Assembly (NCBI GenBank): GCA_033439255.1
Contig: CM065880.1
Coordinates: 3,038,001-3,102,000, forward strand
Length of the DNA: 64,000 bases
Direction: 5' to 3'
From: Hericium rajendrae
Lineage: Eukaryota; Basidiomycota; Agaricomycetes; Russulales; Hericiaceae
The notes beneath the pieces were generated by a model, which saw only the letters and a list, made by a program, of their open reading frames with translations, had not been told where the DNA came from and made no database searches. Within the stretch, counting starts at the first letter, position 1; each line of letters starts with the position of its first letter. This document shows positions 1-64,000 of this stretch, piece after piece. The position numbers and the translations under genes are program-made.

Positions 1-670
1 AGGTACTTTAGAGGGCAGCTCGTGAGCATCTCCACGTCTAATTTACCTAGGCAAGTACGAACAGTCAAGGGCGGTAGCACAGGTAACCGTATATCTCGCC
101 CATGCAAACGAATTCGAATTCTACGAGTTGCACCGATCACGGAACCTTGACTGCGAACGGCTGATACGACTGGTCTTCGAAGACGAACTTCCAGTAGATG
201 GTGTACTTAGCGCAGCTGGGTCCGTCATTCAGCCGGCGCAAATAGCTGTGTGCCCGAGTCTCTAATAGCACCGACGTCATCACGAGCTGTTCTTGTCCAT
301 CTGTTATTATCTCTTGTTCAACTATCACCCTCAGCCCGCTTCCTCTGTCGTATTATTATTTCGGGGAACTCCTTCCTTTCGCACTCATGATCTCGAATGC
401 GGGCACTCAGATGACCCCAACATCGTGAACTTATCGCCCTGTACCTCACTTTCAATATCAATTTCCACTGCTGCGCCGTGGGAGCACTGGCCTCTCTCGT
501 CTCCGTATCGGACCCAACTCGGGAATGATTTGTGTTCACCATCTGTCCAGTTCAATGTGATTTGTTCTGTCAGAAATGCTATATATACTGCCGTCCTGTC
601 CATGTGGGATCTTCATCAACGCCGCCATCTTCATCACAACACTCCCTTCCAACCACCCCCACAAGTCACC
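1..670. other. 5' flank without a recognisable gene
   Basis: Open frames on both strands overlap each other and carry no recognisable domain or convincing splice pattern. The last 100 bases form the promoter and leader of the oxidase gene that begins at 671. Confidence 0.5.
580..588 (+). promoter_or_regulatory. TATA box of the hydroxy-acid oxidase gene
   Basis: A TATATATAC-type motif lies about 85 bases upstream of the start codon, followed by a C/T-rich leader ending in CACCATGG, a good initiation context. Confidence 0.5.
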
Positions 671-2213
671 ATGGCCCTGTCCGCAAAGGCCGCCCAAGCC
701 GCCCAACAGACTGACCCGAACACGAATCGATGGTCGGCGTACATGGTCCAGTTGTACAGTACCAGGATCCCGCCGAGCATCAAGAGCTTTGACTTCTCGC
801 GGCTCGAGGCGGAGGCGCGCGAGAAGACCAAGGCATATCACGGTGCGTCCCTTCGCTGCGCACCGCCTGCATGCTCACCTCATCACACGGCGTGATCCAG
901 GCGCGTACATGTACACATTCGGGAGTGCGGGGTCGTGCGATACGGCGCGGGCGAACGTCCGTGCACTGCAGCAATGGCGCATCGTGCCCCGCATGCTCCG
1001 GGACGCGTCGGCCCGGTCCCTCGAGGTGAGCCCGCTGCGGCCCGCCCGCCCCCGCCGTCGCCCCGCTGACTGCGCCGCAGACGACGCTGTTCGGCGTCAA
1101 GTATCCCTGCCCGCTGTTCGTCGCGCCCGTCGGCGTGCAGGGCATTCTGCATGCCGACGGTGAGCTCGCGACTGCGCGTGCGGCGGCGAAGACCGGCGTG
1201 CCGCTCATCATGAGCACCGCGAGCTCGCGCTCGATCGAGGACGTCGGCAAGGCGAACGGCGACTCGCAGCGGTGGTACCAGCTCTACTGGTGCGTCCATT
1301 CCAATTTTTCGCATCAGTGTGCTAATTGCGTCGGCAGGCCACGCACGGACGAGATCACGCTCTCGATTCTGCGCCGCGCCAAAGCCGCCGGCTTCACCGC
1401 GCTCGTCGTCACCCTCGACACCATGCTCCTCGGCTGGCGCCCGCACGACCTCGAGACGGGCTACCTCCCCTTCCTGTACGGCGTCGGCAGCCAGGTCGGC
1501 ATGTCCGACCCCGTCTTCATGGCCCGCGCCGGCCTCGAGCCGCGCCACGACCACCCCGCCTTCCCCTTCTACCCGAGCGTGCTGCAGAGCCGCATCGAGC
1601 GCGGCGACAAGGAGGCCGCCGAGGCGCACAGGCTCGGCGAGCTCTTCCTGCAGGAGACGAACTCGGGCGAGTTCAAGACGTGGGACCAGCTCAAGCTGCT
1701 GCAGGACAACTGGGACGGGCCGATCATCCTCAAGGGCATCCAGCACGTCGACGACGCGATCAAGGCGATCGATGTGGGCATCAGCGGCATTATCGTCTCG
1801 AATCATGGCGGGCGGCAGGTCGACGGCGCGCTGCCGTCTATCATCGCGCTCGAGAACATCACCGCCGACCAGCGCGTGCAGGACGCGCAGCGGTCCGGGA
1901 AGTTCGCCGTCCTCTTCGACTCGGGGATCCGCACGGGCAGCGACGTGCTCAAGGCCATCGCGCTTGGCGCGCAGGGTGTCCTCGGTGCGTGTCGTCCCGT
2001 CTCTTCTCGGCCTGTGCTGATATATTTGCTTCAGTCGCCCGGCCGTTCATGTATGGTCTTGCGATCAACGGCGAGACGGGCGTTGAGGAGGTCCTGCGTG
2101 GGCTTCTTGCCGACACCGAGATCTCCTTGGGCCTGAGCGGGTACAAGGACATCAACGAGATCTGGTACAAGAAAGAGGACTTCATGACCAAGGTAGATCC
2201 GAGTCTTGTTTGA
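671..2213 (+). CDS. FMN-dependent 2-hydroxy-acid oxidase / lactate 2-monooxygenase-like
   Basis: This gene is predicted to oxidise small 2-hydroxy acids such as L-lactate or glycolate with FMN. Five exons (671-842, 901-1025, 1081-1289, 1338-1984, 2035-2213) give 443 residues, and every junction is GT-AG with the frame kept. Visible family marks are YMYTFGSAG near residue 60, RWYQLYW near 160, the catalytic-base motif SNHGGRQ near 324, the phosphate-binding stretch DSGIRTG, and ARPFMYG near the end. It is longer than glycolate oxidase (about 370 aa) because of an extended loop after the LVVTLDT strand, as in lactate 2-monooxygenase-like members. I see no clear C-terminal peroxisomal signal (it ends PSLV). 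The family is certain; the exact substrate and whether it acts as oxidase or monooxygenase are not. Confidence 0.93.
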
Positions 2214-2583
2214 GCGAAAAGCACAACGGCAGTCTGTAGATATGTATTGTAGTTATTGTTGTACTTTTGTTGCCCACATGTTACGGTCCTCTTCGTCGCC
2301 GCCCTCGAACGTTTGCCAATACGAAATACTTTGCGTGAATAGGTTCAGAAGCCGCCGGCTCGAGCGCGTGCGGGGCAGATAAGATAATCGGGGACAGGCA
2401 CAAAGCAGTCTCGGTCGTTCTCTCCGGAAGCCATATGCATCGCTCGCGGAGCATATGGACATAGTCAAAACGCATCGCGCTCTTTGCGGCCTCCTGTCTC
2501 CTTCTACCAACAGCCACGTAGGCGTCGTCTTTTAAGTCGTCTTTTCACCCCCGTTGTCCTTGAGCTCGAGCAGCTGAGACACG
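2214..2583. other. Intergenic: oxidase 3' UTR and deaminase promoter
   Basis: This stretch lies between two genes on the same strand. Short antisense open frames have no recognisable content. Confidence 0.6.
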
Positions 2584-3759
2584 ATGCGTGAGTGCAAGGC
2601 TCTACGGTACTGACTCTACAGGAACTAACTTGGTCGATCTGGGGACTGTTGTGGATTGACTCCTTTCCATGCTTTAGGCCTTATTATTCGTGACGATAAG
2701 ACCGCCGTGGGCGACTATATTGCAAACTACATCGCCAAGCGGTAAGTCTGCGCTGCGGCCTGCGCGGAACTCGCCCAGATGATGTGATACGGGGCGCGCA
2801 GCATCAATACCTTCAACCCTACACCAGAGAAGCCTTTCGTTCTAGGTCTGCCCACTGGTTCTTCGCCTATACCGACGTACAAGGCCCTGATCAAGTTTGT
2901 CAAGGAGGGCAAGCTCTCGTACGTCCACGGAGCCTATTCCTGTGTTCGCCCGCTGACTCCTTTCCCAGATTCAAGAATGTCGTGACATTCAATATGGATG
3001 AGTACGTCGGTCTGCCGAAAGACCATCCAGAATCCTACCACACCTTCATGTTCCGCGAGTTCTTCTCGCACGGTACGTCGCCCCTTCCTTCTCCCAGCCC
3101 ACCCCACTCACGCCCCCGCACGCACCAGTCGACATCGACCCAAACAACGTGAACATCCTCGACGGCAACGTGCACAACCTCATCGGCGAGTGCAAGAAAT
3201 ACGAAGCGAAGATCAAAGCGCTCGGCGGCATCGAGCTCTTCCTCGGCGGCATCGGCGAGGACGGGCACATCGCGTTCAACGAGCCCGGCAGCTCGCTCGC
3301 GTCGCGCACGCGCATCAAGACGCTCGCGTACGACACCATCCTCGCCAACGCGCGCTTCTTCAACAATGACGTCGCGGCCGTCCCGCGCATGGCGCTCACC
3401 GTCGGCGTCGGCACCGTGCTCGACGCGCGCGAGGTCGTCGTCGTCGTCACGGGCCAGCGCAAGAGTCTGGCGCTCAGCAAGGCGATTGAGGAGGGTGTGA
3501 ACCACCTGTGGACGCTGTCGGCGTTGCAGAACCACCCGTGGGCGCTGATCGTCGTGGATGAAGATGCGACAGCTGGTGCGTATCTGTTTGAGCTGTAGCG
3601 TGGTGTGTGATACTGAGGTTGCGGACAGAGCTGCATGTGAAGACCGTCAAGTACTTCAAGTCCATCGAGCGCGTGCAGGACGAAGTCGAGCAGCACCACG
3701 AACTTCTCCGCCAGCAGGGCATTGCGGAAGAGGACAACCAAGTTGGTAGCATGGACTGA
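2584..3759 (+). CDS. Glucosamine-6-phosphate deaminase (isomerase)
   Basis: The enzyme converts glucosamine-6-phosphate to fructose-6-phosphate and ammonia, the last cytosolic step of N-acetylglucosamine catabolism. Six exons (2584-2587, 2678-2741, 2802-2918, 2969-3072, 3129-3575, 3629-3759) give 288 residues, close to animal homologues (about 289) and E. coli NagB (266). The first exon is only ATGC, so the start codon is separated from the body by a 90-nt intron. The phosphate loop LGLPTGSSP is present. The catalytic residues fall at the same numbers as in E. coli: Asp72 in FNMDEY, Asp141 and His143 in GEDGHIAF, and Glu148. The C-terminal extension after residue 250 is typical of eukaryotic members. 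No other aminosugar genes are adjacent. Confidence 0.96.
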
Positions 3760-4219
3760 TTGTCTTGGTCGCCGCTAGTATCCGGCTTGCGGGGGATTGT
3801 AGAAAGAAGAAAACTATCAGAACGAACATTGAAATGACCATGTATCATGTACTTTTACCCAGAAAGCGTTGAATGTTCACTGCTAGAGTTCACAAGAAGC
3901 TGTGTTTCTATTGCGCGAGCCTGTGCACAGCGTAGCTTAGAACTCGAGGTCTCTTGGCCGAATACTCGACGCCCACAGCTGACAGCGAGAATGAATGTTT
4001 TGACAACGTTTGACAGATCTTTTAAACAATACAGGAGAAGGAATAGCAGTGCGGACTGGAGACGGATATAACAGAAACGGACATAACAGATGGCATAACA
4101 TATATGCTGCAGGAAAACTGAGTCTGGCGGGATTGAAGACAAGAAAGGTAAAGGGCATATTCATGAACAAGAAAATACACGAGAGCACACCCAACCGGAA
4201 TTGTCACGACAACCACAAT
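3760..4219. other. Intergenic between convergent genes
   Basis: This holds the 3' flanks of the deaminase (+) and of the small minus-strand gene. It is A/T-richer than the coding DNA, and no gene was recognised. Confidence 0.5.
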
Positions 4220-4495
4220 TCACGTCTTCCCGCCAGATCCAAGTCCCAACGCGCTCCCCAGCCAGTTCAAGCTCGAGCGCCGTCTGGGGACCTGCACAGT
4301 TGATACCAGAGGCTTGTCTCCCGGTGAGTTCGAAGCAGCAGGCGAGGCGCTACTCGTCTGGGATGACGGAGGAGTATCGATCGTACTGGATGGCGGTGCG
4401 GTGGTCGCGGCAGTGCTGCCCCACGTGAAGCCGAGGAAGGAGTTCGCACATGGGCGGGGCGGGTGGGGGCATTGAACAGGTGGGACGAGGGACAT
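4220..4495 (-). CDS. Small Ser/Pro/Thr-rich hypothetical protein (91 aa)
   Basis: This is an uninterrupted 91-codon frame beginning CACTATGTCC. The middle is low-complexity (Ser, Pro, Thr, Ala). Two less repetitive patches frame it: NSFLGFTWGS near residue 20 and the basic/hydrophobic RRRSSLNWLGSALGLG near the C-terminus, which reads like a conserved end. A likely 5'-UTR intron lies just upstream (4628 down to 4576, 53 nt), with a GTATGC donor, a CTGAC branch site and a CTCAG acceptor; this supports a real minus-strand transcript. I do not recognise the family. The RRRSS stretch could be a kinase target, which is only an inference from composition. Confidence 0.5.
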   Translation of the reverse strand: MSLVPPVQCPHPPRPCANSFLGFTWGSTAATTAPPSSTIDTPPSSQTSSASPAASNSPGDKPLVSTVQVPRRRSSLNWLGSALGLGSGGKT

Positions 4496-4629
4496 AGTGA
4501 CTGTGATGGATATTGAGCGGGAAGATAAGTGGGGGAGACGGTGAAGAGACGGGTTGATTCAACGCGCTAGAATGCACTGAGGGCGTCAGTGGTGTCCCGA
4601 ACAACTTGACCATTAGAACGACGCATACC

Positions 4630-6010
4630 TCGCAGACACGGGCAGGGCACCCGCGTTACTTAGATTGGAGGAACGCGAGGGAGATTGCGCAGCTAAAGGG
4701 TGTCGAGTTATTACAGATAAGAGGTGGGAGGAAGGGAGTACCAAGGCTGGTCTTTGCGCGCTTTCTGATATATGAACCAGTATCTGCTCGCCAGTTGCCA
4801 ATGGCTGTGATGGGGATGGAACAGCCTCGCATTCCGTATAGAGCCACGGATCTTATTTTCGCGCCAAGTTTGAATCGGTTGCGTAGAGTAGTTCTATGCT
4901 ACGACATCGGGTACGGGTTGTAATTGAGTTCGGGTCCGCGGCAGGTCAAACACGGAGCCGATGGGTTCGAAGGGCTTGTTTCAACAGAGAAAGGGCTAGT
5001 GATCAGGGAAAGTGTGATCGCTAGGATCGCTGCGGTTTGATTGTCCTCTCTGCAGGTAAGTTACATTGCAGAGCAAGCGATATGATATGTACTCAGCCTA
5101 TTGTTTTACAATGCGGAGCGTTGTGAGCCATCGAATTCGTAGTCTGGCCTGCGCAGCAGAAAATTGATCCGAAAATATGGTACGCAAGCTCGTGTGACGA
5201 TGGGTTTGACGGGAGCGCAGTTGCCCGTGAGGCGTTGATCGGGTCCGCCCGCAGGCTGGCGTCCCAGATAGATTGTCCCTCCAGTCGGTCTCTTGGTATT
5301 TGAGAATGTCATGTCGTTTGCCATCTTCCGCTGTCTTGACTATGTCCTGATCGGCACGGAGCTAGTCAATGGAAAAGCTCCGCATTTACAGACTACAACA
5401 TTTCCCTGGAAATGCAATCTTGAGCAATTTTTCAGAATACTTCTGTATTTCAAGGATGTATCACTGCCGGATGGCCCTATCATCAATCCACGACAGTGGT
5501 CACGGTACGATCTGCGGCTGCGGTACCAACCTCGGCTCACGCGATCAAAATTTCGGCCTTGATGCTAGTGGGCCCACTATAATCACTTAAATATGCATAG
5601 ATATGAGATAAGGATCGCAAGTATACCAGCTCCAGGACTTACTGTGCACTTGTAAATCTGAATTGTCTGGTGAGTTTTCTTCGCAAAGATGCCGTTCCGG
5701 AGGCTACAACGTCGATGTCAAGTCGAGGGGAGTTTCCTTCTTTGGATGAGTCGGCGCGCTTAATTGGACGCATTGGTGAGAAGTCGCAGAAATCGCCACG
5801 AATAAGAAATGGCAACTGGGATGCTAATAGTTAAATGCCAACCTTGACTTGAGAATCACCCAAACACCCCGTACATCAACACCCCGACCCTGCAGAAGAT
5901 CCAAATCAGTCCACGAACATCGACGCGAGGCGTACCAGAACAACCTATATTGATGCACGCGAGCAACACGTTGAACCATATCAATGAGCCGCCGAAGCAA
6001 GCTAGCCAGT
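4630..6010. other. No recognisable gene
   Basis: Only short overlapping frames are present, without domains, splice-consistent extension or repeats. Confidence 0.4.
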
Positions 6011-6014
6011 CGCA

Positions 6015-6144
6015 CTCTCCACGAGGGAGAGCGAGGACGGCATAAGGGGATATGCCCCGTAGGGCAGAAGTTTCACGAAGAAACGGGGTTCAAAAAATTA
6101 GACCGATCGTCGCGGGGGACTTGTAAAGTCCCCAAAGCACGACG
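6015..6144. other. Cluster of perfect stem-loops, possible structured RNA
   Basis: Four stem-loops occur in 130 bases. CTCTCC (6015-6020) pairs with GGAGAG (6026-6031). GGCATA (6039-6044) pairs with TATGCC (6051-6056). GTTTC (6070-6074) pairs with GAAAC (6080-6084). GGGGACTT (6115-6122) pairs with AAGTCCCC (6126-6133), and this last one sits inside an outer stem CGTCG (6108-6112) with CGACG (6140-6144). The first and third loops both contain ACGA. I could not match it to RNase P/MRP RNA, SRP RNA, U3 or a tRNA. It may be a non-coding RNA, part of a mobile-element end, or chance. Confidence 0.35.
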
Positions 6145-8108
6145 GGCCGCAGTAGAGCAACGAGGGCTCGGCGAGATCAAGTAAGGACTTGAGGGAAGGA
6201 ATCATCCTCGAATGAGTTCTGTGAAGGAAACATAAGACGTATTAGCACGAATGTTGAGCGACGCACCTGCAACCCCTTGATTCTGAAAGTGATGCTCTTC
6301 GTGACGTTCACTAGATGAGCTGATGAGTAGATGCAATATATAGACGAATGATTGAAAAATACAAACTATCAAATTTTGGCAGCGGTCTTCGAGCACGACG
6401 AAAGAATTCTGGCAAAATTCAAAGAGTTAGTGAAATGAGCACAGTCCAGGCTCGAGTGAGCTTTGACAAGACGTCTTGAAGCACGCAGTCGATCAGAAGC
6501 CCCATGATTGTGATGGAAGCAGGCCTGCATCGTTTGAGGCAGATGTTGATAGCACGGAGACGAAGCGAGCAGAATCGAGTAGGAAGGCCGGAGAGACAGC
6601 GAAATAGGCCAGGAGGATGAGCAGGAAAACAGTGAGCGATGAAGACGAGCAAGCGGCATAAGCAAAACAGGTGCGAACATGTCAACGTCAAAGCACCAGA
6701 ATTGACCAGAGCATAGATCTTAGATATCCAATAAGTGAACCAAGAGCAGGAGGAGGAGCAGAACAAGAGCAACGGGCAAGGCGTGCAAATGGACTTGAAG
6801 ACAGAGTAGCATTGCCAAAGGAGACCGAGGAGCGACAAGACATAACAGACAGACGCAATAAGAATTAAAGAACAAAACGAAACCCAGAGCGCATATTTGA
6901 CGAGACAGCAGCAGCAAGGTAGCAGTGGACAGAGCAAAGCGACAGACATCCGATATGGATGGTGTTGAGAATCATAGGCCAAAGTCAACAGACCGAAGAG
7001 AATGCAGAATAGGCAAACCGGAAGGTGGCATAATTGAACATAGGCGGATGCCACAAGACGATGTTGAAGAGCACGGCGCAGGATGCAAGGCAGAAGAGAC
7101 ACGACGACAGGGCTTGACATGAAGAAATGAACATGATGGGATGCCTGCAAGTCCGGATAATCAAGAAAGCCACAGCGACGAGAGTGCCATGATGATGGGC
7201 AGCAATAAATAAGAATAATAAAGCGCAGAGAAACTCAAGAGGAGAGTATAGGTTGATGCAGTAATCAGAAAGGGGGTGGAGAAGGAAGGCGAAGGGAGGG
7301 ACGGGGGATAGCAGATGGCCAGAAGGGCTCACCCCGCGTCCCTTATATACGCAGAGGACAAAAGGCCGGTCGCACATGCCAGCGGGCACAACACGCCCTG
7401 ACCAGGTCCATAACGCTTTGATGTGGCTCCGATAGCGCAACACGCGCAGAAAACAAGGATGTACAGCGGCGTCGCACTGTGGCTCTGGCGGTCAAAGCGT
7501 CGCTTAAGCGCCCGCCACAGAAGCCTTGTATTATTGTTGCCAGCGCTTCTCGCGCTTTTTTTCGCCCTGGCGCGGGCGGTGCGGAAGCCGCGGCCACAGG
7601 TGAAGCAGCAGAATAGGACTGATAATCTGGACACGCGCCATTTAGAAGGAAGTCCTGTGCTGTATGAGCATATACGTAGCTCAGCGCGCCGGAAGAGGCG
7701 ACCCGAAGAGGTCTGCTTGAATCTATTGAGCGGCACACGCATCAGAACAACGTGGCCGTCGTGCTGCTGACAATGGAAAATGCCTGGGCTTATTGTTCTA
7801 AACTGCGGTTTGCGGAGGCGGCGGCGACGTCGCACAGCGGCCGTTGTCGGCCCAACGGTGGACGAGTTGACGCGTCCCCGACGCGGTCTTGATCGATCGC
7901 TTTCGGACAATCCCGACTCGGGCGCCTAAGCAACGCGTCGGTCATCGCGCTACGCGTTCTGATCAGCTACATTCACGCTCTGCATACAGGTGAACAGAGT
8001 CACCCACAACTTCACTCATGCTCTACAGATATTCTACTCGTGCATTCTGCTCTACATGGCAATGATAACAGTTCTCAAGCAAGTACGTCAGTGATCTTCT
8101 ATGCATCG
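6145..8108. other. Purine-skewed block with minus-strand TATA box; no gene recognised
   Basis: From about 6.4 to 7.3 kb the + strand is strongly A/G-rich, so the minus strand is C/T-rich. This keeps several minus frames open, the longest about 243 codons at 6419-7150, starting without ATG. Its translation is Leu/Cys-rich with no domain or conserved motif. A TATATAAGG motif on the minus strand near 7345 is followed by a pyrimidine-rich leader. The strand skew and a short GCGCTCTGGGTTT match recall the A repeat of the retroelement at 9.4-16.6 kb, so an old relic of a related element is possible but unproven. Confidence 0.3.
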
Positions 8109-8510
8109 CTACATAACATCTTCCCAATTATCCGGTACAGGTCCTTGACTGGCCGGCTGCTGCACGACTGGCGGCGCCAATGCCGGCATAGGAACAGCAG
8201 TAAAAGCAGGCAGCTCCGGCTGCTGCACCACGGTATATGGGCGGGCACCCGGTGCGGGCGTCGAACTGGCACTCGGCGGCCGCGACACGACCGACGTCCA
8301 GCCACTCGCAGTGCCCGCAGCGGGCATACGGAGCACCGCCGACTGTGCGCACCACGCATTCGCGGGCGCGCGCAGGTCCGCGAGCTTGCCCGGATTTGTC
8401 GCGTATCTCGATAAGCATGTTTTCATGTCATTTGCAGCTGCGGACGCAGTCCACTCTTGAAAGTTTATTGTAGTATCTGGGATTCCTGTGAAGATATCTC
8501 CTTTGGCAAG
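8109..8510 (-). pseudogene. 3'-terminal exon of an unrecognised gene, cut off from its 5' part
   Basis: On the minus strand a TAG acceptor at 8511-8512 opens a 134-codon frame that runs to a stop at 8109. It reads like protein, not chance: charged N-terminal part (FQEWTASAAANDMK, CLSRYATNPGKLADLR), then a Pro/Ala/Val-rich tail ending VPDNWEDVM. I do not recognise the family. The exon straddles the outer border of the left 934-bp duplicate, so its first 30 nt lie inside the duplicated segment. The matching upstream exons should lie on the far side of the 7.2-kb element (see 17362-17630), so the gene is presumably split and inactive here. Confidence 0.45.
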
Positions 8511-9414
8511 CTAGTGACATCAGCTCGACCTTCGACCTTCGTCAGTCTCCTCGCGTCTCTATCGTTCGAGGGCTCGCTTGCTGGAGTGAAAACCTCCCTG
8601 TGAGAGGATAAAGATTCGTTTCTTTCATGAGAAGTTGTGCAAGGGAATGATTCGGTCCGTATTGAACATCAAAACGCTGACGATAATTTTCTCTGAATTC
8701 TCTTTGTTTTATGAATGCGCCGCTTAGCGCGTTAGTGATGAACTGGCCCCGCTGTCTCACGTATGCTGAATGATCGCGCTGGCCCTGCTGTCTTGCAATG
8801 GCTCGGTCATTTTCTGATGCTGAAGCTCGAGACGTGTTGGCAGTACGTATATTTGCATTGGGCAGTATCCGATGTCATGGATTACTCGCTGATACATTTC
8901 ATACAACGTCTAAGGTGTAATTTGGGGCCATAACGTTGGAAGCATCCTTTCTATGCCTATCGCCGGCCTCCTTCGATTCAGTAATTCAATGCAGGAAGAG
9001 TAAATCGACGTGAATTCGATTTCATTGGATATTCCGATCCCATTTCCGCTCAGACCTCAAGCAAACGACCAAGTCATCTATCTCAGGTCCTTGATGGATG
9101 CTTGGTCTTACTTCTGCGCCCAATGGCATGGATGAAATTCGAAAGTGCTGTCAACGGGTTCACAGCCTTCCTTCATCTCGTCTCGTTTCCTTGTCGTTTC
9201 ACTGAACAGCCGACGCTAATATGCGACCATGGTGTGAATCATGCTGCCATATAACTCGAACTACATCGGCATTTCCACGATGCGCCACGTACCCGTCGAG
9301 ATCGAGAGTAACGAGGAATGGGTCGAATTGAGCGCCAGTGAATGTCCGATCATAGCTAGCCGGAACTGCGGTGTTCACATCGGCTTCTCGGCACTTCCAT
9401 TCGCGAATGTAATG
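8481..9414. repeat. Left copy of a 934-bp direct repeat flanking the Ngaro-like element
   Basis: This has the same length as 16644-17577. Translations of its open frames match the other copy residue for residue, and I saw no difference by eye. It ends exactly where the element begins (9414/9415). It does not start TG or end CA, contains no retroelement parts, and includes pieces of a minus-strand host-type gene, so it is duplicated target DNA and not an LTR. Confidence 0.9.
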
Positions 9415-9682
9415 TCTATGGACGGCGCGTTCAGTGTTGGCTGACATTGCACACATATGCCAGAGAAGACAGCGAGAGAGGATGACATGGGATCCAATTG
9501 GGAGAGCGGTAACAAGATGCAGTGACATAGAATGACAAGCAAAGCATTATGACTAAATGACGTGCAAAAGGTTCACAAATTGAGACGCATGAAAAGGTGC
9601 AACGCAAAGGATGGGCGAAAGCCCCTTGGGGCTTCCCGACCGAGATGCCGACTCTAACCGAAAACAACAAGCAGACAAGGAG
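9415..9682 (-). repeat. Repeat B2 of the Ngaro-like element (3' terminal)
   Basis: This 268-bp copy matches 11192-11459 (B1) and forms the outer end of the element next to the left 934-bp duplicate. Confidence 0.9.
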
Positions 9683-9839
9683 TGAAAGGGCGGGAGGGCC
9701 CAAAAGAGGGAGTGGTGGGAGGGCAGATAGCGGTAAAAGAGTGAGACATCTGAGGTCAAGGATCAGAAGATTGGGAAGGCGAAAGAGAAGGAGAAGCGAG
9801 GTATGAGAAGATTAGAATTGATAAGAAGATAGCATGAAA

Positions 9840-10826
9840 TCAGGCACGGCAGGTATTATTAGCAGGAAAGGCTGGCGTGGAGAAAGGGACTGGGTTGGAG
9901 ATAAGCGGGTCCACAGCAGACCGCCCGAGGGCATGAAGGGGGATGCCCTCCCCACCATAGAGGACATGGGCATCAGCGAGCTGCTGCTGCATGGTGGGGC
10001 TGGAGAAGCGGCCACGGCTGGAGGACGCGGGGTCAGTAGGAATGACAGGGCCTGCACGCTGGAGGTACGCCTTCCCGGCAGCAACATGAGAACAGTCACA
10101 CCAGGGATCATGAGGGGATAACAGGCGGTTGGGAGGAAGGGGCGTGGTGACATCAGGAAGATGAGAGTGGAGGGCGCAGGCAAGGGAGGAAATGAGAATA
10201 GGCGGGTTGGCCCACTCGTAGGGAACGGAGATGATGCCCTTTTCACGAATGGCATCAGCCTCAACGACGGGATGTCGGGAGGAGTAGCAGGAGCCAGAGA
10301 GAATGCGGCAGGCACTCTGGCACAGGCGACGGAAGAGGGAGGGCCGGACGGGGAGGAAAGATGGTGGGCATTTGGTGAAGAGAAAATGGACCCAGTACTT
10401 CTCAACTCCAAAAACACCGGTAATGGTACCATCAACGCCAGAGTAGTAACCATCGGGGGCATGGAGGCGGATGGAGTCACCAACCTGCACTGGATGAGCT
10501 GGCCGACAGATCATCGCCCAGAAGGTAGCATCTCCTGAGGCGGTGGTAGCCCAATTGGTGGCACGCACGTGCAAGCTGAGCCGGGGATCAGGGAAGGATG
10601 GGAGAGGAAAACCGGCAATGGGCCAAACAGGAGAAGAAGGTGGTGGGGAGGGACAGCTAAAAAGGGAAGGGCAGTGCTGAGCACCTGACGTGTCGATGTG
10701 GAGGTGAGGACGAAGGGAGTGTGACATGATGGCTGAAGAGGGCGCAGGGGATACCGGATGAAGAGGAAGGAAGAAGGAGGTGCCAAAAGCTTTGGGCAAG
10801 AGTTTGAGGCGAATGTTTTCACTCAT
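9840..10826 (-). CDS. Extra open frame between A2 and B2 of the Ngaro-like element
   Basis: A 328-codon frame starts at an ATG and lies outside the usual gene block, in the segment between repeats A2 and B2. Most of it is Pro/Ser-rich and unstructured in appearance. One stretch near residues 115-150 (VQVGDSIRLHAPDGYYSG followed by a KYWVHF strand) looks like a small beta-barrel of KOW or SH3 type. Vertebrate Ngaro elements may carry a hydrolase and DIRS elements a methyltransferase; I see neither motif here. It could be a genuine accessory gene or a frame left open by base composition. Confidence 0.4.
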   Translation of the reverse strand: MSENIRLKLLPKAFGTSFFLPLHPVSPAPSSAIMSHSLRPHLHIDTSGAQHCPSLFSCPSPPPSSPVWPIAGFPLPSFPDPRLSLHVRATNWATTASGDATFWAMICRPAHPVQVGDSIRLHAPDGYYSGVDGTITGVFGVEKYWVHFLFTKCPPSFLPVRPSLFRRLCQSACRILSGSCYSSRHPVVEADAIREKGIISVPYEWANPPILISSLACALHSHLPDVTTPLPPNRLLSPHDPWCDCSHVAAGKAYLQRAGPVIPTDPASSSRGRFSSPTMQQQLADAHVLYGGEGIPLHALGRSAVDPLISNPVPFSTPAFPANNTCRA

Positions 10827-11033
10827 TTTTGGGAGAGGCAGGAGGTGCTAGAGAGAGCAGAAGAGGAAAAAAGGACGGGTAGATATATCCAACATTAAAG
10901 CGCCGAAGGGAGCGGAGGTTGAAAATGAGGGCAGAAAAAAGAGCAGCCGGAGCCGAGTGGAGAGATGGAAGAGGGAGCAAGGTAAAGAGCACAAGCCGAA
11001 AGGTGTGGGTGATCATGCCGAGAGAGGTGGGTG

Positions 11034-11123
11034 GGTGAAAAGAGAATAGAAGGCCAAAAACCCAGAGCGCACAACACGATGGAACGAGCAGTGAGTAACA
11101 GAGAAAGAGCGATCAGCCCTCTG
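11034..11123 (-). repeat. Repeat A2 of the Ngaro-like element (internal)
   Basis: This 90-bp copy matches the 5'-terminal repeat A1 at 16555-16644. Confidence 0.9.
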
Positions 11124-11134
11124 TAATCACTACT

Positions 11135-11165
11135 TGACCATAGACCTTAGTCTAGGGTCTAGCTC
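11135..11165. other. Imperfect palindrome at the B1/A2 junction
   Basis: TAGACCTTA (11141-11149) and TAGGGTCTA (11153-11161) form an inverted pair with one mismatch and a 3-base centre. It sits in the 68-bp spacer between B1 and A2. CCATAGAC, just inside, repeats the outer end of B2 in inverted form. In this order the internal junction templates rejoining of the element ends and is a plausible recombinase site; that role is inferred from position. Confidence 0.4.
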
Positions 11166-11191
11166 GTTCCTCGCTCGGCCTTAGACACCAA

Positions 11192-11459
11192 TCTATGGAC
11201 GGCGCGTTCAGTGTTGGCTGACATTGCACACATATGCCAGAGAAGACAGCGAGAGAGGATGACATGGGATCCAATTGGGAGAGCGGTAACAAGATGCAGT
11301 GACATAGAATGACAAGCAAAGCATTATGACTAAATGACGTGCAAAAGGTTCACAAATTGAGACGCATGAAAAGGTGCAACGCAAAGGATGGGCGAAAGCC
11401 CCTTGGGGCTTCCCGACCGAGATGCCGACTCTAACCGAAAACAACAAGCAGACAAGGAG
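11192..11459 (-). repeat. Repeat B1 of the Ngaro-like element (internal)
   Basis: This 268-bp copy is identical in length to B2 at 9415-9682 and lies just downstream of the recombinase gene. Confidence 0.9.
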
Positions 11460-11534
11460 CGAAACCCGAGGGCTAGGAGCTCGTCGACGCATAAGCCTTG
11501 GCTGGATACCCAGTTGTTAGGAGGCGGGCGTACC

Positions 11535-12764
11535 TTAATGCACAGAGGGGATGGTATAGTGCAAAAAACCAGTATGGACCTCTGGGTGAGGTTGCATGTA
11601 GGGTGTGAGAATCATAGCGTGGTGTCGAAGATAGGTCTGAAAGGCATCACTAGCCCAACGCCCCTTCGTTTTGACGGCATCGAAGGGAACACCACGAAGG
11701 AGGTATTCAAGTGTACCACCGATACGGAAGCTGTGACCAAAGAGGGCATTGTGCGGGCCAGTCTGCAGTGCACGGTTCAAGCGCTGCAGAAAGCAGGTGC
11801 GCGTGAGAGGCCGACGGGTACCATTAACGGTGTGGGCAAAGAGATGTTCAGAATGTGCATGTGGGTCATTGAGGGCGAGATGGATGGATAGGGCAGAAGC
11901 AGGGTCCGCACCATTGGTCTGATGTGCCCAGTAAATATCCTCACCGGTAGCAGTGGTTTTGGTGACAGGCAGGGTCAGGATTGTGACAGTAAGGCCACTG
12001 CGATCTTCGCCGCGGTGCAGGCCCGCACGGGTAGGATGCTTGGTAGCATTGAAGGCATGGAGGGAGGGGACGGTGACTTCACCGAGGCGAGCAACGCCGT
12101 AAAAGGCAATAGTCGCGCAGGCCCACACTGCCGCATCGAGAGGATCGGTCAGGTCGAGGCGGGAATGCAGATCGATAAGCACAGAAATGAGGACCGGCGG
12201 GCGCGCCTTGCGCGAGGAAGTGGCTGGTGCGAGAGAGCCAGCACTGCGCAGAAGTAACTCAACTTCGCGGTCATCACTGGTCCAAGGCAGACGATATATT
12301 GCGTGCCAGGCTTTTAGGCCAGAAATATAATTTTTGAGGGTGCTTTGGCTGTACGAGCCTGGGAGGGATGCAGCGTGAGCTCGCCGAGAAGTCGACGAGA
12401 GCAGAATGGGTGACAGAGGGGACTTACCTGCGATGGACGCGAGGAAGGACGCGATTAAATGAGGGCCAGCTGGGGCACGCTGCGCTTCGGGGATGCCGCG
12501 ACGGTCGCAGAAGACGTGGAAGACCAGAAGACCGGCGCCGTAGACTTCCGTCGTGGAGTCGCGCAGGCTGCGTTGGAGGACAGCTTCGATGCGCGCTTGG
12601 TCTGCGGACGTCAGAGGCCAGGGCAGGGCGGCGGCGAGTGCAGGCCGCCAGAGAGCGAAGCGCTGAACAGCGGGACAGTGGGGTCGCAACACGGAGGGCA
12701 TAGGAGTGAGGTCGGCACGGTAGGGCTTCGGGCGCCCAACTGGCGGGGTGGCAGGGAGCGGCAT
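11535..12764 (-). CDS. Tyrosine recombinase of the Ngaro-like element
   Basis: This 409-residue frame begins just after the end of the RT-RNase H frame. The N-terminal helical (core-binding) region is around residues 75-180. The catalytic half shows the signature set in order: Arg in YGVARLGEV, the HSFRIGG box, and a C-terminal Tyr in the SDAFQTYLRHH region. These enzymes insert the circular DNA copy by strand exchange through a tyrosine, normally without target duplication. Confidence 0.85.
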   Translation of the reverse strand: MPLPATPPVGRPKPYRADLTPMPSVLRPHCPAVQRFALWRPALAAALPWPLTSADQARIEAVLQRSLRDSTTEVYGAGLLVFHVFCDRRGIPEAQRAPAGPHLIASFLASIAGKSPLSPILLSSTSRRAHAASLPGSYSQSTLKNYISGLKAWHAIYRLPWTSDDREVELLLRSAGSLAPATSSRKARPPVLISVLIDLHSRLDLTDPLDAAVWACATIAFYGVARLGEVTVPSLHAFNATKHPTRAGLHRGEDRSGLTVTILTLPVTKTTATGEDIYWAHQTNGADPASALSIHLALNDPHAHSEHLFAHTVNGTRRPLTRTCFLQRLNRALQTGPHNALFGHSFRIGGTLEYLLRGVPFDAVKTKGRWASDAFQTYLRHHAMILTPYMQPHPEVHTGFLHYTIPSVH

Positions 12765-12780
12765 GTCGAAGCGGGAGGAA

Positions 12781-14892
12781 TTAGTCCCAATCGACGGAGG
12801 CGTGCCAGAGGTTGTGCGCATGCTGCTCGTGGTCGGTTGCGCGGGAGTCGGAGGACACGGAGCGGGAAGCGTGGTGTGGAGCAATGGCACGGTGAGCGGT
12901 AGGAACGGAGGAGGCAGCGCGGAGCTCGGAAGGAGTGCGAGGGGCATCATAGGCAATGACGTAGGGGGCGAGGACAGCCGGGATGGCGATGGGTGGCAAT
13001 AGGAATGTGTCGGGAGGAAAGCGGCCTCGAGACGGGCCATCGGCGGGGTTGGACGCACTCCGAACGTAGCGGGAATGGATGTGGAGCTCACTGGCGGCCA
13101 GGAGGGCATGAATGCGTTTGAAGACGCTGTTGACGGCGGTGTTGCGGCTACGACCATTCCACCAGCCTTCCACGACACCCTTGTTGTCTCCGTGTACAAG
13201 GACGTGAGGAGGGAGGCGTTCGGCAGCGGAATGATAGTGGGCGACGAGCGAACGCACGACGAACTCGAAGCCGATGGCCTCGGCCCAGCCAATGTCGCGT
13301 TGTTGAGTGGCCCAGTTGGGGAGGAGGCGCCAGGCGCGCCAGTGGTCTCCGATCGTGATAGCGATGCCCACGCCAGAGCTGGCGTCGGAATAAGCGTGGA
13401 CATCGAGAACGTGAGCAGGTTCTGCGATGGAGCGGCAGAGGACGGGGCGACAAAGGGTGGCCTCCCACCAGGCCAGATCGGCAAGAGTGCCGTGCGGCGC
13501 AGAGCGAGGGAGGAAAGGGGTGTCGTGGAAGATGCCGAGCATTTTCTCGAGCGTAGTGAGATAAGCGCGGCCCTCGGGGACCACAAGGGAAGAATGCAGT
13601 AGTTTACCATACAGCTTCTGGACCTCGTGGAGGGTGTGCTTCGGAGCCCCCTGCCACTCTGTGATGGCAGCCAGGTATCGGGACTTTTTGGTATCAGGGA
13701 TCGCGACGGACTGGTCGGAGATGTTCCAAAGGAAACCCGTAAAAGGAAACTCATTGCTGAAGGGAATATCCTTCTCGAGTTGCCAGGGAATGCCCAAGAC
13801 CTCGGAAATCCGGTCGACATCACTGAGGTTGCAGGAGAAGCGCGCGTCGTGCACGGAGCGCGGGGAAGATGCGGACAAGTCTTGGATGGGGAAAAACATG
13901 TCCTCGTCGAACTCTTCGACGCGGCCATCGGGTAATATGTCGCCGCCATACCATAGCCGGCCACCGGAACGATGGGGCACGTCGTAGCAGAGGAGGCGCG
14001 TGCGTTGCGCAGAGCGAAGGACATTGTAGTCGGGGATGTGTTCACGCAGTATGCGCACGAAGGCGTGATCATCCACCCATTTGGAGATTGGGCCAAGGCC
14101 TTGGTGGCGCATGATGTCCGTGCCAGCATCTTGGAGGCCTCCATAGACACCGCAATTAGGGGCGGCGCCAAAGCTGGCATTGGGATCCAATGCAAAGCTG
14201 TCGGCGGATAGCCGAACAACAGTGCCAGGCCATTGGGACGGGTGGAGGGGCACTGTGCGATAAGCTTCAGAGACATCACGGACAGCAATTTCCGAACCAG
14301 GTGGCAAACGAGATATAAGGGTGGAGAAAGCACTAAAGGTGCCCCAGGTACATGGGAATCTATCGGGATCAATGGCATGGTTAATAGAGCTGTAAGAGAG
14401 GGAGGGGATATGGGGGTACGAGAAGTTTTGTATAATGCGATATTTATTGGGATTATGTGCCTTAGGGATAATAGAGATGGGAGAGGTCTGGAATGGGCCA
14501 ATAAGCTCGAGTAATGTAGAATGAGAAAAAGGGCCGAGATAGCGACCAGAACGGAATTCGTGCGCGACAACACGTGCGAATTCATTGGCATATGTAAGGA
14601 GGGAGGGGCTGTTAGCCGGGGCATGAGTAGTAAGGATAGTAGGGATGCCAATGCGGAAGCCGTGGATGAGACCATCATATATAAGAGGAAATTTAGTAAG
14701 GAGATGCGCATCTGTGAGGTGGCGTAACCAGGCCTCGGCGTGGTAAGGTGTACAGGGATTATGAACTCTGTGCAAGACCGCAAGTTGCGGCGCCGTGGGA
14801 GCGGGAGCCGCAGCCCGAGCATTCGTGGCGCTCATTGTGGGAGGTGGAGGGGCAACCGCGAGGGCGTTGCCAATCGATGCAGAGTTGAACAT
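12781..14892 (-). CDS. Reverse transcriptase - RNase H of the Ngaro-like element
   Basis: The frame overlaps the gag-like frame at its 5' end and stops 17 bases before the recombinase start. The RT part shows IIPKAHNPNKYRIIQNFS, the AVRDVSEAYRTVPLHP strand with the first catalytic Asp, and KWVDDHAF, the DIRS-type counterpart of the YxDD box. A RNase H domain follows, with HAYSDASSGVGI and HGDNKGVVEGWW. Part of the frame upstream of 14892 stays open and may be shared with the gag-like protein. Confidence 0.85.
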   Translation of the reverse strand: MFNSASIGNALAVAPPPPTMSATNARAAAPAPTAPQLAVLHRVHNPCTPYHAEAWLRHLTDAHLLTKFPLIYDGLIHGFRIGIPTILTTHAPANSPSLLTYANEFARVVAHEFRSGRYLGPFSHSTLLELIGPFQTSPISIIPKAHNPNKYRIIQNFSYPHIPSLSYSSINHAIDPDRFPCTWGTFSAFSTLISRLPPGSEIAVRDVSEAYRTVPLHPSQWPGTVVRLSADSFALDPNASFGAAPNCGVYGGLQDAGTDIMRHQGLGPISKWVDDHAFVRILREHIPDYNVLRSAQRTRLLCYDVPHRSGGRLWYGGDILPDGRVEEFDEDMFFPIQDLSASSPRSVHDARFSCNLSDVDRISEVLGIPWQLEKDIPFSNEFPFTGFLWNISDQSVAIPDTKKSRYLAAITEWQGAPKHTLHEVQKLYGKLLHSSLVVPEGRAYLTTLEKMLGIFHDTPFLPRSAPHGTLADLAWWEATLCRPVLCRSIAEPAHVLDVHAYSDASSGVGIAITIGDHWRAWRLLPNWATQQRDIGWAEAIGFEFVVRSLVAHYHSAAERLPPHVLVHGDNKGVVEGWWNGRSRNTAVNSVFKRIHALLAASELHIHSRYVRSASNPADGPSRGRFPPDTFLLPPIAIPAVLAPYVIAYDAPRTPSELRAASSVPTAHRAIAPHHASRSVSSDSRATDHEQHAHNLWHASVDWD

Positions 14893-16469
14893 TGCCGGGG
14901 TTGACAATGCGACCGCTGGAGTTACGTCGGCAGCGGGCCGGTGCCTGGTTCCAAAAGGTGGGTGACTGGCATTTGGAAACTTCGTGAGCGTGGCGGCCAA
15001 GGCAGATGGCGCAAGCAGAGCCGGATGGGCCTGCGCTGGTGCCAAAAACCTGTCGCGTATCGGCTCGGCGAGGGCGGGGATCGCGTTGGCGCTGGGGCGA
15101 CGGGGAACGGCGTCGATCGCGAAAGCGTCGAGGGGACGCGGAGCGCTGGCGGTCGCGCTGCGAAGTCTGGCGTCGGTCGTGCGTGTTGCGCGAGTCTTGC
15201 GCTCGGTCGCGTCGGGGAGGGCGCGAAGCGCCGTAGTGGCCCTGATTGTGGGCGAACTGGCGATTGCAGGAAGGAGCGGTGCGCAGGGGAAACACGGGAG
15301 CGTAGTACGCAGCGGCAGATGGAACGCAATTGACGGGAACGCAATTGAAGGGAACGCAGTTGATGGGAACGCATGGGAGAGTGCGGTGCACGGAAAACGG
15401 GGAGCGCGGGGTGGGAACGCGGGAACGCGGGGAGGTAGGAAAGCGCAGATGCGGGAACGCGGGAGGTCGGGTGCGCAGTGCGCGAGGAACGCGAGTGGCA
15501 GGTAGGCAGGATAATGAGGAGAGGCGGCAAAAAGGAGGCGTGCGGGAGAAGAGATGAGCACAAGAGCACAGGAGAGAGAAGCGTGGAAGGGCGTACCGCA
15601 TGGTTATGAGCCTCCGTAGAGCGCCTATAAGCAGCGCTGATGTTATCGAGCTTAGTCTCGTTGAAGACGGCGATGTTGAAGCCGTCATCGGTTTTTAGGA
15701 GGTCGTGCCACTGCTTGCGGACTTCGGCTTGGTAGAGCAGCAAATCTTTCTCACCCGGTGCGAGCTCCCGTCGGCGCGGGTGGTTTTCGATGAGGTGGAA
15801 GAAATTGACGAGGCTTTTGACATGGGCGTCGGGCCAACCAAGGCGGGTGATTTCGATAAGGAAGAGTGACTTGGCAACGCACATGTCGCTGAAGGTCAGC
15901 TCGTGGTCGGGGACGACTTTGCGGGATGCCTGCAAGGAGGATGTGGGTTGGAGGGCGAGGCTGTCGTTGCTGGTGACAAAGCTGAGTACGTCGCTCGCGG
16001 TGACGCCTTGGTTCTCGGTAGCATCCCGACAACCTTGCGGAGTGAAATACCATAGTTCCACGTAGTCACCGTTGAGCAGGCGCTGGGTGGCGAAAGCAGA
16101 CGGGCGGTAAACGAGGTGATTAGAGACGCCGAGGGAAGGGTTGAAAGCCCCTAGCTTCGGTTTCTTCTTTTCCGCCTCGAGGGCGGCTTGGTCGGCGGAT
16201 GCTTTTTGAAGAACTTCAGCAGCGGCGCGTTCTTGGGCTTCAACTGCCGCGGCGGCGATGCCGTCTGCTGCGACTTGGGCGGCCCAGGCCTGCTTGCGTT
16301 GGTCGTTGTAGACCGTCCAGTCGGCTGTAAGACGTTGGATGGCGGCGGCGTCGGTAGCGATGTTGTTGTCGCGGCGGAAGGACTGGACCATGGGTGCGAA
16401 GAAGGGATTGTCGTACTCGGGGCAGAACTGCGTAGATGGGTCGACCGTGAGTCGGACTGGGTCAGCCAT
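14759..16469 (-). CDS. Gag-like protein of the Ngaro-like element
   Basis: It begins MADPVRLTVDPS and carries an Ala/Glu-rich helical segment (residues about 70-120), then a conserved globular part with LTFSDMCVAKSLFLIEI. After a stretch that looks like an intron, an Arg/Ser-rich region and Cys/His clusters resembling zinc knuckles (CAICLGRHAHEVSKC and ECSGCGSRSHGAATC) close the protein. Short Phe-Pro-Ser-rich tandem units lie in the presumed intron at about 15.3-15.45 kb. Confidence 0.65.
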
Positions 16470-16554
16470 TTTGGCTGGTGGCTAAGGGTTCCGAGATAGG
16501 GTGGCTTTGGCTGGGACGGAAGGCAGAAAGGCAGCGTAGCGAGGTCGGAAGAAA

Positions 16555-16644
16555 GGTGAAAAGAGAATAGAAGGCCAAAAACCCAGAGCGCACAACACGA
16601 TGGAACGAGCAGTGAGTAACAGAGAAAGAGCGATCAGCCCTCTG
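16555..16644 (-). repeat. Repeat A1 of the Ngaro-like element (5' terminal)
   Basis: This 90-bp copy matches A2 at 11034-11123. Its outer end abuts the right 934-bp duplicate; the single G at 16644 can be assigned to either. Confidence 0.9.
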
Positions 16645-17577
16645 ATTCCTGTGAAGATATCTCCTTTGGCAAGCTAGTGACATCAGCTCGACCTTCGACC
16701 TTCGTCAGTCTCCTCGCGTCTCTATCGTTCGAGGGCTCGCTTGCTGGAGTGAAAACCTCCCTGTGAGAGGATAAAGATTCGTTTCTTTCATGAGAAGTTG
16801 TGCAAGGGAATGATTCGGTCCGTATTGAACATCAAAACGCTGACGATAATTTTCTCTGAATTCTCTTTGTTTTATGAATGCGCCGCTTAGCGCGTTAGTG
16901 ATGAACTGGCCCCGCTGTCTCACGTATGCTGAATGATCGCGCTGGCCCTGCTGTCTTGCAATGGCTCGGTCATTTTCTGATGCTGAAGCTCGAGACGTGT
17001 TGGCAGTACGTATATTTGCATTGGGCAGTATCCGATGTCATGGATTACTCGCTGATACATTTCATACAACGTCTAAGGTGTAATTTGGGGCCATAACGTT
17101 GGAAGCATCCTTTCTATGCCTATCGCCGGCCTCCTTCGATTCAGTAATTCAATGCAGGAAGAGTAAATCGACGTGAATTCGATTTCATTGGATATTCCGA
17201 TCCCATTTCCGCTCAGACCTCAAGCAAACGACCAAGTCATCTATCTCAGGTCCTTGATGGATGCTTGGTCTTACTTCTGCGCCCAATGGCATGGATGAAA
17301 TTCGAAAGTGCTGTCAACGGGTTCACAGCCTTCCTTCATCTCGTCTCGTTTCCTTGTCGTTTCACTGAACAGCCGACGCTAATATGCGACCATGGTGTGA
17401 ATCATGCTGCCATATAACTCGAACTACATCGGCATTTCCACGATGCGCCACGTACCCGTCGAGATCGAGAGTAACGAGGAATGGGTCGAATTGAGCGCCA
17501 GTGAATGTCCGATCATAGCTAGCCGGAACTGCGGTGTTCACATCGGCTTCTCGGCACTTCCATTCGCGAATGTAATG
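16644..17577. repeat. Right copy of the 934-bp direct repeat flanking the Ngaro-like element
   Basis: This is the counterpart of 8481-9414. It begins at the element's A1 end and continues without a break into the DNA upstream of the aldehyde dehydrogenase gene. Confidence 0.9.
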
Positions 17578-17630
17578 GCTTTGTTGTGGCTTTGCATACT
17601 CACGCAGATACTGCGCGAAGTAAAGTAAGA
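17362..17630 (-). pseudogene. Coding-like minus frame running into the right duplicate, unrecognised
   Basis: On the minus strand a frame of about 90 codons crosses the outer border of the right duplicate. It contains QYLREYAKPQQ, HYIREWKCREAD and LDLDGYVAHRGNADVV and ends at 17362. The part inside the repeat is also present in the left copy (down to 9199) but there loses its upstream half. A second coding-like frame (QRGQFITNAL onwards) lies further along each copy (16705-16923 and 8542-8760). With the exon at 8109-8510, these look like pieces of one minus-strand gene interrupted by the element and the duplication. Function unknown. Confidence 0.35.
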
Positions 17631-17960
17631 GAGCTCCTTACTGCCAGGTACCCGTACAGGGTCTGCTGACTATTCGGTATGTCCTTCCTTCCTTCCTTTG
17701 GGAGTTATGCTCACAGTCAGTTCAGCAGCTGCTGTTATCGACGTGGGGATCTTGCTTCTCTTCCTGCATTCTTGATTGTATTCTCAACCCTGAGTGGATA
17801 TCGATGCCGGGCCTGCCAACGTCAGAACATCTCCACGCGTCGGAATCGCTGATGATCCACCCACGCCCGCAGCCCGACTGACCGAGTCTAACTTTATCAT
17901 CGACCATACTTATATCACCCGCCGGAGGCTCGTCTCGACCAACCTCCTTTCCATTAAACA
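17631..17960. other. Upstream region of the aldehyde dehydrogenase gene
   Basis: This holds a short CCTT microsatellite near 17682-17697 and an A/T-rich TTATATC about 50 bases before the start codon. No gene was recognised. Confidence 0.5.
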
Positions 17961-19879
17961 ATGTCTCCTCCAACTAGTCCGCCCGTCGTCCCTGCTATCA
18001 TCGATAACAAATCTTTCTCTTCGCAAGATAGCACATTCACCGTCCAGAACCCGCGCACACACGCGGCCGCATCTCTTTGCACATCAGTCTCGCTTGAGAC
18101 TATAACGCACGCCATCGAACGCGCAAACGCTGCGTATCCGGCCTGGGAGGCCACGCCCCTATGGGCCCGCCGGGATGTTCTATTGCGCGCGGCGGACATC
18201 ATGGCAACCACCGAGTGGAAGGAGAAGGTGCAGCAGGCTATGCACGAGGAGACTAACTCGTCACCCGCCTGGGCTGCGTATAACGTGGTTAATGCTGCGA
18301 ACAACGTCAGGAACGTTGCTAGCATGGTCAATGAGCTGAAAGGAGAGACGTTTCCCAGCAATTTCCCTGGTGGCCAAGCCTTCGTTCAGCGCAGGGCATT
18401 GGGCGTAATGTGAGTGCTGCACTCGGTCTTTTAAGTAAAGCAGCCTGAGCTATGTTCATCCGGTTGCCAGATACTCCGTTTGCCCTTGGAATGGGCCCGT
18501 GCCGCTCACAATCCGTGGTGTTGCCATTGCTCTCATTTGCGGAAATGCTGTCCTATGCCGTCCGTCCGAATACTCACCCCGTGTGCAGCTGCATGTCTTC
18601 ATGGCATTCGTAGAGGTACGTGTTCCTCTGTGTCCTTGCACTATCGGACTCGTTCCAGCAAGTATACCCATCTAGGCCGGCGTCCCCCCTGGCGTCATCG
18701 CTTATCTTCCCATGTCGCGTAGTGACACGCCTGCGCTAACGCCACACATCATTGGGCATCCGTACGTACGCAAAATCACAGTACGCTCATTAACTTTTTC
18801 TCTTGTCCGGTCTGCGCGTAACAATTTTATCGTACAGTTCACCGGCTCAGATCGCGTCGGTACGGTCCTCAACACCCTCGCAGCCCAACATCTCAAGCCA
18901 TGCTTGCTCGAGCTAGGTGGGAAAGCCCCAGTCGTCGTACGTCCCCTTACCATGCCACGATGCGTCATGATAACGAATGCTATTCGCACATAGGTCTTCC
19001 CAGACGCGCCCGCAGCAGCAGCTCGCGTGATCATCTCTTCCAGCCTCCTGAACGCCGGCCAGATCTGCATGTCCACCGAGCGCGTCATCGTCCTTGGCAA
19101 AGAGAAACTTGCGTCACTCATCGCCGAGATCCGTCAAATACTCAATGCCGCCTTCGCGCCCGGCACAGAGTCTGGGCTTCACTGGCTTGGGTCGCTCGTC
19201 GGCGAGAACGGCGCGCCAGCTGAGCGCGTTCGGGGATTGGTGCAGAATGCAGTAGATGCAGGCGCGGAGGTTGTTTGGCCGGAGGCGGGGTACGATGCGT
19301 GGGTCGCGGGGATGCAAGGCGAGGACGGCGTAGTAGGGCCGTGTGTCGTGAGTGGGATTAGACCAGGCATGGATCTCTGGGAACGGGAGAGCTTTGGGCC
19401 TGGTCAGTACTATTCTCCAGCTTTATGTTCTCGCTGATGCTCATGCTGCGCAGTGGTCGGCCTCACGGTCGCCGACTCTGCAGAGGGAGCGCTGCGACTC
19501 GCCAACGCGACGACGTACTCACTTACTGCGGCTGTCTGGACATGCGATGTATATGCCGCGATGGGATTCGCACGAGGACTGCGTACAGGTGCGTGTTTCC
19601 TCAGTGCTTTTGCTTTTGTTTGACATCATTCAGGAACGGCAAATATCAACGGAGCAACATTAAGTGTAGAGTTCGGGCAAGGCAATGGCGGCGTAGGGTG
19701 TGTAATCTCATCCATTGTCTGTCCTTGCTGATATTAATTATGACCCGTCCCGTCGATGCAGAGGGTCTAGTGGACATGGCGTCTTCGACGTTGGCCAATT
19801 CACGGACAAGCGGCTAATAGTGCTCCATGCTATCGAACCGGAGCGGGAATGGCCTCTGCCGCCAATCCCAGCATCTTGA
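17961..19879 (+). CDS. Aldehyde dehydrogenase, vanillin/salicylaldehyde dehydrogenase-like
   Basis: This is an NAD(P)+-dependent oxidation enzyme turning aldehydes into acids; aromatic aldehydes are likely substrates. Eight exons (17961-18409, 18471-18615, 18676-18780, 18838-18936, 18994-19402, 19454-19588, 19634-19697, 19762-19879) give 507 residues, the usual family length, with the frame kept through all seven introns. Motifs in order: the cofactor-binding CPWNGP near 155, FTGSDRVG near 234, LELGGKAP with the general-base Glu at about 258, NAGQICMS with the nucleophilic Cys at about 291, and FGP near the oxyanion region. The gene looks intact. It stands between a disrupted gene and ALG11, with no cluster around it. 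Confidence 0.93.
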
Positions 19880-20318
19880 GCACTTCACTGGAGAATATCA
19901 ATTGCTATATTTTAGGTGAAATAGATCCAGGTTCAATACGCATGCCATGTATCACTTTTGTATGCATTAGCTTGAACGGAAAACAAAGGCTGTAACGGAA
20001 TGTCAAGGACCGGGTCCTTTGGGCCATACCGGAGTTTTGTAGGCCCAATATGTCACATTGGGCTGGATACGAGCTTTGGCCTTCAGATACCATTTTACAA
20101 AATTTGGTGATATGTTGCTTGTGCAAGAAGTGAACGTTAGTGAACGTTTGAATTTATGGTCAGAGTTGGAGGCGCTCGAGCGCTCAGGCGCCTGCCGAAC
20201 GGCCCAGGGCGGACCGCCGCGTGTAATGCATACTCTGTTACGCTATACTACCACGAGTAACTACGTGTAACTCCAAGTGTTGTCTCTCGATTTCAACAAC
20301 ATTGATCAAGTCTATGCT
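19880..20318. other. Intergenic, ALG11 promoter side
   Basis: No gene was recognised. A perfect 12-base palindrome (GCGCTCGAGCGC) lies near 20169 within GC-rich flanks. Confidence 0.5.
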
Positions 20319-22308
20319 ATGATCTACACCCCCGCCTTCCTTATAATCTGTCTCATAGCATACGTGCGCAATCTCCGAGATGGAAACAAAGATAAACGAA
20401 ACGCCATCTTCAAAGCTCTAGGCATCCCAGAGACCGAAACCGACAAGAAGAAGATTGTCGGCTTCTTCCATCCGTACTGGTCAGCACGACGCATCGCAGC
20501 GCGTCCATGTTTCTGATTCAGCTTGCTGATAGGTGTGGATTTGTGCAGTAATGCAGGCGGAGGCGGCGAGCGCGTGCTATGGACGGCAATTGCGCTCACG
20601 CAACGCACTGAGCCCGATGTAGTGAGCGTGGTATACAGCGGAGACAAAGGCGTGACAAAGGAGCAGATCATCGAGAAAGTGAAGGTGCGTGGGCGCGAGG
20701 CTGCGTGCAGGTGCATTGGCTGAAAAAGGGGACAGGCGAATTTTGACATCGCACTTGCACCCGAAAGCCTCCACTTCGTCTTCCTACAGTCTCGCAATTG
20801 GATCGAGGATTCGGCGTGGCCGCATTTTACGCTCGCAGGGCAGAGCATCGGCTCCATGTATCTTGCGTTTGAGGCACTTTGCGAGCTCATCCCTGACCTT
20901 TACATCGGTACGTGCGCTTCTGCACTACGTTGTCGCGAGACTGCTGAAATATACCCACAGACACCATGGGCTATGCCTTCACATTCTACGTCGTGGCGTG
21001 GCTGACAGGCGTGCCGATCGGCGCATATGTGCACTATCCCACTATCAGCACAAGCATGCTGAAGCGCGTGGAGAACCGCACAGCCTCGTATATGAACTCT
21101 GGCGCGATATCGTCGTCGTCGATACTAAGCAGCGCGAAACTTCTGTGCGTCCCATTGTCTCTCATGTATCAACATGTCTTTGAACGGACTTATACCCAGG
21201 TATTATCGTATATTTATGTATTACTACGCCCAAGCCCTCCGCCACGCGTCGTTCGTCATGGTAAACTCCTCGTGGACAAAGAACCACGTCGACTCCATCC
21301 TCACTCATTCAGACGTCCTTCTGGACGTGTTACATCTACCATTCACAATTCTCACGTTCATTGTGTCTCTTGCTCTTTCCGTTCTCTTACCGAAGGTCTC
21401 GCACAACTCTCTACCGAGGACAGCACCCAAAGAAGCGTCCATCGTGTATCCGTCGTGCGATACGCGCGCGATGTCGGCGTTCCCGCTCGAGGGCCGAGAG
21501 CGCATCATCCTGAGCGTCGCACAGTTCAGGTATGGTGCCGACTTCTACATTTGTGTTAGCGGCGTCGTTGACGTCTGATGTTTTCAGGCCAGAGAAAGAC
21601 CATGCAGCACAACTCCGCTCGCTCCATGCGCTGTTTCGTAAACACGGGGAGTACAAAGCGGCTGGCGTCAAACTCGTTCTCGTGGGAGGTAGCCGTAATG
21701 AGGAAGACGCAAAACGCGTCGAAGGCTTGCGTGACCTGGCGAAAGAACTCGAGATTGAGGTGGGTCGATGGTCGACGATCGTACGATACGATTCGTTTCT
21801 GATGTTTCCATGACAGGATTACGTCGAGTTCGTGATCAACGCACCCTACCCGCTCATGTTGTCCTACCTCTCGCGCGCGAGCATTGGTCTCAGCACCATG
21901 GTGGACGAGCACTTCGGCATCAACGTCGTGGAATTTATGGTCAGCCGTCCTCATTCCTTATATGCGTTAGCGGCTGAATGACAACTTCCATAAGGCCGCC
22001 GGTCTTATACCCATCTCCCATGCATCAGGCGGCCCGCTCAACGACATCATCGTGCCATATGACGGCCAGCCCACAGGTACACGACACATCACGTCCCTCG
22101 ATCGCTCTCGTTTCTGATACATGCATTCGCAGGCTTCCATGCTAACGACCCTGACTCTTTTGCGGAGGCGCTGCACACGGCGCTGACGCTGTCGACGGAA
22201 GAAGACTTGGCGATGAGGCAGCGCGCGCGGTCGTGGGCCGTGAGCAAGTTTTCGGAGAGCGAGTTTGGGAAAGGCTGGCAGGCGTCAGGGTGGCGCCAGT
22301 GGTTGTAA
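20319..22308 (+). CDS. ALG11: GDP-Man:Man3GlcNAc2-PP-dolichol alpha-1,2-mannosyltransferase (ALG11)
   Basis: ALG11 adds the last two mannoses on the cytosolic face of the ER during N-glycan precursor assembly, before flipping. Nine exons (20319-20479, 20549-20684, 20736-20907, 20961-21144, 21200-21529, 21588-21759, 21817-21939, 21995-22076, 22133-22308) give 511 residues. A hydrophobic N-terminal anchor (residues 3-15) precedes the family signature [18 protein letters not shown], which spans the first intron. Other landmarks are [54 protein letters not shown] with the GT4 acidic motif, and [11 protein letters not shown]. An extra hydrophobic loop before the YPSCDT motif stays in frame without an intron. 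The nearer upstream ATG at 20314 ends at once, so 20319 is the start. Confidence 0.95.
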
Positions 22309-22368
22309 ATTATTTGACAGATTTTCTGACAATTGCAGCCTTTACAGACTATGCGGCCTCCGTAAGGC

Positions 22369-22953
22369 TTATGGGTAATGATTTATGATCGCCCAGATGC
22401 TGCACTTGTTGTCCAGAAACTCCGCGCACCTGTCGACGGTTGAACTTTTCCGCCAGTATAATGCTGTACTAGTAAGCAGCGTTCTCGGCTGAATCCCGGC
22501 TTTGGCCACGTTGGTATCAGGGAAAGCGGTACTGGAGGTGAGCTTCGCAAACTCAGCTCCTCCCACAATTGACAGACGCGCAGACACATTCACATCCGTT
22601 AAACCAGTTATAAGCTCAACGTGGCGTAGAAGAAAACAACAACTATGACTTCCGTGCCTGATGGCAGTGTCTCCGGATAGCCACAACACGTTGCAACTGC
22701 ATTGGAGCGACGTTGATATTGGAAAATTTTCACTGTCTTCCCTTCCGTGGAATAGGGAATTACCTATCGCGACAGCAACGGCTGTGTACTGCAAGCCTCG
22801 CGATGGTTTATCGTAGATCCCAAACTCTTTTATGGGCTCCCGTTTTGGGATTTTTTTTTTCTCAAGCGGACTCATAGTCCATATGCAGGTAGTGGTGAAC
22901 CAATACAGTATCTGTATTTCGTCTAGGATTGGCTTCATCTCCGCGGCCTGCAT
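22369..22953 (-). CDS. Uncertain 194-aa open frame
   Basis: A minus-strand frame starts with ATG in a fair context (ACCATGC) and stays open for 194 codons. The sequence has no recognised domain, signal peptide or membrane span, and no sign of introns. It is convergent with ALG11, with its stop about 60 bases beyond the ALG11 stop. It could be a lineage-specific gene, a relic or chance. Confidence 0.22.
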   Translation of the reverse strand: MQAAEMKPILDEIQILYWFTTTCIWTMSPLEKKKIPKREPIKEFGIYDKPSRGLQYTAVAVAIGNSLFHGREDSENFPISTSLQCSCNVLWLSGDTAIRHGSHSCCFLLRHVELITGLTDVNVSARLSIVGGAEFAKLTSSTAFPDTNVAKAGIQPRTLLTSTALYWRKSSTVDRCAEFLDNKCSIWAIINHYP

Positions 22954-25900
22954 GGTATGTGTGTCGAAAACGTCGCGTGTAACTAATGGCTAACTGAAAA
23001 TTTTCAACCCATGACCACTTCTTTCAATTTCGAGTTACAGTTCGCTATCGTCCTCGAACCTTGCATGAAGACCAGCTCGAGCTAGACCCTGCGCCATCGG
23101 CGGGAGGGCCATTGGCCGGAGGATCGTCGGCTTGCGGGATGGCGCACCGGGAGTTGGCGTAGACGTCAATAGCCCGGCTCGTCCTCAGGCAAGATGCGAG
23201 TAACCGGCGAATGTATCTGCAGGACGATCTCAGCGAGGCTCCGTGCGATAGCTCAGCGGCCTACCCTAAAATTTGCTTTGATGCGCGGACCATTCGGGCG
23301 GATGCTTTTGGAAAAGAATGTCCCCTCGTGCTGGCCGGGAGCTATTCCGCGACATTGGCACATTCATCGGACCTTGGATGTGGGTGAGTCGCTTGCAGCC
23401 ATGGCTCGATGAGCCGGCGAACGGTGCCTGTCAGGCGACATAAGATTTGGCTGGGCATGAGGCACATAAAACTCCGCGACGTACCACGGGTCTTTCGATC
23501 CGCGCTGATGCCTCGCGGAACGTAGCCGCTGCAATTCAAACGCTGGCCGAACCGTCGTCGAATGAGAACAGGAATGGGGATAATATAGCCCAAGTACGTA
23601 CCTCTTGGCGAATGGCTAGCTTATGCACTGATAAACGAGGGAATGACTAGGAGGATGATTAGAATAATTCAGCCGAGGCAGAGGCCCGCTGCTTGTTTTC
23701 AAAATCCTGCGGGATCGCTGCCTTTATACCATGAACAGCGTCTAGGTGTTGGGTGGACGTGGCGTCGGATTAGAATGAATGGAAGATGTCGAGAAATGCG
23801 TCTCTGCCTCACTGAGTAAGTATCTCGGCAATATGTTAGCGTCTTGTGGCTTGCGTTCATTCCGCGACTATTGCGCCAGGTTGCATGCGGTAACCCCGTG
23901 ATTGTAATTTCTCAAGCGATTCTAGACCACACGACTCAGGGTCGGGGTGGAATGACTAGTCCGTTAGGTGACCTTGCGGTGGAAACATGTTATCCATGCA
24001 TGCGAGGCACTAAAATCTCCCCCCCCCCGGTCTGAGGTCTCGTCTCTGGCAATCATGGAGATAGGGTATAAAGGTGACCCGTTCTAGGTCCAATCGACGA
24101 TCCTTACATCTAGCCTCTGAACCTGGGCATGAGCATCGCGCTACTTGGTGGAAAGTTCAAAGGGAAGTAGCATTCTCCAATTTGGTTCCAACGATCGGTT
24201 CTACTTGCATACTATGAATGGCACATGTGCTGCTGCGGCCTGGCGATGCGACTTTAGAAGGCCTAACGGCGGCAACCTGCTGTTTGATATAAGAGAACGC
24301 TGAAGCACAAGGGTTCATCTTCCTACAGCCCATCATCAAAAGTCTTGCGTTTGAAGACAGTACATGAATTAGCGAGGCAATGAGCGGATCGAGACCAGGC
24401 AAGCACATGCCGCACGGCGCAATGGCATGTTCATCCGGACGGAGCTTTTCTAACTCCGATCTTCTAAAAATGCGCCGTCAAAAATCTACGACAGAGCTCC
24501 AACGTCCTTTGGTACTAGGGTCACCAAAGGGCCACCACCAGCAATGACTAGAGGCCATGATCTGCTGTTCGTCGGGCACTTACATTTGAAATCTACGGAG
24601 TATGTTCTCTTTGCGCGACCAGCACGGCTTTAATCCCCATCGCACTCAGCTGACTGAACGATCAGCAGGAAATCTGGGTTCTAATCCGCGGCAGAGGTCA
24701 ATTTGTCCCAGCGCAGTTCTCGGAACACCGGCGGAAGGAACTTGTGATTCTTAACGGCAATCTATGGACTTGATGGTCTGGGCTGATGGACTCCTTGGCG
24801 GAAGCTGTATGTTGAATCACAAATTGCGAATGCCAACGAGTGAAGACATTCACTATCTGCTGTTCGTTTTCTAGAATCTGTTCCAACAACCTTCGCTCGA
24901 AAGATGCCGCTGCTTTGATACAGACATGTCGATATGAAGGCGAGGAAGCATACTTATACTCACCGCCCAACGGCAGTCTTCCATTTCAAGAGCGAGCACA
25001 GCCGGGCACAGCTGCCACTCTTTCGCCACGTGCTGCCCGTGTTGGGGTTGTCGGACTTGTGAAAGTCGCAAGCACTGCAGTGTACCCCATCCCATGCATT
25101 CACAAGTCAGTCTAGATGCCGCGACCGTGACTTTGGCTCGACGTCCGCTCCCCTCCACATTGCTCTCGGCCCTGCCAGCTCCCATCAGTCATGCACATAA
25201 TCATACTCCAAACGTTTTTTAGATTTTCTGAGAAACTTATCAACGGGTTCTATCCGCTCTTTGCGTCAGGAGATGTTTCGCGACGAGGATCAGGAGAATA
25301 AGGCATTCAGTCCCATACTTTTGACTTTGAAATTAGGCCAAATTCCAGCATCGTCTTCTGAGCTCAAAAAATGGATGCACAAAATACCGGAGACGAATTC
25401 TGGCTCTGAGGTACTTGCACAATACAATCTAGCTTCGTCTCACCTGCCTTAACTAGGGGAGCTCCGACGACTCGCTGCCGGTCTTGTCAATCGGATGCCC
25501 AAAGCTGGGTCATCATGTGCCATAACCTTAACATGCAGATCCCCATGATCCGAGGCCACGTCGCGCTCTATCCGCGACAAGTATACACCAATTCCCATCA
25601 AAAATTGCGTCTCCGCGACGGACAAATTACACAGAAGTGGCCTCGCCCCAAAACTCTGCGAAGTGCGCCTCCTGGCTTCCGAGTCAGGCATGTCCTCCGC
25701 CGTGACCCGCTCGGCGCATGGAGCGAGAATGAAATGAAAGCTGCACCCGTGGAAGGGAAGGGTCTCGAGCTGAACTTGGAAGGACAGTGGACGTCTCATG
25801 AATGGTGTCTGCTCGTGAGCATAATTTCGCATATAGGCTTTCCGGAATGGTCTGCGCATTGCTAACTTGCTTCAATGATGAGCCACATGCTTCATTCATT

Positions 25901-25984
25901 CATTCGCTAGCTCACCTCATGCAAACCATGCCCTGCGTAGCCTACCCAGCGACGTCGGTCCTTCTCATTTCCGATCCTATTGAC
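22954..25984. other. Gene-poor stretch
   Basis: Many short overlapping frames were examined; none shows a domain or coherent exon structure. A run of ten C lies near 24020. Confidence 0.45.
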
Positions 25985-26643
25985 TATCTGCGCGTGTATG
26001 CCCCTCCTTTCCTCCATCACTGGCATCACAGGCGCCCTTCTGAACTCACGGCCCATTCTCGCCGTCTATGCACCATTCCTCTTCCCATGCGGTCATGCCT
26101 AACTGCCATGGCCTCCATCAGCTGTGTCTCTTACAGAAAACAGAAAAAAAGCACTTCTCTCTCGATCGCAAGCTTAGCGATGCCTGGCGCGTGTGGTGTG
26201 GTTCCGGTGTACTCACAGTAATCCAGAGCGAGCTGCAGTGCCGCAGTTGGGTGAGCGCCGCAGACACCTCCGTCTCTTCGAGGACTTGCTACGTGCAAAC
26301 GCCGCTCCCGGGCTGTTGCGGACCCTTGACGGAATTCGAACGGGACACGATGTCCACAATTTACGGCACTTTTCTGCGCTCGTTCCCATGCGCCTAGTCA
26401 ACATCTTCGTAGCGCTGGTCTGCGCAAACCACGTCACACGCCGTTTTGGCAAGAACCTCACGCCGAAGCGATATCGCTTGCGCATCGCGGACGTGGCGAG
26501 CGTGATGAATACCCGGCGGAGTTGAAGAAGGACTACTACATGCAGGCCTACTTTACACATGAAGACAACGAGGATGGTCCCGATTGGCATGCCGGAGGCA
26601 GCATGCGCTGCTCCGACGGAACTAGGTATCTTCCGCGAATATA
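25985..26643 (+). pseudogene. Decayed tetraspanin gene (fungal Tsp2-like)
   Basis: Three + frames in succession carry pieces of one four-span membrane protein. First comes a membrane segment SSITGITGALLNSRPI. After a frame change comes the large extracellular loop with LSDAWRVWCGSGVLTV, TCYVQTPLPGC and the end of the loop. Then, in another frame, come the last span and cytosolic tail, LVNIFVALVCANHVTRRFGK followed by LTPKRYRLRIADV and ELKKDYYMQAYF. The usual CCG of the loop reads CRS, and upstream spans are missing or unreadable. At least two frame shifts and an in-frame stop make it non-functional. Assignment rests on the ordered match to fungal tetraspanins from memory. Confidence 0.65.
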
Positions 26644-29600
26644 AAGACGATCGAAATTCTCACTCCTCCAACGCTTCTCGGAGAAGCGATTCTTTAAGGG
26701 TCCGCTCGACTGTTCTTCTCGGAGTCTTGTTCGCGCCACATTTTGCAGATACCTTGGATCGAAATATTTCCTGTTTAACTGTTGCGATTTTTCTCGGTGT
26801 TGCTAATGTCCATACTTCGTGAAATGTTTCCATTGATATAGCGATCGCATCGCATCATGACTATAGTTTCCTTGAGGCCATTTGATAATAAGCTGCAGAG
26901 TAAAGATGGACCGTGCAGACACATCCTTCAGGATAGGGCACCAGTATTGGATGACTGATATATTCGTGGGGGGCGATATCACCCAGCCTACGGTGTCTGA
27001 TATAGTGGAGAGAGCGGCGAGAGGCGGAGACCACTGAGAGGAATTGCTGAGCACCGGTTCGGTCAGATACTTTGAACGCAAATGACCGAGTGCAATGAAA
27101 TCCACTCCAAGCTACGCCTTATTGACAAGTGAAATCAAAGAGGAAATATGGTGCTGCCAGAAAGGAACAGTGGAACCTTGGTATTGACATCCAGAAGTCA
27201 CTGAGGATCGTGAGGATCATACTAGAATCTAGATCGTAACATGCGAAGGTTGTGGCGAGTGTTTCTGTGGCGGTGTGGAAAAGGACGAGGGGAGAAATAG
27301 AAACGGACAATCGTGTCTGTGGGAGGAGTAGGTAATGAATATTTCGGAACAGACAACAACTTGGACGACAACACGAATTCTCACCTTGCCACCGTAAAAT
27401 TCGGGAGAAATTAGCACCCGTTTGTTCGGCCGTCTGACCGACTGCCTAGCTTCACTTGACGTTCATGTCCTATCTCTGCGCAGGGCTACTCTTGTTGAGA
27501 CCTCACATCAGTTCTCGAAAGCTGCTATTGTACTTGCGTCCACCCCTGCAGGGAAAGGAGAAAGGCCGCATTCCTTCTCCAAATTGAAGGATGTTGCGTT
27601 ATCCAGAACGCGCGTGCTCCACGTGAACCGATCCTCCACGTTCCGCACATGAGTTTTAACTTGTAGCTTCTATCCGTCAAAGTCCTCGGACACGAGTATT
27701 GCTTGGATTGGAAGAATCAAAGCCGAGTCTCCTGACTTGGTCGAGGGAAATGTGCAGAAGCCTAGCTCAACCTAGATCATGGCCCGGTCGAGCTTAAGCC
27801 TGGTCTACATAGCTTGTTCGCCAGCAAAGGGAGAAAGTCGAAAGGCGATGGATCGTTTATGAGGCAGGTTGTCAATGCTCGCAGCATGACGTTGGCTTCG
27901 ACAGGACGCGTAGCAGAGGTTCCTTTCCTTTGAAAGGCACGCTGAGGGTCATAAATCCGCGGGTATATTCGCCGCTATTCATTCAGAAAAATGTGGAATC
28001 GTCAACAGTACCGGATAATACCTTGGAGCACGAGGGAAGCTTACCATTTACAAATGTTTGCCTGACCCTGACGTCGAGGTTATTCCACAAGGCATTCAGG
28101 CGACGGACTCAAAGGATGAACCGTAGTTTTTTGCATTGTCCGTATGTGCGATGAACCTTATACGGCATCCGGCCGCCTGGCGCTGACTATAGTTTTCGTC
28201 TAGCAAGCGGTGCATACTGGCGGTCGATCGTCTACATACAAGCCCATCTCCATAATTATCTCAGGACGGAATCAGCATTAGACGAGAGCTCATCTCGCCG
28301 TCATATCTCTTTAGGGAAAGAGCTGCTTTCAAGACGCGATGACGATTGCGATGGGAACGATCATGGTGTCTGCAGAATGGACAGGACCTGAAGTTAAGCA
28401 TATGAGCAATTGAAGGTGGCAGAGACGGGCGTGGATTTGTTGTCCGCTACATACCAACTACTTCGCTTGATCTCACTTCACCTCCAGAGCCGGGATCTGT
28501 CATTGACATGCGCGTTGTCTGATACCTTGTTGGTAGCTGTGGAGGGCAGCGGCACAGCATGACTCGGACTGAAGTTCTCGAATAAAACTCGCCTTCCTTC
28601 CCTTGAGATGAATTTCTTCGTCTTCCCAGCTGGGCCTAACCCATTTTGTACAATCCCATTAGAAGATTCACCGGAGCAGTCGTACTTCCGTCCTCGGCCA
28701 GTCAAATTACGACTCACAGCGGTACCCAAGCTGCAATGTAGGTATAGAGAAGTACTGCGGTTCCCAGACCACTTCGTGGGGCGTATGCGTAGCTTGACAT
28801 CTCAGGGCGGATTCTTGTGAGATACTGGCGCGACAGACCGGATCGGAGGACTCGTGATTCCTAACGAGAACGCCGAGGTCTCAGAAACCGATGTCGTGCC
28901 GGGAGAATGACAATGTTGAGTTGTGTAAATTAGAATGTAGGCAGAGTAAGGGGTGAGGCGGGGGATTATAGAAATGCGTTGAACACGAACTTTCATCCTT
29001 GTCATAGCTGATCGTCGATGCTAGCGATGAACGTCTTCTTTTTCCTATACCTATGCAGATGCTGTCACTGTACGACCATGTAAGTCGTATGCAGTACTCA
29101 TCCAGAGGGTGACGCGGGATGATCCCTGTGCTTCTGTTGATCTGTTCTGTGTTTAAGAGTGTAAGAGCTCGGCCAGCCTCTGCAGGCCGGAAGCGGGGCT
29201 GACGATACGGAGATGAGCTGATACCATGCCCGACTCGAAGGACACTGAAGAATCAAGACAATAAGCCCAAACCAATGTCTCGTTCAAGGTGGGGTCGACT
29301 CACAAGCTGGTAAGACCGAATAAGGCGTTCACGGCGTCGAGCGGGCGGTTCGACAATTCCGATCTTAAGAACAGCTATTATCTGGATAACACATTTCAGC
29401 GAATATTTAGAAGAAAAATTTCCACACAGGAGCACTCACACTCTCGTAGACACGTTCTCCATTATTCTGGCCGGCCTCTTCTAGTTTACAGCTTTCTAGT
29501 TTACAGCTCGGAGGAATGTCGCGATACGGAGCCAATCCGTGTCCGTCAGCGGCATGGCCCAGTTTGCAAACACGAGCTCGGAAATGGTGTCCGCGATGCC

Positions 29601-31310
29601 TATAACACAGTCAAGAGAATACTTTCCGGCCCGCGAAGCTGAAATTTATCAGTAGAATCCAGTGTTGCATCGGTCGACGATCCGGGGAATTCGTCGAAGT
29701 CTGAGCAGTCACTTCGCGCGGGAATTCGGCCTGTAAATAGGTAACACGTAAGCATGCGAGCTGTGCATTGTGAATATCCCTAGCCGATCATTGTGACATT
29801 AATGTGGACATCCGAAGCTCGTACCTTGCATAGACGGGCACGCCTAGAACTTTGGCATCTACCTTTTGCGTAGTTAATTGGGAGAGCCTATGTACGGGAT
29901 TTTCCGCACACCATAGCCTACATACGTCCGCCCCGCTGCAGTCCGCAGGCAATCAATCAAAAAGCACGGTCATAGAAGGAAGCTTGGCTACGCACCGATG
30001 ATGTTTCTATACTGCGCTCGAAGAGTCGTTGCTGCACGCGCTGAGTGTCCTTTGAGCCTGACACGTGATAGGGCGAAAAAACTGCGCACACAGACCGAGG
30101 ATCAGGATACGAGGCTCTGAGTTTTTAGCCAGAAGTGGCGGCAGGTAGCGTAAGACTGACCAGACTTTAAGGAATGGCAACAAGAGGAGAAAGAAATGTA
30201 ATTGTAGTGCTCTCGGCAGGGATCAGTGGGGTAGCAGATGTGCGCTGGCTGCCCCACAAAGCTTCCATTGTTGTAGATCTGATGTTTCAATCATGATTGA
30301 AGGTTCCTCTGCGACCGCGTCTCGAGTGCTTGAAGAAGAGAAAATGTTGTATCCGGTGGCGGAAGTCCTGTCGGTAGAGTCAGTAGTGGGCAAAGGGTAC
30401 TACTTGGCCATCTGGAGGAACAGGCGATCATTCTGCACACAATACAATGTCGTGCCGGTGCGCGCACCGTAATAACTACATCATAAATAAAGATGTGTCC
30501 ATGAAAACGTTCAAAGCACGTCGAGCGAGAAGAGTTGCAGCAGAGTCGAGAGCAGTCCGATATCGTCATGGTGATCCGGGCCGCCGGCGCCTTTCTAGTG
30601 GCAGCGATTCGGCCGAAGCCAAGCTGCCGGGTGTACTTAACCCTGCGCGCAGCCACGTAACTATCGATCGTCCACCTTGAATCTCTTATCCACACGACTT
30701 ACTACCCACAAAAGTTGCACGTTGGACCATATTAGACCACGATTGTGGATCGAACAAACGCATAACTCCTTGACCTCATGTCCACATAGAATCTCGCCAG
30801 CCCAATATGACTGGAAGGCTGTCCGTCTTCGACTCGGGATTCTTGCTTGCAGAAAGAGATTGGGTATTTGGGTGCGTCTGTTATTGCTTCTGATCGGGCG
30901 ATCTCACTAATGAAGCACTCATGCCAAAGATACCTGCCAGTACGCAGCTCCAGTGCATTATCGTCATGCTGTTGCACTCTTCGCATGCGACGCACTGGGC
31001 CCCTTGACAATACCTGACTGCTCGCTTGCTTTCGCATACATCAACCCAGAGGTTGAAAAGATATGCTACATAGTTTTACTCTCGTCATCTTGGTTCTCTC
31101 ATATATTCCTAGAAGAGGGCCCCGATCCAGCAACAACAGCGACAGCTTCTAATGGTTGGTTTGCATCATGATTTGCCTGTCTGAGCTGATCCGCAAACTT
31201 GCGAGGACTTTCAGCTTCAGCCGTGATTGAGCCACCCGAGGCGTGAGCGTTTTTCACCCTTTCTGATAAGTACAGCACAGCCTTCATTGTGTCTTTCACT
31301 CCATGGCTCT
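26644..31310. other. Gene-poor stretch
   Basis: No frame with a recognisable domain, no clear splice-linked exons and no terminal repeats were found on either strand. Confidence 0.45.
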
Positions 31311-31390
31311 GCTTAAAGGCGGGTTCACAATGCAGGTGAGTCCCTTTCATCTCCTACAAACCTGCACATCTCCCCTTTCGCAACAGTGCT
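31311..31390 (+). promoter_or_regulatory. Leader of family copy 1 with 5'-UTR intron
   Basis: GCTTAAAGGC is followed by CAATGCAG and a GTGAGT donor; an acceptor CAACAG ends at 31386, giving a 51-nt intron four bases before the start codon. The same order (CTTAAG-like box, GATGCAG, donor, CAG acceptor close to ATG) recurs upstream of copies 7, 8 and 9. Confidence 0.55.
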
Positions 31391-31941
31391 ATGTCTATAC
31401 TATCTCTCCTTATCACCCTCGCTTTCTTTCTCGCACCCGACGCTACTCACGTTGCACTTGCAGCGCCAAGCATCTTTCATGACATCGTCGACGATGAGCC
31501 ACCCGTGCTGACTGTCAGGATCGTCGTCGTCGGCACAACTGCATTCAGTACGTCTCAATGTTGCGCTAGCCTCAGAATGCACTCACCAATGCACCCTATC
31601 CGATAGTAACTTTCATCGTCCTCACGATCTGTTTCTTCCTCCTCGCGCAGCGTCATACGCCGCGCCGTCGTCACGTGCCTGGTGCTCGCACCCTTCGAAT
31701 CCGTCTCCCGCACATCTTGACGGACACCATGCTTGCCGAACGCGCATTCATCCGCAGCATCACTGCCGGCGCGTTGATAGTAGGCAGCAATCAGCTCGCG
31801 CCCGTCGCCGCGCCACCCACCGCACGGAGGTCCGGTCATATACGTGTGTATGAGGGCTCGACTTCCTCGGTGTCTCTCCTTTCTTCGCTCGAGTCGGATG
31901 TCACGGACTTCTCGTTCAATGGCGCAGGTTTGCGGGCTTGA
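31391..31941 (+). CDS. Family copy 1: small signal-peptide / single-span membrane protein (163 aa)
   Basis: First member of an unrecognised tandem family. Two exons (31391-31547 and 31607-31941) are joined at a phase-1 intron of 59 nt. Residues 1-25 form a signal peptide ending ALAAP. A short acidic lumenal part (IFHDIVDDEPP) leads to one membrane span at about 43-66, cut by the intron after GTTAF. A basic stop-transfer cluster (RHTPRRR) puts the remaining 95 residues in the cytosol (type I). The tail has LAERAF, an Ala/Gly stretch and GHIRVYEGSTSS, the last shared with copies 7 and 9. Function unknown; a receptor, adaptor or sorting role is only suggested by the shape. Confidence 0.75.
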
Positions 31942-34888
31942 CTCGAGTACCAGTACGCCTAGCAGCCTTCGTACGTTGTCTCCTTTTGTTGGGTGTCCAC
32001 CCGTTAGCTACGTACCTTTGCTCCTGCTTTCATTGTTATGCTTTTCTTGCTGTCGCGCTGTCGAATGTGTTATCAAATGTACTGGCCTCTGTATCCTCGC
32101 TTGCTTGCTTGCTGTGTTGTATCTTGTTTTCATCACGCATTGCTCTATCTCCATAGAATGCTACTCGATTGTATGTTCATACCATGCGTCGCACTTCGAA
32201 TCGACTGCCCGTGGCTGTAAAAGCCATGTGGATTTGGGGAATAGCTTGAGTATAGCTTGCAGCACCACGGCTTCATCAGTGGCTACAGGAAGCGGAATAC
32301 TATTAGTATTGTGCAAGTCGCTTTCGACATGCCAGGGGCAAAAACGTCGACGCGCATGAAGTCCGGGGTGAGACGACTGGTCGCAGTGGTAATGCTGCCG
32401 AGCAGGCGTCAGGAAAAACAACAGTGCGGATCCGGAAGTTTTTGACATCCTCGGTCGCAATTGCTTTAATGCGTGGTACGCAGGGCAAGATGACACAAGA
32501 ACATGTCGACATCGTGGATTGCGCCCTCGGTGGTTTTACAGTAAAATATTCCCGCTACCTTTAGATTCCCGCTACCTTTAGGTAGAGAGTCTTAGGGCCT
32601 ACTAACGTGTTTCACTTTTGGCGGAGGATTCTACTCTACGTTCATGACAATCGACTCCGCTCCGGCTAAGTGCGACGCAGCACCAGTGTCGAGCTCGTAC
32701 AAGTCGACGACTGTCAACTCAGATCGCCCGAGAAGTATGATTCGATTTCACAACATAGTACTTTCGACACCACTTTACATGTCTGCGAAACCTTACATTA
32801 TAGTGGTTGTCGACGGCGAAGATATCCCAGTCCGAAATCGAGCCCATTGAACTCCTTCACTCATGGCACGTGCTTCCGCGCGATGGCACACAAGACGGTC
32901 AAACGCGCGACGTGCTCTACACTCGTGGATTATTTTCGAGCAGATGGAATGGAAAGCAGAATTAGATACTTCAAATATTCTCTTTCAATGCAATCGGTGA
33001 CATGTGCAAAGTCGTATGCTTCAATGCGTGTCGACCAGAAGTGAGCTCAAGGGCTCAGGTAGCGGGCTTTGGCGCGAAGCCGGCGCCGTCGTTATTGTCT
33101 CTTCGCTAGCTCCGGGTGCGTTGTGTCAGGGAGGTTGTGACATTGGCTCTGATACCTCGATTTGGCTATACATGCGGCAGGGTTCTCGTGACAGCCGTTC
33201 TTGCGCTGAGCCTTTGGATGAAAGCAATGCGTAAAGCAACGGTCCTGCACGATTCTACAAATGGACGGCGCAAAGTGCGAAGGTCCTGGAAATAGAGCGC
33301 GTGATAAGATGAAACGAAGAAGATTGATAGAATGGCACCGAAGATAATTGGCTGTCGCCGTCCAGTGCGCCACTACGCCCGATCTGCTAAAGGGCCCGCT
33401 TAAGAAGATGAGCCATGTACATAACCACCAAAGAGTCCGAGTCCGAGTAGAAGCCGCCCGAAGGACTTCAGGAATACACGAAGTGTTATCAAATTCCAAA
33501 ATGGAACCGCACGGAGTACATGCAACGAACGAGCCTTCGACGGGGAACTCGGTAGTGGCATGTGAGTGTGGCTGCAGCGATGCAGCCCCATGATACAAAC
33601 TTACAGTAGAACATCACTACTTTGTGTCTGCTTCGAAAACGACAGCCAGCACACTTATGAACCAAAATACAGGGCAGGTCATTTTGCGTGCTGTCGCAGG
33701 GATCGAGTTGGACGTTGAGAGATGAGGCCTTGAGGACAGAGATAGACGGGGACAGACGGGGACGTCGGGGTTTCGCGTGGCTGACGTAATGACGCATTGA
33801 CACCGAATCGCTGGAATCAACACGTCGGTTGCTCTGACTCTCGCTCTCCTCCCATCTGCTGCCACCGTTGTGGCAGCATCTCCAGACTCTTGAGACGGAC
33901 GCTTCTGATTCAATGAGCTATTCAATGGGTGACTTCCCGTAGCCATCTGGAATGGTTTGCAGAATAGATTTTGGCCGCATTTGGTTTGCCGAATGATGGC
34001 CGAGAGCCAACCAAGCCTTTGGGTCACAAAACGGCATTTCCAGATGTCGAGTCTGAAGGAGGGGAGTCCCCCCCTCTTCCAGAGCGATATCTGTATCAGT
34101 ATAGATATTTTACTCTCCGCCAACCCTCCGCTCGCGCATTTGGCCTCTGTGTCAATGCTCAGCTCTTACTCCGCCTCTCTCCGCTCTGCACATCTGTATC
34201 TTGGCTCAGACACTGCGACTGCGTACGGGCTGCAACTGCTCTAACAATAAATTCCACTTCTCGTTCGAAGCCCGCACTAGTTATCTGCACGCAATCCAGA
34301 TCCTGCGGGAAGTCATCCATTCTATCTGCATCGTGGTAAGCTTGTAACATATCTCTACATCGAACTGACGTTTTTCGCGAGCATTTGCCAGCACGCCACT
34401 TTCCGGGTACACGTACCCCATATTAGCCTTGCTCAGTGCTGGTCTCGCACCTGGCATTCAACATGCTTCTGCAAGCAGCCAAAGATGGGCCATTTGTAGC
34501 TCTGTACTCTGAACTGAGGTTGTCGCCATAGGGTCAAGCATTTTCTAATATTTCTACGACATATAATGGCACGATGCGGGAGATCCCGGACATTGACAGC
34601 GTTATCCTAGGATTCTGGGCCCGCCGCAAACTCACCAGTACCATCCTAGTACCGTAGACGGCATAATTGTCTCCGCTGTGCCATCATGGATCGTATGTGG
34701 TTCTGTCCCTTCTCGGCCCTTTTCGAGTCGCGGTCAATGTTTGCATGCAGCTTGAAATACCAAGGCAGAGACAGTACAAATACCATGTCTTCGTCAGTCT
34801 ATCAGAGCTTGCAGGGACAGAACCCGCGGTATCTGACGCAGAAGTGCCTCGCCACCTGCAGTTCTCGACTTTCACTTCCGTATTAACC
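31942..34888. other. No recognisable gene between family copies 1 and 2
   Basis: This holds the 3' flank of copy 1, then short overlapping frames without domains. A 168-codon minus frame at 33617-34123 has no protein-like features. Confidence 0.45.
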
Positions 34889-35331
34889 ATGCCCTCGCTC
34901 TCCGTGACTGGCTTCCCGCCCTTCGTCCCCCTCATACTCTTCCTCGCTCGCCATCTCGCCTCATTTGCGCTTGCTGCTCCCAGCAACCCTGACACCTCCG
35001 CGTCCGTATCCCACGTCCCATCTTTCAGGATTGTCATCATCGGCATAACAGGATTTTGTGAGTGGCTCGCCATGCCGCGACCCACGCCACTCTCATCGCT
35101 GACAGTTTCTTTGCCCCAGTGACGCTCATTGCCTTGATTTTTGGGCTACCGCATATTATGCGACGCCGAGCCACGCGATCTCAAGAAGCGTTCGAGCTCA
35201 CAAGCTTGCGCAGAAATGCAGATTCGTTACAGCGAAGGCGCCATGACATCAGTGGTGCGCGCTTGAGTGTACCGCGGCCATCAGCGGGCCTGCAAGGCAG
35301 CACGTTGTCTCCAGTGGACAGCGCTGTATAA
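34889..35331 (+). CDS. Family copy 2: signal-peptide / single-span membrane protein (126 aa to first stop)
   Basis: Exons 34889-35057 (169 nt, same as copies 3 and 5) and 35120-35331 are joined by a phase-1 intron (GTGAGT donor, CCAG acceptor). The signal peptide ends FALAAP; about 16 Ser/Thr-rich lumenal residues follow, then a span (FRIVIIGITGF / LTLIALIFGL), then MRRRATR. The tail stops at TAA (35329-35331), but the same frame stays open for 74 more codons to a TGA at 35554-35556. That stretch contains LTADMADVIRTHGGALAG, which recalls the LTDTMLAERAF and Ala/Gly tail of copy 1. The TAA may be a recent nonsense change, or the added part a remnant. Confidence 0.65.
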
Positions 35332-35556
35332 ATGCACCCTTCCCCTGTCACGAACGGCGACAGCCGTCCTATTCCAAGACCTGTTCTCGCACCTCCTGCC
35401 CCTGCTCTCACGGCCGATATGGCCGATGTTATCCGCACGCACGGAGGAGCGCTCGCTGGAGTAGATGCTGCGACCGGGCAGCCGATTGCGACATCATCCC
35501 GCCTCGTCTCCAGCACTGAAGTGTTGTCAGACGTTACGCAGTCGTCTACGCTATGA
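35332..35556 (+). pseudogene. In-frame continuation of copy 2 after its TAA stop
   Basis: This 74-codon frame follows directly, in phase, after the stop of copy 2. It is Ala/Pro/Ser-rich like the family tails. No intron with proper borders removes the stop: a GTATAA donor with a CCAAG acceptor gives 53 nt and breaks the frame. It would be translated only by read-through or from another allele. Confidence 0.4.
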
Positions 35557-36906
35557 TAGCTAGCGGCGCTCCCCATTGCCTCCCCCACAAACTTTCGCCG
35601 TTACAGACCGGTCTTTACGCTCTACATCTTGCAGCCTTTACATGGGCTTGGCTTTGTTCTGACACGTGTATCAGTTCAGCCATGTCCGTATCTGTTTTTT
35701 TGGCAGCACTTCTACAGCATCCTATCTGACTTCGCAGTAATGCAATGCCTTAGCAGAGCCTTGCTTCATCCGGCTCGGGAGTGCCTTCCAGACGTCGAAG
35801 GATGAGAGGATCGACCGAGACCTATGTATATATGTAAGGCAGTCCTTCATCTCCATCCTCAGCACCCACTCGTGTGGTGGTCATGCACTTAAGTACCGTT
35901 GAGTCCCATCCCACTTATGAAAGTTAATAGACTGCTGATGATGCCCACCATTCTTTTCCTAGAGGTTGTATGGCCCGGCCACAAGGACGTGCCTGGATCA
36001 ATCATGCCGCCGCGGCCCTAATCAACTCGATAAGTACGCCAGGTCGAGCTGTGGACGCGTGTGAGTGGTGATCGATTGATCTGGGTGAGTGGGTCGAAGA
36101 GAACCGCACAGCTGACGTAGCAAGGAGAACGGAACGTCGCATAGATCCGATCTCGGGCACCCCAATAGCATAGGAGGCCCGCTGGTTCCTCCGAGGCTTA
36201 GCGGAGACGGCGGATTTGACAGAACTGACAGAAACTGACCGAAATTCGGTCTTCTGATCCAGATGCAGCCGCCATCTCGTGGGCACCCACTCCGGCTCGT
36301 GACCAAAGAACGCCACTGCGAGCCTGAGAGCGTCAAGGGTCTCCAAGCCTCGAGGCGGTCTATGCGCTGTTCTGATGCAGACACATGCACCCGCCGAATC
36401 TCAAGACTGGTTCCGAACGCTGAAGCTTCGAATGTGCAAATGCTGCTGTGTTCGTCTCAAGTCGCACCACTGCCCGGCCGTGCGCCGGCGGGCCCGGGGC
36501 TGCCTTAGATTTTTTGCGTCGACGTCCTGTTTTGATGACGCACATGCCACTGCAAACCTCTAACAAAGGTCGAGCTCGTTGTAAACCGCAGCTTATCTTC
36601 CAAACATGTTCGTCCGAAGCTTATGTTCTTGCATTAAGGACGATGCTCACATTGTGCCATAGTACGGATCCTTGCGCGTCGCGTCGCATCGCGGCCGGGT
36701 CTAACTGTATGCAGGAAAGTCGGAGGAAGAGGGCGCAGAAGCCGATGACGGGATAGAGTATTGATGGGAGCTCGGAGGGAGGGCCTGGTAAGTAATTGGA
36801 AGCTCCATGACAGCGACATGGACCGAAGGTAACACCGCCACTGACTGAGCACGCTTCTCGAATTCTTTCAGTCCATCTTCCCCCTTAATGCAGCGCGGAC
36901 GGCTCA
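35557..36906. other. No recognisable gene between copies 2 and 3
   Basis: Short overlapping frames only, on both strands, without a domain or splice-linked exons. Confidence 0.45.
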
Positions 36907-36912
36907 TATAAA
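36907..36912 (+). promoter_or_regulatory. TATA box of family copy 3
   Basis: TCATATAAATGTG lies 90 bases before the start codon. Nearly the same string precedes the small membrane protein gene at 50022 by a similar distance. Confidence 0.55.
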
Positions 36913-36997
36913 TGTGCGACCAGTCCTATGAGGCAAGCGACCGACCGCTGCAGAGCCTTGCGCACTTACCTCGCCCCTTGTCTCCACATCTACAGCC

Positions 36998-37484
36998 ATG
37001 CCTTCATCCCTCCGTCTTCTCGATCCGGCCCTTTGCCTCACCCTTCTCATTCTCAAGCTCACGATGCTCCGCCCTGTCGTCGCTGCCCCGGTCGACAGCG
37101 GCGCGGCCTTGGACCCTACGTCTGTGCCCGACGCACGCGTGATAGTGGTTTCTGTACTCGGCTTTCGTGAGTGACTCCTAGACCAGACCACAGCCCCGCC
37201 ACAGCCATCTCACGCGCACGTTGACAGTTATCTTCGTCGGCCTAAATGCTGCAATCTTCGTCGTCGCACGCCGTCGCAAGTTGGCTGCGCGCGCCTTCCC
37301 CCGCAGTGCCGCGCGCCCCCTCGCGGTGGCCGCGCCTACCATCCGTGCGCCCGGCGCAGTCGTTTATAACCATGGCCGCGGCTTCATCGCGTCCATGACG
37401 CGTCCCACGCCATCTGCGTCTGCGTCTGGCGAGCAAACGCGTGGCATTCGTGACGTGCACTTCGCGCTTGATATGACAGTGTGA
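36998..37484 (+). CDS. Family copy 3: signal-peptide / single-span membrane protein (141 aa)
   Basis: Exons 36998-37166 (169 nt) and 37228-37484 are joined at a phase-1 intron of 61 nt. The signal peptide ends PVVAAP, the lumenal part is about 17 residues, and the span (VIVVSVLGF / LIFVGLNAAIFVVA) is followed by RRRK. The Arg/Ala-rich tail of about 70 residues has AVVYNHGRGFIASMTRPTPS. A diverged DNA copy of this tail survives at 55442-55609, so copy 3 has or had a paralogue across the transposon-rich centre. No enzymatic motif is seen. Confidence 0.72.
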
Positions 37485-39203
37485 GCGCTGCAATGTCCGC
37501 GTAGCCTGCACTGCTATCCCGCAACAACGGTACGTGCTCTCGTTCTGCGTGAAATCGTATTTTCAATTCTTTGTTCGCGATAAGGTGAGGATGCGATTAC
37601 TGTCGGTTCGGTTCGCCTTCAAACCCAATTCCTGTATCTCGTTTCTTGCCTCTTGTCGCTTTCTTGCTGTTGAACCTGGTAGTTTTTTTTTGTTGTAACT
37701 TTTCTTGCTGCAATTATCCTAGGTAACTCGTCCTGTCTCTGTCTCCGTTGAACCTGTTATAAGTGTAGTTAGTCCTCGGTAGTCGAATATCATAGAAATG
37801 CTCGCTCGCACAAACCTTTCTCCCGAATGCAAGCCGCGTACTCCTCGGTCTATGCCCACATCAGTCCCAATGTAGTTATGGACGTACGCTTAAGCGCCTC
37901 ATCAATACCCATCCTGGTAACACACGCGATACTGGACAGCGCGGTGCTTCTCTGCCCCGTGGATGACAGTGATTAAGTCCTCCTGCGCGGCTTCCCCGAA
38001 CATGTCGGGTGCGCACAAGAGCAGTTTCGCATTCCGGAAGCAGGGCGTAAATGTCATGCGGATGAGCTGCGATGGAGGGGCGAGAGTCTAAGTGCTGTGG
38101 ATCCGCTGATGAACGGGCACCTGCGCGCTCGCTCGACGCTATCTGATCACGGTTTCGTCAAATTGTGCATAACAGACTGTAAGTCCTATCTTAGAGAACA
38201 ACGCATGCTGCCCGCGCCAGCCTGTGAAAGGTTGAGGCTCGGATATCGCGGTCTTGATAGGAGACACGGCGACTGACCTAGTAAGTACCGTACTGTGCCA
38301 TGAGACGACATCAACATAAGTATTCCTGCCCGCCTCTCAAATTTTGTTTTTTCCAGAGACGCTGTTTCCCTATCGCTGGTGCAATGCGCGGAGATAATCT
38401 CGCGATACGTGGATCGATGCCAAAGAAAAGCCAGCCAGGAAACCGTCGGGCGGCTTAGCAAACCAAATACTGACCAACGCGTCGGCACAGCCCGGCGCCT
38501 CTCGGCATCTGCCTGTGGCCCACAATATCCCTCGCACAAAGACCACATCGGCCAGCGCTCGCTTTCCAGCTTTCGTTCATCTTTTCTCACATCCGACGCA
38601 CACAGAACGAGCCATGTGGAGACAAGTCATTGATTACAAGGCAGCCTTCCTGGCTGCCCTGGCCCGTCGCTATCGGTGGTGTCGAAGACTTTTCCAATGA
38701 TGCCTCGGATCTCTGACGGCTGCGATCTTATCTCTCCAAAACGCAACGCGCAGGCCGCGTGTTGCGCTTCGCCCGCAGACTCAACTGGTGGCGTCATCGA
38801 TTTTCATACGCTCAGATAACTCCATCGAGGCGATTTGCCTTTGGCCGATGCTCCGAAGAGACAGCGTACCGGGACGGGTGCGTCATTGTAACGCACCGCC
38901 CACGCCTGTCTTTTGGTCAGTCTAACAGAGCCTCCTGGTCTACAGAATAACATACTGACAGAAATAACACAAATAGGCTCGACGCGAGAATCGAAAAGAT
39001 TTCACTGACGCTGTGCTCATTCATTGTCCGCGAGCGGTCAGGAAAGTGTTCCGGATCCTCAACTCACCAGTACGTTGTAGCCTGAGTGCTTACTTTGTCT
39101 CTGCAGCTACAACTCATCTCCCGACCCTTGCCTTGAGTATTCCTTAAATACGACGTCATGGAACCGTACCAGTATTCCCTTTTGCACCTCGCATTTAGTT
39201 ACA
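37485..39203. other. No recognisable gene between copies 3 and 4
   Basis: This holds the T-rich 3' flank of copy 3, then short frames. A CCTTAAATAC box lies about 60 bases before copy 4. Confidence 0.45.
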
Positions 39204-39748
39204 ATGTCTCCCTTCTGCCTTCCCGTCGTTCTATTGTCCCTGCTCTATCCTGGCCTCACCACCATCCTTGCGGTTGCAGCACCCATCAATCGCCACATCG
39301 ACCTACAAAACCCCACGCACGTCCGAAACATCTCCATCTTCGTCGGCTCGATCGGGTTCTCGAGTGCGTGATTCGCTGCTGCATACTCACTCACGCTAAC
39401 TTTCACGCAGTCCTCTTCGTCGTGAGCATGCTCGCATTTTTGCGCGTGACCGCGCAGACCCGCCACACGAGCCACTCTCCCGACATCCACCTTCCGCCAT
39501 ACCATACCGTGCGCACCACACGCACCCAGGCTCACGCGGTCGCCCTCCGCGCGCACCCCGATCCGTCCGCGAGCGCGCTCTTCGAGCCGTCCGTCGCCGT
39601 CGAGGTGGAGGTCGTGGAGCTCGCGCCGCTGCGAGCGGCACATACGGCGGACCAGGTGCGCCGGCACGTGTACGATGCGTCGTCGGGATCGGAGTCGAGC
39701 GTAGAGGTCGCGTTGAAGGTGAAGGCTCCAAAGTGCGTGACGAGCTAG
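39204..39748 (+). CDS. Family copy 4: signal-peptide / single-span membrane protein (165 aa)
   Basis: Exons 39204-39363 (160 nt) and 39411-39748 are joined at a phase-1 intron of 47 nt (GTGCGT donor, CGCTAAC branch). The signal peptide ends AVAAP. The lumenal part (INRHIDLQNPTHVRN) includes a possible N-glycosylation site (NIS) close to the membrane. The span is at about 43-64, and the basic flank is weaker than in the others (LRVTAQTRHT). The tail is His/Thr-rich, then acidic with repeated Val-Glu, then TADQVRRHVYDASSGSESS. That last block is shared with copy 5 on the opposite strand 18 kb away, making these two the closest pair. Confidence 0.72.
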
Positions 39749-41080
39749 TCACGAAAAGGATTGAAAATCTCATATCATTTCTGGTGAGTGCGCTACACGT
39801 CGCGGGTTCATGCTGGACCTTGGATCGAGGCTGACGCTTCACACTCGGCAGACTAGCATCTGCTCACTGACCTCCTTTTCTCAAGCTTCACATCTATTTT
39901 ACTCTGTCTATTCTTCATTGTTTTGTTGTCTCGATCTGTGTTCTTTTAGTGTTGCTTGATCGACCCGTAGTCTGACACGGGGTCACACTGTATCTGCCTC
40001 TTCTGTTGTAGCTCTCACATCCCCCGTCCCATAACTGTACCTACTATCTCTCGCAACGGACCACCATACCATCTATTGCAACCGTCCTCGTTTGGCACTC
40101 TGCTGTCCAACTTAGAATGAATAAAAGCCTGTCCAGTTTAACGACGCTGACAGATGCCCGTTTTCGTGGCCAGTAACACTCTATTCCCGTTATCACAGTG
40201 ACTCACCCTGGAACAAGGTCTCGAGAGATCTTATGCTTGTCACGCAAATACGTGTATGATGTCTCAACAATCCCACTGATCATCGTTCCATTTCACACAC
40301 AATGCATGAGATGTACTTGATGACGCCGTCCCGCCCTCCACGATGCGCGTGCGCTTTCATGACTCACAGTGGCTCACCGTTCCCTAAAGCGTGGCCTGCC
40401 ATGAGGCTGTGGATGCAGCCTGTCATGCGAGTCACCTGGGCGGAGGTACGTTACCTGTCCTTTCGCCATATCCGGGAATTCCTTACGAACAACGTGGCCA
40501 ACCGCGAGGCAAGGACGGCGCAAAGAGGCGTCCATTTGGAGTACAAGGCACCGGCGTCGCTCGGTCCTTGCGGCGTGCCGCATGGGTCGAGAACTTGAAG
40601 CCTAAACACCAAAATTGATCGCGCATGCTCGGTGCAGAGATACGACTCATGCTGATGTTGCGGAGCTCTCAACGCGGACCCAGTCATCGTGCTTCATGGC
40701 CGAAAATTGAGTGCACAGGCTGGCGCGTCGAGCCGAGGCGTCGAGGGCGGGGCCCCGCGCCCCGGATATCGGATCAGGATCTGCATCGTGTTCCTCGGAT
40801 CTGCGTGCTTCCATTTCCTCGGCCCCAGGCCTCGACGGATCAGATCTCAGATATCGAGGCACGCGAGCACGAGATCCGCTCCGACGATTAGATAAGACAA
40901 GCATAAAGCAAAGTGACACAGCGCGTGGCCGCAAGAGCGCACAACGACAACGACGATGAGAAGCCCAAATGGCTGACAAGTGTAACTCTTGCATTGGCTG
41001 CCACACCTTGTGGAGGAACGTGCTGCGGGCAGCACCGGGCCACCTACAAACATGACCCTACGCCCTGGGATCCTAGGCAA
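39749..41080. other. No recognisable gene between copy 4 and the transposon
   Basis: Short overlapping frames only. Sequence up to the TA at 41081 looks like ordinary intergenic DNA. Confidence 0.45.
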
Positions 41081-41082
41081 TA

Positions 41083-41107
41083 CTGTACCAATACGGTCGT
41101 AGGCTCA
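41083..41107 (+). repeat. Left terminal inverted repeat
   Basis: This is a perfect 25-base match, inverted, to 45633-45657. It is followed by three to four TAGGCTC-like subterminal units up to about 41200. Confidence 0.92.
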
Positions 41108-41430
41108 CTGGGTGAAGACTGTGACCAAAATATACGTAGGCTCATATGGGGCATTAGGCTCGGTGAGCATTGTGACATGTGACACAAATAAAATAGGCTC
41201 CCAAAGAGCCATTTTGTGAAAGTACGAGCATGAAAAACATAAGTACTCGGCACTGAAACAGGCAGACTGATGTTGTCTCATTGTGCACGATTTACCACTG
41301 AGCTATCAGGCCATAAATGTAGCGCACTTCTTAAATAAGTCGACGCGCGCATTGCGACGGCATTCACGCTGAGGATCCCGGCGAGCTCCAAGCTTTTGCT
41401 CACTCGTCCATCTGCGGTTCAAACGAGATC

Positions 41431-44400
41431 ATGTCAGAGCTCGTACCAGTGAGCTATGCTTCCGTTCCCGAGTCACTTATCGGGACATTTTTGCCTCCGC
41501 TGTCGATCTCCATTACTGCTCTCCTTAATTTCGATCTTCCTCCGCTCTCGAAAGCCGAAAACCCCTCCCTTGATGACCATGCCTCCTTCTCACATGCCCC
41601 CAATCCCGAGGTCCTTACCAACAATCTCCTCCGAGACATCATACCGCCAACCGTCGATACCATTGATAAACTTCGCCTAGACTGCGTGGGGTCCAAGCGT
41701 CCGGTGAAATCCATCACTGTCGATGGTCATCACTTACCTATCGTGGCACTCGATGTCTGGACAAGCCTTGCCCAGGTCCACAGCGTCCGACAGCATTGGC
41801 AGAATGCTGACCGATGGACGAAGAATCAAGAACGGCATTCAGTCGAGCACCGCGCAACGAGCGACGCAATTCATCGCCAGCTCCGGCTGACAGCATGGGG
41901 GGGCCGTTTTCAGGGCTTTGAATCATCAGGCCCATTGGTGATCATGGCATCCTACACCTCCAATCACTGGCTCAGTGACATTCATGTCAGTCAGATGGGA
42001 CAACTTCTTACTTACCGGTTGGCCGATTGCCCTAGGCTCATGGACTCGGTATCAATCCTGGACCCATACTTCACAGATGTCCTGCTGAAGGATCAGGCTT
42101 TGGGCTTCTCGCACATTTGGGTCAGGTGAATCGGGGAAGATCTGACAAGTGGACTCCGTAAGCATGTTCTCGGTACCCTACTCGTCAACGGCAATCACTG
42201 GATTGCTTATCTCGTTGACTTTGAATGCGGACGCCTTGCATTTGGCGACTCCTTTCATATCGGACCTCCCAAGGCTGTGGTCGACACCTTCCTGTCGTGG
42301 ATTAAATCAATTTCGGGCAAGAACATGCATGTCGACAAGCTTACCTGTGCTCGTCAGACTGACGGGTACTCATGTGCTATCCTCGCATTCAATGCAATCG
42401 AACACTTCCTTGATGCGAAGAAGTACCCAGTGCTGGATGGAGGGAAGTCCATTGGTTTGTCGAGGCTGCAAAAGATGAAAGAGGCATTAGCGGGACATCT
42501 GAACGCAGTGCGTCTTACCTACAAGTCTGTATTTATGTTCCTTTACTAACTTCCCTACTTTATCAGCCGGTGCTTGCCCCTGCCATGTCGCACAGATCCA
42601 ACTGCGAGGAAAATGCTATGGAACAAATATCTGATCAACCAGATGTACAGTCAGACACCCTAACACTTACCGATGACAAGCAACCAGTTACGACACACCG
42701 TAACAACTCGCTTTCGTCAGTGACCATTCCTGTCGCTCATGACGTTGCCTCCACGTCGTCTGCCAACAAGGACGATGTGACACCTGAGTCACTGGCCAAA
42801 GAAGATGATGTTGCGTCACCTGCCAGTGGTGTCAGCACGGTTGCGCCGCTCGTTCTTGTCAATGATGTACAACCCACGGATCTGCATCCCAATACCCCGG
42901 GCTCATTGATCCATAAGAATCCGAAGGCAGACCAGGATGAGTCCTCGGATTTGGAATATGGATCAGGAAGCACCAGCGACGATAGCGATGGCCAGGTTAC
43001 TGATGCCCATGATGATGCCCGTGATGTTCAAAAACACAGCGCCAAGCGCATAACTGACTTCTTTCGACCGCTAACAGGTGCCGAGAAGGAAGAATGGGAT
43101 CTGAAGAGACGTAATGAGATGAGGAAGATCCGTGAGCAGGACGAGGAGAAAAAGGATGAGCTGATTGAGGAGGAAGAACATAACAAATGCAAGAAGCTAT
43201 TGAAGAAATGAAAACGTCAAAATGGCCGCAAGACAAAGGAGAGAACGAGGCGCAAGTTGAAAGAAATTGAGGACGGGATCCGTGATGCCGATGGGAAGAT
43301 GCGCAAGAAGCGAAAGGTCTGCTTCCTTTACGATTGATGCATGATGCTCGGGTTGCTGACATGTATCGATGTAGGTGATTTCAGTCGAGCTTGACGGCAA
43401 TCAGAACATGAGCACGGCACCTTCGAACGACGTTGCGGAGGCATCTCGTCCTTTTCGGCAGTTTAAGAACGAACATGAGCGTGATCCAAGAGGCCGAAAG
43501 CTGGTTCACGCACCTCAGAAGGCAAAGCGCACCAACTGGCAGGCACCGTTCCTGTGGTCGCAGATCGAGGCAGCAACAAAGAAGGTTGGCTGGCCATACG
43601 GCGCAACTGACATCGTCAAGGAACTTCAGCATCGTGATCAACGAGTCTTTGCACACCTGTATTCCCAGACTCTGAGGCGATGGTTTTACCAACCACACGA
43701 AAAGGGAAAGATCTGGTCGAAGGCTACATTGGAGCGTGTAGCTAATGGAAACAAGCCACGGACGACTGATAATGGCCTAGGCGTGTTGGTGAGACAGATT
43801 CCTCGGGACATTCAGTTCACTTTAGACTTACTGTTTTTCCCCTCTAGAAACCGTATCCAGATCTCGTCGCTGCAATCATGGAGAAACTCAAGCGTACCAG
43901 ACAGATCGGGGTTGCGCTACTGTTGGACGACGTCAGCGCGATCATGATATCAATGCTCAGGCAATACGCACCTGAGCTCTTCACAAACATCGCTAGCGAC
44001 GGAAGCATCTTCCGTTGTTCAATCTCCTTTGTGCGAAAGTTCCTGGAGAGACAAAATTGGTCCCTGCGCAGTGCAACAAAAGCCGCCCAGAAGATTCCAC
44101 CGAACGCACAGGACCAAATGCGAAGGTCGTTCTTGCGGCAGGCCCTTGCAATTCGTGATGATGGTGTAAAAGACTACCTAAGGGCAAACACAGATCAGAC
44201 AAACTCACCATTCGGACAAGGATCAAAGGTGACTTACAATGAAAAAGGAGTGACACAGGTTGCGGTGGTGGGAACAGAAGAGAAACGCGCGTTCACATTG
44301 GTCGTTGGCGTTACGGCGTCTGGAGAAGCATTGCCATTTCAGGCGATCTACAAGGGAAAGACTGATCAGTCCCTTCCCGTCGAGCAACCGACTAACAGCA

Positions 44401-45487
44401 AGTTCTGGAAGAGAGCCAAGGAACTCAAGTTCCGCTTCGAGGTCTCAGGAAATGAGACTTACTGGTCGACCATGAACACCATGAAGAGCTACGTCAACAA
44501 CATCCTAGCGCCATACTTTGCCAGCGCTCGAGCCGAACACGGAGATCCTGAAGATCAGCTAGCAATTTGGCAGATTGACGCTTGGAGCGTCCACCGGTCA
44601 GCTGAATTCCGTGAATGGATGAAGTCGACTCACCCTTCAATCCAGCTTGACTACGTCCCCGGTGGCTGCACCGGTCTCTGGCAGCCTTGCGATGTTGGCA
44701 TACAGCGACTCCTCAAGCACGAACTTCGGCGTGCGTCTCGTGCGGACATCGTCGAGGAGGCTCTTCAACACCTAGAGTCCAAATCGGCTGATTTTGACAT
44801 ATCGGCTATTCAGCTTGATAAACGAGTTGGAGTTCTCCGAGACCGGTCTGTGGCATGGATTGTGAAAGCTTTTGAGGTGATCAATCACAAGGACTTTGTT
44901 CAGAAGGTGCGTCAGTCAGTTTTTTCCCTGATTGATCTGATGAGAAATCCTCACAGGCCTTCGAGCACTGCCAGCTCGAGAGCGAGCCCCATATCAATTT
45001 ATCACACTCGAGTCTTACAAGCTCAGCTGCTCTACAAGCATTGAAGAACCTGCCGAAGACAGATCCTAAGCTCTGGACCGAGCTGATGCAACATTCACTC
45101 GATGCGAAGCCACCCGTGCTCGTTGACAAGGATTCGGAACTAACAGAGGGCATAGCGGACGAGTTTGCTGATGATGATCTCGCGATGCCTTCGAGCGTGC
45201 TCCGAGACCATCTGAGCAACTCGGACTGCAATTCACGAGGGTTCGTCAAGGATGAGAAAGGTAACGTTGTCCCTGCATCGATTGCAGAGACCTTGGACGA
45301 CGAAGCCAGCGATTCGAATCACGAATTCGTGCAGGGGAATGAGAACACGGGTGTTGAAAGTGAGGCTGGAGCAGGAGCGCCGGGCGCGCCGGCTGAAGCG
45401 GCAGTTGAGGTCGAACTTGGGCGGGGGCAACGGTCCAGAGTGCGCACAAAGCGGTACGCAGACCCGGTGTTTTGGCTGGAACATTGA
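41431..45487 (+). CDS. Ulp1-type cysteine protease fused to pogo-like DDE transposase (interrupted)
   Basis: Five exons (41431-42507, 42567-43316, 43375-43788, 43848-44906, 44957-45487) keep one frame of 1,277 codons. In the first exon a Ulp1 (C48) core has His in NGNHWIAYLVDF, Asp in AFGDSF, and Gln and Cys in RQTDGYSCAILAFNAI. A charged Lys/Glu linker follows, then a helix-turn-helix (YGATDIVKELQHRD to LRRWF), and then a DDE domain with NTDQTNSPFG, LAIWQIDAWSVHRS and GLWQPCDVGIQR. The C-terminal tail is acidic and ends RYADPVFWLEH. TGA at 42127-42129, just before the protease core, and TGA at 43209-43211, in the linker, interrupt the frame; all introns look functional. The protease may remove SUMO or a related modifier; this role is inferred from the family. 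Confidence 0.82.
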
Positions 45488-45632
45488 GCTCTTAAATACA
45501 ATGCTCGTATCTACTTGGTTTCTGCCCGAAAAACGGCCACTTCGAGATCTACCTCCTTAGGCTCATAGCTCCTAGTGACCTGTGACAAAAGTACGATTAG
45601 GCGTAGCTCACAGGCCCATGTGACCTGTGACC

Positions 45633-45657
45633 TGAGCCTACGACCGTATTGGTACAG
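45633..45657 (-). repeat. Right terminal inverted repeat
   Basis: This is the partner of 41083-41107, preceded by paired GTGACCTGTGAC subterminal units. Confidence 0.92.
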
Positions 45658-45659
45658 TA

Positions 45660-48600
45660 TAGGGCTACGGAACGGGTGGCCGTGAGAATATGAGAAGTCT
45701 GCATAGCGTTGCGGATATAGAACAAGGGACAACAGAGCAGTGCCACTGCACCGATGTCGGCAGATCGGAGTGCGTATTAGGCGTAAACGAGTGGGAGATA
45801 GGAGATCGCCAGGGCTGTGGCACTTCGAATTCGATGGGAACGTGGGACTCCGACACGGACGGGAAGTATTGCGGGTGATGTAAACCACCATAGCGCATTA
45901 CTACGGCTTCAGAGCATCTCATCCGATTACACATTCGAACACCAGGCCCGATATGACACCGATCGTGTACTTGTGTATGATGCTTCCGTAGACGGTAGCC
46001 CTGAGGTTTTTTAGAGCGCACAGCGCACGGCGCCATCCAGAGCCAGAGCGCGACAGCTGCACATTTGACCTTCCCCACTCATGGAACACAAGGTTCTGCG
46101 TGCCTCTTGTGCCCTGCTAGTTGCGTACTTGTGTGAACGTGTGCTGCGATGGGCGGTATCCCGAACGAGCGCTGTGGAGCACTCGGGCGTACCCAATCAT
46201 CGATCGGCGTCCAAGGGGCACGAGGTCTCCGCGTGCATGTAATTTTCCATCTAAGAGCCAAGGACCTGCATCCTTGCACCTGCAGCATGCGACAATCGCC
46301 GGAATGCGGTGCATGGATCCTAGGAGGACATTGTGGTTCCATATCGGCAGATCGCATGGGTTTTGCATAACACTACGAGGTAGAACCTTCGATCGGTCTG
46401 ATGCCATCTGGCGTTGGTTGTATGTGGTTGCCGCAGCGGAGAGCCAAGGAACGGAGCGGCTGGGGATCGCTGATGTCCGATATTACACCAATGGCAATAC
46501 CTTCAGGAACGCTTCTGCCTTCGGGAACTGAAGGGCAGCGAGCTTCTTTTGTCGACGTTGAAAAACAGTAGTTGTACTTGGCCAATTCTGAGAGCTCCGT
46601 TCATGAGCACGAGTGAGCGTGGACTAGTATCTGCGGGTGTGTCACTCGTGAGAAATCGGACATTCGGGTGTTTGACTATTGTGCGCACCAGGTGATGATG
46701 ATCCAAAGATACATCTGGCTCGGGATCACGAGCGATCGCATCTCAGAGCGACGTCAGTTCCTCGAGAGAATTAGAAGGGTTGGTTATGTTACATGGACCC
46801 CGGCTTCTTGCCGTCTTCATCTTTGCCGAGGGGCAGTAGCTGTACTCAGGAGTGGGAATCGTCCTGGCTTATTAAGTCTATCTGCGGATGCGTGACTCGT
46901 AAGAGATAATAATCTGGGTAGTTCAGACGTGCGTACAAGATAATGATGATCCCGTGCCTTATTTAAAGACAGGAAATCCATCGGCAACCTTCGTGTATAG
47001 TGCCCTTGAGCCTGATCTGAACAGCCAGCTCGATTTGGTAGAACCCGTCCGCCTGCCCGAACGCTATTAGTGTTTTTGAATGTCAAAGGTCGACTGGATT
47101 AGATGCGGACACAATCGAGGACTCGAAAAAGCTTATCGGATGCCAGCTACCACGTGGTCCGCGGCGAACCTGCGAAGTGAACGTCATGCCAGGTTACGAC
47201 GCTTCTCGGTGATGAGGGGGTTCCGCATTCGAAGCCTGAGCGAGGGAAGAGTACCAGCACGGAGATGGAGGAAATGAGCATGGGTTCGGTCGTCAGTATA
47301 GGGTTCAAGTCGAAAGTCCCATCACGTACAGTGTTGTGGCCAGACCTCCATGATCACATCCACCATGTTAGACATCAGATGCCCGTCTCTCGGCGAACAT
47401 CCAGCTGTAGAGTCCATGGTATCGTATCAAGCAAGTTCGAATGCGTCGTTCAGGATCAACGAGTCGGGATATCCAATCACCTCCGAGCTCGGACATGTGC
47501 TAAGTTTGCAATGGGCCAATCTCCAGAAGAGGGAAATATACAGTGTCGCGGAGTTCGCCATTTGATTCTTGAGTTCTGAAAACTAGGACGAGACTGAGGG
47601 GTGACGTGAGGGCGTGGTGCTTGCCAAAACCGCTGGCCAGCGCCACTGCGGGACCTGGCTTCGAGTGACCGTGCACTGATTCATCCAACGAAATCGTCCG
47701 TGAGCAGATAAAGGACAGCGTTGCATTGAGTGCAGGGAAGGAAGGCATACTGATGTTAGTGATGGACGAGCCGCAGGTGCGTCGTAATATTTGTGGACCT
47801 ACTAAAGTCCATAATGGCAAACAACGTTAACACGTCTCATCAGCGGCGATCTCGATTCAGTGGCCCAATGTCTTGCTCGACATAATGCATCTCGCTGCCT
47901 CTCATACTTTTCTTGGATACTATCATCGAAATCGCCGAGGCACTTGACGGGGTCTGTAGGTATCGTGCTCGAGCCAAATAACCTCCTATATTCGAAGGTC
48001 GGCCATGAGGATGTTGAACTTTTCACCTTCGCAACCTTCCGCACCTATCTGAGTCTCATGTAACTATCTTCGAGGTCTTTAGGAATGATGGCTAGCGATT
48101 GGAGTTGGTCGGTGAGCAAACCAGAGATCCATTCGCCTGTGCGCCACGTTGAATGCTGTCCTATTCCAAAAGCTCCTGCATCCAGTCCGCGTCGACCCCA
48201 CGCAGAAGAATCAACATCGTTCTGCGTCTGCAAGTTGAAAGGGATCCTGCATCAAGGTGAATGTCAATCTTATCTCGTGCGAAACGCGAAAATTTCTGCT
48301 CACGCTTGGATATCGGGCAATGTTTGTATGTTTCCTGAACAGAGCGTAACAAAAATGGCTTCTGCACAAAACAGGCATGATCTGCGAGGTCGAACAAGAA
48401 AGGCGTCACCGACCGTCGGTCGATCGTCATTTCCAGTCCTCGATTTGCGGCAGCCACGTCAATATGATCCTTACCAACAATCACTCTTCGCTCACCGTCT
48501 AGCGTCGACCATCTCGGGATGGGGCACCCCTGCCAAGTCCACCAGGTTACGCCAAGACTCCGTGATAGAGTTGATCCGAGTTATGGAGGCCCCATAGCCT

Positions 48601-49939
48601 ATTCTCTGTCGAGTTGAACGAACACTCGGTTGGATGCCGTCCAGAATAGCAGCCCTTGAACGTAACCTGTAGCTGTGCGACCGCGACGGAAGACGCGGCT
48701 CTCCATCAGCCCTCTATGGTGTCCAATGACAAATGTTCTGTCAGCCTTCCATGTCAAGGCCAAGTCGGGCATTCTCGAATATTGCCGTCATTTTCTTCCG
48801 CAGAGTCTTTGAGCGTAACCCAACTCTGGTCGATATCTTGGCCATCCATCCCGCATCTTGTATACATTCGTTCCATCCCGCACCTTTGCATCTGAACACT
48901 TTTCCAGAAGCGAGGGAAACAATTAGGACAGCGCGTTCGTTGCCCAAGACATCCGAATAACATCTCGGTCGGCAAGGACGGTCTCGCCATCCAGAGACGA
49001 TGGTGAATTTCTCATCGGCCGCCCGTCAACGACGTCCTTTCGTCTTCGCAGGTAGATCTGTCATCAATGGCGTCTGCCCTATACGTTTAGAAATTCATCT
49101 GATATTCGTAGAGCACTCCGGTACTCATCGGACAAGAGCCTTTATACATCCACAATCCGGCCCGCCAAGGAGTGTCCACGGTTGTTGGCGCCGCGGCCAG
49201 TCTGTTGAACTCTTGTGGCCTACTGCATACGGAGTCGATGAAGTGCGATCGACGAAATATGACGGAAGACTTCTCACCGGTATGGGATCCAAGCAATTCC
49301 AAGAGAATACCCTTCTGCACTGATACGCTTTCCGGCCACTTGAAATTATGCGGATCCATCGGATGCGAATACCTCGAGAGAATTGGGATCATATATTCCT
49401 TGTCGGAATGCGCGAAGCCGGAGGCGAAAATTACCACCGTGGTCTCTCCCGTATGAGCCTCATCGCCCCATCATCGGCATCGGATCTCCAAGGCTATATC
49501 TCTCTGAGATCCTAGCTTTCCAACGCGACTGTCCAAGTCTCGAGGTCCATGCATGGCACGCCGTGAGCCTCCACATCCTCAATGTCACGGTGGTGCTTCG
49601 CTTCCGGGTCGATGGCAACCCGGAAGCGAGTCGAGTTTATCGATGCCGTTCTCACAGCTGTTGTGGTTTCCGAATTTCATTTTGCTGAAACAGGTCTCAG
49701 GACACGGAGCTTGGGCTGGATTTGTCGTGAATTTGTCCAATCAGGGTTCGTAGTGCGATAGATGAGGTCTAGACGTGAGCAAGTCAAACATGATCCAGCG
49801 CTCTTTGCGGCAGGAGGGTGCTGATAAGGGCAACTCGACGGAACGCGCCGACCGCAATAATAGGGTTTTTGTGGTAGCGGTGCATGCTCGTGTCCTGAAA
49901 CCACAGACACCAAGTCACTCAGTCTACCTCCCCCATTCA
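45660..49939. other. Gene-poor stretch right of the transposon
   Basis: No convincing gene. Some minus-strand frames read like decayed Leu-rich or F-box-type protein (near 46503-46706 and 48500-48600), too weak to call. Confidence 0.4.
46565..46955. repeat. Two diverged direct copies of about 140 bp
   Basis: Copy one is at about 46565-46720 and copy two at about 46825-46955. Both run from CAGTAG-TGTACT through TATCTGCGG-TG to GATGATGATCC with scattered changes. On the minus strand both encode DHH-LVRT followed by a Leu/Ser-rich stretch, so this may be an old exon duplication of a dead gene. Confidence 0.4.
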
Positions 49940-49945
49940 TATAAA
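49940..49945 (+). promoter_or_regulatory. TATA box of the small membrane protein gene at 50022
   Basis: TTCATATAAATGTC lies about 80 bases upstream of the start and closely resembles the TATA region of family copy 3. Confidence 0.5.
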
Positions 49946-50021
49946 TGTCATCGTGTGCTTCAGCCAAACCCGCAGAGCGCCCCGTTACAGCAACATGCGT
50001 ATCGTCCGTATTACTACGACC

Positions 50022-50325
50022 ATGGCCAATTCCCCCACCCCCTTTCTCTCCTGTATGATCAAGGAGAGGGCTTATATTCCCAGCTCCGACCCAGGCCTCT
50101 CCGACACCAACCCGTCCTTGACACGGAATACGCTCCGCGACGTCCTCATCGCGGTAGGTGCGCAACAATTCGACGCTCTCTCCAGCCATTTGACGGTTCG
50201 CTGACCCCCCTCCAGCTGGCTTCATCTTCCTGGTCGCTGTGTTCTACACTGTCGATCGCTGGCTCGAGTGGGGCACAGAGCGCCGCTTCGAGAACATGCT
50301 GAAGCGTACACCACTGCTCTCGTAA
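50022..50325 (+). CDS. Small single-span membrane protein (81 aa), possible distant family member
   Basis: Exons 50022-50157 and 50216-50325 are joined by a phase-1 intron of 58 nt (GTGCGC donor, CTGAC branch, CCAG acceptor). The start at 50022 has a strong context (GACCATGG); an in-frame ATG at 49995 would add nine residues. There is no signal peptide: about 40 polar residues precede one span (VLIAVAGFIFLVAVFYTV), then DRWLEWGTERRFENMLKR and a stop. As in the family, the intron is phase 1 and falls inside the span after a short IAV-AGF motif, and the TATA region resembles that of copy 3. Sequence similarity elsewhere is weak, so membership is tentative. Confidence 0.6.
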
Positions 50326-53300
50326 CTCGTCAATCTGGTGCTGACCTTCTTGCATAGATGTTTGCACAACTGCTGCCGCCATTTTCGAGAAGTGCAAAGC
50401 CGCGATACGCCGCAAAAGCCGGGGCCAGCGATATCCGGCGGCACAGGGAAACATTCCCTTAGAGGCTGGTGTCGATCAACCCGTAGAGGAAGACTGACTG
50501 ATCGATGTGTTCAGTATGCGGCTTTTTGACGCTTCTGACCTATTATAGCTGCTGATCTATTCTTAGTCGCGTATAGAGCCCTTCAACATATCCTGACGCC
50601 GATGGGCGGCGCCTTTCACCGCGGCAACCGTGAACACATCATCTAAATTCTATGGTACTGATTTTTCTATACAACCCCCTTTTCGCTCCCCCTGCAGTAT
50701 GAACGTCATGAATTGATACCCTTTACGCTACGACAATACGGCCGCATGTACCTTTCATACCATTGTAGCACTATCGGTATTCTGATTTAGCGACTGCTCA
50801 TAATACCAGAGTTGATACGTCTCCGGTTGGGTATATTATATGGAATCAACATTCCGAATTCGACTGCCCACGATTGACTGGCTATGAACAGAAACAATTG
50901 AGCAGTGCAACGGTTGAGGATGAGTGCCTGCCCACCATCGTATGGCAGGCCGCTGCGTCTACACCGCCCTCCGCGTAGAGCTCCTGCTGGACGGGGGCAC
51001 GCTGATATCACGTTACGCCAGAAATAAAAGGGGGTCATTGTGGTATCCGTTATGTGCCGGCGCAAAGTAGCCCAGTGTCCGGCGCACGTTTCATTTACGC
51101 CCCTGCGTCCTCCAAATCAAAGATGTTACACAGGTCCTGTGGGAAAGTGGTCATTCTGTATGGAATCAAGTATACCATAGTTTGGGAGAATGTATGAGAT
51201 CCCAGCGCTTGCTGTGTCCTTGCGTCGACAGCACCTTTGGGAGGTTTGAAACGGAGAGACATCAAGCAGTGTGAAAATGTCGCAGTCATCCCGAACGTCG
51301 AGGGTTCGAGCTCTCAGCAAAGTATACATGCCCTAGAAGTATGGTACGTGGTCTCATTGCAGCCGCAGACTCTTCTTGGGTTGCATATTGCGGGTGAATC
51401 TACTGCTCGACCGCCTCCAACGTGGACATAGCAATACCGAATGAGAAACTACGAGGGGTGACCTCAAAATATGGCCATCACTGGATTTTTTCGATCGAGC
51501 GCAAAGGGCTTGCATCCGCAGTGGGAAACCCCACCAGATATAGGAAGCGGAGCGGTATTCTGACAACATGGAAAGTAGGAATAATCCGAGATCGCCGCAT
51601 ATTCAGCGCCCAGGTTGTTGCGGGAGTTGCCAATTGACAGCCAGCGGCGATGGATGCAGTGCACCTAGCATAAGCTCAGTATGTGCAGATGATAGTTATG
51701 CCGAGGTACGCGGGAGGTCAACAGATGGGGTGATACAGGATCTTGGGGGACTCACATATGGGCTAGACCCAAAGAGCAGAAAGGAAAGGATCTACACCAT
51801 TGCGAGCCTCACGCTGCTCCCACGCTGCCAGTAAGATCGTATCGATAGCCACAAGGGCAGATAACCCTGGAAAGCTTAAGTAGTTAGCGCCGCACAGCTA
51901 GGCCACTCCGAGAATCGCGAACTGGAGGTGTGAGAGCATATCTAGTGCACATGTAACGAGTCTGACAAAGAAGGATCGTACGACGTACTGCCTTCAGGGA
52001 CAGAGCACAGCGTCATTCGCTCGAACAAGTCAGTCTCGGGAGACTGTGTTCCCAAGGCATTCTTCGAGTATCCAGACAGTGTGATATCGTGAAAGTTCGC
52101 TTTCTTGTTATACGTTTAACCCAGGTTCGGTGTTGAACGGAAGATCGACGAGAAGTGATCACTGTATCGATTCGAAACACCTCTTGTGATCGTGAAGAGC
52201 GCAACGTCTGCAGAAAACGTACATAGTAAATCGAGTATTTGCCGTCGAGGGTGTCAGTGAACTCGTGACTCGTAAAGGGCAGTGGCGCGCCTGCCTGCGA
52301 CGAGAATAGAACAAGCCAAAATGTAAAGTAGACTTTAAGCATTTGACGCGACGTCGTCGAGCTTGAAGCTTAACTGACATGCATCCATTTGGAGGCACTT
52401 GCTTGATTGCTTCGGAGTCCAACGCAGGAAGCATTCCAAAGGCAGGCGTCGGATGCGAGATAGTGGTAGCGCAAGGGTGGATGGGGTAGACCATAGACAG
52501 AAGAAGTCGGAAAGTACCCTTGAGAACGTCAATATTGTCGAGACTGCTGAGGATCCGTAATGCGCACCTTAACTTGTACTCTCCACATTATTAGAATCTT
52601 CCTACCACGCGGCGTACACCTCTCTCCAAATCAATCCACGAAAGGAACGTATTTGCAACCGCTCAGGTCCTCAGGAGTTATATCCGCGGAATCAATAGGT
52701 AATATGGGATCAAAACCTTCACGGAGTTGTTGTTGCGCAGCAACGGACGATGCGCTGCCCCGATGCCCAAGCTCAAGGCTAGCGAAACACCGATAGTTCC
52801 GCTGGACCTGGCTGAATGCATCGTATTCAAATGTCGCTCTGAAGGAAATGGACTGGATTTGAAAGAGTTTGCTGGAGAGGCTGTGGCCTAGAGGATGAAG
52901 AGCGGGAGCAGGCGGGAGCGAACCGGGATCGATATCAGATTAGCCGGCAGTGCGGTAGTACTAGGTGGCGTCGACGAGGGCGGACGACAAACTTGAACCT
53001 GCTCTCCACAATATTGTAAGTATGTCTCCAACCGATGCCCATCGGAAGAGACGATACACTTCTTCTGACATCTTTGTTTCAGAGATCATGTTCTGCTCAG
53101 TAGTCCGAGTGAAAAGCATTGGTGATCACCGAGCTGGCGAGACGCCTGGCCGACACCATCGCAATCGGTGAGCAGGTGCAGCCTGCGAGGCTCGCCACCG
53201 GATGCCACCATAACCTGAATCCTTCAGCATGGAGTCTCCAAGTTGAGCGGGATGGTGGGACATTGGCGATCGGGGGTCATCATACAAGTCGAAACGAGTC

Positions 53301-55441
53301 TCGGTGCGTCCTTGCATTCGTCCGATGCCTCCGAGCGTACTGACTTCCAATGCCCCAAGGATCAGGTCTTTGTTATGGAAGAATCCCGTTCTCCGAAGTT
53401 TCTCTGTCCCATTTGAGGGGCGAGCCGGCATTCTGTCAGGAGATCGCTATTACTCCGCTCGCAAAGCCCTGGTCATCGGTGGGTATGGATCCGCCTTGGA
53501 ACCTTCGATCGACCTAAACTAGGTCTCTTTTCACCCCGATTTGAAAAGAATTTGGATGCCATGAGCCGGGACATGGCTCAGAAAAGACTCTTGCAAGCGT
53601 GGTGCCTCATAGGCTTCAAAGAATTAGAATTATTATCGATCTTGTCTGTCGCGTTGAATGGTGCTGGCCTCAGATGGAAATCGATCTGACCAATTTCTTC
53701 AGGACACACTGATCCAGTTATCTTGGAAGTAGCTGTTTCTCAAGGTCCCCGGAATCATCGTAGCCTAAGGATCCTTGAACATGTTGGCTCGGTATGCAGC
53801 TAGATGCCTAGCCGCGCTTCATTCGTCCTCTTCGTGACGAAGGTCCAAAGGATGGTGTAGTTAGATCCCGGCGAGGTCCAAGCGAGGTTAGCATACCTCA
53901 CTTTTACATCCGATTCGAATGGTGGCTCACCGTAGTAGGGGAAAGAACACCACATCTGCAACAGATCGCGTATCAATTCGGCTGCTATTTCTTGACACCG
54001 CATTGAAAGCATCTCAAAGAAAAAATGTCGATTTGCCTTCTCGACAATAGTGGCGGCCGGCCAATTAGTGAAGCAGAGCGCCATTTGTCGAGACCAGTGC
54101 TGGATGCCCGCCCGCCGACAGCGTCGATAAATTCGGGGTGTCTTTACGGAAGATCAGCTTCCCGCCCTTTCCTACGTAGGATGGCGGAACTCACCGGACG
54201 CTGGATCGCCCTCTACAACGGGCAATATCTGCTAATCGCCCATGTCGCTCTCTGCATACGCCTGGTCGTCCTTCCAGGTCATCCACCGTGTCCCGACCTC
54301 GACGTTTGTCTGATATGCAAGTTCCATCCTATGCCTTGGTGATATGGTGGCGAATCGTCGTGGACGAAGGTAGTGGAAGGATATTCAATTCGTCCATGTA
54401 ACTTGCCCTGATATATGGGGTGCTCTGTAAAGCGACGCCTGTGCCGGTACTAAATCCATGATTGTCATCGACGGGTTTCCTTCTACTTGGCCACGACGGT
54501 GTAACGGCTGTCGAGTCCTGACGTGGGCGAAAAGACACGGTAGGACCATGGTACGGCGAAGCCAAGTAGCTGCTCGGTCGATGAAGCGGCAGTACGGTTT
54601 GAGCGCCAGTACTTGCACCCCACGGCCAGCGCTCGACTCATTCTTACCTATCAGTTCTTGACTCGTCGAACTTCGTCGTTCTCTAAGACCCACAGCGATG
54701 GTGGCTTGTACTTTTCGCACTCCAGATCGACTGCAAATTTGCAGACCAGAACACACAGAAAATGCCAGGTTTCGTCGTCACACCGTGGTCCAAATAAAAA
54801 TTTACAGATTTATGCCTTTAGCTCACGGACAGTGCGACGGTCCATTTACCAAGACGAGCAACGTAGTAGAAGCCGTATCAGAATTCGGGTGAGTCCATTC
54901 CATCTATTTGTACCACGGTAAACTGACAAAGCACAATAAACTCGATCATCGATTAATGCATGACGAACGGACTCTCAACGGCTGCCGGAAGATGTTTTCG
55001 GGGATCGTTACAGATAACCTTCAGGACTCGTCCGCGCTGTTGGTGCGACAACGGCACATCTGCGACCTGGCGTGCATCAGAACGCCGAATAATCTCACGG
55101 CGCTACAGCACCGTCGATCGACAAGCTCATGTCCACGCTGGCAGGAGCACCGGATGCGTGTTATGGACTCATCGACGTTGACAGATGCTGACTGCTCCGA
55201 CGATACATCGTGTCTCGCATGTCCAGAGGTTACCACGGCGGCGGGAGGGGGATGGGGGAAACGTGGGCTTGAGATTCCTAAGAATGCCTTCAGATGCGCG
55301 GCCGCGGGGCATGCCTCGCCCCCTTACAGTTGCTTGACGGCGAGCGGTCGTGTCTGCGATGCGTGCGCGACATCTGGCTTCCCGGAGGAGGATGGACGAG
55401 ACTGTCACGGAAAGCGTCAGTGATATCCAACATCCACGAGC
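50326..55441. other. Gene-poor stretch
   Basis: Overlapping short frames only. A minus frame at 52013-52342 begins with a signal-peptide-like segment (FWLVLFSSQAGAP) but has no membrane span or convincing continuation. Confidence 0.4.
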
Positions 55442-55609
55442 GAGCTACTCGCACACCGTCGCAGTGCCGTCACCAACAATCTGCCCAGCGTAGTCGTGCA
55501 TTATCGCGGCGGCGGCTTCGTCGCATCCTTGACGCGTCCCGTGCCGCCGGCAACAGAAGAGCAGATGCGGAGGATTATATTGTTCTTGATATGTGGGAGC
55601 GAACACTAG
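55442..55609 (+). pseudogene. Truncated tail of a family gene (relative of copy 3)
   Basis: A 55-codon open stretch has VVVHYRGGGFVASLTRPVPP, matching AVVYNHGRGFIASMTRPTPS of copy 3 at both protein and DNA level (around 37350-37460). The match fades upstream of HRRSAV, and no signal peptide or membrane-span exon is found, so the 5' part is lost. It lies on the + strand like copies 1-4, although it sits on the right side of the array. Confidence 0.65.
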
Positions 55610-56997
55610 CATACGACCGGCGCAGGTGCTGTCGACCCGTGGTCAGTACTCCCATTCTGAGTCAGGTCACATTTAAATGCTTACCTCTCTCAAGTTGAGA
55701 GGACCTGCCGCTGCTGCGGGCGACATAGTATCCGGTTCCTGTCATTTCTTTGACTCTCGCTTTTCTTGCTGCCCTGCCCAGAAGTCGATGTCATCTTGTT
55801 ACCGCCGTCCTCTGTGCTCATATTATTGGCCCTCCTCATCCGACTAGATCTTCATCCGGACATGTAACGTCTACATTGAAGCCTCCCTCATGTATTTCAC
55901 CTTCAACCAGCCGTCCTGTCAGGAGCGAGATCCGTTCATTACTGTTCGCCCCGTAGGGTGGGGCCAGGACAATCTTCGAATGATTGGTCTATTTTGTAGG
56001 CGCTCGAGCCAGACGGATTGTGCTGTGGTCGAAGTAATGAACTTTACCAATGCGTCATTGTGAGCCAGAGAGGTAAGGTGCGGATGTTTCTTTTCGGTGG
56101 GTAAGTAGAATACACTCAGATACGAGTCTACGATGAGGACCAGTATTTGAAGGCATGCGGTGATGGTCAAAAGACGAGGGGCTTACATACGCGAAGCAAA
56201 GCTAGATCCTTATCCGGGCACGCCTGCCGCGTGGCAGGTCACGACCACTGTGGAATACCACCTTGCGGCGAGACTGAAGAGCTGTGTTACAGTCAAAGGC
56301 AAACACGCGCAGTCCGAGATTCCGAGACTCCGAGGGGTTCTTTGCACTCTCTTTGCCCCATGCACACGACCTGCTTCGAGCCGGACCGACCATGCGCGGG
56401 CAGGCGCCCACTGTCGCTATCACGGATCGATCCTCTTGTGCGGGAGATCCGTCGACGGAAAGAGGAGACAATTTCCCCGTCGCTGCGCACGGGCCGCAAC
56501 TCATGGGGAACCAGGATAAGAGAGTTTTTAGGCTTTGTGGCGCGTCATGATTCGATGCAGGAGATAGCCGAAGTGAGTTTGATAGGCGCATTCATTCATT
56601 CGAGTTCTTTGTATGGTGACAAGGGAATAGTGGTTAGTGGACGTGAATACGGAGGGCAGATCGGGAGTGTGGAAGGCGGTAGAGATGGATGGTAAGCATT
56701 GTTAGGATGGTAATGAAATAGTATTGGATGGAAAGCAATACAGAGCGAGACGGAACACAGCATGACAGAGCAACAAGCTAACAGTTGAGAAAACAAGTCG
56801 AGGGTATAAAGAAGAATAGAAAGTGTTGATAGACATGAAGGCGAAGAATGCCGATGAGGAAGACGGAACGCAGTTGGGAACGATCTGCAGAGAAAGAAGG
56901 AGGTTCAGGCTTCGGTCCCGATGACGCCACAAATAGCAGCGCGACTCACAAAACTGTCTCGCAACGCAGGTGCCCGGTCCTCTTCCCTGCCGGCTCA
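55610..56997. other. No recognisable gene
   Basis: Short overlapping frames only. The 3' flank of copy 5 (minus strand) lies at the right end. Confidence 0.45.
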
Positions 56998-57679
56998 CTA
57001 GTTCTGCACCATCCTGGTGGTCGTCACTTCGATAGAGCTGATCCGCAGGAGTGGCGCGGACGGCGACGACGGCGCGCTCCCGCCCGCGCTCGAGCCACTC
57101 GAATGCTCCGACCCCGACGGCGACGACGACCCGTCGTACGCATGCCGGTGTATAGCGAGGAGCTGGTCCGCCGTGACGAGCGCAGGTGGAAAGGCGAGCG
57201 AGACGGTGGACTCGGAGCCGCGCGACGACGGTGACGAGATGCGGAGGGAGATCTCGCTTGTCGAAGCGGAGGAATCGGGCGGCGCGGGCATGTCGATCGC
57301 GATCGCGTCCCGATCGCGGTCGTCGACGGTGCGGGTGGGGCCCGTAGTCTGGCTACGGTATGGATAGATGGGGAGGTGGATAGCGGGCTGGGGGCGAGTG
57401 GCGCGTCGCCTAGTGGCGACACGGAACGCTCCTATGATGAAGAGAAAGAGGACTGGACGGAAGTCGGAGTTAGCGTCTGATTCGGCGCGAAGAAACTATG
57501 AGTGGCGCACACGAAAACAGGAGGGCCCCCACGACGACGCGGGGAGTCGACGCAGGCACGGGGCCGTCGGGGTCAGCATCTCGAACAACGGGCAACGCGA
57601 CTGCGAGCAGGGCCCTTGCGAGTTGCGGATAGAGGGAGACCACGGCGACAAAGAGGGGGAAGAAGAGGGAAAACATCAT
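56998..57679 (-). CDS. Family copy 5: signal-peptide / single-span membrane protein (207 aa)
   Basis: Exons 57679-57511 (169 nt) and 57452-56998 are joined at a phase-1 intron of 58 nt (GTGCGC donor, CCAG acceptor). A long hydrophobic N-terminus (MMFSLFFPLFVAVV) acts as signal peptide. The lumenal part is DADPDGPVPAS, then the span (VVVGALLFS / FLFLFIIGAF) and RVATRRRATR. The longest tail of the family (about 135 residues) is Ser/Thr-rich and contains VTADQLLAIHRHAYDGSSS, matching copy 4. A TATAAG motif lies about 52 bases upstream (57731-57736). I chose the first of two adjacent ATG codons. Confidence 0.7.
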
Positions 57680-57739
57680 ATAGAGAGTGGCTCGAAGGGA
57701 AGGCAAGATGTAACGACCCCATAGTAGCAGCTTATAAGC

Positions 57740-58326
57740 AGGTCTCGAGGCGGTACACGAGAGTGAGTACAGCCAGCCTTCGTAGAAATATTATATTGGC
57801 AGCAAGTTAGCATCGTGAATAACGTTACTTGCGGGCCGCAATCTCCGGCCGTCGGGGGCCGTTCCTGCCATAACGCCCAACTCTCTCGGTAGATCGTCTT
57901 GATATCACTACAGTTTGTTTTCGAATGACATATAGCCTTCGTCGCCGACTCGGTCTGACTGCTGAGCACATTCACAAACAGGATAACTGAGTATGTACTT
58001 TCTGTAAGCTGTCTGCTAATATAATGACGCGACCTAAATTCCAATTAATTAGGATAAGCTATTTGACCGGAAATCTCGATGCCCATTGCCCTGCCCCGCT
58101 CCGTTGCGATCACCGAGGACCTACTGGTAGCTGCAACCTTGCGCCTAGACCTAGTCAAACGAACCGTTCCGACCTTGACCGCGAGCTCTAATCGCGGTCT
58201 TTGCCGGTAGGTACAAAGAGGCACGACATGCAAAGAGTCTGATTAGATTGCAATGTAACTTACAGTAAGTACCGATCCTTACCCCGCATCATCATCGCCG
58301 CTCACTTCCGCCAGATAAACATCATC
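57740..58326. other. Intergenic between divergent genes
   Basis: This is the shared upstream region of copy 5 (minus) and the + strand gene at 58327. No gene was recognised. Confidence 0.5.
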
Positions 58327-58946
58327 ATGTTATCCGGCGATCCTAGTATCGACCACCCCTGCCCCTACTGCAATCCCCGCGCCGAACGCCCCGTCCCGGT
58401 GCCGCGCTCATTGACCACGCCTCCGCTCTCATCTCCCGATACCACGCCCCACTGACAGCGCCCCACGCCGCAGGACCGCGCGCAAGCCGCCGCGCACTTG
58501 CGCACCGCCTTCCTGCACATATGGCTCTCCGCGCCCTCGCCCGACAGCTTCCTCGACGACATGTGCATGCTGACCGACGGCACGCTCGACGCCATCACGC
58601 GCGACCTGCATCTGCTGACGGAGAAGGCGACGCTGCGGGCGCGGATTAAGGCGCGCCGCTGGCGGTATTGGGACGTGTATGGGGATACGTTGTGGGGTTC
58701 TATTGATCGCACACGGCGGGAGACGGGCGAGATGCTGGAGGCGCGCCATGAGGAAGCGGAGCGGCGGCGCCGGGAGATGGCGGATGAGGAGTGTGTGGGT
58801 CCGCCTGGCGGCAGTAAGTTCCTTCGTATGTCTCGATGAGCGACCGTGCCTGACGATCAGCTGTTTCTCCCTAAGCGCATGCTGACGCCGTTAACGTAGC
58901 GGACAAACATGTTGCGGAGGAAGCAGTGGATATCAGGGCTGACTGA
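58327..58946 (+). CDS. Hypothetical protein with CPYC motif
   Basis: Exon 58327-58398 encodes a short N-terminus with HPCPYCNPRAERP. A 75-nt intron (CTGAC branch just before CGCAG) removes an in-frame TGA. Exon 58474-58813 encodes a helical, charged body (AHLRTAFLHIWLSAPSPDSF, ATLRARIKARRWRYWDVYGD, and an Arg/Glu helix EARHEEAERRRRE). A third exon follows a GTAAGT donor at 58814, with two candidate acceptors. Starting at 58876 gives a tail to TGA at 58944-58946, about 160 aa in all; starting at 58861 ends at once at 58874. I favour the longer form for its protein-like composition. Family not recognised; no membrane span. Confidence 0.6.
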
Positions 58947-59655
58947 AAGGCCGCGTGGTGGTGAGCGCTCTGGAGAAGACTCATGTTTTCGGACCTGACT
59001 ATGAGACCCAGGCTTACTTGGATCTATATTAGAAGTGAAGCAAGTGCTCCGTTTAAAAATGTTTTCTCAAATATCTATGCCTTTAGCAGCGCAGTAAAGA
59101 GCTATATTCGCCGGCGCCGTCCGGCGACGAGAGCGTGCCAACGACTTACGAGGGACGCCTTGCTGATCGTTCGAAAATTCGGTTTGTGGGTTCACGCTTG
59201 TCCTTTGGCAGCTGTGCACAGAATGGCGGTGCAAGGCCTCGTTTTCTTATTCCCGTCAGCGGGCCAGCGAACACCACATCATTCAATAGATCGGCAACAA
59301 ACCATCCTTGCGATCTTCAGATCCGAGATCAGATCCGATGCATTCCAAACTCTCTAAATGTAGGGTGCCTGTGGCCGCTGTTCGACCATCCGGCTTCTTC
59401 GTTGTGAACAGTGATGTAGTCCATACTACAATATGTACACGGTGTTCTATAGGAGACTACAGTTGAGTTTAGCAGTGCGTATGAGAACAAAGCAGGAAGA
59501 AAATATCTAGGCATGTACAACAGATAGCACATTCGACAGCAAGAAGATGAGAAAGACAAAAAGCATAGAAAAAAGGAAGGTCGAGGCAAGATTACGTCGG
59601 TGGAATTTGGACATGCGACACAAAAAAACAACGTGCAAAGACTACAGCATGGTAC
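58947..59655. other. Intergenic between convergent genes
   Basis: The 3' flanks of the CPYC gene (+) and copy 7 (minus). No gene was recognised. Confidence 0.5.
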
Positions 59656-60261
59656 TCACACTTGCACACTAGCAACGTCGGACAGACCATCCTCCACATC
59701 GACCGTGAGTGATGACTCGGCGCTGGAATGCAGCGACGCCTCCGACAGCGACGCCGACGCGCCCTCATACACACGCACATGTCCAGGCCCCAGCGCCGTG
59801 CGCGGCGCGGCCAGAAGCGCGAGTGGTATCCTGCTCATCACGAACGCTCCGGCAGCGAAGCTGTCGATGAATGCACGTTCCACTTCGGAAGGCATCATGC
59901 GCGCTATGTCCGTCGAGGTGCGGGAGCGGCGGGCCCGAAGGGCGTTTTGTCTCCGAGTGCCCGAGACGTGACGACGGCCCGGGCTCCGGCGCCGTGGACA
60001 GGCTTGGAACAGGAAGAGGCACAGAGTGAGGACGATAAAGGTGACTGTCGAGTACGGTGTATCAATGAGCATGTTGGAGGCAATGGGAAAATCGACGGCG
60101 ATGAACATACTGAACGCAGTTGTGCCGACGACAGCGACCCTGACTGTCGGGACGGACGGCTGGTAGTCGACTACATCATGCACATGCACGAAGCCTGGCG
60201 CGGCAAATACGAAGCCGGGCCGGAGGAAGAGAACGAGGGCAGCGAGAGAGGGGATATACAT
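59656..60261 (-). CDS. Family copy 7: signal-peptide / single-span membrane protein (179 aa)
   Basis: Exons 60261-60111 (151 nt) and 60044-59656 are joined at a phase-1 intron of 66 nt (GTATGT donor). The signal peptide ends FVFAAP; the lumenal part is GFVHVHDVVDYQPSVP, then the span (VRVAVVGTTAF / ITFIVLTLCLFLF) and CPRRRSPGRR. The tail has VERAFIDSFAAGAF, GHVRVYEGASAS and an acidic Ser-rich end. It is the best preserved of the three minus-strand tandem copies and the closest full-length match to copy 1. No copy 6 label is used. Confidence 0.78.
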   Translation of the reverse strand: MYIPSLAALVLFLRPGFVFAAPGFVHVHDVVDYQPSVPTVRVAVVGTTAFSMFIAVDFPIASNMLIDTPYSTVTFIVLTLCLFLFQACPRRRSPGRRHVSGTRRQNALRARRSRTSTDIARMMPSEVERAFIDSFAAGAFVMSRIPLALLAAPRTALGPGHVRVYEGASASLSEASLHSSAESSLTVDVEDGLSDVASVQV

Positions 60262-60350
60262 AGTGCTGCTGCAGGGAGACGAAAATGAAACTTTGTGTGG
60301 GATGCTTGGTACTGACCTGCATCATGAGAGAGCAGGCTTAAGTACAGGAG
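60262..60350 (-). promoter_or_regulatory. Leader of family copy 7 with 5'-UTR intron
   Basis: On the minus strand a TACTTAAGCC box is followed by GATGCAG and a GTCAGT donor (60316); the acceptor CTGCAG lies at 60269, eight bases before the ATG. Copies 8 (61170-61200) and 9 (63390-63420) carry the same block. Confidence 0.55.
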
Positions 60351-60384
60351 GAGGCATAGAGCGCTACAAGTGTTGCTGTGCTTG

Positions 60385-60519
60385 ACATCAAAAAGTCGGA
60401 CGGCGCCAACAGGGCGCAACGCACTGAAGATATCCTGGATTCCTGTTATGTGGTTAACATCAAAAATTCGGACGGCGCGGGCGCAACAGGGCGCAACGCA
60501 TCGGAGATATCCTGGATTC
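60385..60519. repeat. Two imperfect direct copies of about 60 bp
   Basis: Units at 60385-60442 and 60457-60519 both run from ACATCAAAAA through CGGACGGCG and AGGGCGCAACGCA to ATCCTGGATTC. Short TCCGG-TC units follow to about 60560. Confidence 0.75.
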
Positions 60520-60665
60520 GGGTCCAGTCTGTCCGGTCCATCCGGTCCGCTCAGTCTATCCGGACTGTCCCCGCCCCGGACTACTCAGACACTCCTTCCG
60601 CAGAGAGCTCTGGACGCTCTTCACAGACCTCTGGATGCGCCAGAACGCGAGTTGGTCGTCACGCC

Positions 60666-60724
60666 GGTTGAGGTTGGGATGGGTTGCTTAGGGTTGAGTT
60701 GGGCTGCGTTGGGTTGGCTGGGTT
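60666..60724 (+). repeat. G-rich GGGTT-like tandem stretch
   Basis: Irregular units of GGTTGGGAT, GGGTTGC, TTAGGGTTGAG and GTTGGGTTGGC give at least six runs of three G on one strand. It contains one TTAGGG but is not a telomere array. It could fold as a quadruplex. Confidence 0.6.
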
Positions 60725-60737
60725 CATACGCACACAT

Positions 60738-61113
60738 TTATGCACACATGTAGCCGGGCTTCAGTGCGGTGGGTACCGCTGCAGATGACCGCGAGTCAAT
60801 GGGTTCCCCACCATGAAGCCGCCGGCTGCGAAGACGCGTTCGGCAGGCATGATGTCCATTGGAGGGCGCGGGATATGGAAGGCACTCTGTGACGTGGTGA
60901 CGACGCGCACTGTGGCACTTTGCGAGGATGAACAAGCAGATGTTGAGTACGATAAATGTAGCTGTTGGTCACAATGTGTTGGTGAGCACATTTGAGGCAT
61001 AGCAATGGTGATGATGTACCGAACACGGTTATGCCGATGAACGCTGGCTCGGCAAGTATGATGTTAGACCCGAGGAACAGGGCGAGGGCAGCAAGGGTAG
61101 AGAACATGTACAT
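60738..61113 (-). pseudogene. Family copy 8: decaying copy (105-codon frame)
   Basis: Exon 1 (61113-61020) encodes a signal peptide ending IILAEP, but about 20 codons of the lumenal part and the start of the span are missing compared with copies 7 and 9. The phase-1 intron (61019-60962, 58 nt) is intact, and exon 2 starts with the span ATFIVLNICLFILA and CHSARRHHV. After that the sibling-like tail (RPPMDIMPAERVFAAGGFMVG) is found one frame away, so a frame shift separates it; the open frame instead ends at 60738. A short membrane peptide could still be made, but the conserved tail is lost. Confidence 0.65.
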
Positions 61114-61200
61114 GGTGCTGCTGCAGACGGGTGAAAGTCAAGATATGTGGGGGATACCTGGTACCGACCTGCATCGTGACAGAGCCCTAGCTCAAGTATA

Positions 61201-62756
61201 ATAAGAGGAGATATAAAAGGACGGAGAAAAGGTCCTTCAACGGGAGTAGAAGTAAGTAGCCTGCTGGGAGATCAACCACTTTTATAAGGAGGACAACGGG
61301 TTCTGAATACCTATAAGCCATGTGTTGTCACGATGGCTCGAAGTGGAGTTCTCTTTTTATGCAGCATTGCCAAGCCGATAGCTTGAAAAAAGGGTTTTGT
61401 GGAGCGCCCCATCTGGCGCCTGATCGTCAACACCAGAGACTTGACATGGAGATAGAAAATGAATATACCTACGTGCTGATAACAATATTTCTGGATAGCC
61501 ACCTTGAGATCGCTCCAGCGCTCGTGATCGCCTGGTGATAGCACTTCTCCTGGATATCACTCATAACAGATACTGCCGTGTGCAGGGCACCGTGATGATA
61601 TAGCGCTCTAGTCAGTCGTCCGTCTGCAGCTGATCGCGCAAGAGCCACGTCTCTGGCTTATGCTCAATTGCATAAAACAGACCGTTCAGGCGCAGGTCCA
61701 ACTCTTCGTACGTGCATCATTCCAGATTCGCAGCTCGTCTGGCAGGTCGCCGTCGCCTTGGCACTCTATCTCGAGAACATTGCAAAAATTAGTCTCCGCA
61801 GGTCAGCTAATCCGTAGAAAGGGAGAAAAATATATACGCGCTCCGTGTTTCGTCCGTTTAAAAGCACGTTAGCCAAGGTCGCAGACGAGCAGGGGAAAAC
61901 CCACAAGTCACCTCCTCAGCCACGGAGCCCCCACCGCCGATAACTGCGAGCGTGGTTATCGCAGAAGATAGGAACGGCACTGTCGCATGCGGTGCATGCA
62001 CTGAAGCCACTCTGCCGATACAGCCCCTCGCCCTCGAGGCCACGGCGCTTCACAGGGACGCCTGTTCTGGATGTCTATGCCGTGGTTTCAGGTTCGTTAT
62101 CCTCCTAGTGTAGTAGTGAACCATCTTACAGTCCAAAGGGTAAAGCCATTCGGTTGTGTGTCATGCCATAATGTGTAAAGTACAAGTTCGGTGAGTAACG
62201 CGATCGAATCTGCAGTGGGGTTGGAGATACAGTAACTTACCTGTGGATCCAAGATGGCATCGATTAGGCAGTATTAGGCTACCTTCTAGCCTCCATGGAA
62301 GTTCATCGTGTCCTGACCTGCCAAAAATACATCTTTTGCGAGCATAGCATTTGGACGTCCGAGTCAGAGACTCAACTTGAAGGTGGGCGTAGTGAGATAC
62401 GTGGCGGAGCGTACGGTACATAGGCTCGGCCTTCGCCGAATCGCTGCCCTTGAAAGGGCACCGGCGATCCGGACCACCGTAACGACGGCGCGTCACGACT
62501 GCCGAAATTTGTCTTCAACTTGATACCACACTTACTGCGACTCTCCTCCATTTTCTTTATAATAAAGGAGGACGTGCGTCCCTGCGATCAGGAATAGTCA
62601 ACAACATGTATAGCAGGGCATTCGCAGACATAGAGGTCATTACAGTCCACATTAACAGACTGAGCAACGAGAAAAGCATAGCAGACAAGAAGGAGCAAGT
62701 CTGCAAAGTAGACGATGAGTGGGAAAACAACGAGAAAACATCACACACTAAAGCTG
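61201..62756. other. No recognisable gene between copies 8 and 9
   Basis: Short overlapping frames only on both strands. Confidence 0.45.
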
Positions 62757-63335
62757 TCAGGTATAGCAATACATATAGTAATCAAGTTGTACATCAGCAC
62801 CGTCGAAAGAAAGGTCGGTTGCATTGGACTTGAGCGACGAATGGAGCGACGCTGACGATGCAGACACCGACGACCCCTCAAACACACGCGCATGACCGGG
62901 CCTCAATACGATGGGTAATGCAGCGACGGGCGCGAGCCGATGGCTTCCCACCATGGACGCGCCGGCAGCAAAACTACGGGCGAAGGCGCGTTCGACGAAC
63001 ATGATTTCTGTCGGTAAACGGGGACGACGGATTCCGAGGGCGTTCTGTCTCCGAGCGCCTGGAGCATGACGACAACGCCAGCTACGATGCTCGGCGAAGA
63101 GGAAGAGGCAGAGTGTGAGAACGATGAATGTGATTGGCGACATCGGTGAGTCTACTTCTACCTACCGCGATGACGAGGGCGTACTGAATGCAGTCGTGCC
63201 GACGACAGCGATCCTGACAGTCGGGACGGATGCCTGGTGATCGACTACTATGTCATGCACAAGCCCTGGTGCAGCAAGTACGGTCTCGGGCCCGAGGAAA
63301 ATAGCGAGGGCTGCAAGGAGAGCGAGTGTGTGCAT
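62757..63335 (-). pseudogene. Family copy 9: probably damaged splicing
   Basis: Exon 1 (63335-63185, 151 nt, same as copy 7) encodes a signal peptide ending TVLAAP, GLVHDIVVDHQASVP and the start of the span. The second half (ITFIVLTLCLFLFAE, RRQNALGIRRPR, VERAFARSFAAGA, GHARVFEGSSVS) is open to 62757. The acceptor expected just before ITFIV is missing: the sequence reads CGCCAA, and alignment with copy 1 suggests about eight lost bases. The only in-frame alternative would be a 33-nt intron, which is too short. The 5'-UTR intron donor also reads GG, not GT. It still resembles an intact protein, so the loss is recent. Confidence 0.65.
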
Positions 63336-63420
63336 GGTACTGCTGCAGATGGGTGAAAGCGAAGGTTTGTGTCGGATAATTATTGCTGCCCTGCATCACA
63401 CAGAGCCTTTACTTAAGTGG

Positions 63421-64000
63421 AGGAGGGCGAGGACGAGAGGAGGTGCCCGAGCATAGCCCTTGGTGGCCAATAATCTTCGATAAGTACCTCCCCGCGTCGC
63501 CGAGTTGAGGCTTCCGTACTTATAACATGATAAGAGCCCATTCTTCCTGCTCGGTCTCGGGTACGGCAGTGGCACGGCGCCTCGAGGTTAACAGTGACAC
63601 CCTTCTCCGACAGGCAACGGAAGCGCCGCACAAAGTTAGCACAGGGCTGCAAGTGCTGTAAAACCGCCGAGGGCCTTGTCACTGCATATCCCCGAGCGCC
63701 CGAGCTGCAATCAAGCTGTGTTGCTGCCCTAGAGCATCCATGTGAGGTCCGCTCCTTGACCGACAAGATACTTACCTTCCGTACAGAGCTAGCACAAACA
63801 AAGGAGTATGGCAGGCTTCTGTCGGACGCTTCGAAGGTACTCGGCTTTCGTCCATCCCGTGTTGTGAACTTGAAAGTCTGGGCCTGATTCATTGATCTTC
63901 CAAGCTATATCATAGAAGAGACCGCTGGAATGTACGGTATACATAGCCGTCACTTCAAGTCGCTGTGAACCATACGCCACAGATAGTTGTTCCAATAACA
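63421..64000. other. No recognisable gene at the right end
   Basis: A + frame at 63594-63887 and an antisense one are open but show no domain. A further gene could begin outside the window. Confidence 0.4.

Follow-up and report, generated by a model that had tools for sequence, protein, structure and literature searches.

The window analysed here, a stretch of 64,000 nucleotides of Hericium rajendrae (C3:3038001-3102000), contains a run of small genes whose predicted products resemble one another, which raises the question of whether they form a single family and what its members might do. A sequence-only reading had described at least eight loci and a truncated relic that share a signal peptide, a short lumenal end, one membrane span and a cytosolic tail. 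All eight proposed starts and the relic are present, and clean GT-AG two-exon models encoding 126 to 207 amino acids were obtained for six of the loci. The forward strand carries c1 (31391..31941; exon 1 31391-31547, intron 31548-31606, exon 2 31607-31941; 163 amino acids, from the gene model and homology), c2 (34889..35331; exon 1 34889-35057, intron 35058-35119, exon 2 35120-35331; 126 amino acids), c3 (36998..37484; exon 1 36998-37166, intron 37167-37227, exon 2 37228-37484; 141 amino acids) and c4 (39204..39748; exon 1 39204-39363, intron 39364-39410, exon 2 39411-39748; 165 amino acids). On the reverse strand are c5 (56998..57679; exon 1 57679-57511, intron 57510-57453, exon 2 57452-56998; 207 amino acids) and c6 (59656..60261; exon 1 60261-60111, intron 60110-60045, exon 2 60044-59656; 179 amino acids). 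Copies c1 and c6 belong to subgroup A, and c4 and c5 to subgroup B.

The intron within the span is 47 to 66 nucleotides long in the six intact copies, is in phase 1 in every one of them, and occupies one place to within one codon: in c1, c2, c3 and c6 it starts one base past a conserved Phe codon, and in c4 and c5 it lies one codon later. The introns of c2, c4 and c5 have branch-like CTRAC sites that begin 15 to 21 nucleotides before their 3' end, while those of c1, c3 and c6 have only weaker look-alikes of this site. The sequence upstream of c1 suggests that a leader, ATGCAG, directly precedes a putative 5' intron at 31336-31386 (31330..31386 in all, forward strand). This layout recurs upstream of c6 and c7 and, with a changed donor (GG), upstream of c8.

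Two of the eight loci are not intact. Copy c7 (60741..61113, reverse strand) is a broken subgroup A copy whose tail is out of frame and of whose lumenal part little is left, but it retains the place and phase of the span intron, so that the claim of one phase 1 intron within the span holds for the six intact copies and for c7. It is unsure for c8 (62757..63335, reverse strand), a subgroup A copy in which both coding halves are present but the usual acceptor is missing, with AA in the position of the AG that closes the span intron in its relatives. Splicing at an AG further upstream would preserve the reading frame, add an insert and leave an intron of 33 nucleotides, shorter than all six others. 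Since that AG is in frame, and since a protein of Hericium alpestre, P0005, has at the same place an insert resembling the one predicted for c8, this copy may not be dead; its function is best regarded as doubtful. The relic, c9 (55424..55606, forward strand), corresponds to a c3-like tail with 46% identity (E 0.0087) and one internal stop, and it is matched by the c3 profile with an E of 1.9e-5.

Read by eye, with the signal cleavage site also placed by eye, the six copies have a signal-like N-terminus that ends in A-x-A, 17 to 21 lumenal residues, one span and a predicted cytosolic tail, which is 56 to 139 residues long. Hydropathy plots of all ten family proteins tested have one peak at the signal and another at the span, and those of c6 and its H. 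alpestre orthologue have an additional, weaker one near residue 112, in the tail. The Arg-rich flank that was said to be usual is missing in c4 (one Arg or Lys in 20 residues). The description of the tails as Ser-rich suits c5 (20% Ser) and does not suit c3 (7%); the remaining four have 11 to 16%. The tail motifs ERAF..AGA and GH-RV(Y/F)EG-S are present, as first noted, in c1, c6 and c8, as are TADQ..YD-SS in c4 and c5.

Relatives were sought in about 5.8 billion sequences, with 8000 candidates scored in each search and incomplete recall, as three proteins retrieved by one search had been missed by another. Among the candidates scored there were at least five distinct homologues, all of them 'hypothetical proteins' of H. 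alpestre: EWM64_g872 (P0001), g875 (P0004), g9584 (P0002), g9583 (P0003) and g5148 (P0005), the last being partial with its insert in the span. The longest contig for both P0001 and P0004 has 47,470 bases and that for both P0002 and P0003 has 5,463 bases, and each pair is taken to share a contig. Three of the five proteins (P0001, P0002 and P0004) match the modelled exon junction at the protein level, and in the annotation of P0003 the region of the c6 intron is translated as read-through. A coding isoform of c6 that retains this intron was considered and set aside; neither species has a stop in this frame, and agreement is at 18 of 23 translated positions compared with 20 of 21 in the lumen.

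In a tree of 12 rows, c4 and P0001 (81% identical) are orthologues with support of 98/96, and c6 and P0003 are orthologues with support of 95/100. Copies c1 and c8 as well as P0002, P0004 and P0005 have no supported pairing in this tree, and c2 and c3 form long branches. Because the species label has to change three times or more on this tree, duplications predate the split of the two species. The best score of c8 is with P0002 (564, the next being c1 with 405), which is its probable counterpart. Copy c1 is closer to P0002 than to P0004, and c1 and P0004 are a candidate pair only. Agreement between c4 and P0001 amounts to 12 of 17 positions in the lumen, 22 of 24 in the span and 60 of 70 in the distal tail. 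The corresponding values are 20/21, 18/22 and 82/96 for c6 and P0003, 13/19, 21/22 and 58/84 for c8 and P0002, and 10/19, 13/23 and 31/77 for the candidate pair c1 and P0004.

Whether the divergent copies belong together was assessed with Smith-Waterman scores against shuffles that kept four length segments apart (roughly signal, lumen, span and tail). For 10 of the 15 pairs among the six copies, the observed score was reached by at most one of 300 shuffles; the other five (c1-c5, c2-c4, c3-c5, c4-c6 and c5-c6) were not told apart from shuffles. Profiles were then compared for group A (c1, c6 and three H. alpestre proteins), group B (c4, c5 and P0001) and the single copies c2 and c3. With profiles of the N-terminal half, hhalign linked A to B (nominal E 3.2e-7, probability 93%) and A to c2 (nominal E 2.8e-8, probability 95%), and more weakly A to c3 (nominal E 2.7e-4, probability 42%). 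The probability was 58% for c2 against c3, and the links of B to c2 (11%) and to c3 (14%) were weak. For the tails hhalign found no link across subgroups, the best probability being 6.6%. The links between N-terminal halves and the absence of tail links between subgroups indicate that the common unit consists of signal, lumen and span, and that the tails are specific to subgroups. The proposed shared architecture thus stands for the signal, the short lumen and the single span, but the tails do not form a single conserved module. Taken together, the shuffle tests, the profiles of the N-terminal half, the phase and place of the intron, the relatives in H. alpestre and the two orthologue pairs make it nearly certain, as far as sequence can tell, that these genes constitute a Hericium family of membrane proteins that have one span, share their N-terminal half and have one place for a phase 1 intron.

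The family was thought to be unrecognised, and this is supported as far as the searches reach. None of the 11 family proteins searched (P0005 as a partial sequence) and neither of the two exon pieces of c8 matched a Pfam model at its cut-off, and no meaningful match was found between PDB chains and the two subgroup profiles (best E 0.18 and 9.9). Resemblance of c1 to the catenin-binding tail of cadherins (E 0.015, 15.8 bits against a cut-off of 24) was rejected; it was not repeated in ten other proteins, in the c8 pieces or, with the subgroup A profile, among PDB chains. Pfam matches to Insulin_TMD, DUF3339, DUF3278, S1FA, NB and a BldD-like model, all under cut-off, were likewise set aside. 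Protein searches of the genome itself (46,767,965 bases in 19 contigs) gave no secure family copies outside the cluster, and none was accepted in flanks of 40 kb to the left and 60 kb to the right. A match to c2 on C14 (E 2.1e-4) falls in a long frame for a proline-rich membrane protein that has a span and a basic flank in common with c2; it is probably not a copy and was not accepted as one, nor were other matches away from the locus (E 0.0096 on C9 and 0.15 to 1.07 for the others). A match of the c3 profile in the flanks, at L033 (E 0.0078), was judged on reading to be due to chance. A description of the family was not found in the titles and abstract beginnings searched, and the names of the five H. 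alpestre genes did not occur in the paper texts searched. As far as these searches reach, the family is undescribed, with homologues that are all hypothetical proteins and that have so far been found only in Hericium.

The order of the copies suggests how the cluster may have grown. Copies c1, c2, c3 and c4 follow one another on the forward strand, and c5 (c4-like), c6, c7 and c8 (c1-like) lie on the reverse strand as a mirror. Inverted DNA matches of at least 40 nucleotides join c1 to c6 or c8 (72 to 83% over 66 to 170 nucleotides), while the mirror relation of c4 and c5 is visible at the protein level only. Given these inverted matches and the position of the c4-like c5 as the innermost copy of the other arm, the arrangement is best explained by an inverted duplication of the c1-c2-c3-c4 block, followed by tandem copying on one arm that gave c6, c7 and c8; c7, c9 and perhaps c8 are best read as products of decay. 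An element located between the arms has a match to DDE_1 above the Pfam cut-off and a Ulp1-like match just below it.

It is possible that the copies are simply orphan genes of recent origin, gained and lost in a region that contains a transposon, whose products are made and mildly constrained and have no specific shared role. This explanation, to which we would give a limited chance, agrees with the presence of one broken copy, one doubtful copy and one relic among nine, with the DDE_1 transposon between the arms, and with tails that are unrelated across subgroups in a family whose relatives, among the candidates scored, are found in Hericium only. Mere turnover accounts less well for the retention of two orthologue pairs across species, for spans that are highly conserved between species in c4 (22/24) and c8 (21/22), and for whole-protein dN/dS values that are below 1 in all four pairs compared.

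These values, obtained by the NG86 method with c8 taken into the pairs despite its doubtful splicing, are 0.44 for c1-c6, 0.30 for c1-c8, 0.34 for c6-c8 and 0.65 for c4-c5. When the paralogues were compared by part with the same method, dN/dS was 0.26 to 0.42 for signal, lumen and span and 0.31 to 0.85 for the tail, which is less constrained; YN00 gave 0.18 to 0.53 in the six of 12 sets that yielded values. The paralogues are under constraint or relaxed constraint, and diversifying selection was not seen. The family had been called diversifying, and the divergence is indeed large, yet whole-protein values of 0.30 to 0.65 do not amount to positive selection.

The same data bear on two roles for the lumenal end. 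One is recognition at the cell surface, including allorecognition outside mating, in which lumenal ends would be compared between hyphae and copies would diverge by selection for difference. A tandem family of divergent, membrane-anchored proteins in few species is what such a system might look like, but it is unlikely here: the lumen has just 17 to 21 residues, it is the same at 20 of 21 positions in c6 and its orthologue (though at only 12 of 17 in c4), and the low dN/dS of the signal-lumen-span part gives no sign of selection for difference. A lumen of this length also makes ligand sensing, as in the surface sensors proposed at the outset, less likely. The genomic position speaks against self-recognition in the mating-type sense. 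All 18 exon matches to STE3 lie on C2 and the cluster lies on C3. According to the available part of the genome description for H. rajendrae NPCB A08, a dikaryon with 3.61% heterozygosity whose 46.77 Mbp are assembled into fifteen pseudochromosomes plus four contigs, Chr2 carries at least five ste3 genes and matA is on Chr1 (PMC10608310). The candidate identification of the cluster as a mating-type locus was accordingly rejected, the cluster being at neither matA nor matB as these are placed in that part of the source, and this counts against allorecognition as well.

Alternatively, the proteins could be precursors of short secreted peptides, with cleavage at or in the membrane freeing the lumenal end. 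The signal peptide and short lumen would suit a precursor, as would the Arg found immediately N-terminal of the span in five of the six intact copies. We consider this very unlikely, since no dibasic site was found when the six lumenal ends were read by eye and since the long tail is constrained, which would be needless for a stub that is thrown away.

The reading preferred here, with a probability of roughly 0.35, is that the proteins are short-ectodomain membrane adaptors that work through the cytosolic tail. It draws on the disparity between lumenal ends of 17 to 21 residues and tails of 56 to 139 residues and on the retention of the distal tail across species (60/70 and 82/96). The short lumenal end would set orientation only, the span would pair with a partner membrane protein, and the disordered cytosolic tail would be the working part that recruits cytosolic factors. 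In subgroup A the adaptors may act via the Ser-rich C-terminal VYEGS-S stretch, plausibly in phosphorylated form. In subgroup B an IHLPxY motif, which all three members (c4 with LPPY, c5 with LPIY, and P0001) have at about 15 residues from the end of the span, might attract a ubiquitin ligase that contains WW domains, of the Rsp5/Nedd4 type, making c4 and c5 trafficking adaptors. The equal distance of LPxY from the span in these three proteins favours the adaptor reading, as does the existence elsewhere of PY-tailed proteins that act in trafficking, described in the available part of PMC5578492. LPxY was one of 13 tail motifs tried, and none of seven other family members tested carries it. Its frequency in shuffles is 0.043 for c4, 0.053 for c5 and 0.003 for P0001, and the occurrences in c4 and P0001, which are orthologous, are not independent. 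A role as sorting factors, which had been suggested for the whole family, is possible and weakly favoured for subgroup B through this motif.

The adaptor reading has to contend with a tail that is less constrained than the N-terminal half and with a poor structure model: for P0002, AlphaFold supplied with five sequences predicted helices at 2-14 and 37-68 and little else, at a mean pLDDT of 50.6. With tails that are unrelated between subgroups, a single mechanism for all members is not supported. A more specific version, which we regard as improbable, is that these are genus-specific adaptors whose common span and lumen dock on shared partner receptors, while exchanged tails (LPxY for ligase recruitment in one subgroup, Ser-rich and phosphorylated in another) decide their fate; such a set would be the fungal counterpart of the short-ectodomain adaptors of animals.

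Several known systems resemble the proposed adaptors in layout. The fungal wall sensors Wsc and Mid2 are type I proteins with long ectodomains that are Ser/Thr-rich or Cys-rich. The Hericium proteins are like them in being type I with one span and a cytosolic tail, but differ in having lumens of 17 to 21 residues in the six copies and no Pfam match of that kind. FcR-gamma and DAP10 are short-ectodomain signalling adaptors of animals with a signal peptide, one span and a working tail. The signal peptide, very short ectodomain, single span and tail are shared, with the tail as the working part being proposed here for Hericium, but no ITAM or YxxM was seen in the family and there is no sequence relation. 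The Tyr in the tail of subgroup A corresponds to a Phe in c8.

Comm, Rcr1/2 and PRRG4, which are short membrane proteins whose tails carry LPxY or PPxY, bind ligases of the Nedd4/Rsp5 type or steer trafficking, and according to the same available part of the source Comm lacks a signal sequence and PRRGs have a Gla domain (PMC5578492). With yeast Rcr1 and Rcr2, Drosophila Commissureless and vertebrate PRRG proteins, as they appear there, the Hericium proteins would share a short single-span form with a working tail (as proposed here) and, in subgroup B, LPxY; unlike in those proteins, LPxY is missing from subgroup A, c2 and c3. The Pfam RCR model gave no match up to an E of 1 for c1 to c6, P0001 or P0002. 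The likeness to Rcr1/2, Comm and PRRG4 is one of layout and a single motif, by analogy, and not membership.

Lineage-limited families and clusters are frequent in fungi, and the present one, though real, is of a common type and thus of modest interest. It offers, in a genus of edible mushrooms, a countable lineage-limited family of membrane proteins that combines a constant N-terminal half with divergent tails, and, thanks to the relatives in a second species, its gains, its losses and the selection on it can be measured. Should the adaptors proposed here be real, they would show that fungi build a set of short-ectodomain adaptors.

The membrane-protein copies of subgroup A, namely c1, c6, the broken c7 and the doubtful c8, share a leader with a putative 5' intron; in c1 this leader, intron included, occupies 31330-31386 on the plus strand before the main ATG. 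Leaders of the same type are found in the printed upstream sequences of c6 (60261), c7 (61113) and c8 (63335), all on the minus strand. A CTTAA/TATA-like box common to these leaders precedes ATGCAG by 17-22 nt, and the putative intron that follows ATGCAG has GT..CAG borders, except that the donor in c8 is GG. The main ATG lies 4 or 7 nt beyond the end of this intron and is out of frame with the leader ATG in every copy. The leader may be either a conserved upstream ORF or non-coding.

The two arms of the family are separated by a transposon-like element (41335-45484, plus strand) containing a match to the DDE_1 transposase (43848-45041) and an Ulp1 protease-like match (42130-42546) marginally under the Pfam cut-off. 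The stretch at 8481-16943 looks like a young mobile element: a 300-nt direct repeat stands at either end of it, in identical copies spaced 8163 nt apart, and an inner pair of identical 273-nt repeats lies at 9415 and 11192. The frames on its minus strand reach 1098 aa and have no Pfam match. Ordinary neighbours within 1030-21556 are an FMN-dependent dehydrogenase, glucosamine-6-phosphate isomerase, aldehyde dehydrogenase and ALG11 fragments.

Outside the window, a frame for a proline-rich single-span protein at C14:981699-982004 matches c2 across the span and basic flank (E 2.1e-4); the similarity was judged compositional.

The intron within the span codons of c6 (60045-60110, minus strand) leaves the reading frame open through all of its 66 nt, and it is translated in the annotation of the Hericium alpestre orthologue (g9583). 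Translation of the c6 intron would split the membrane span.
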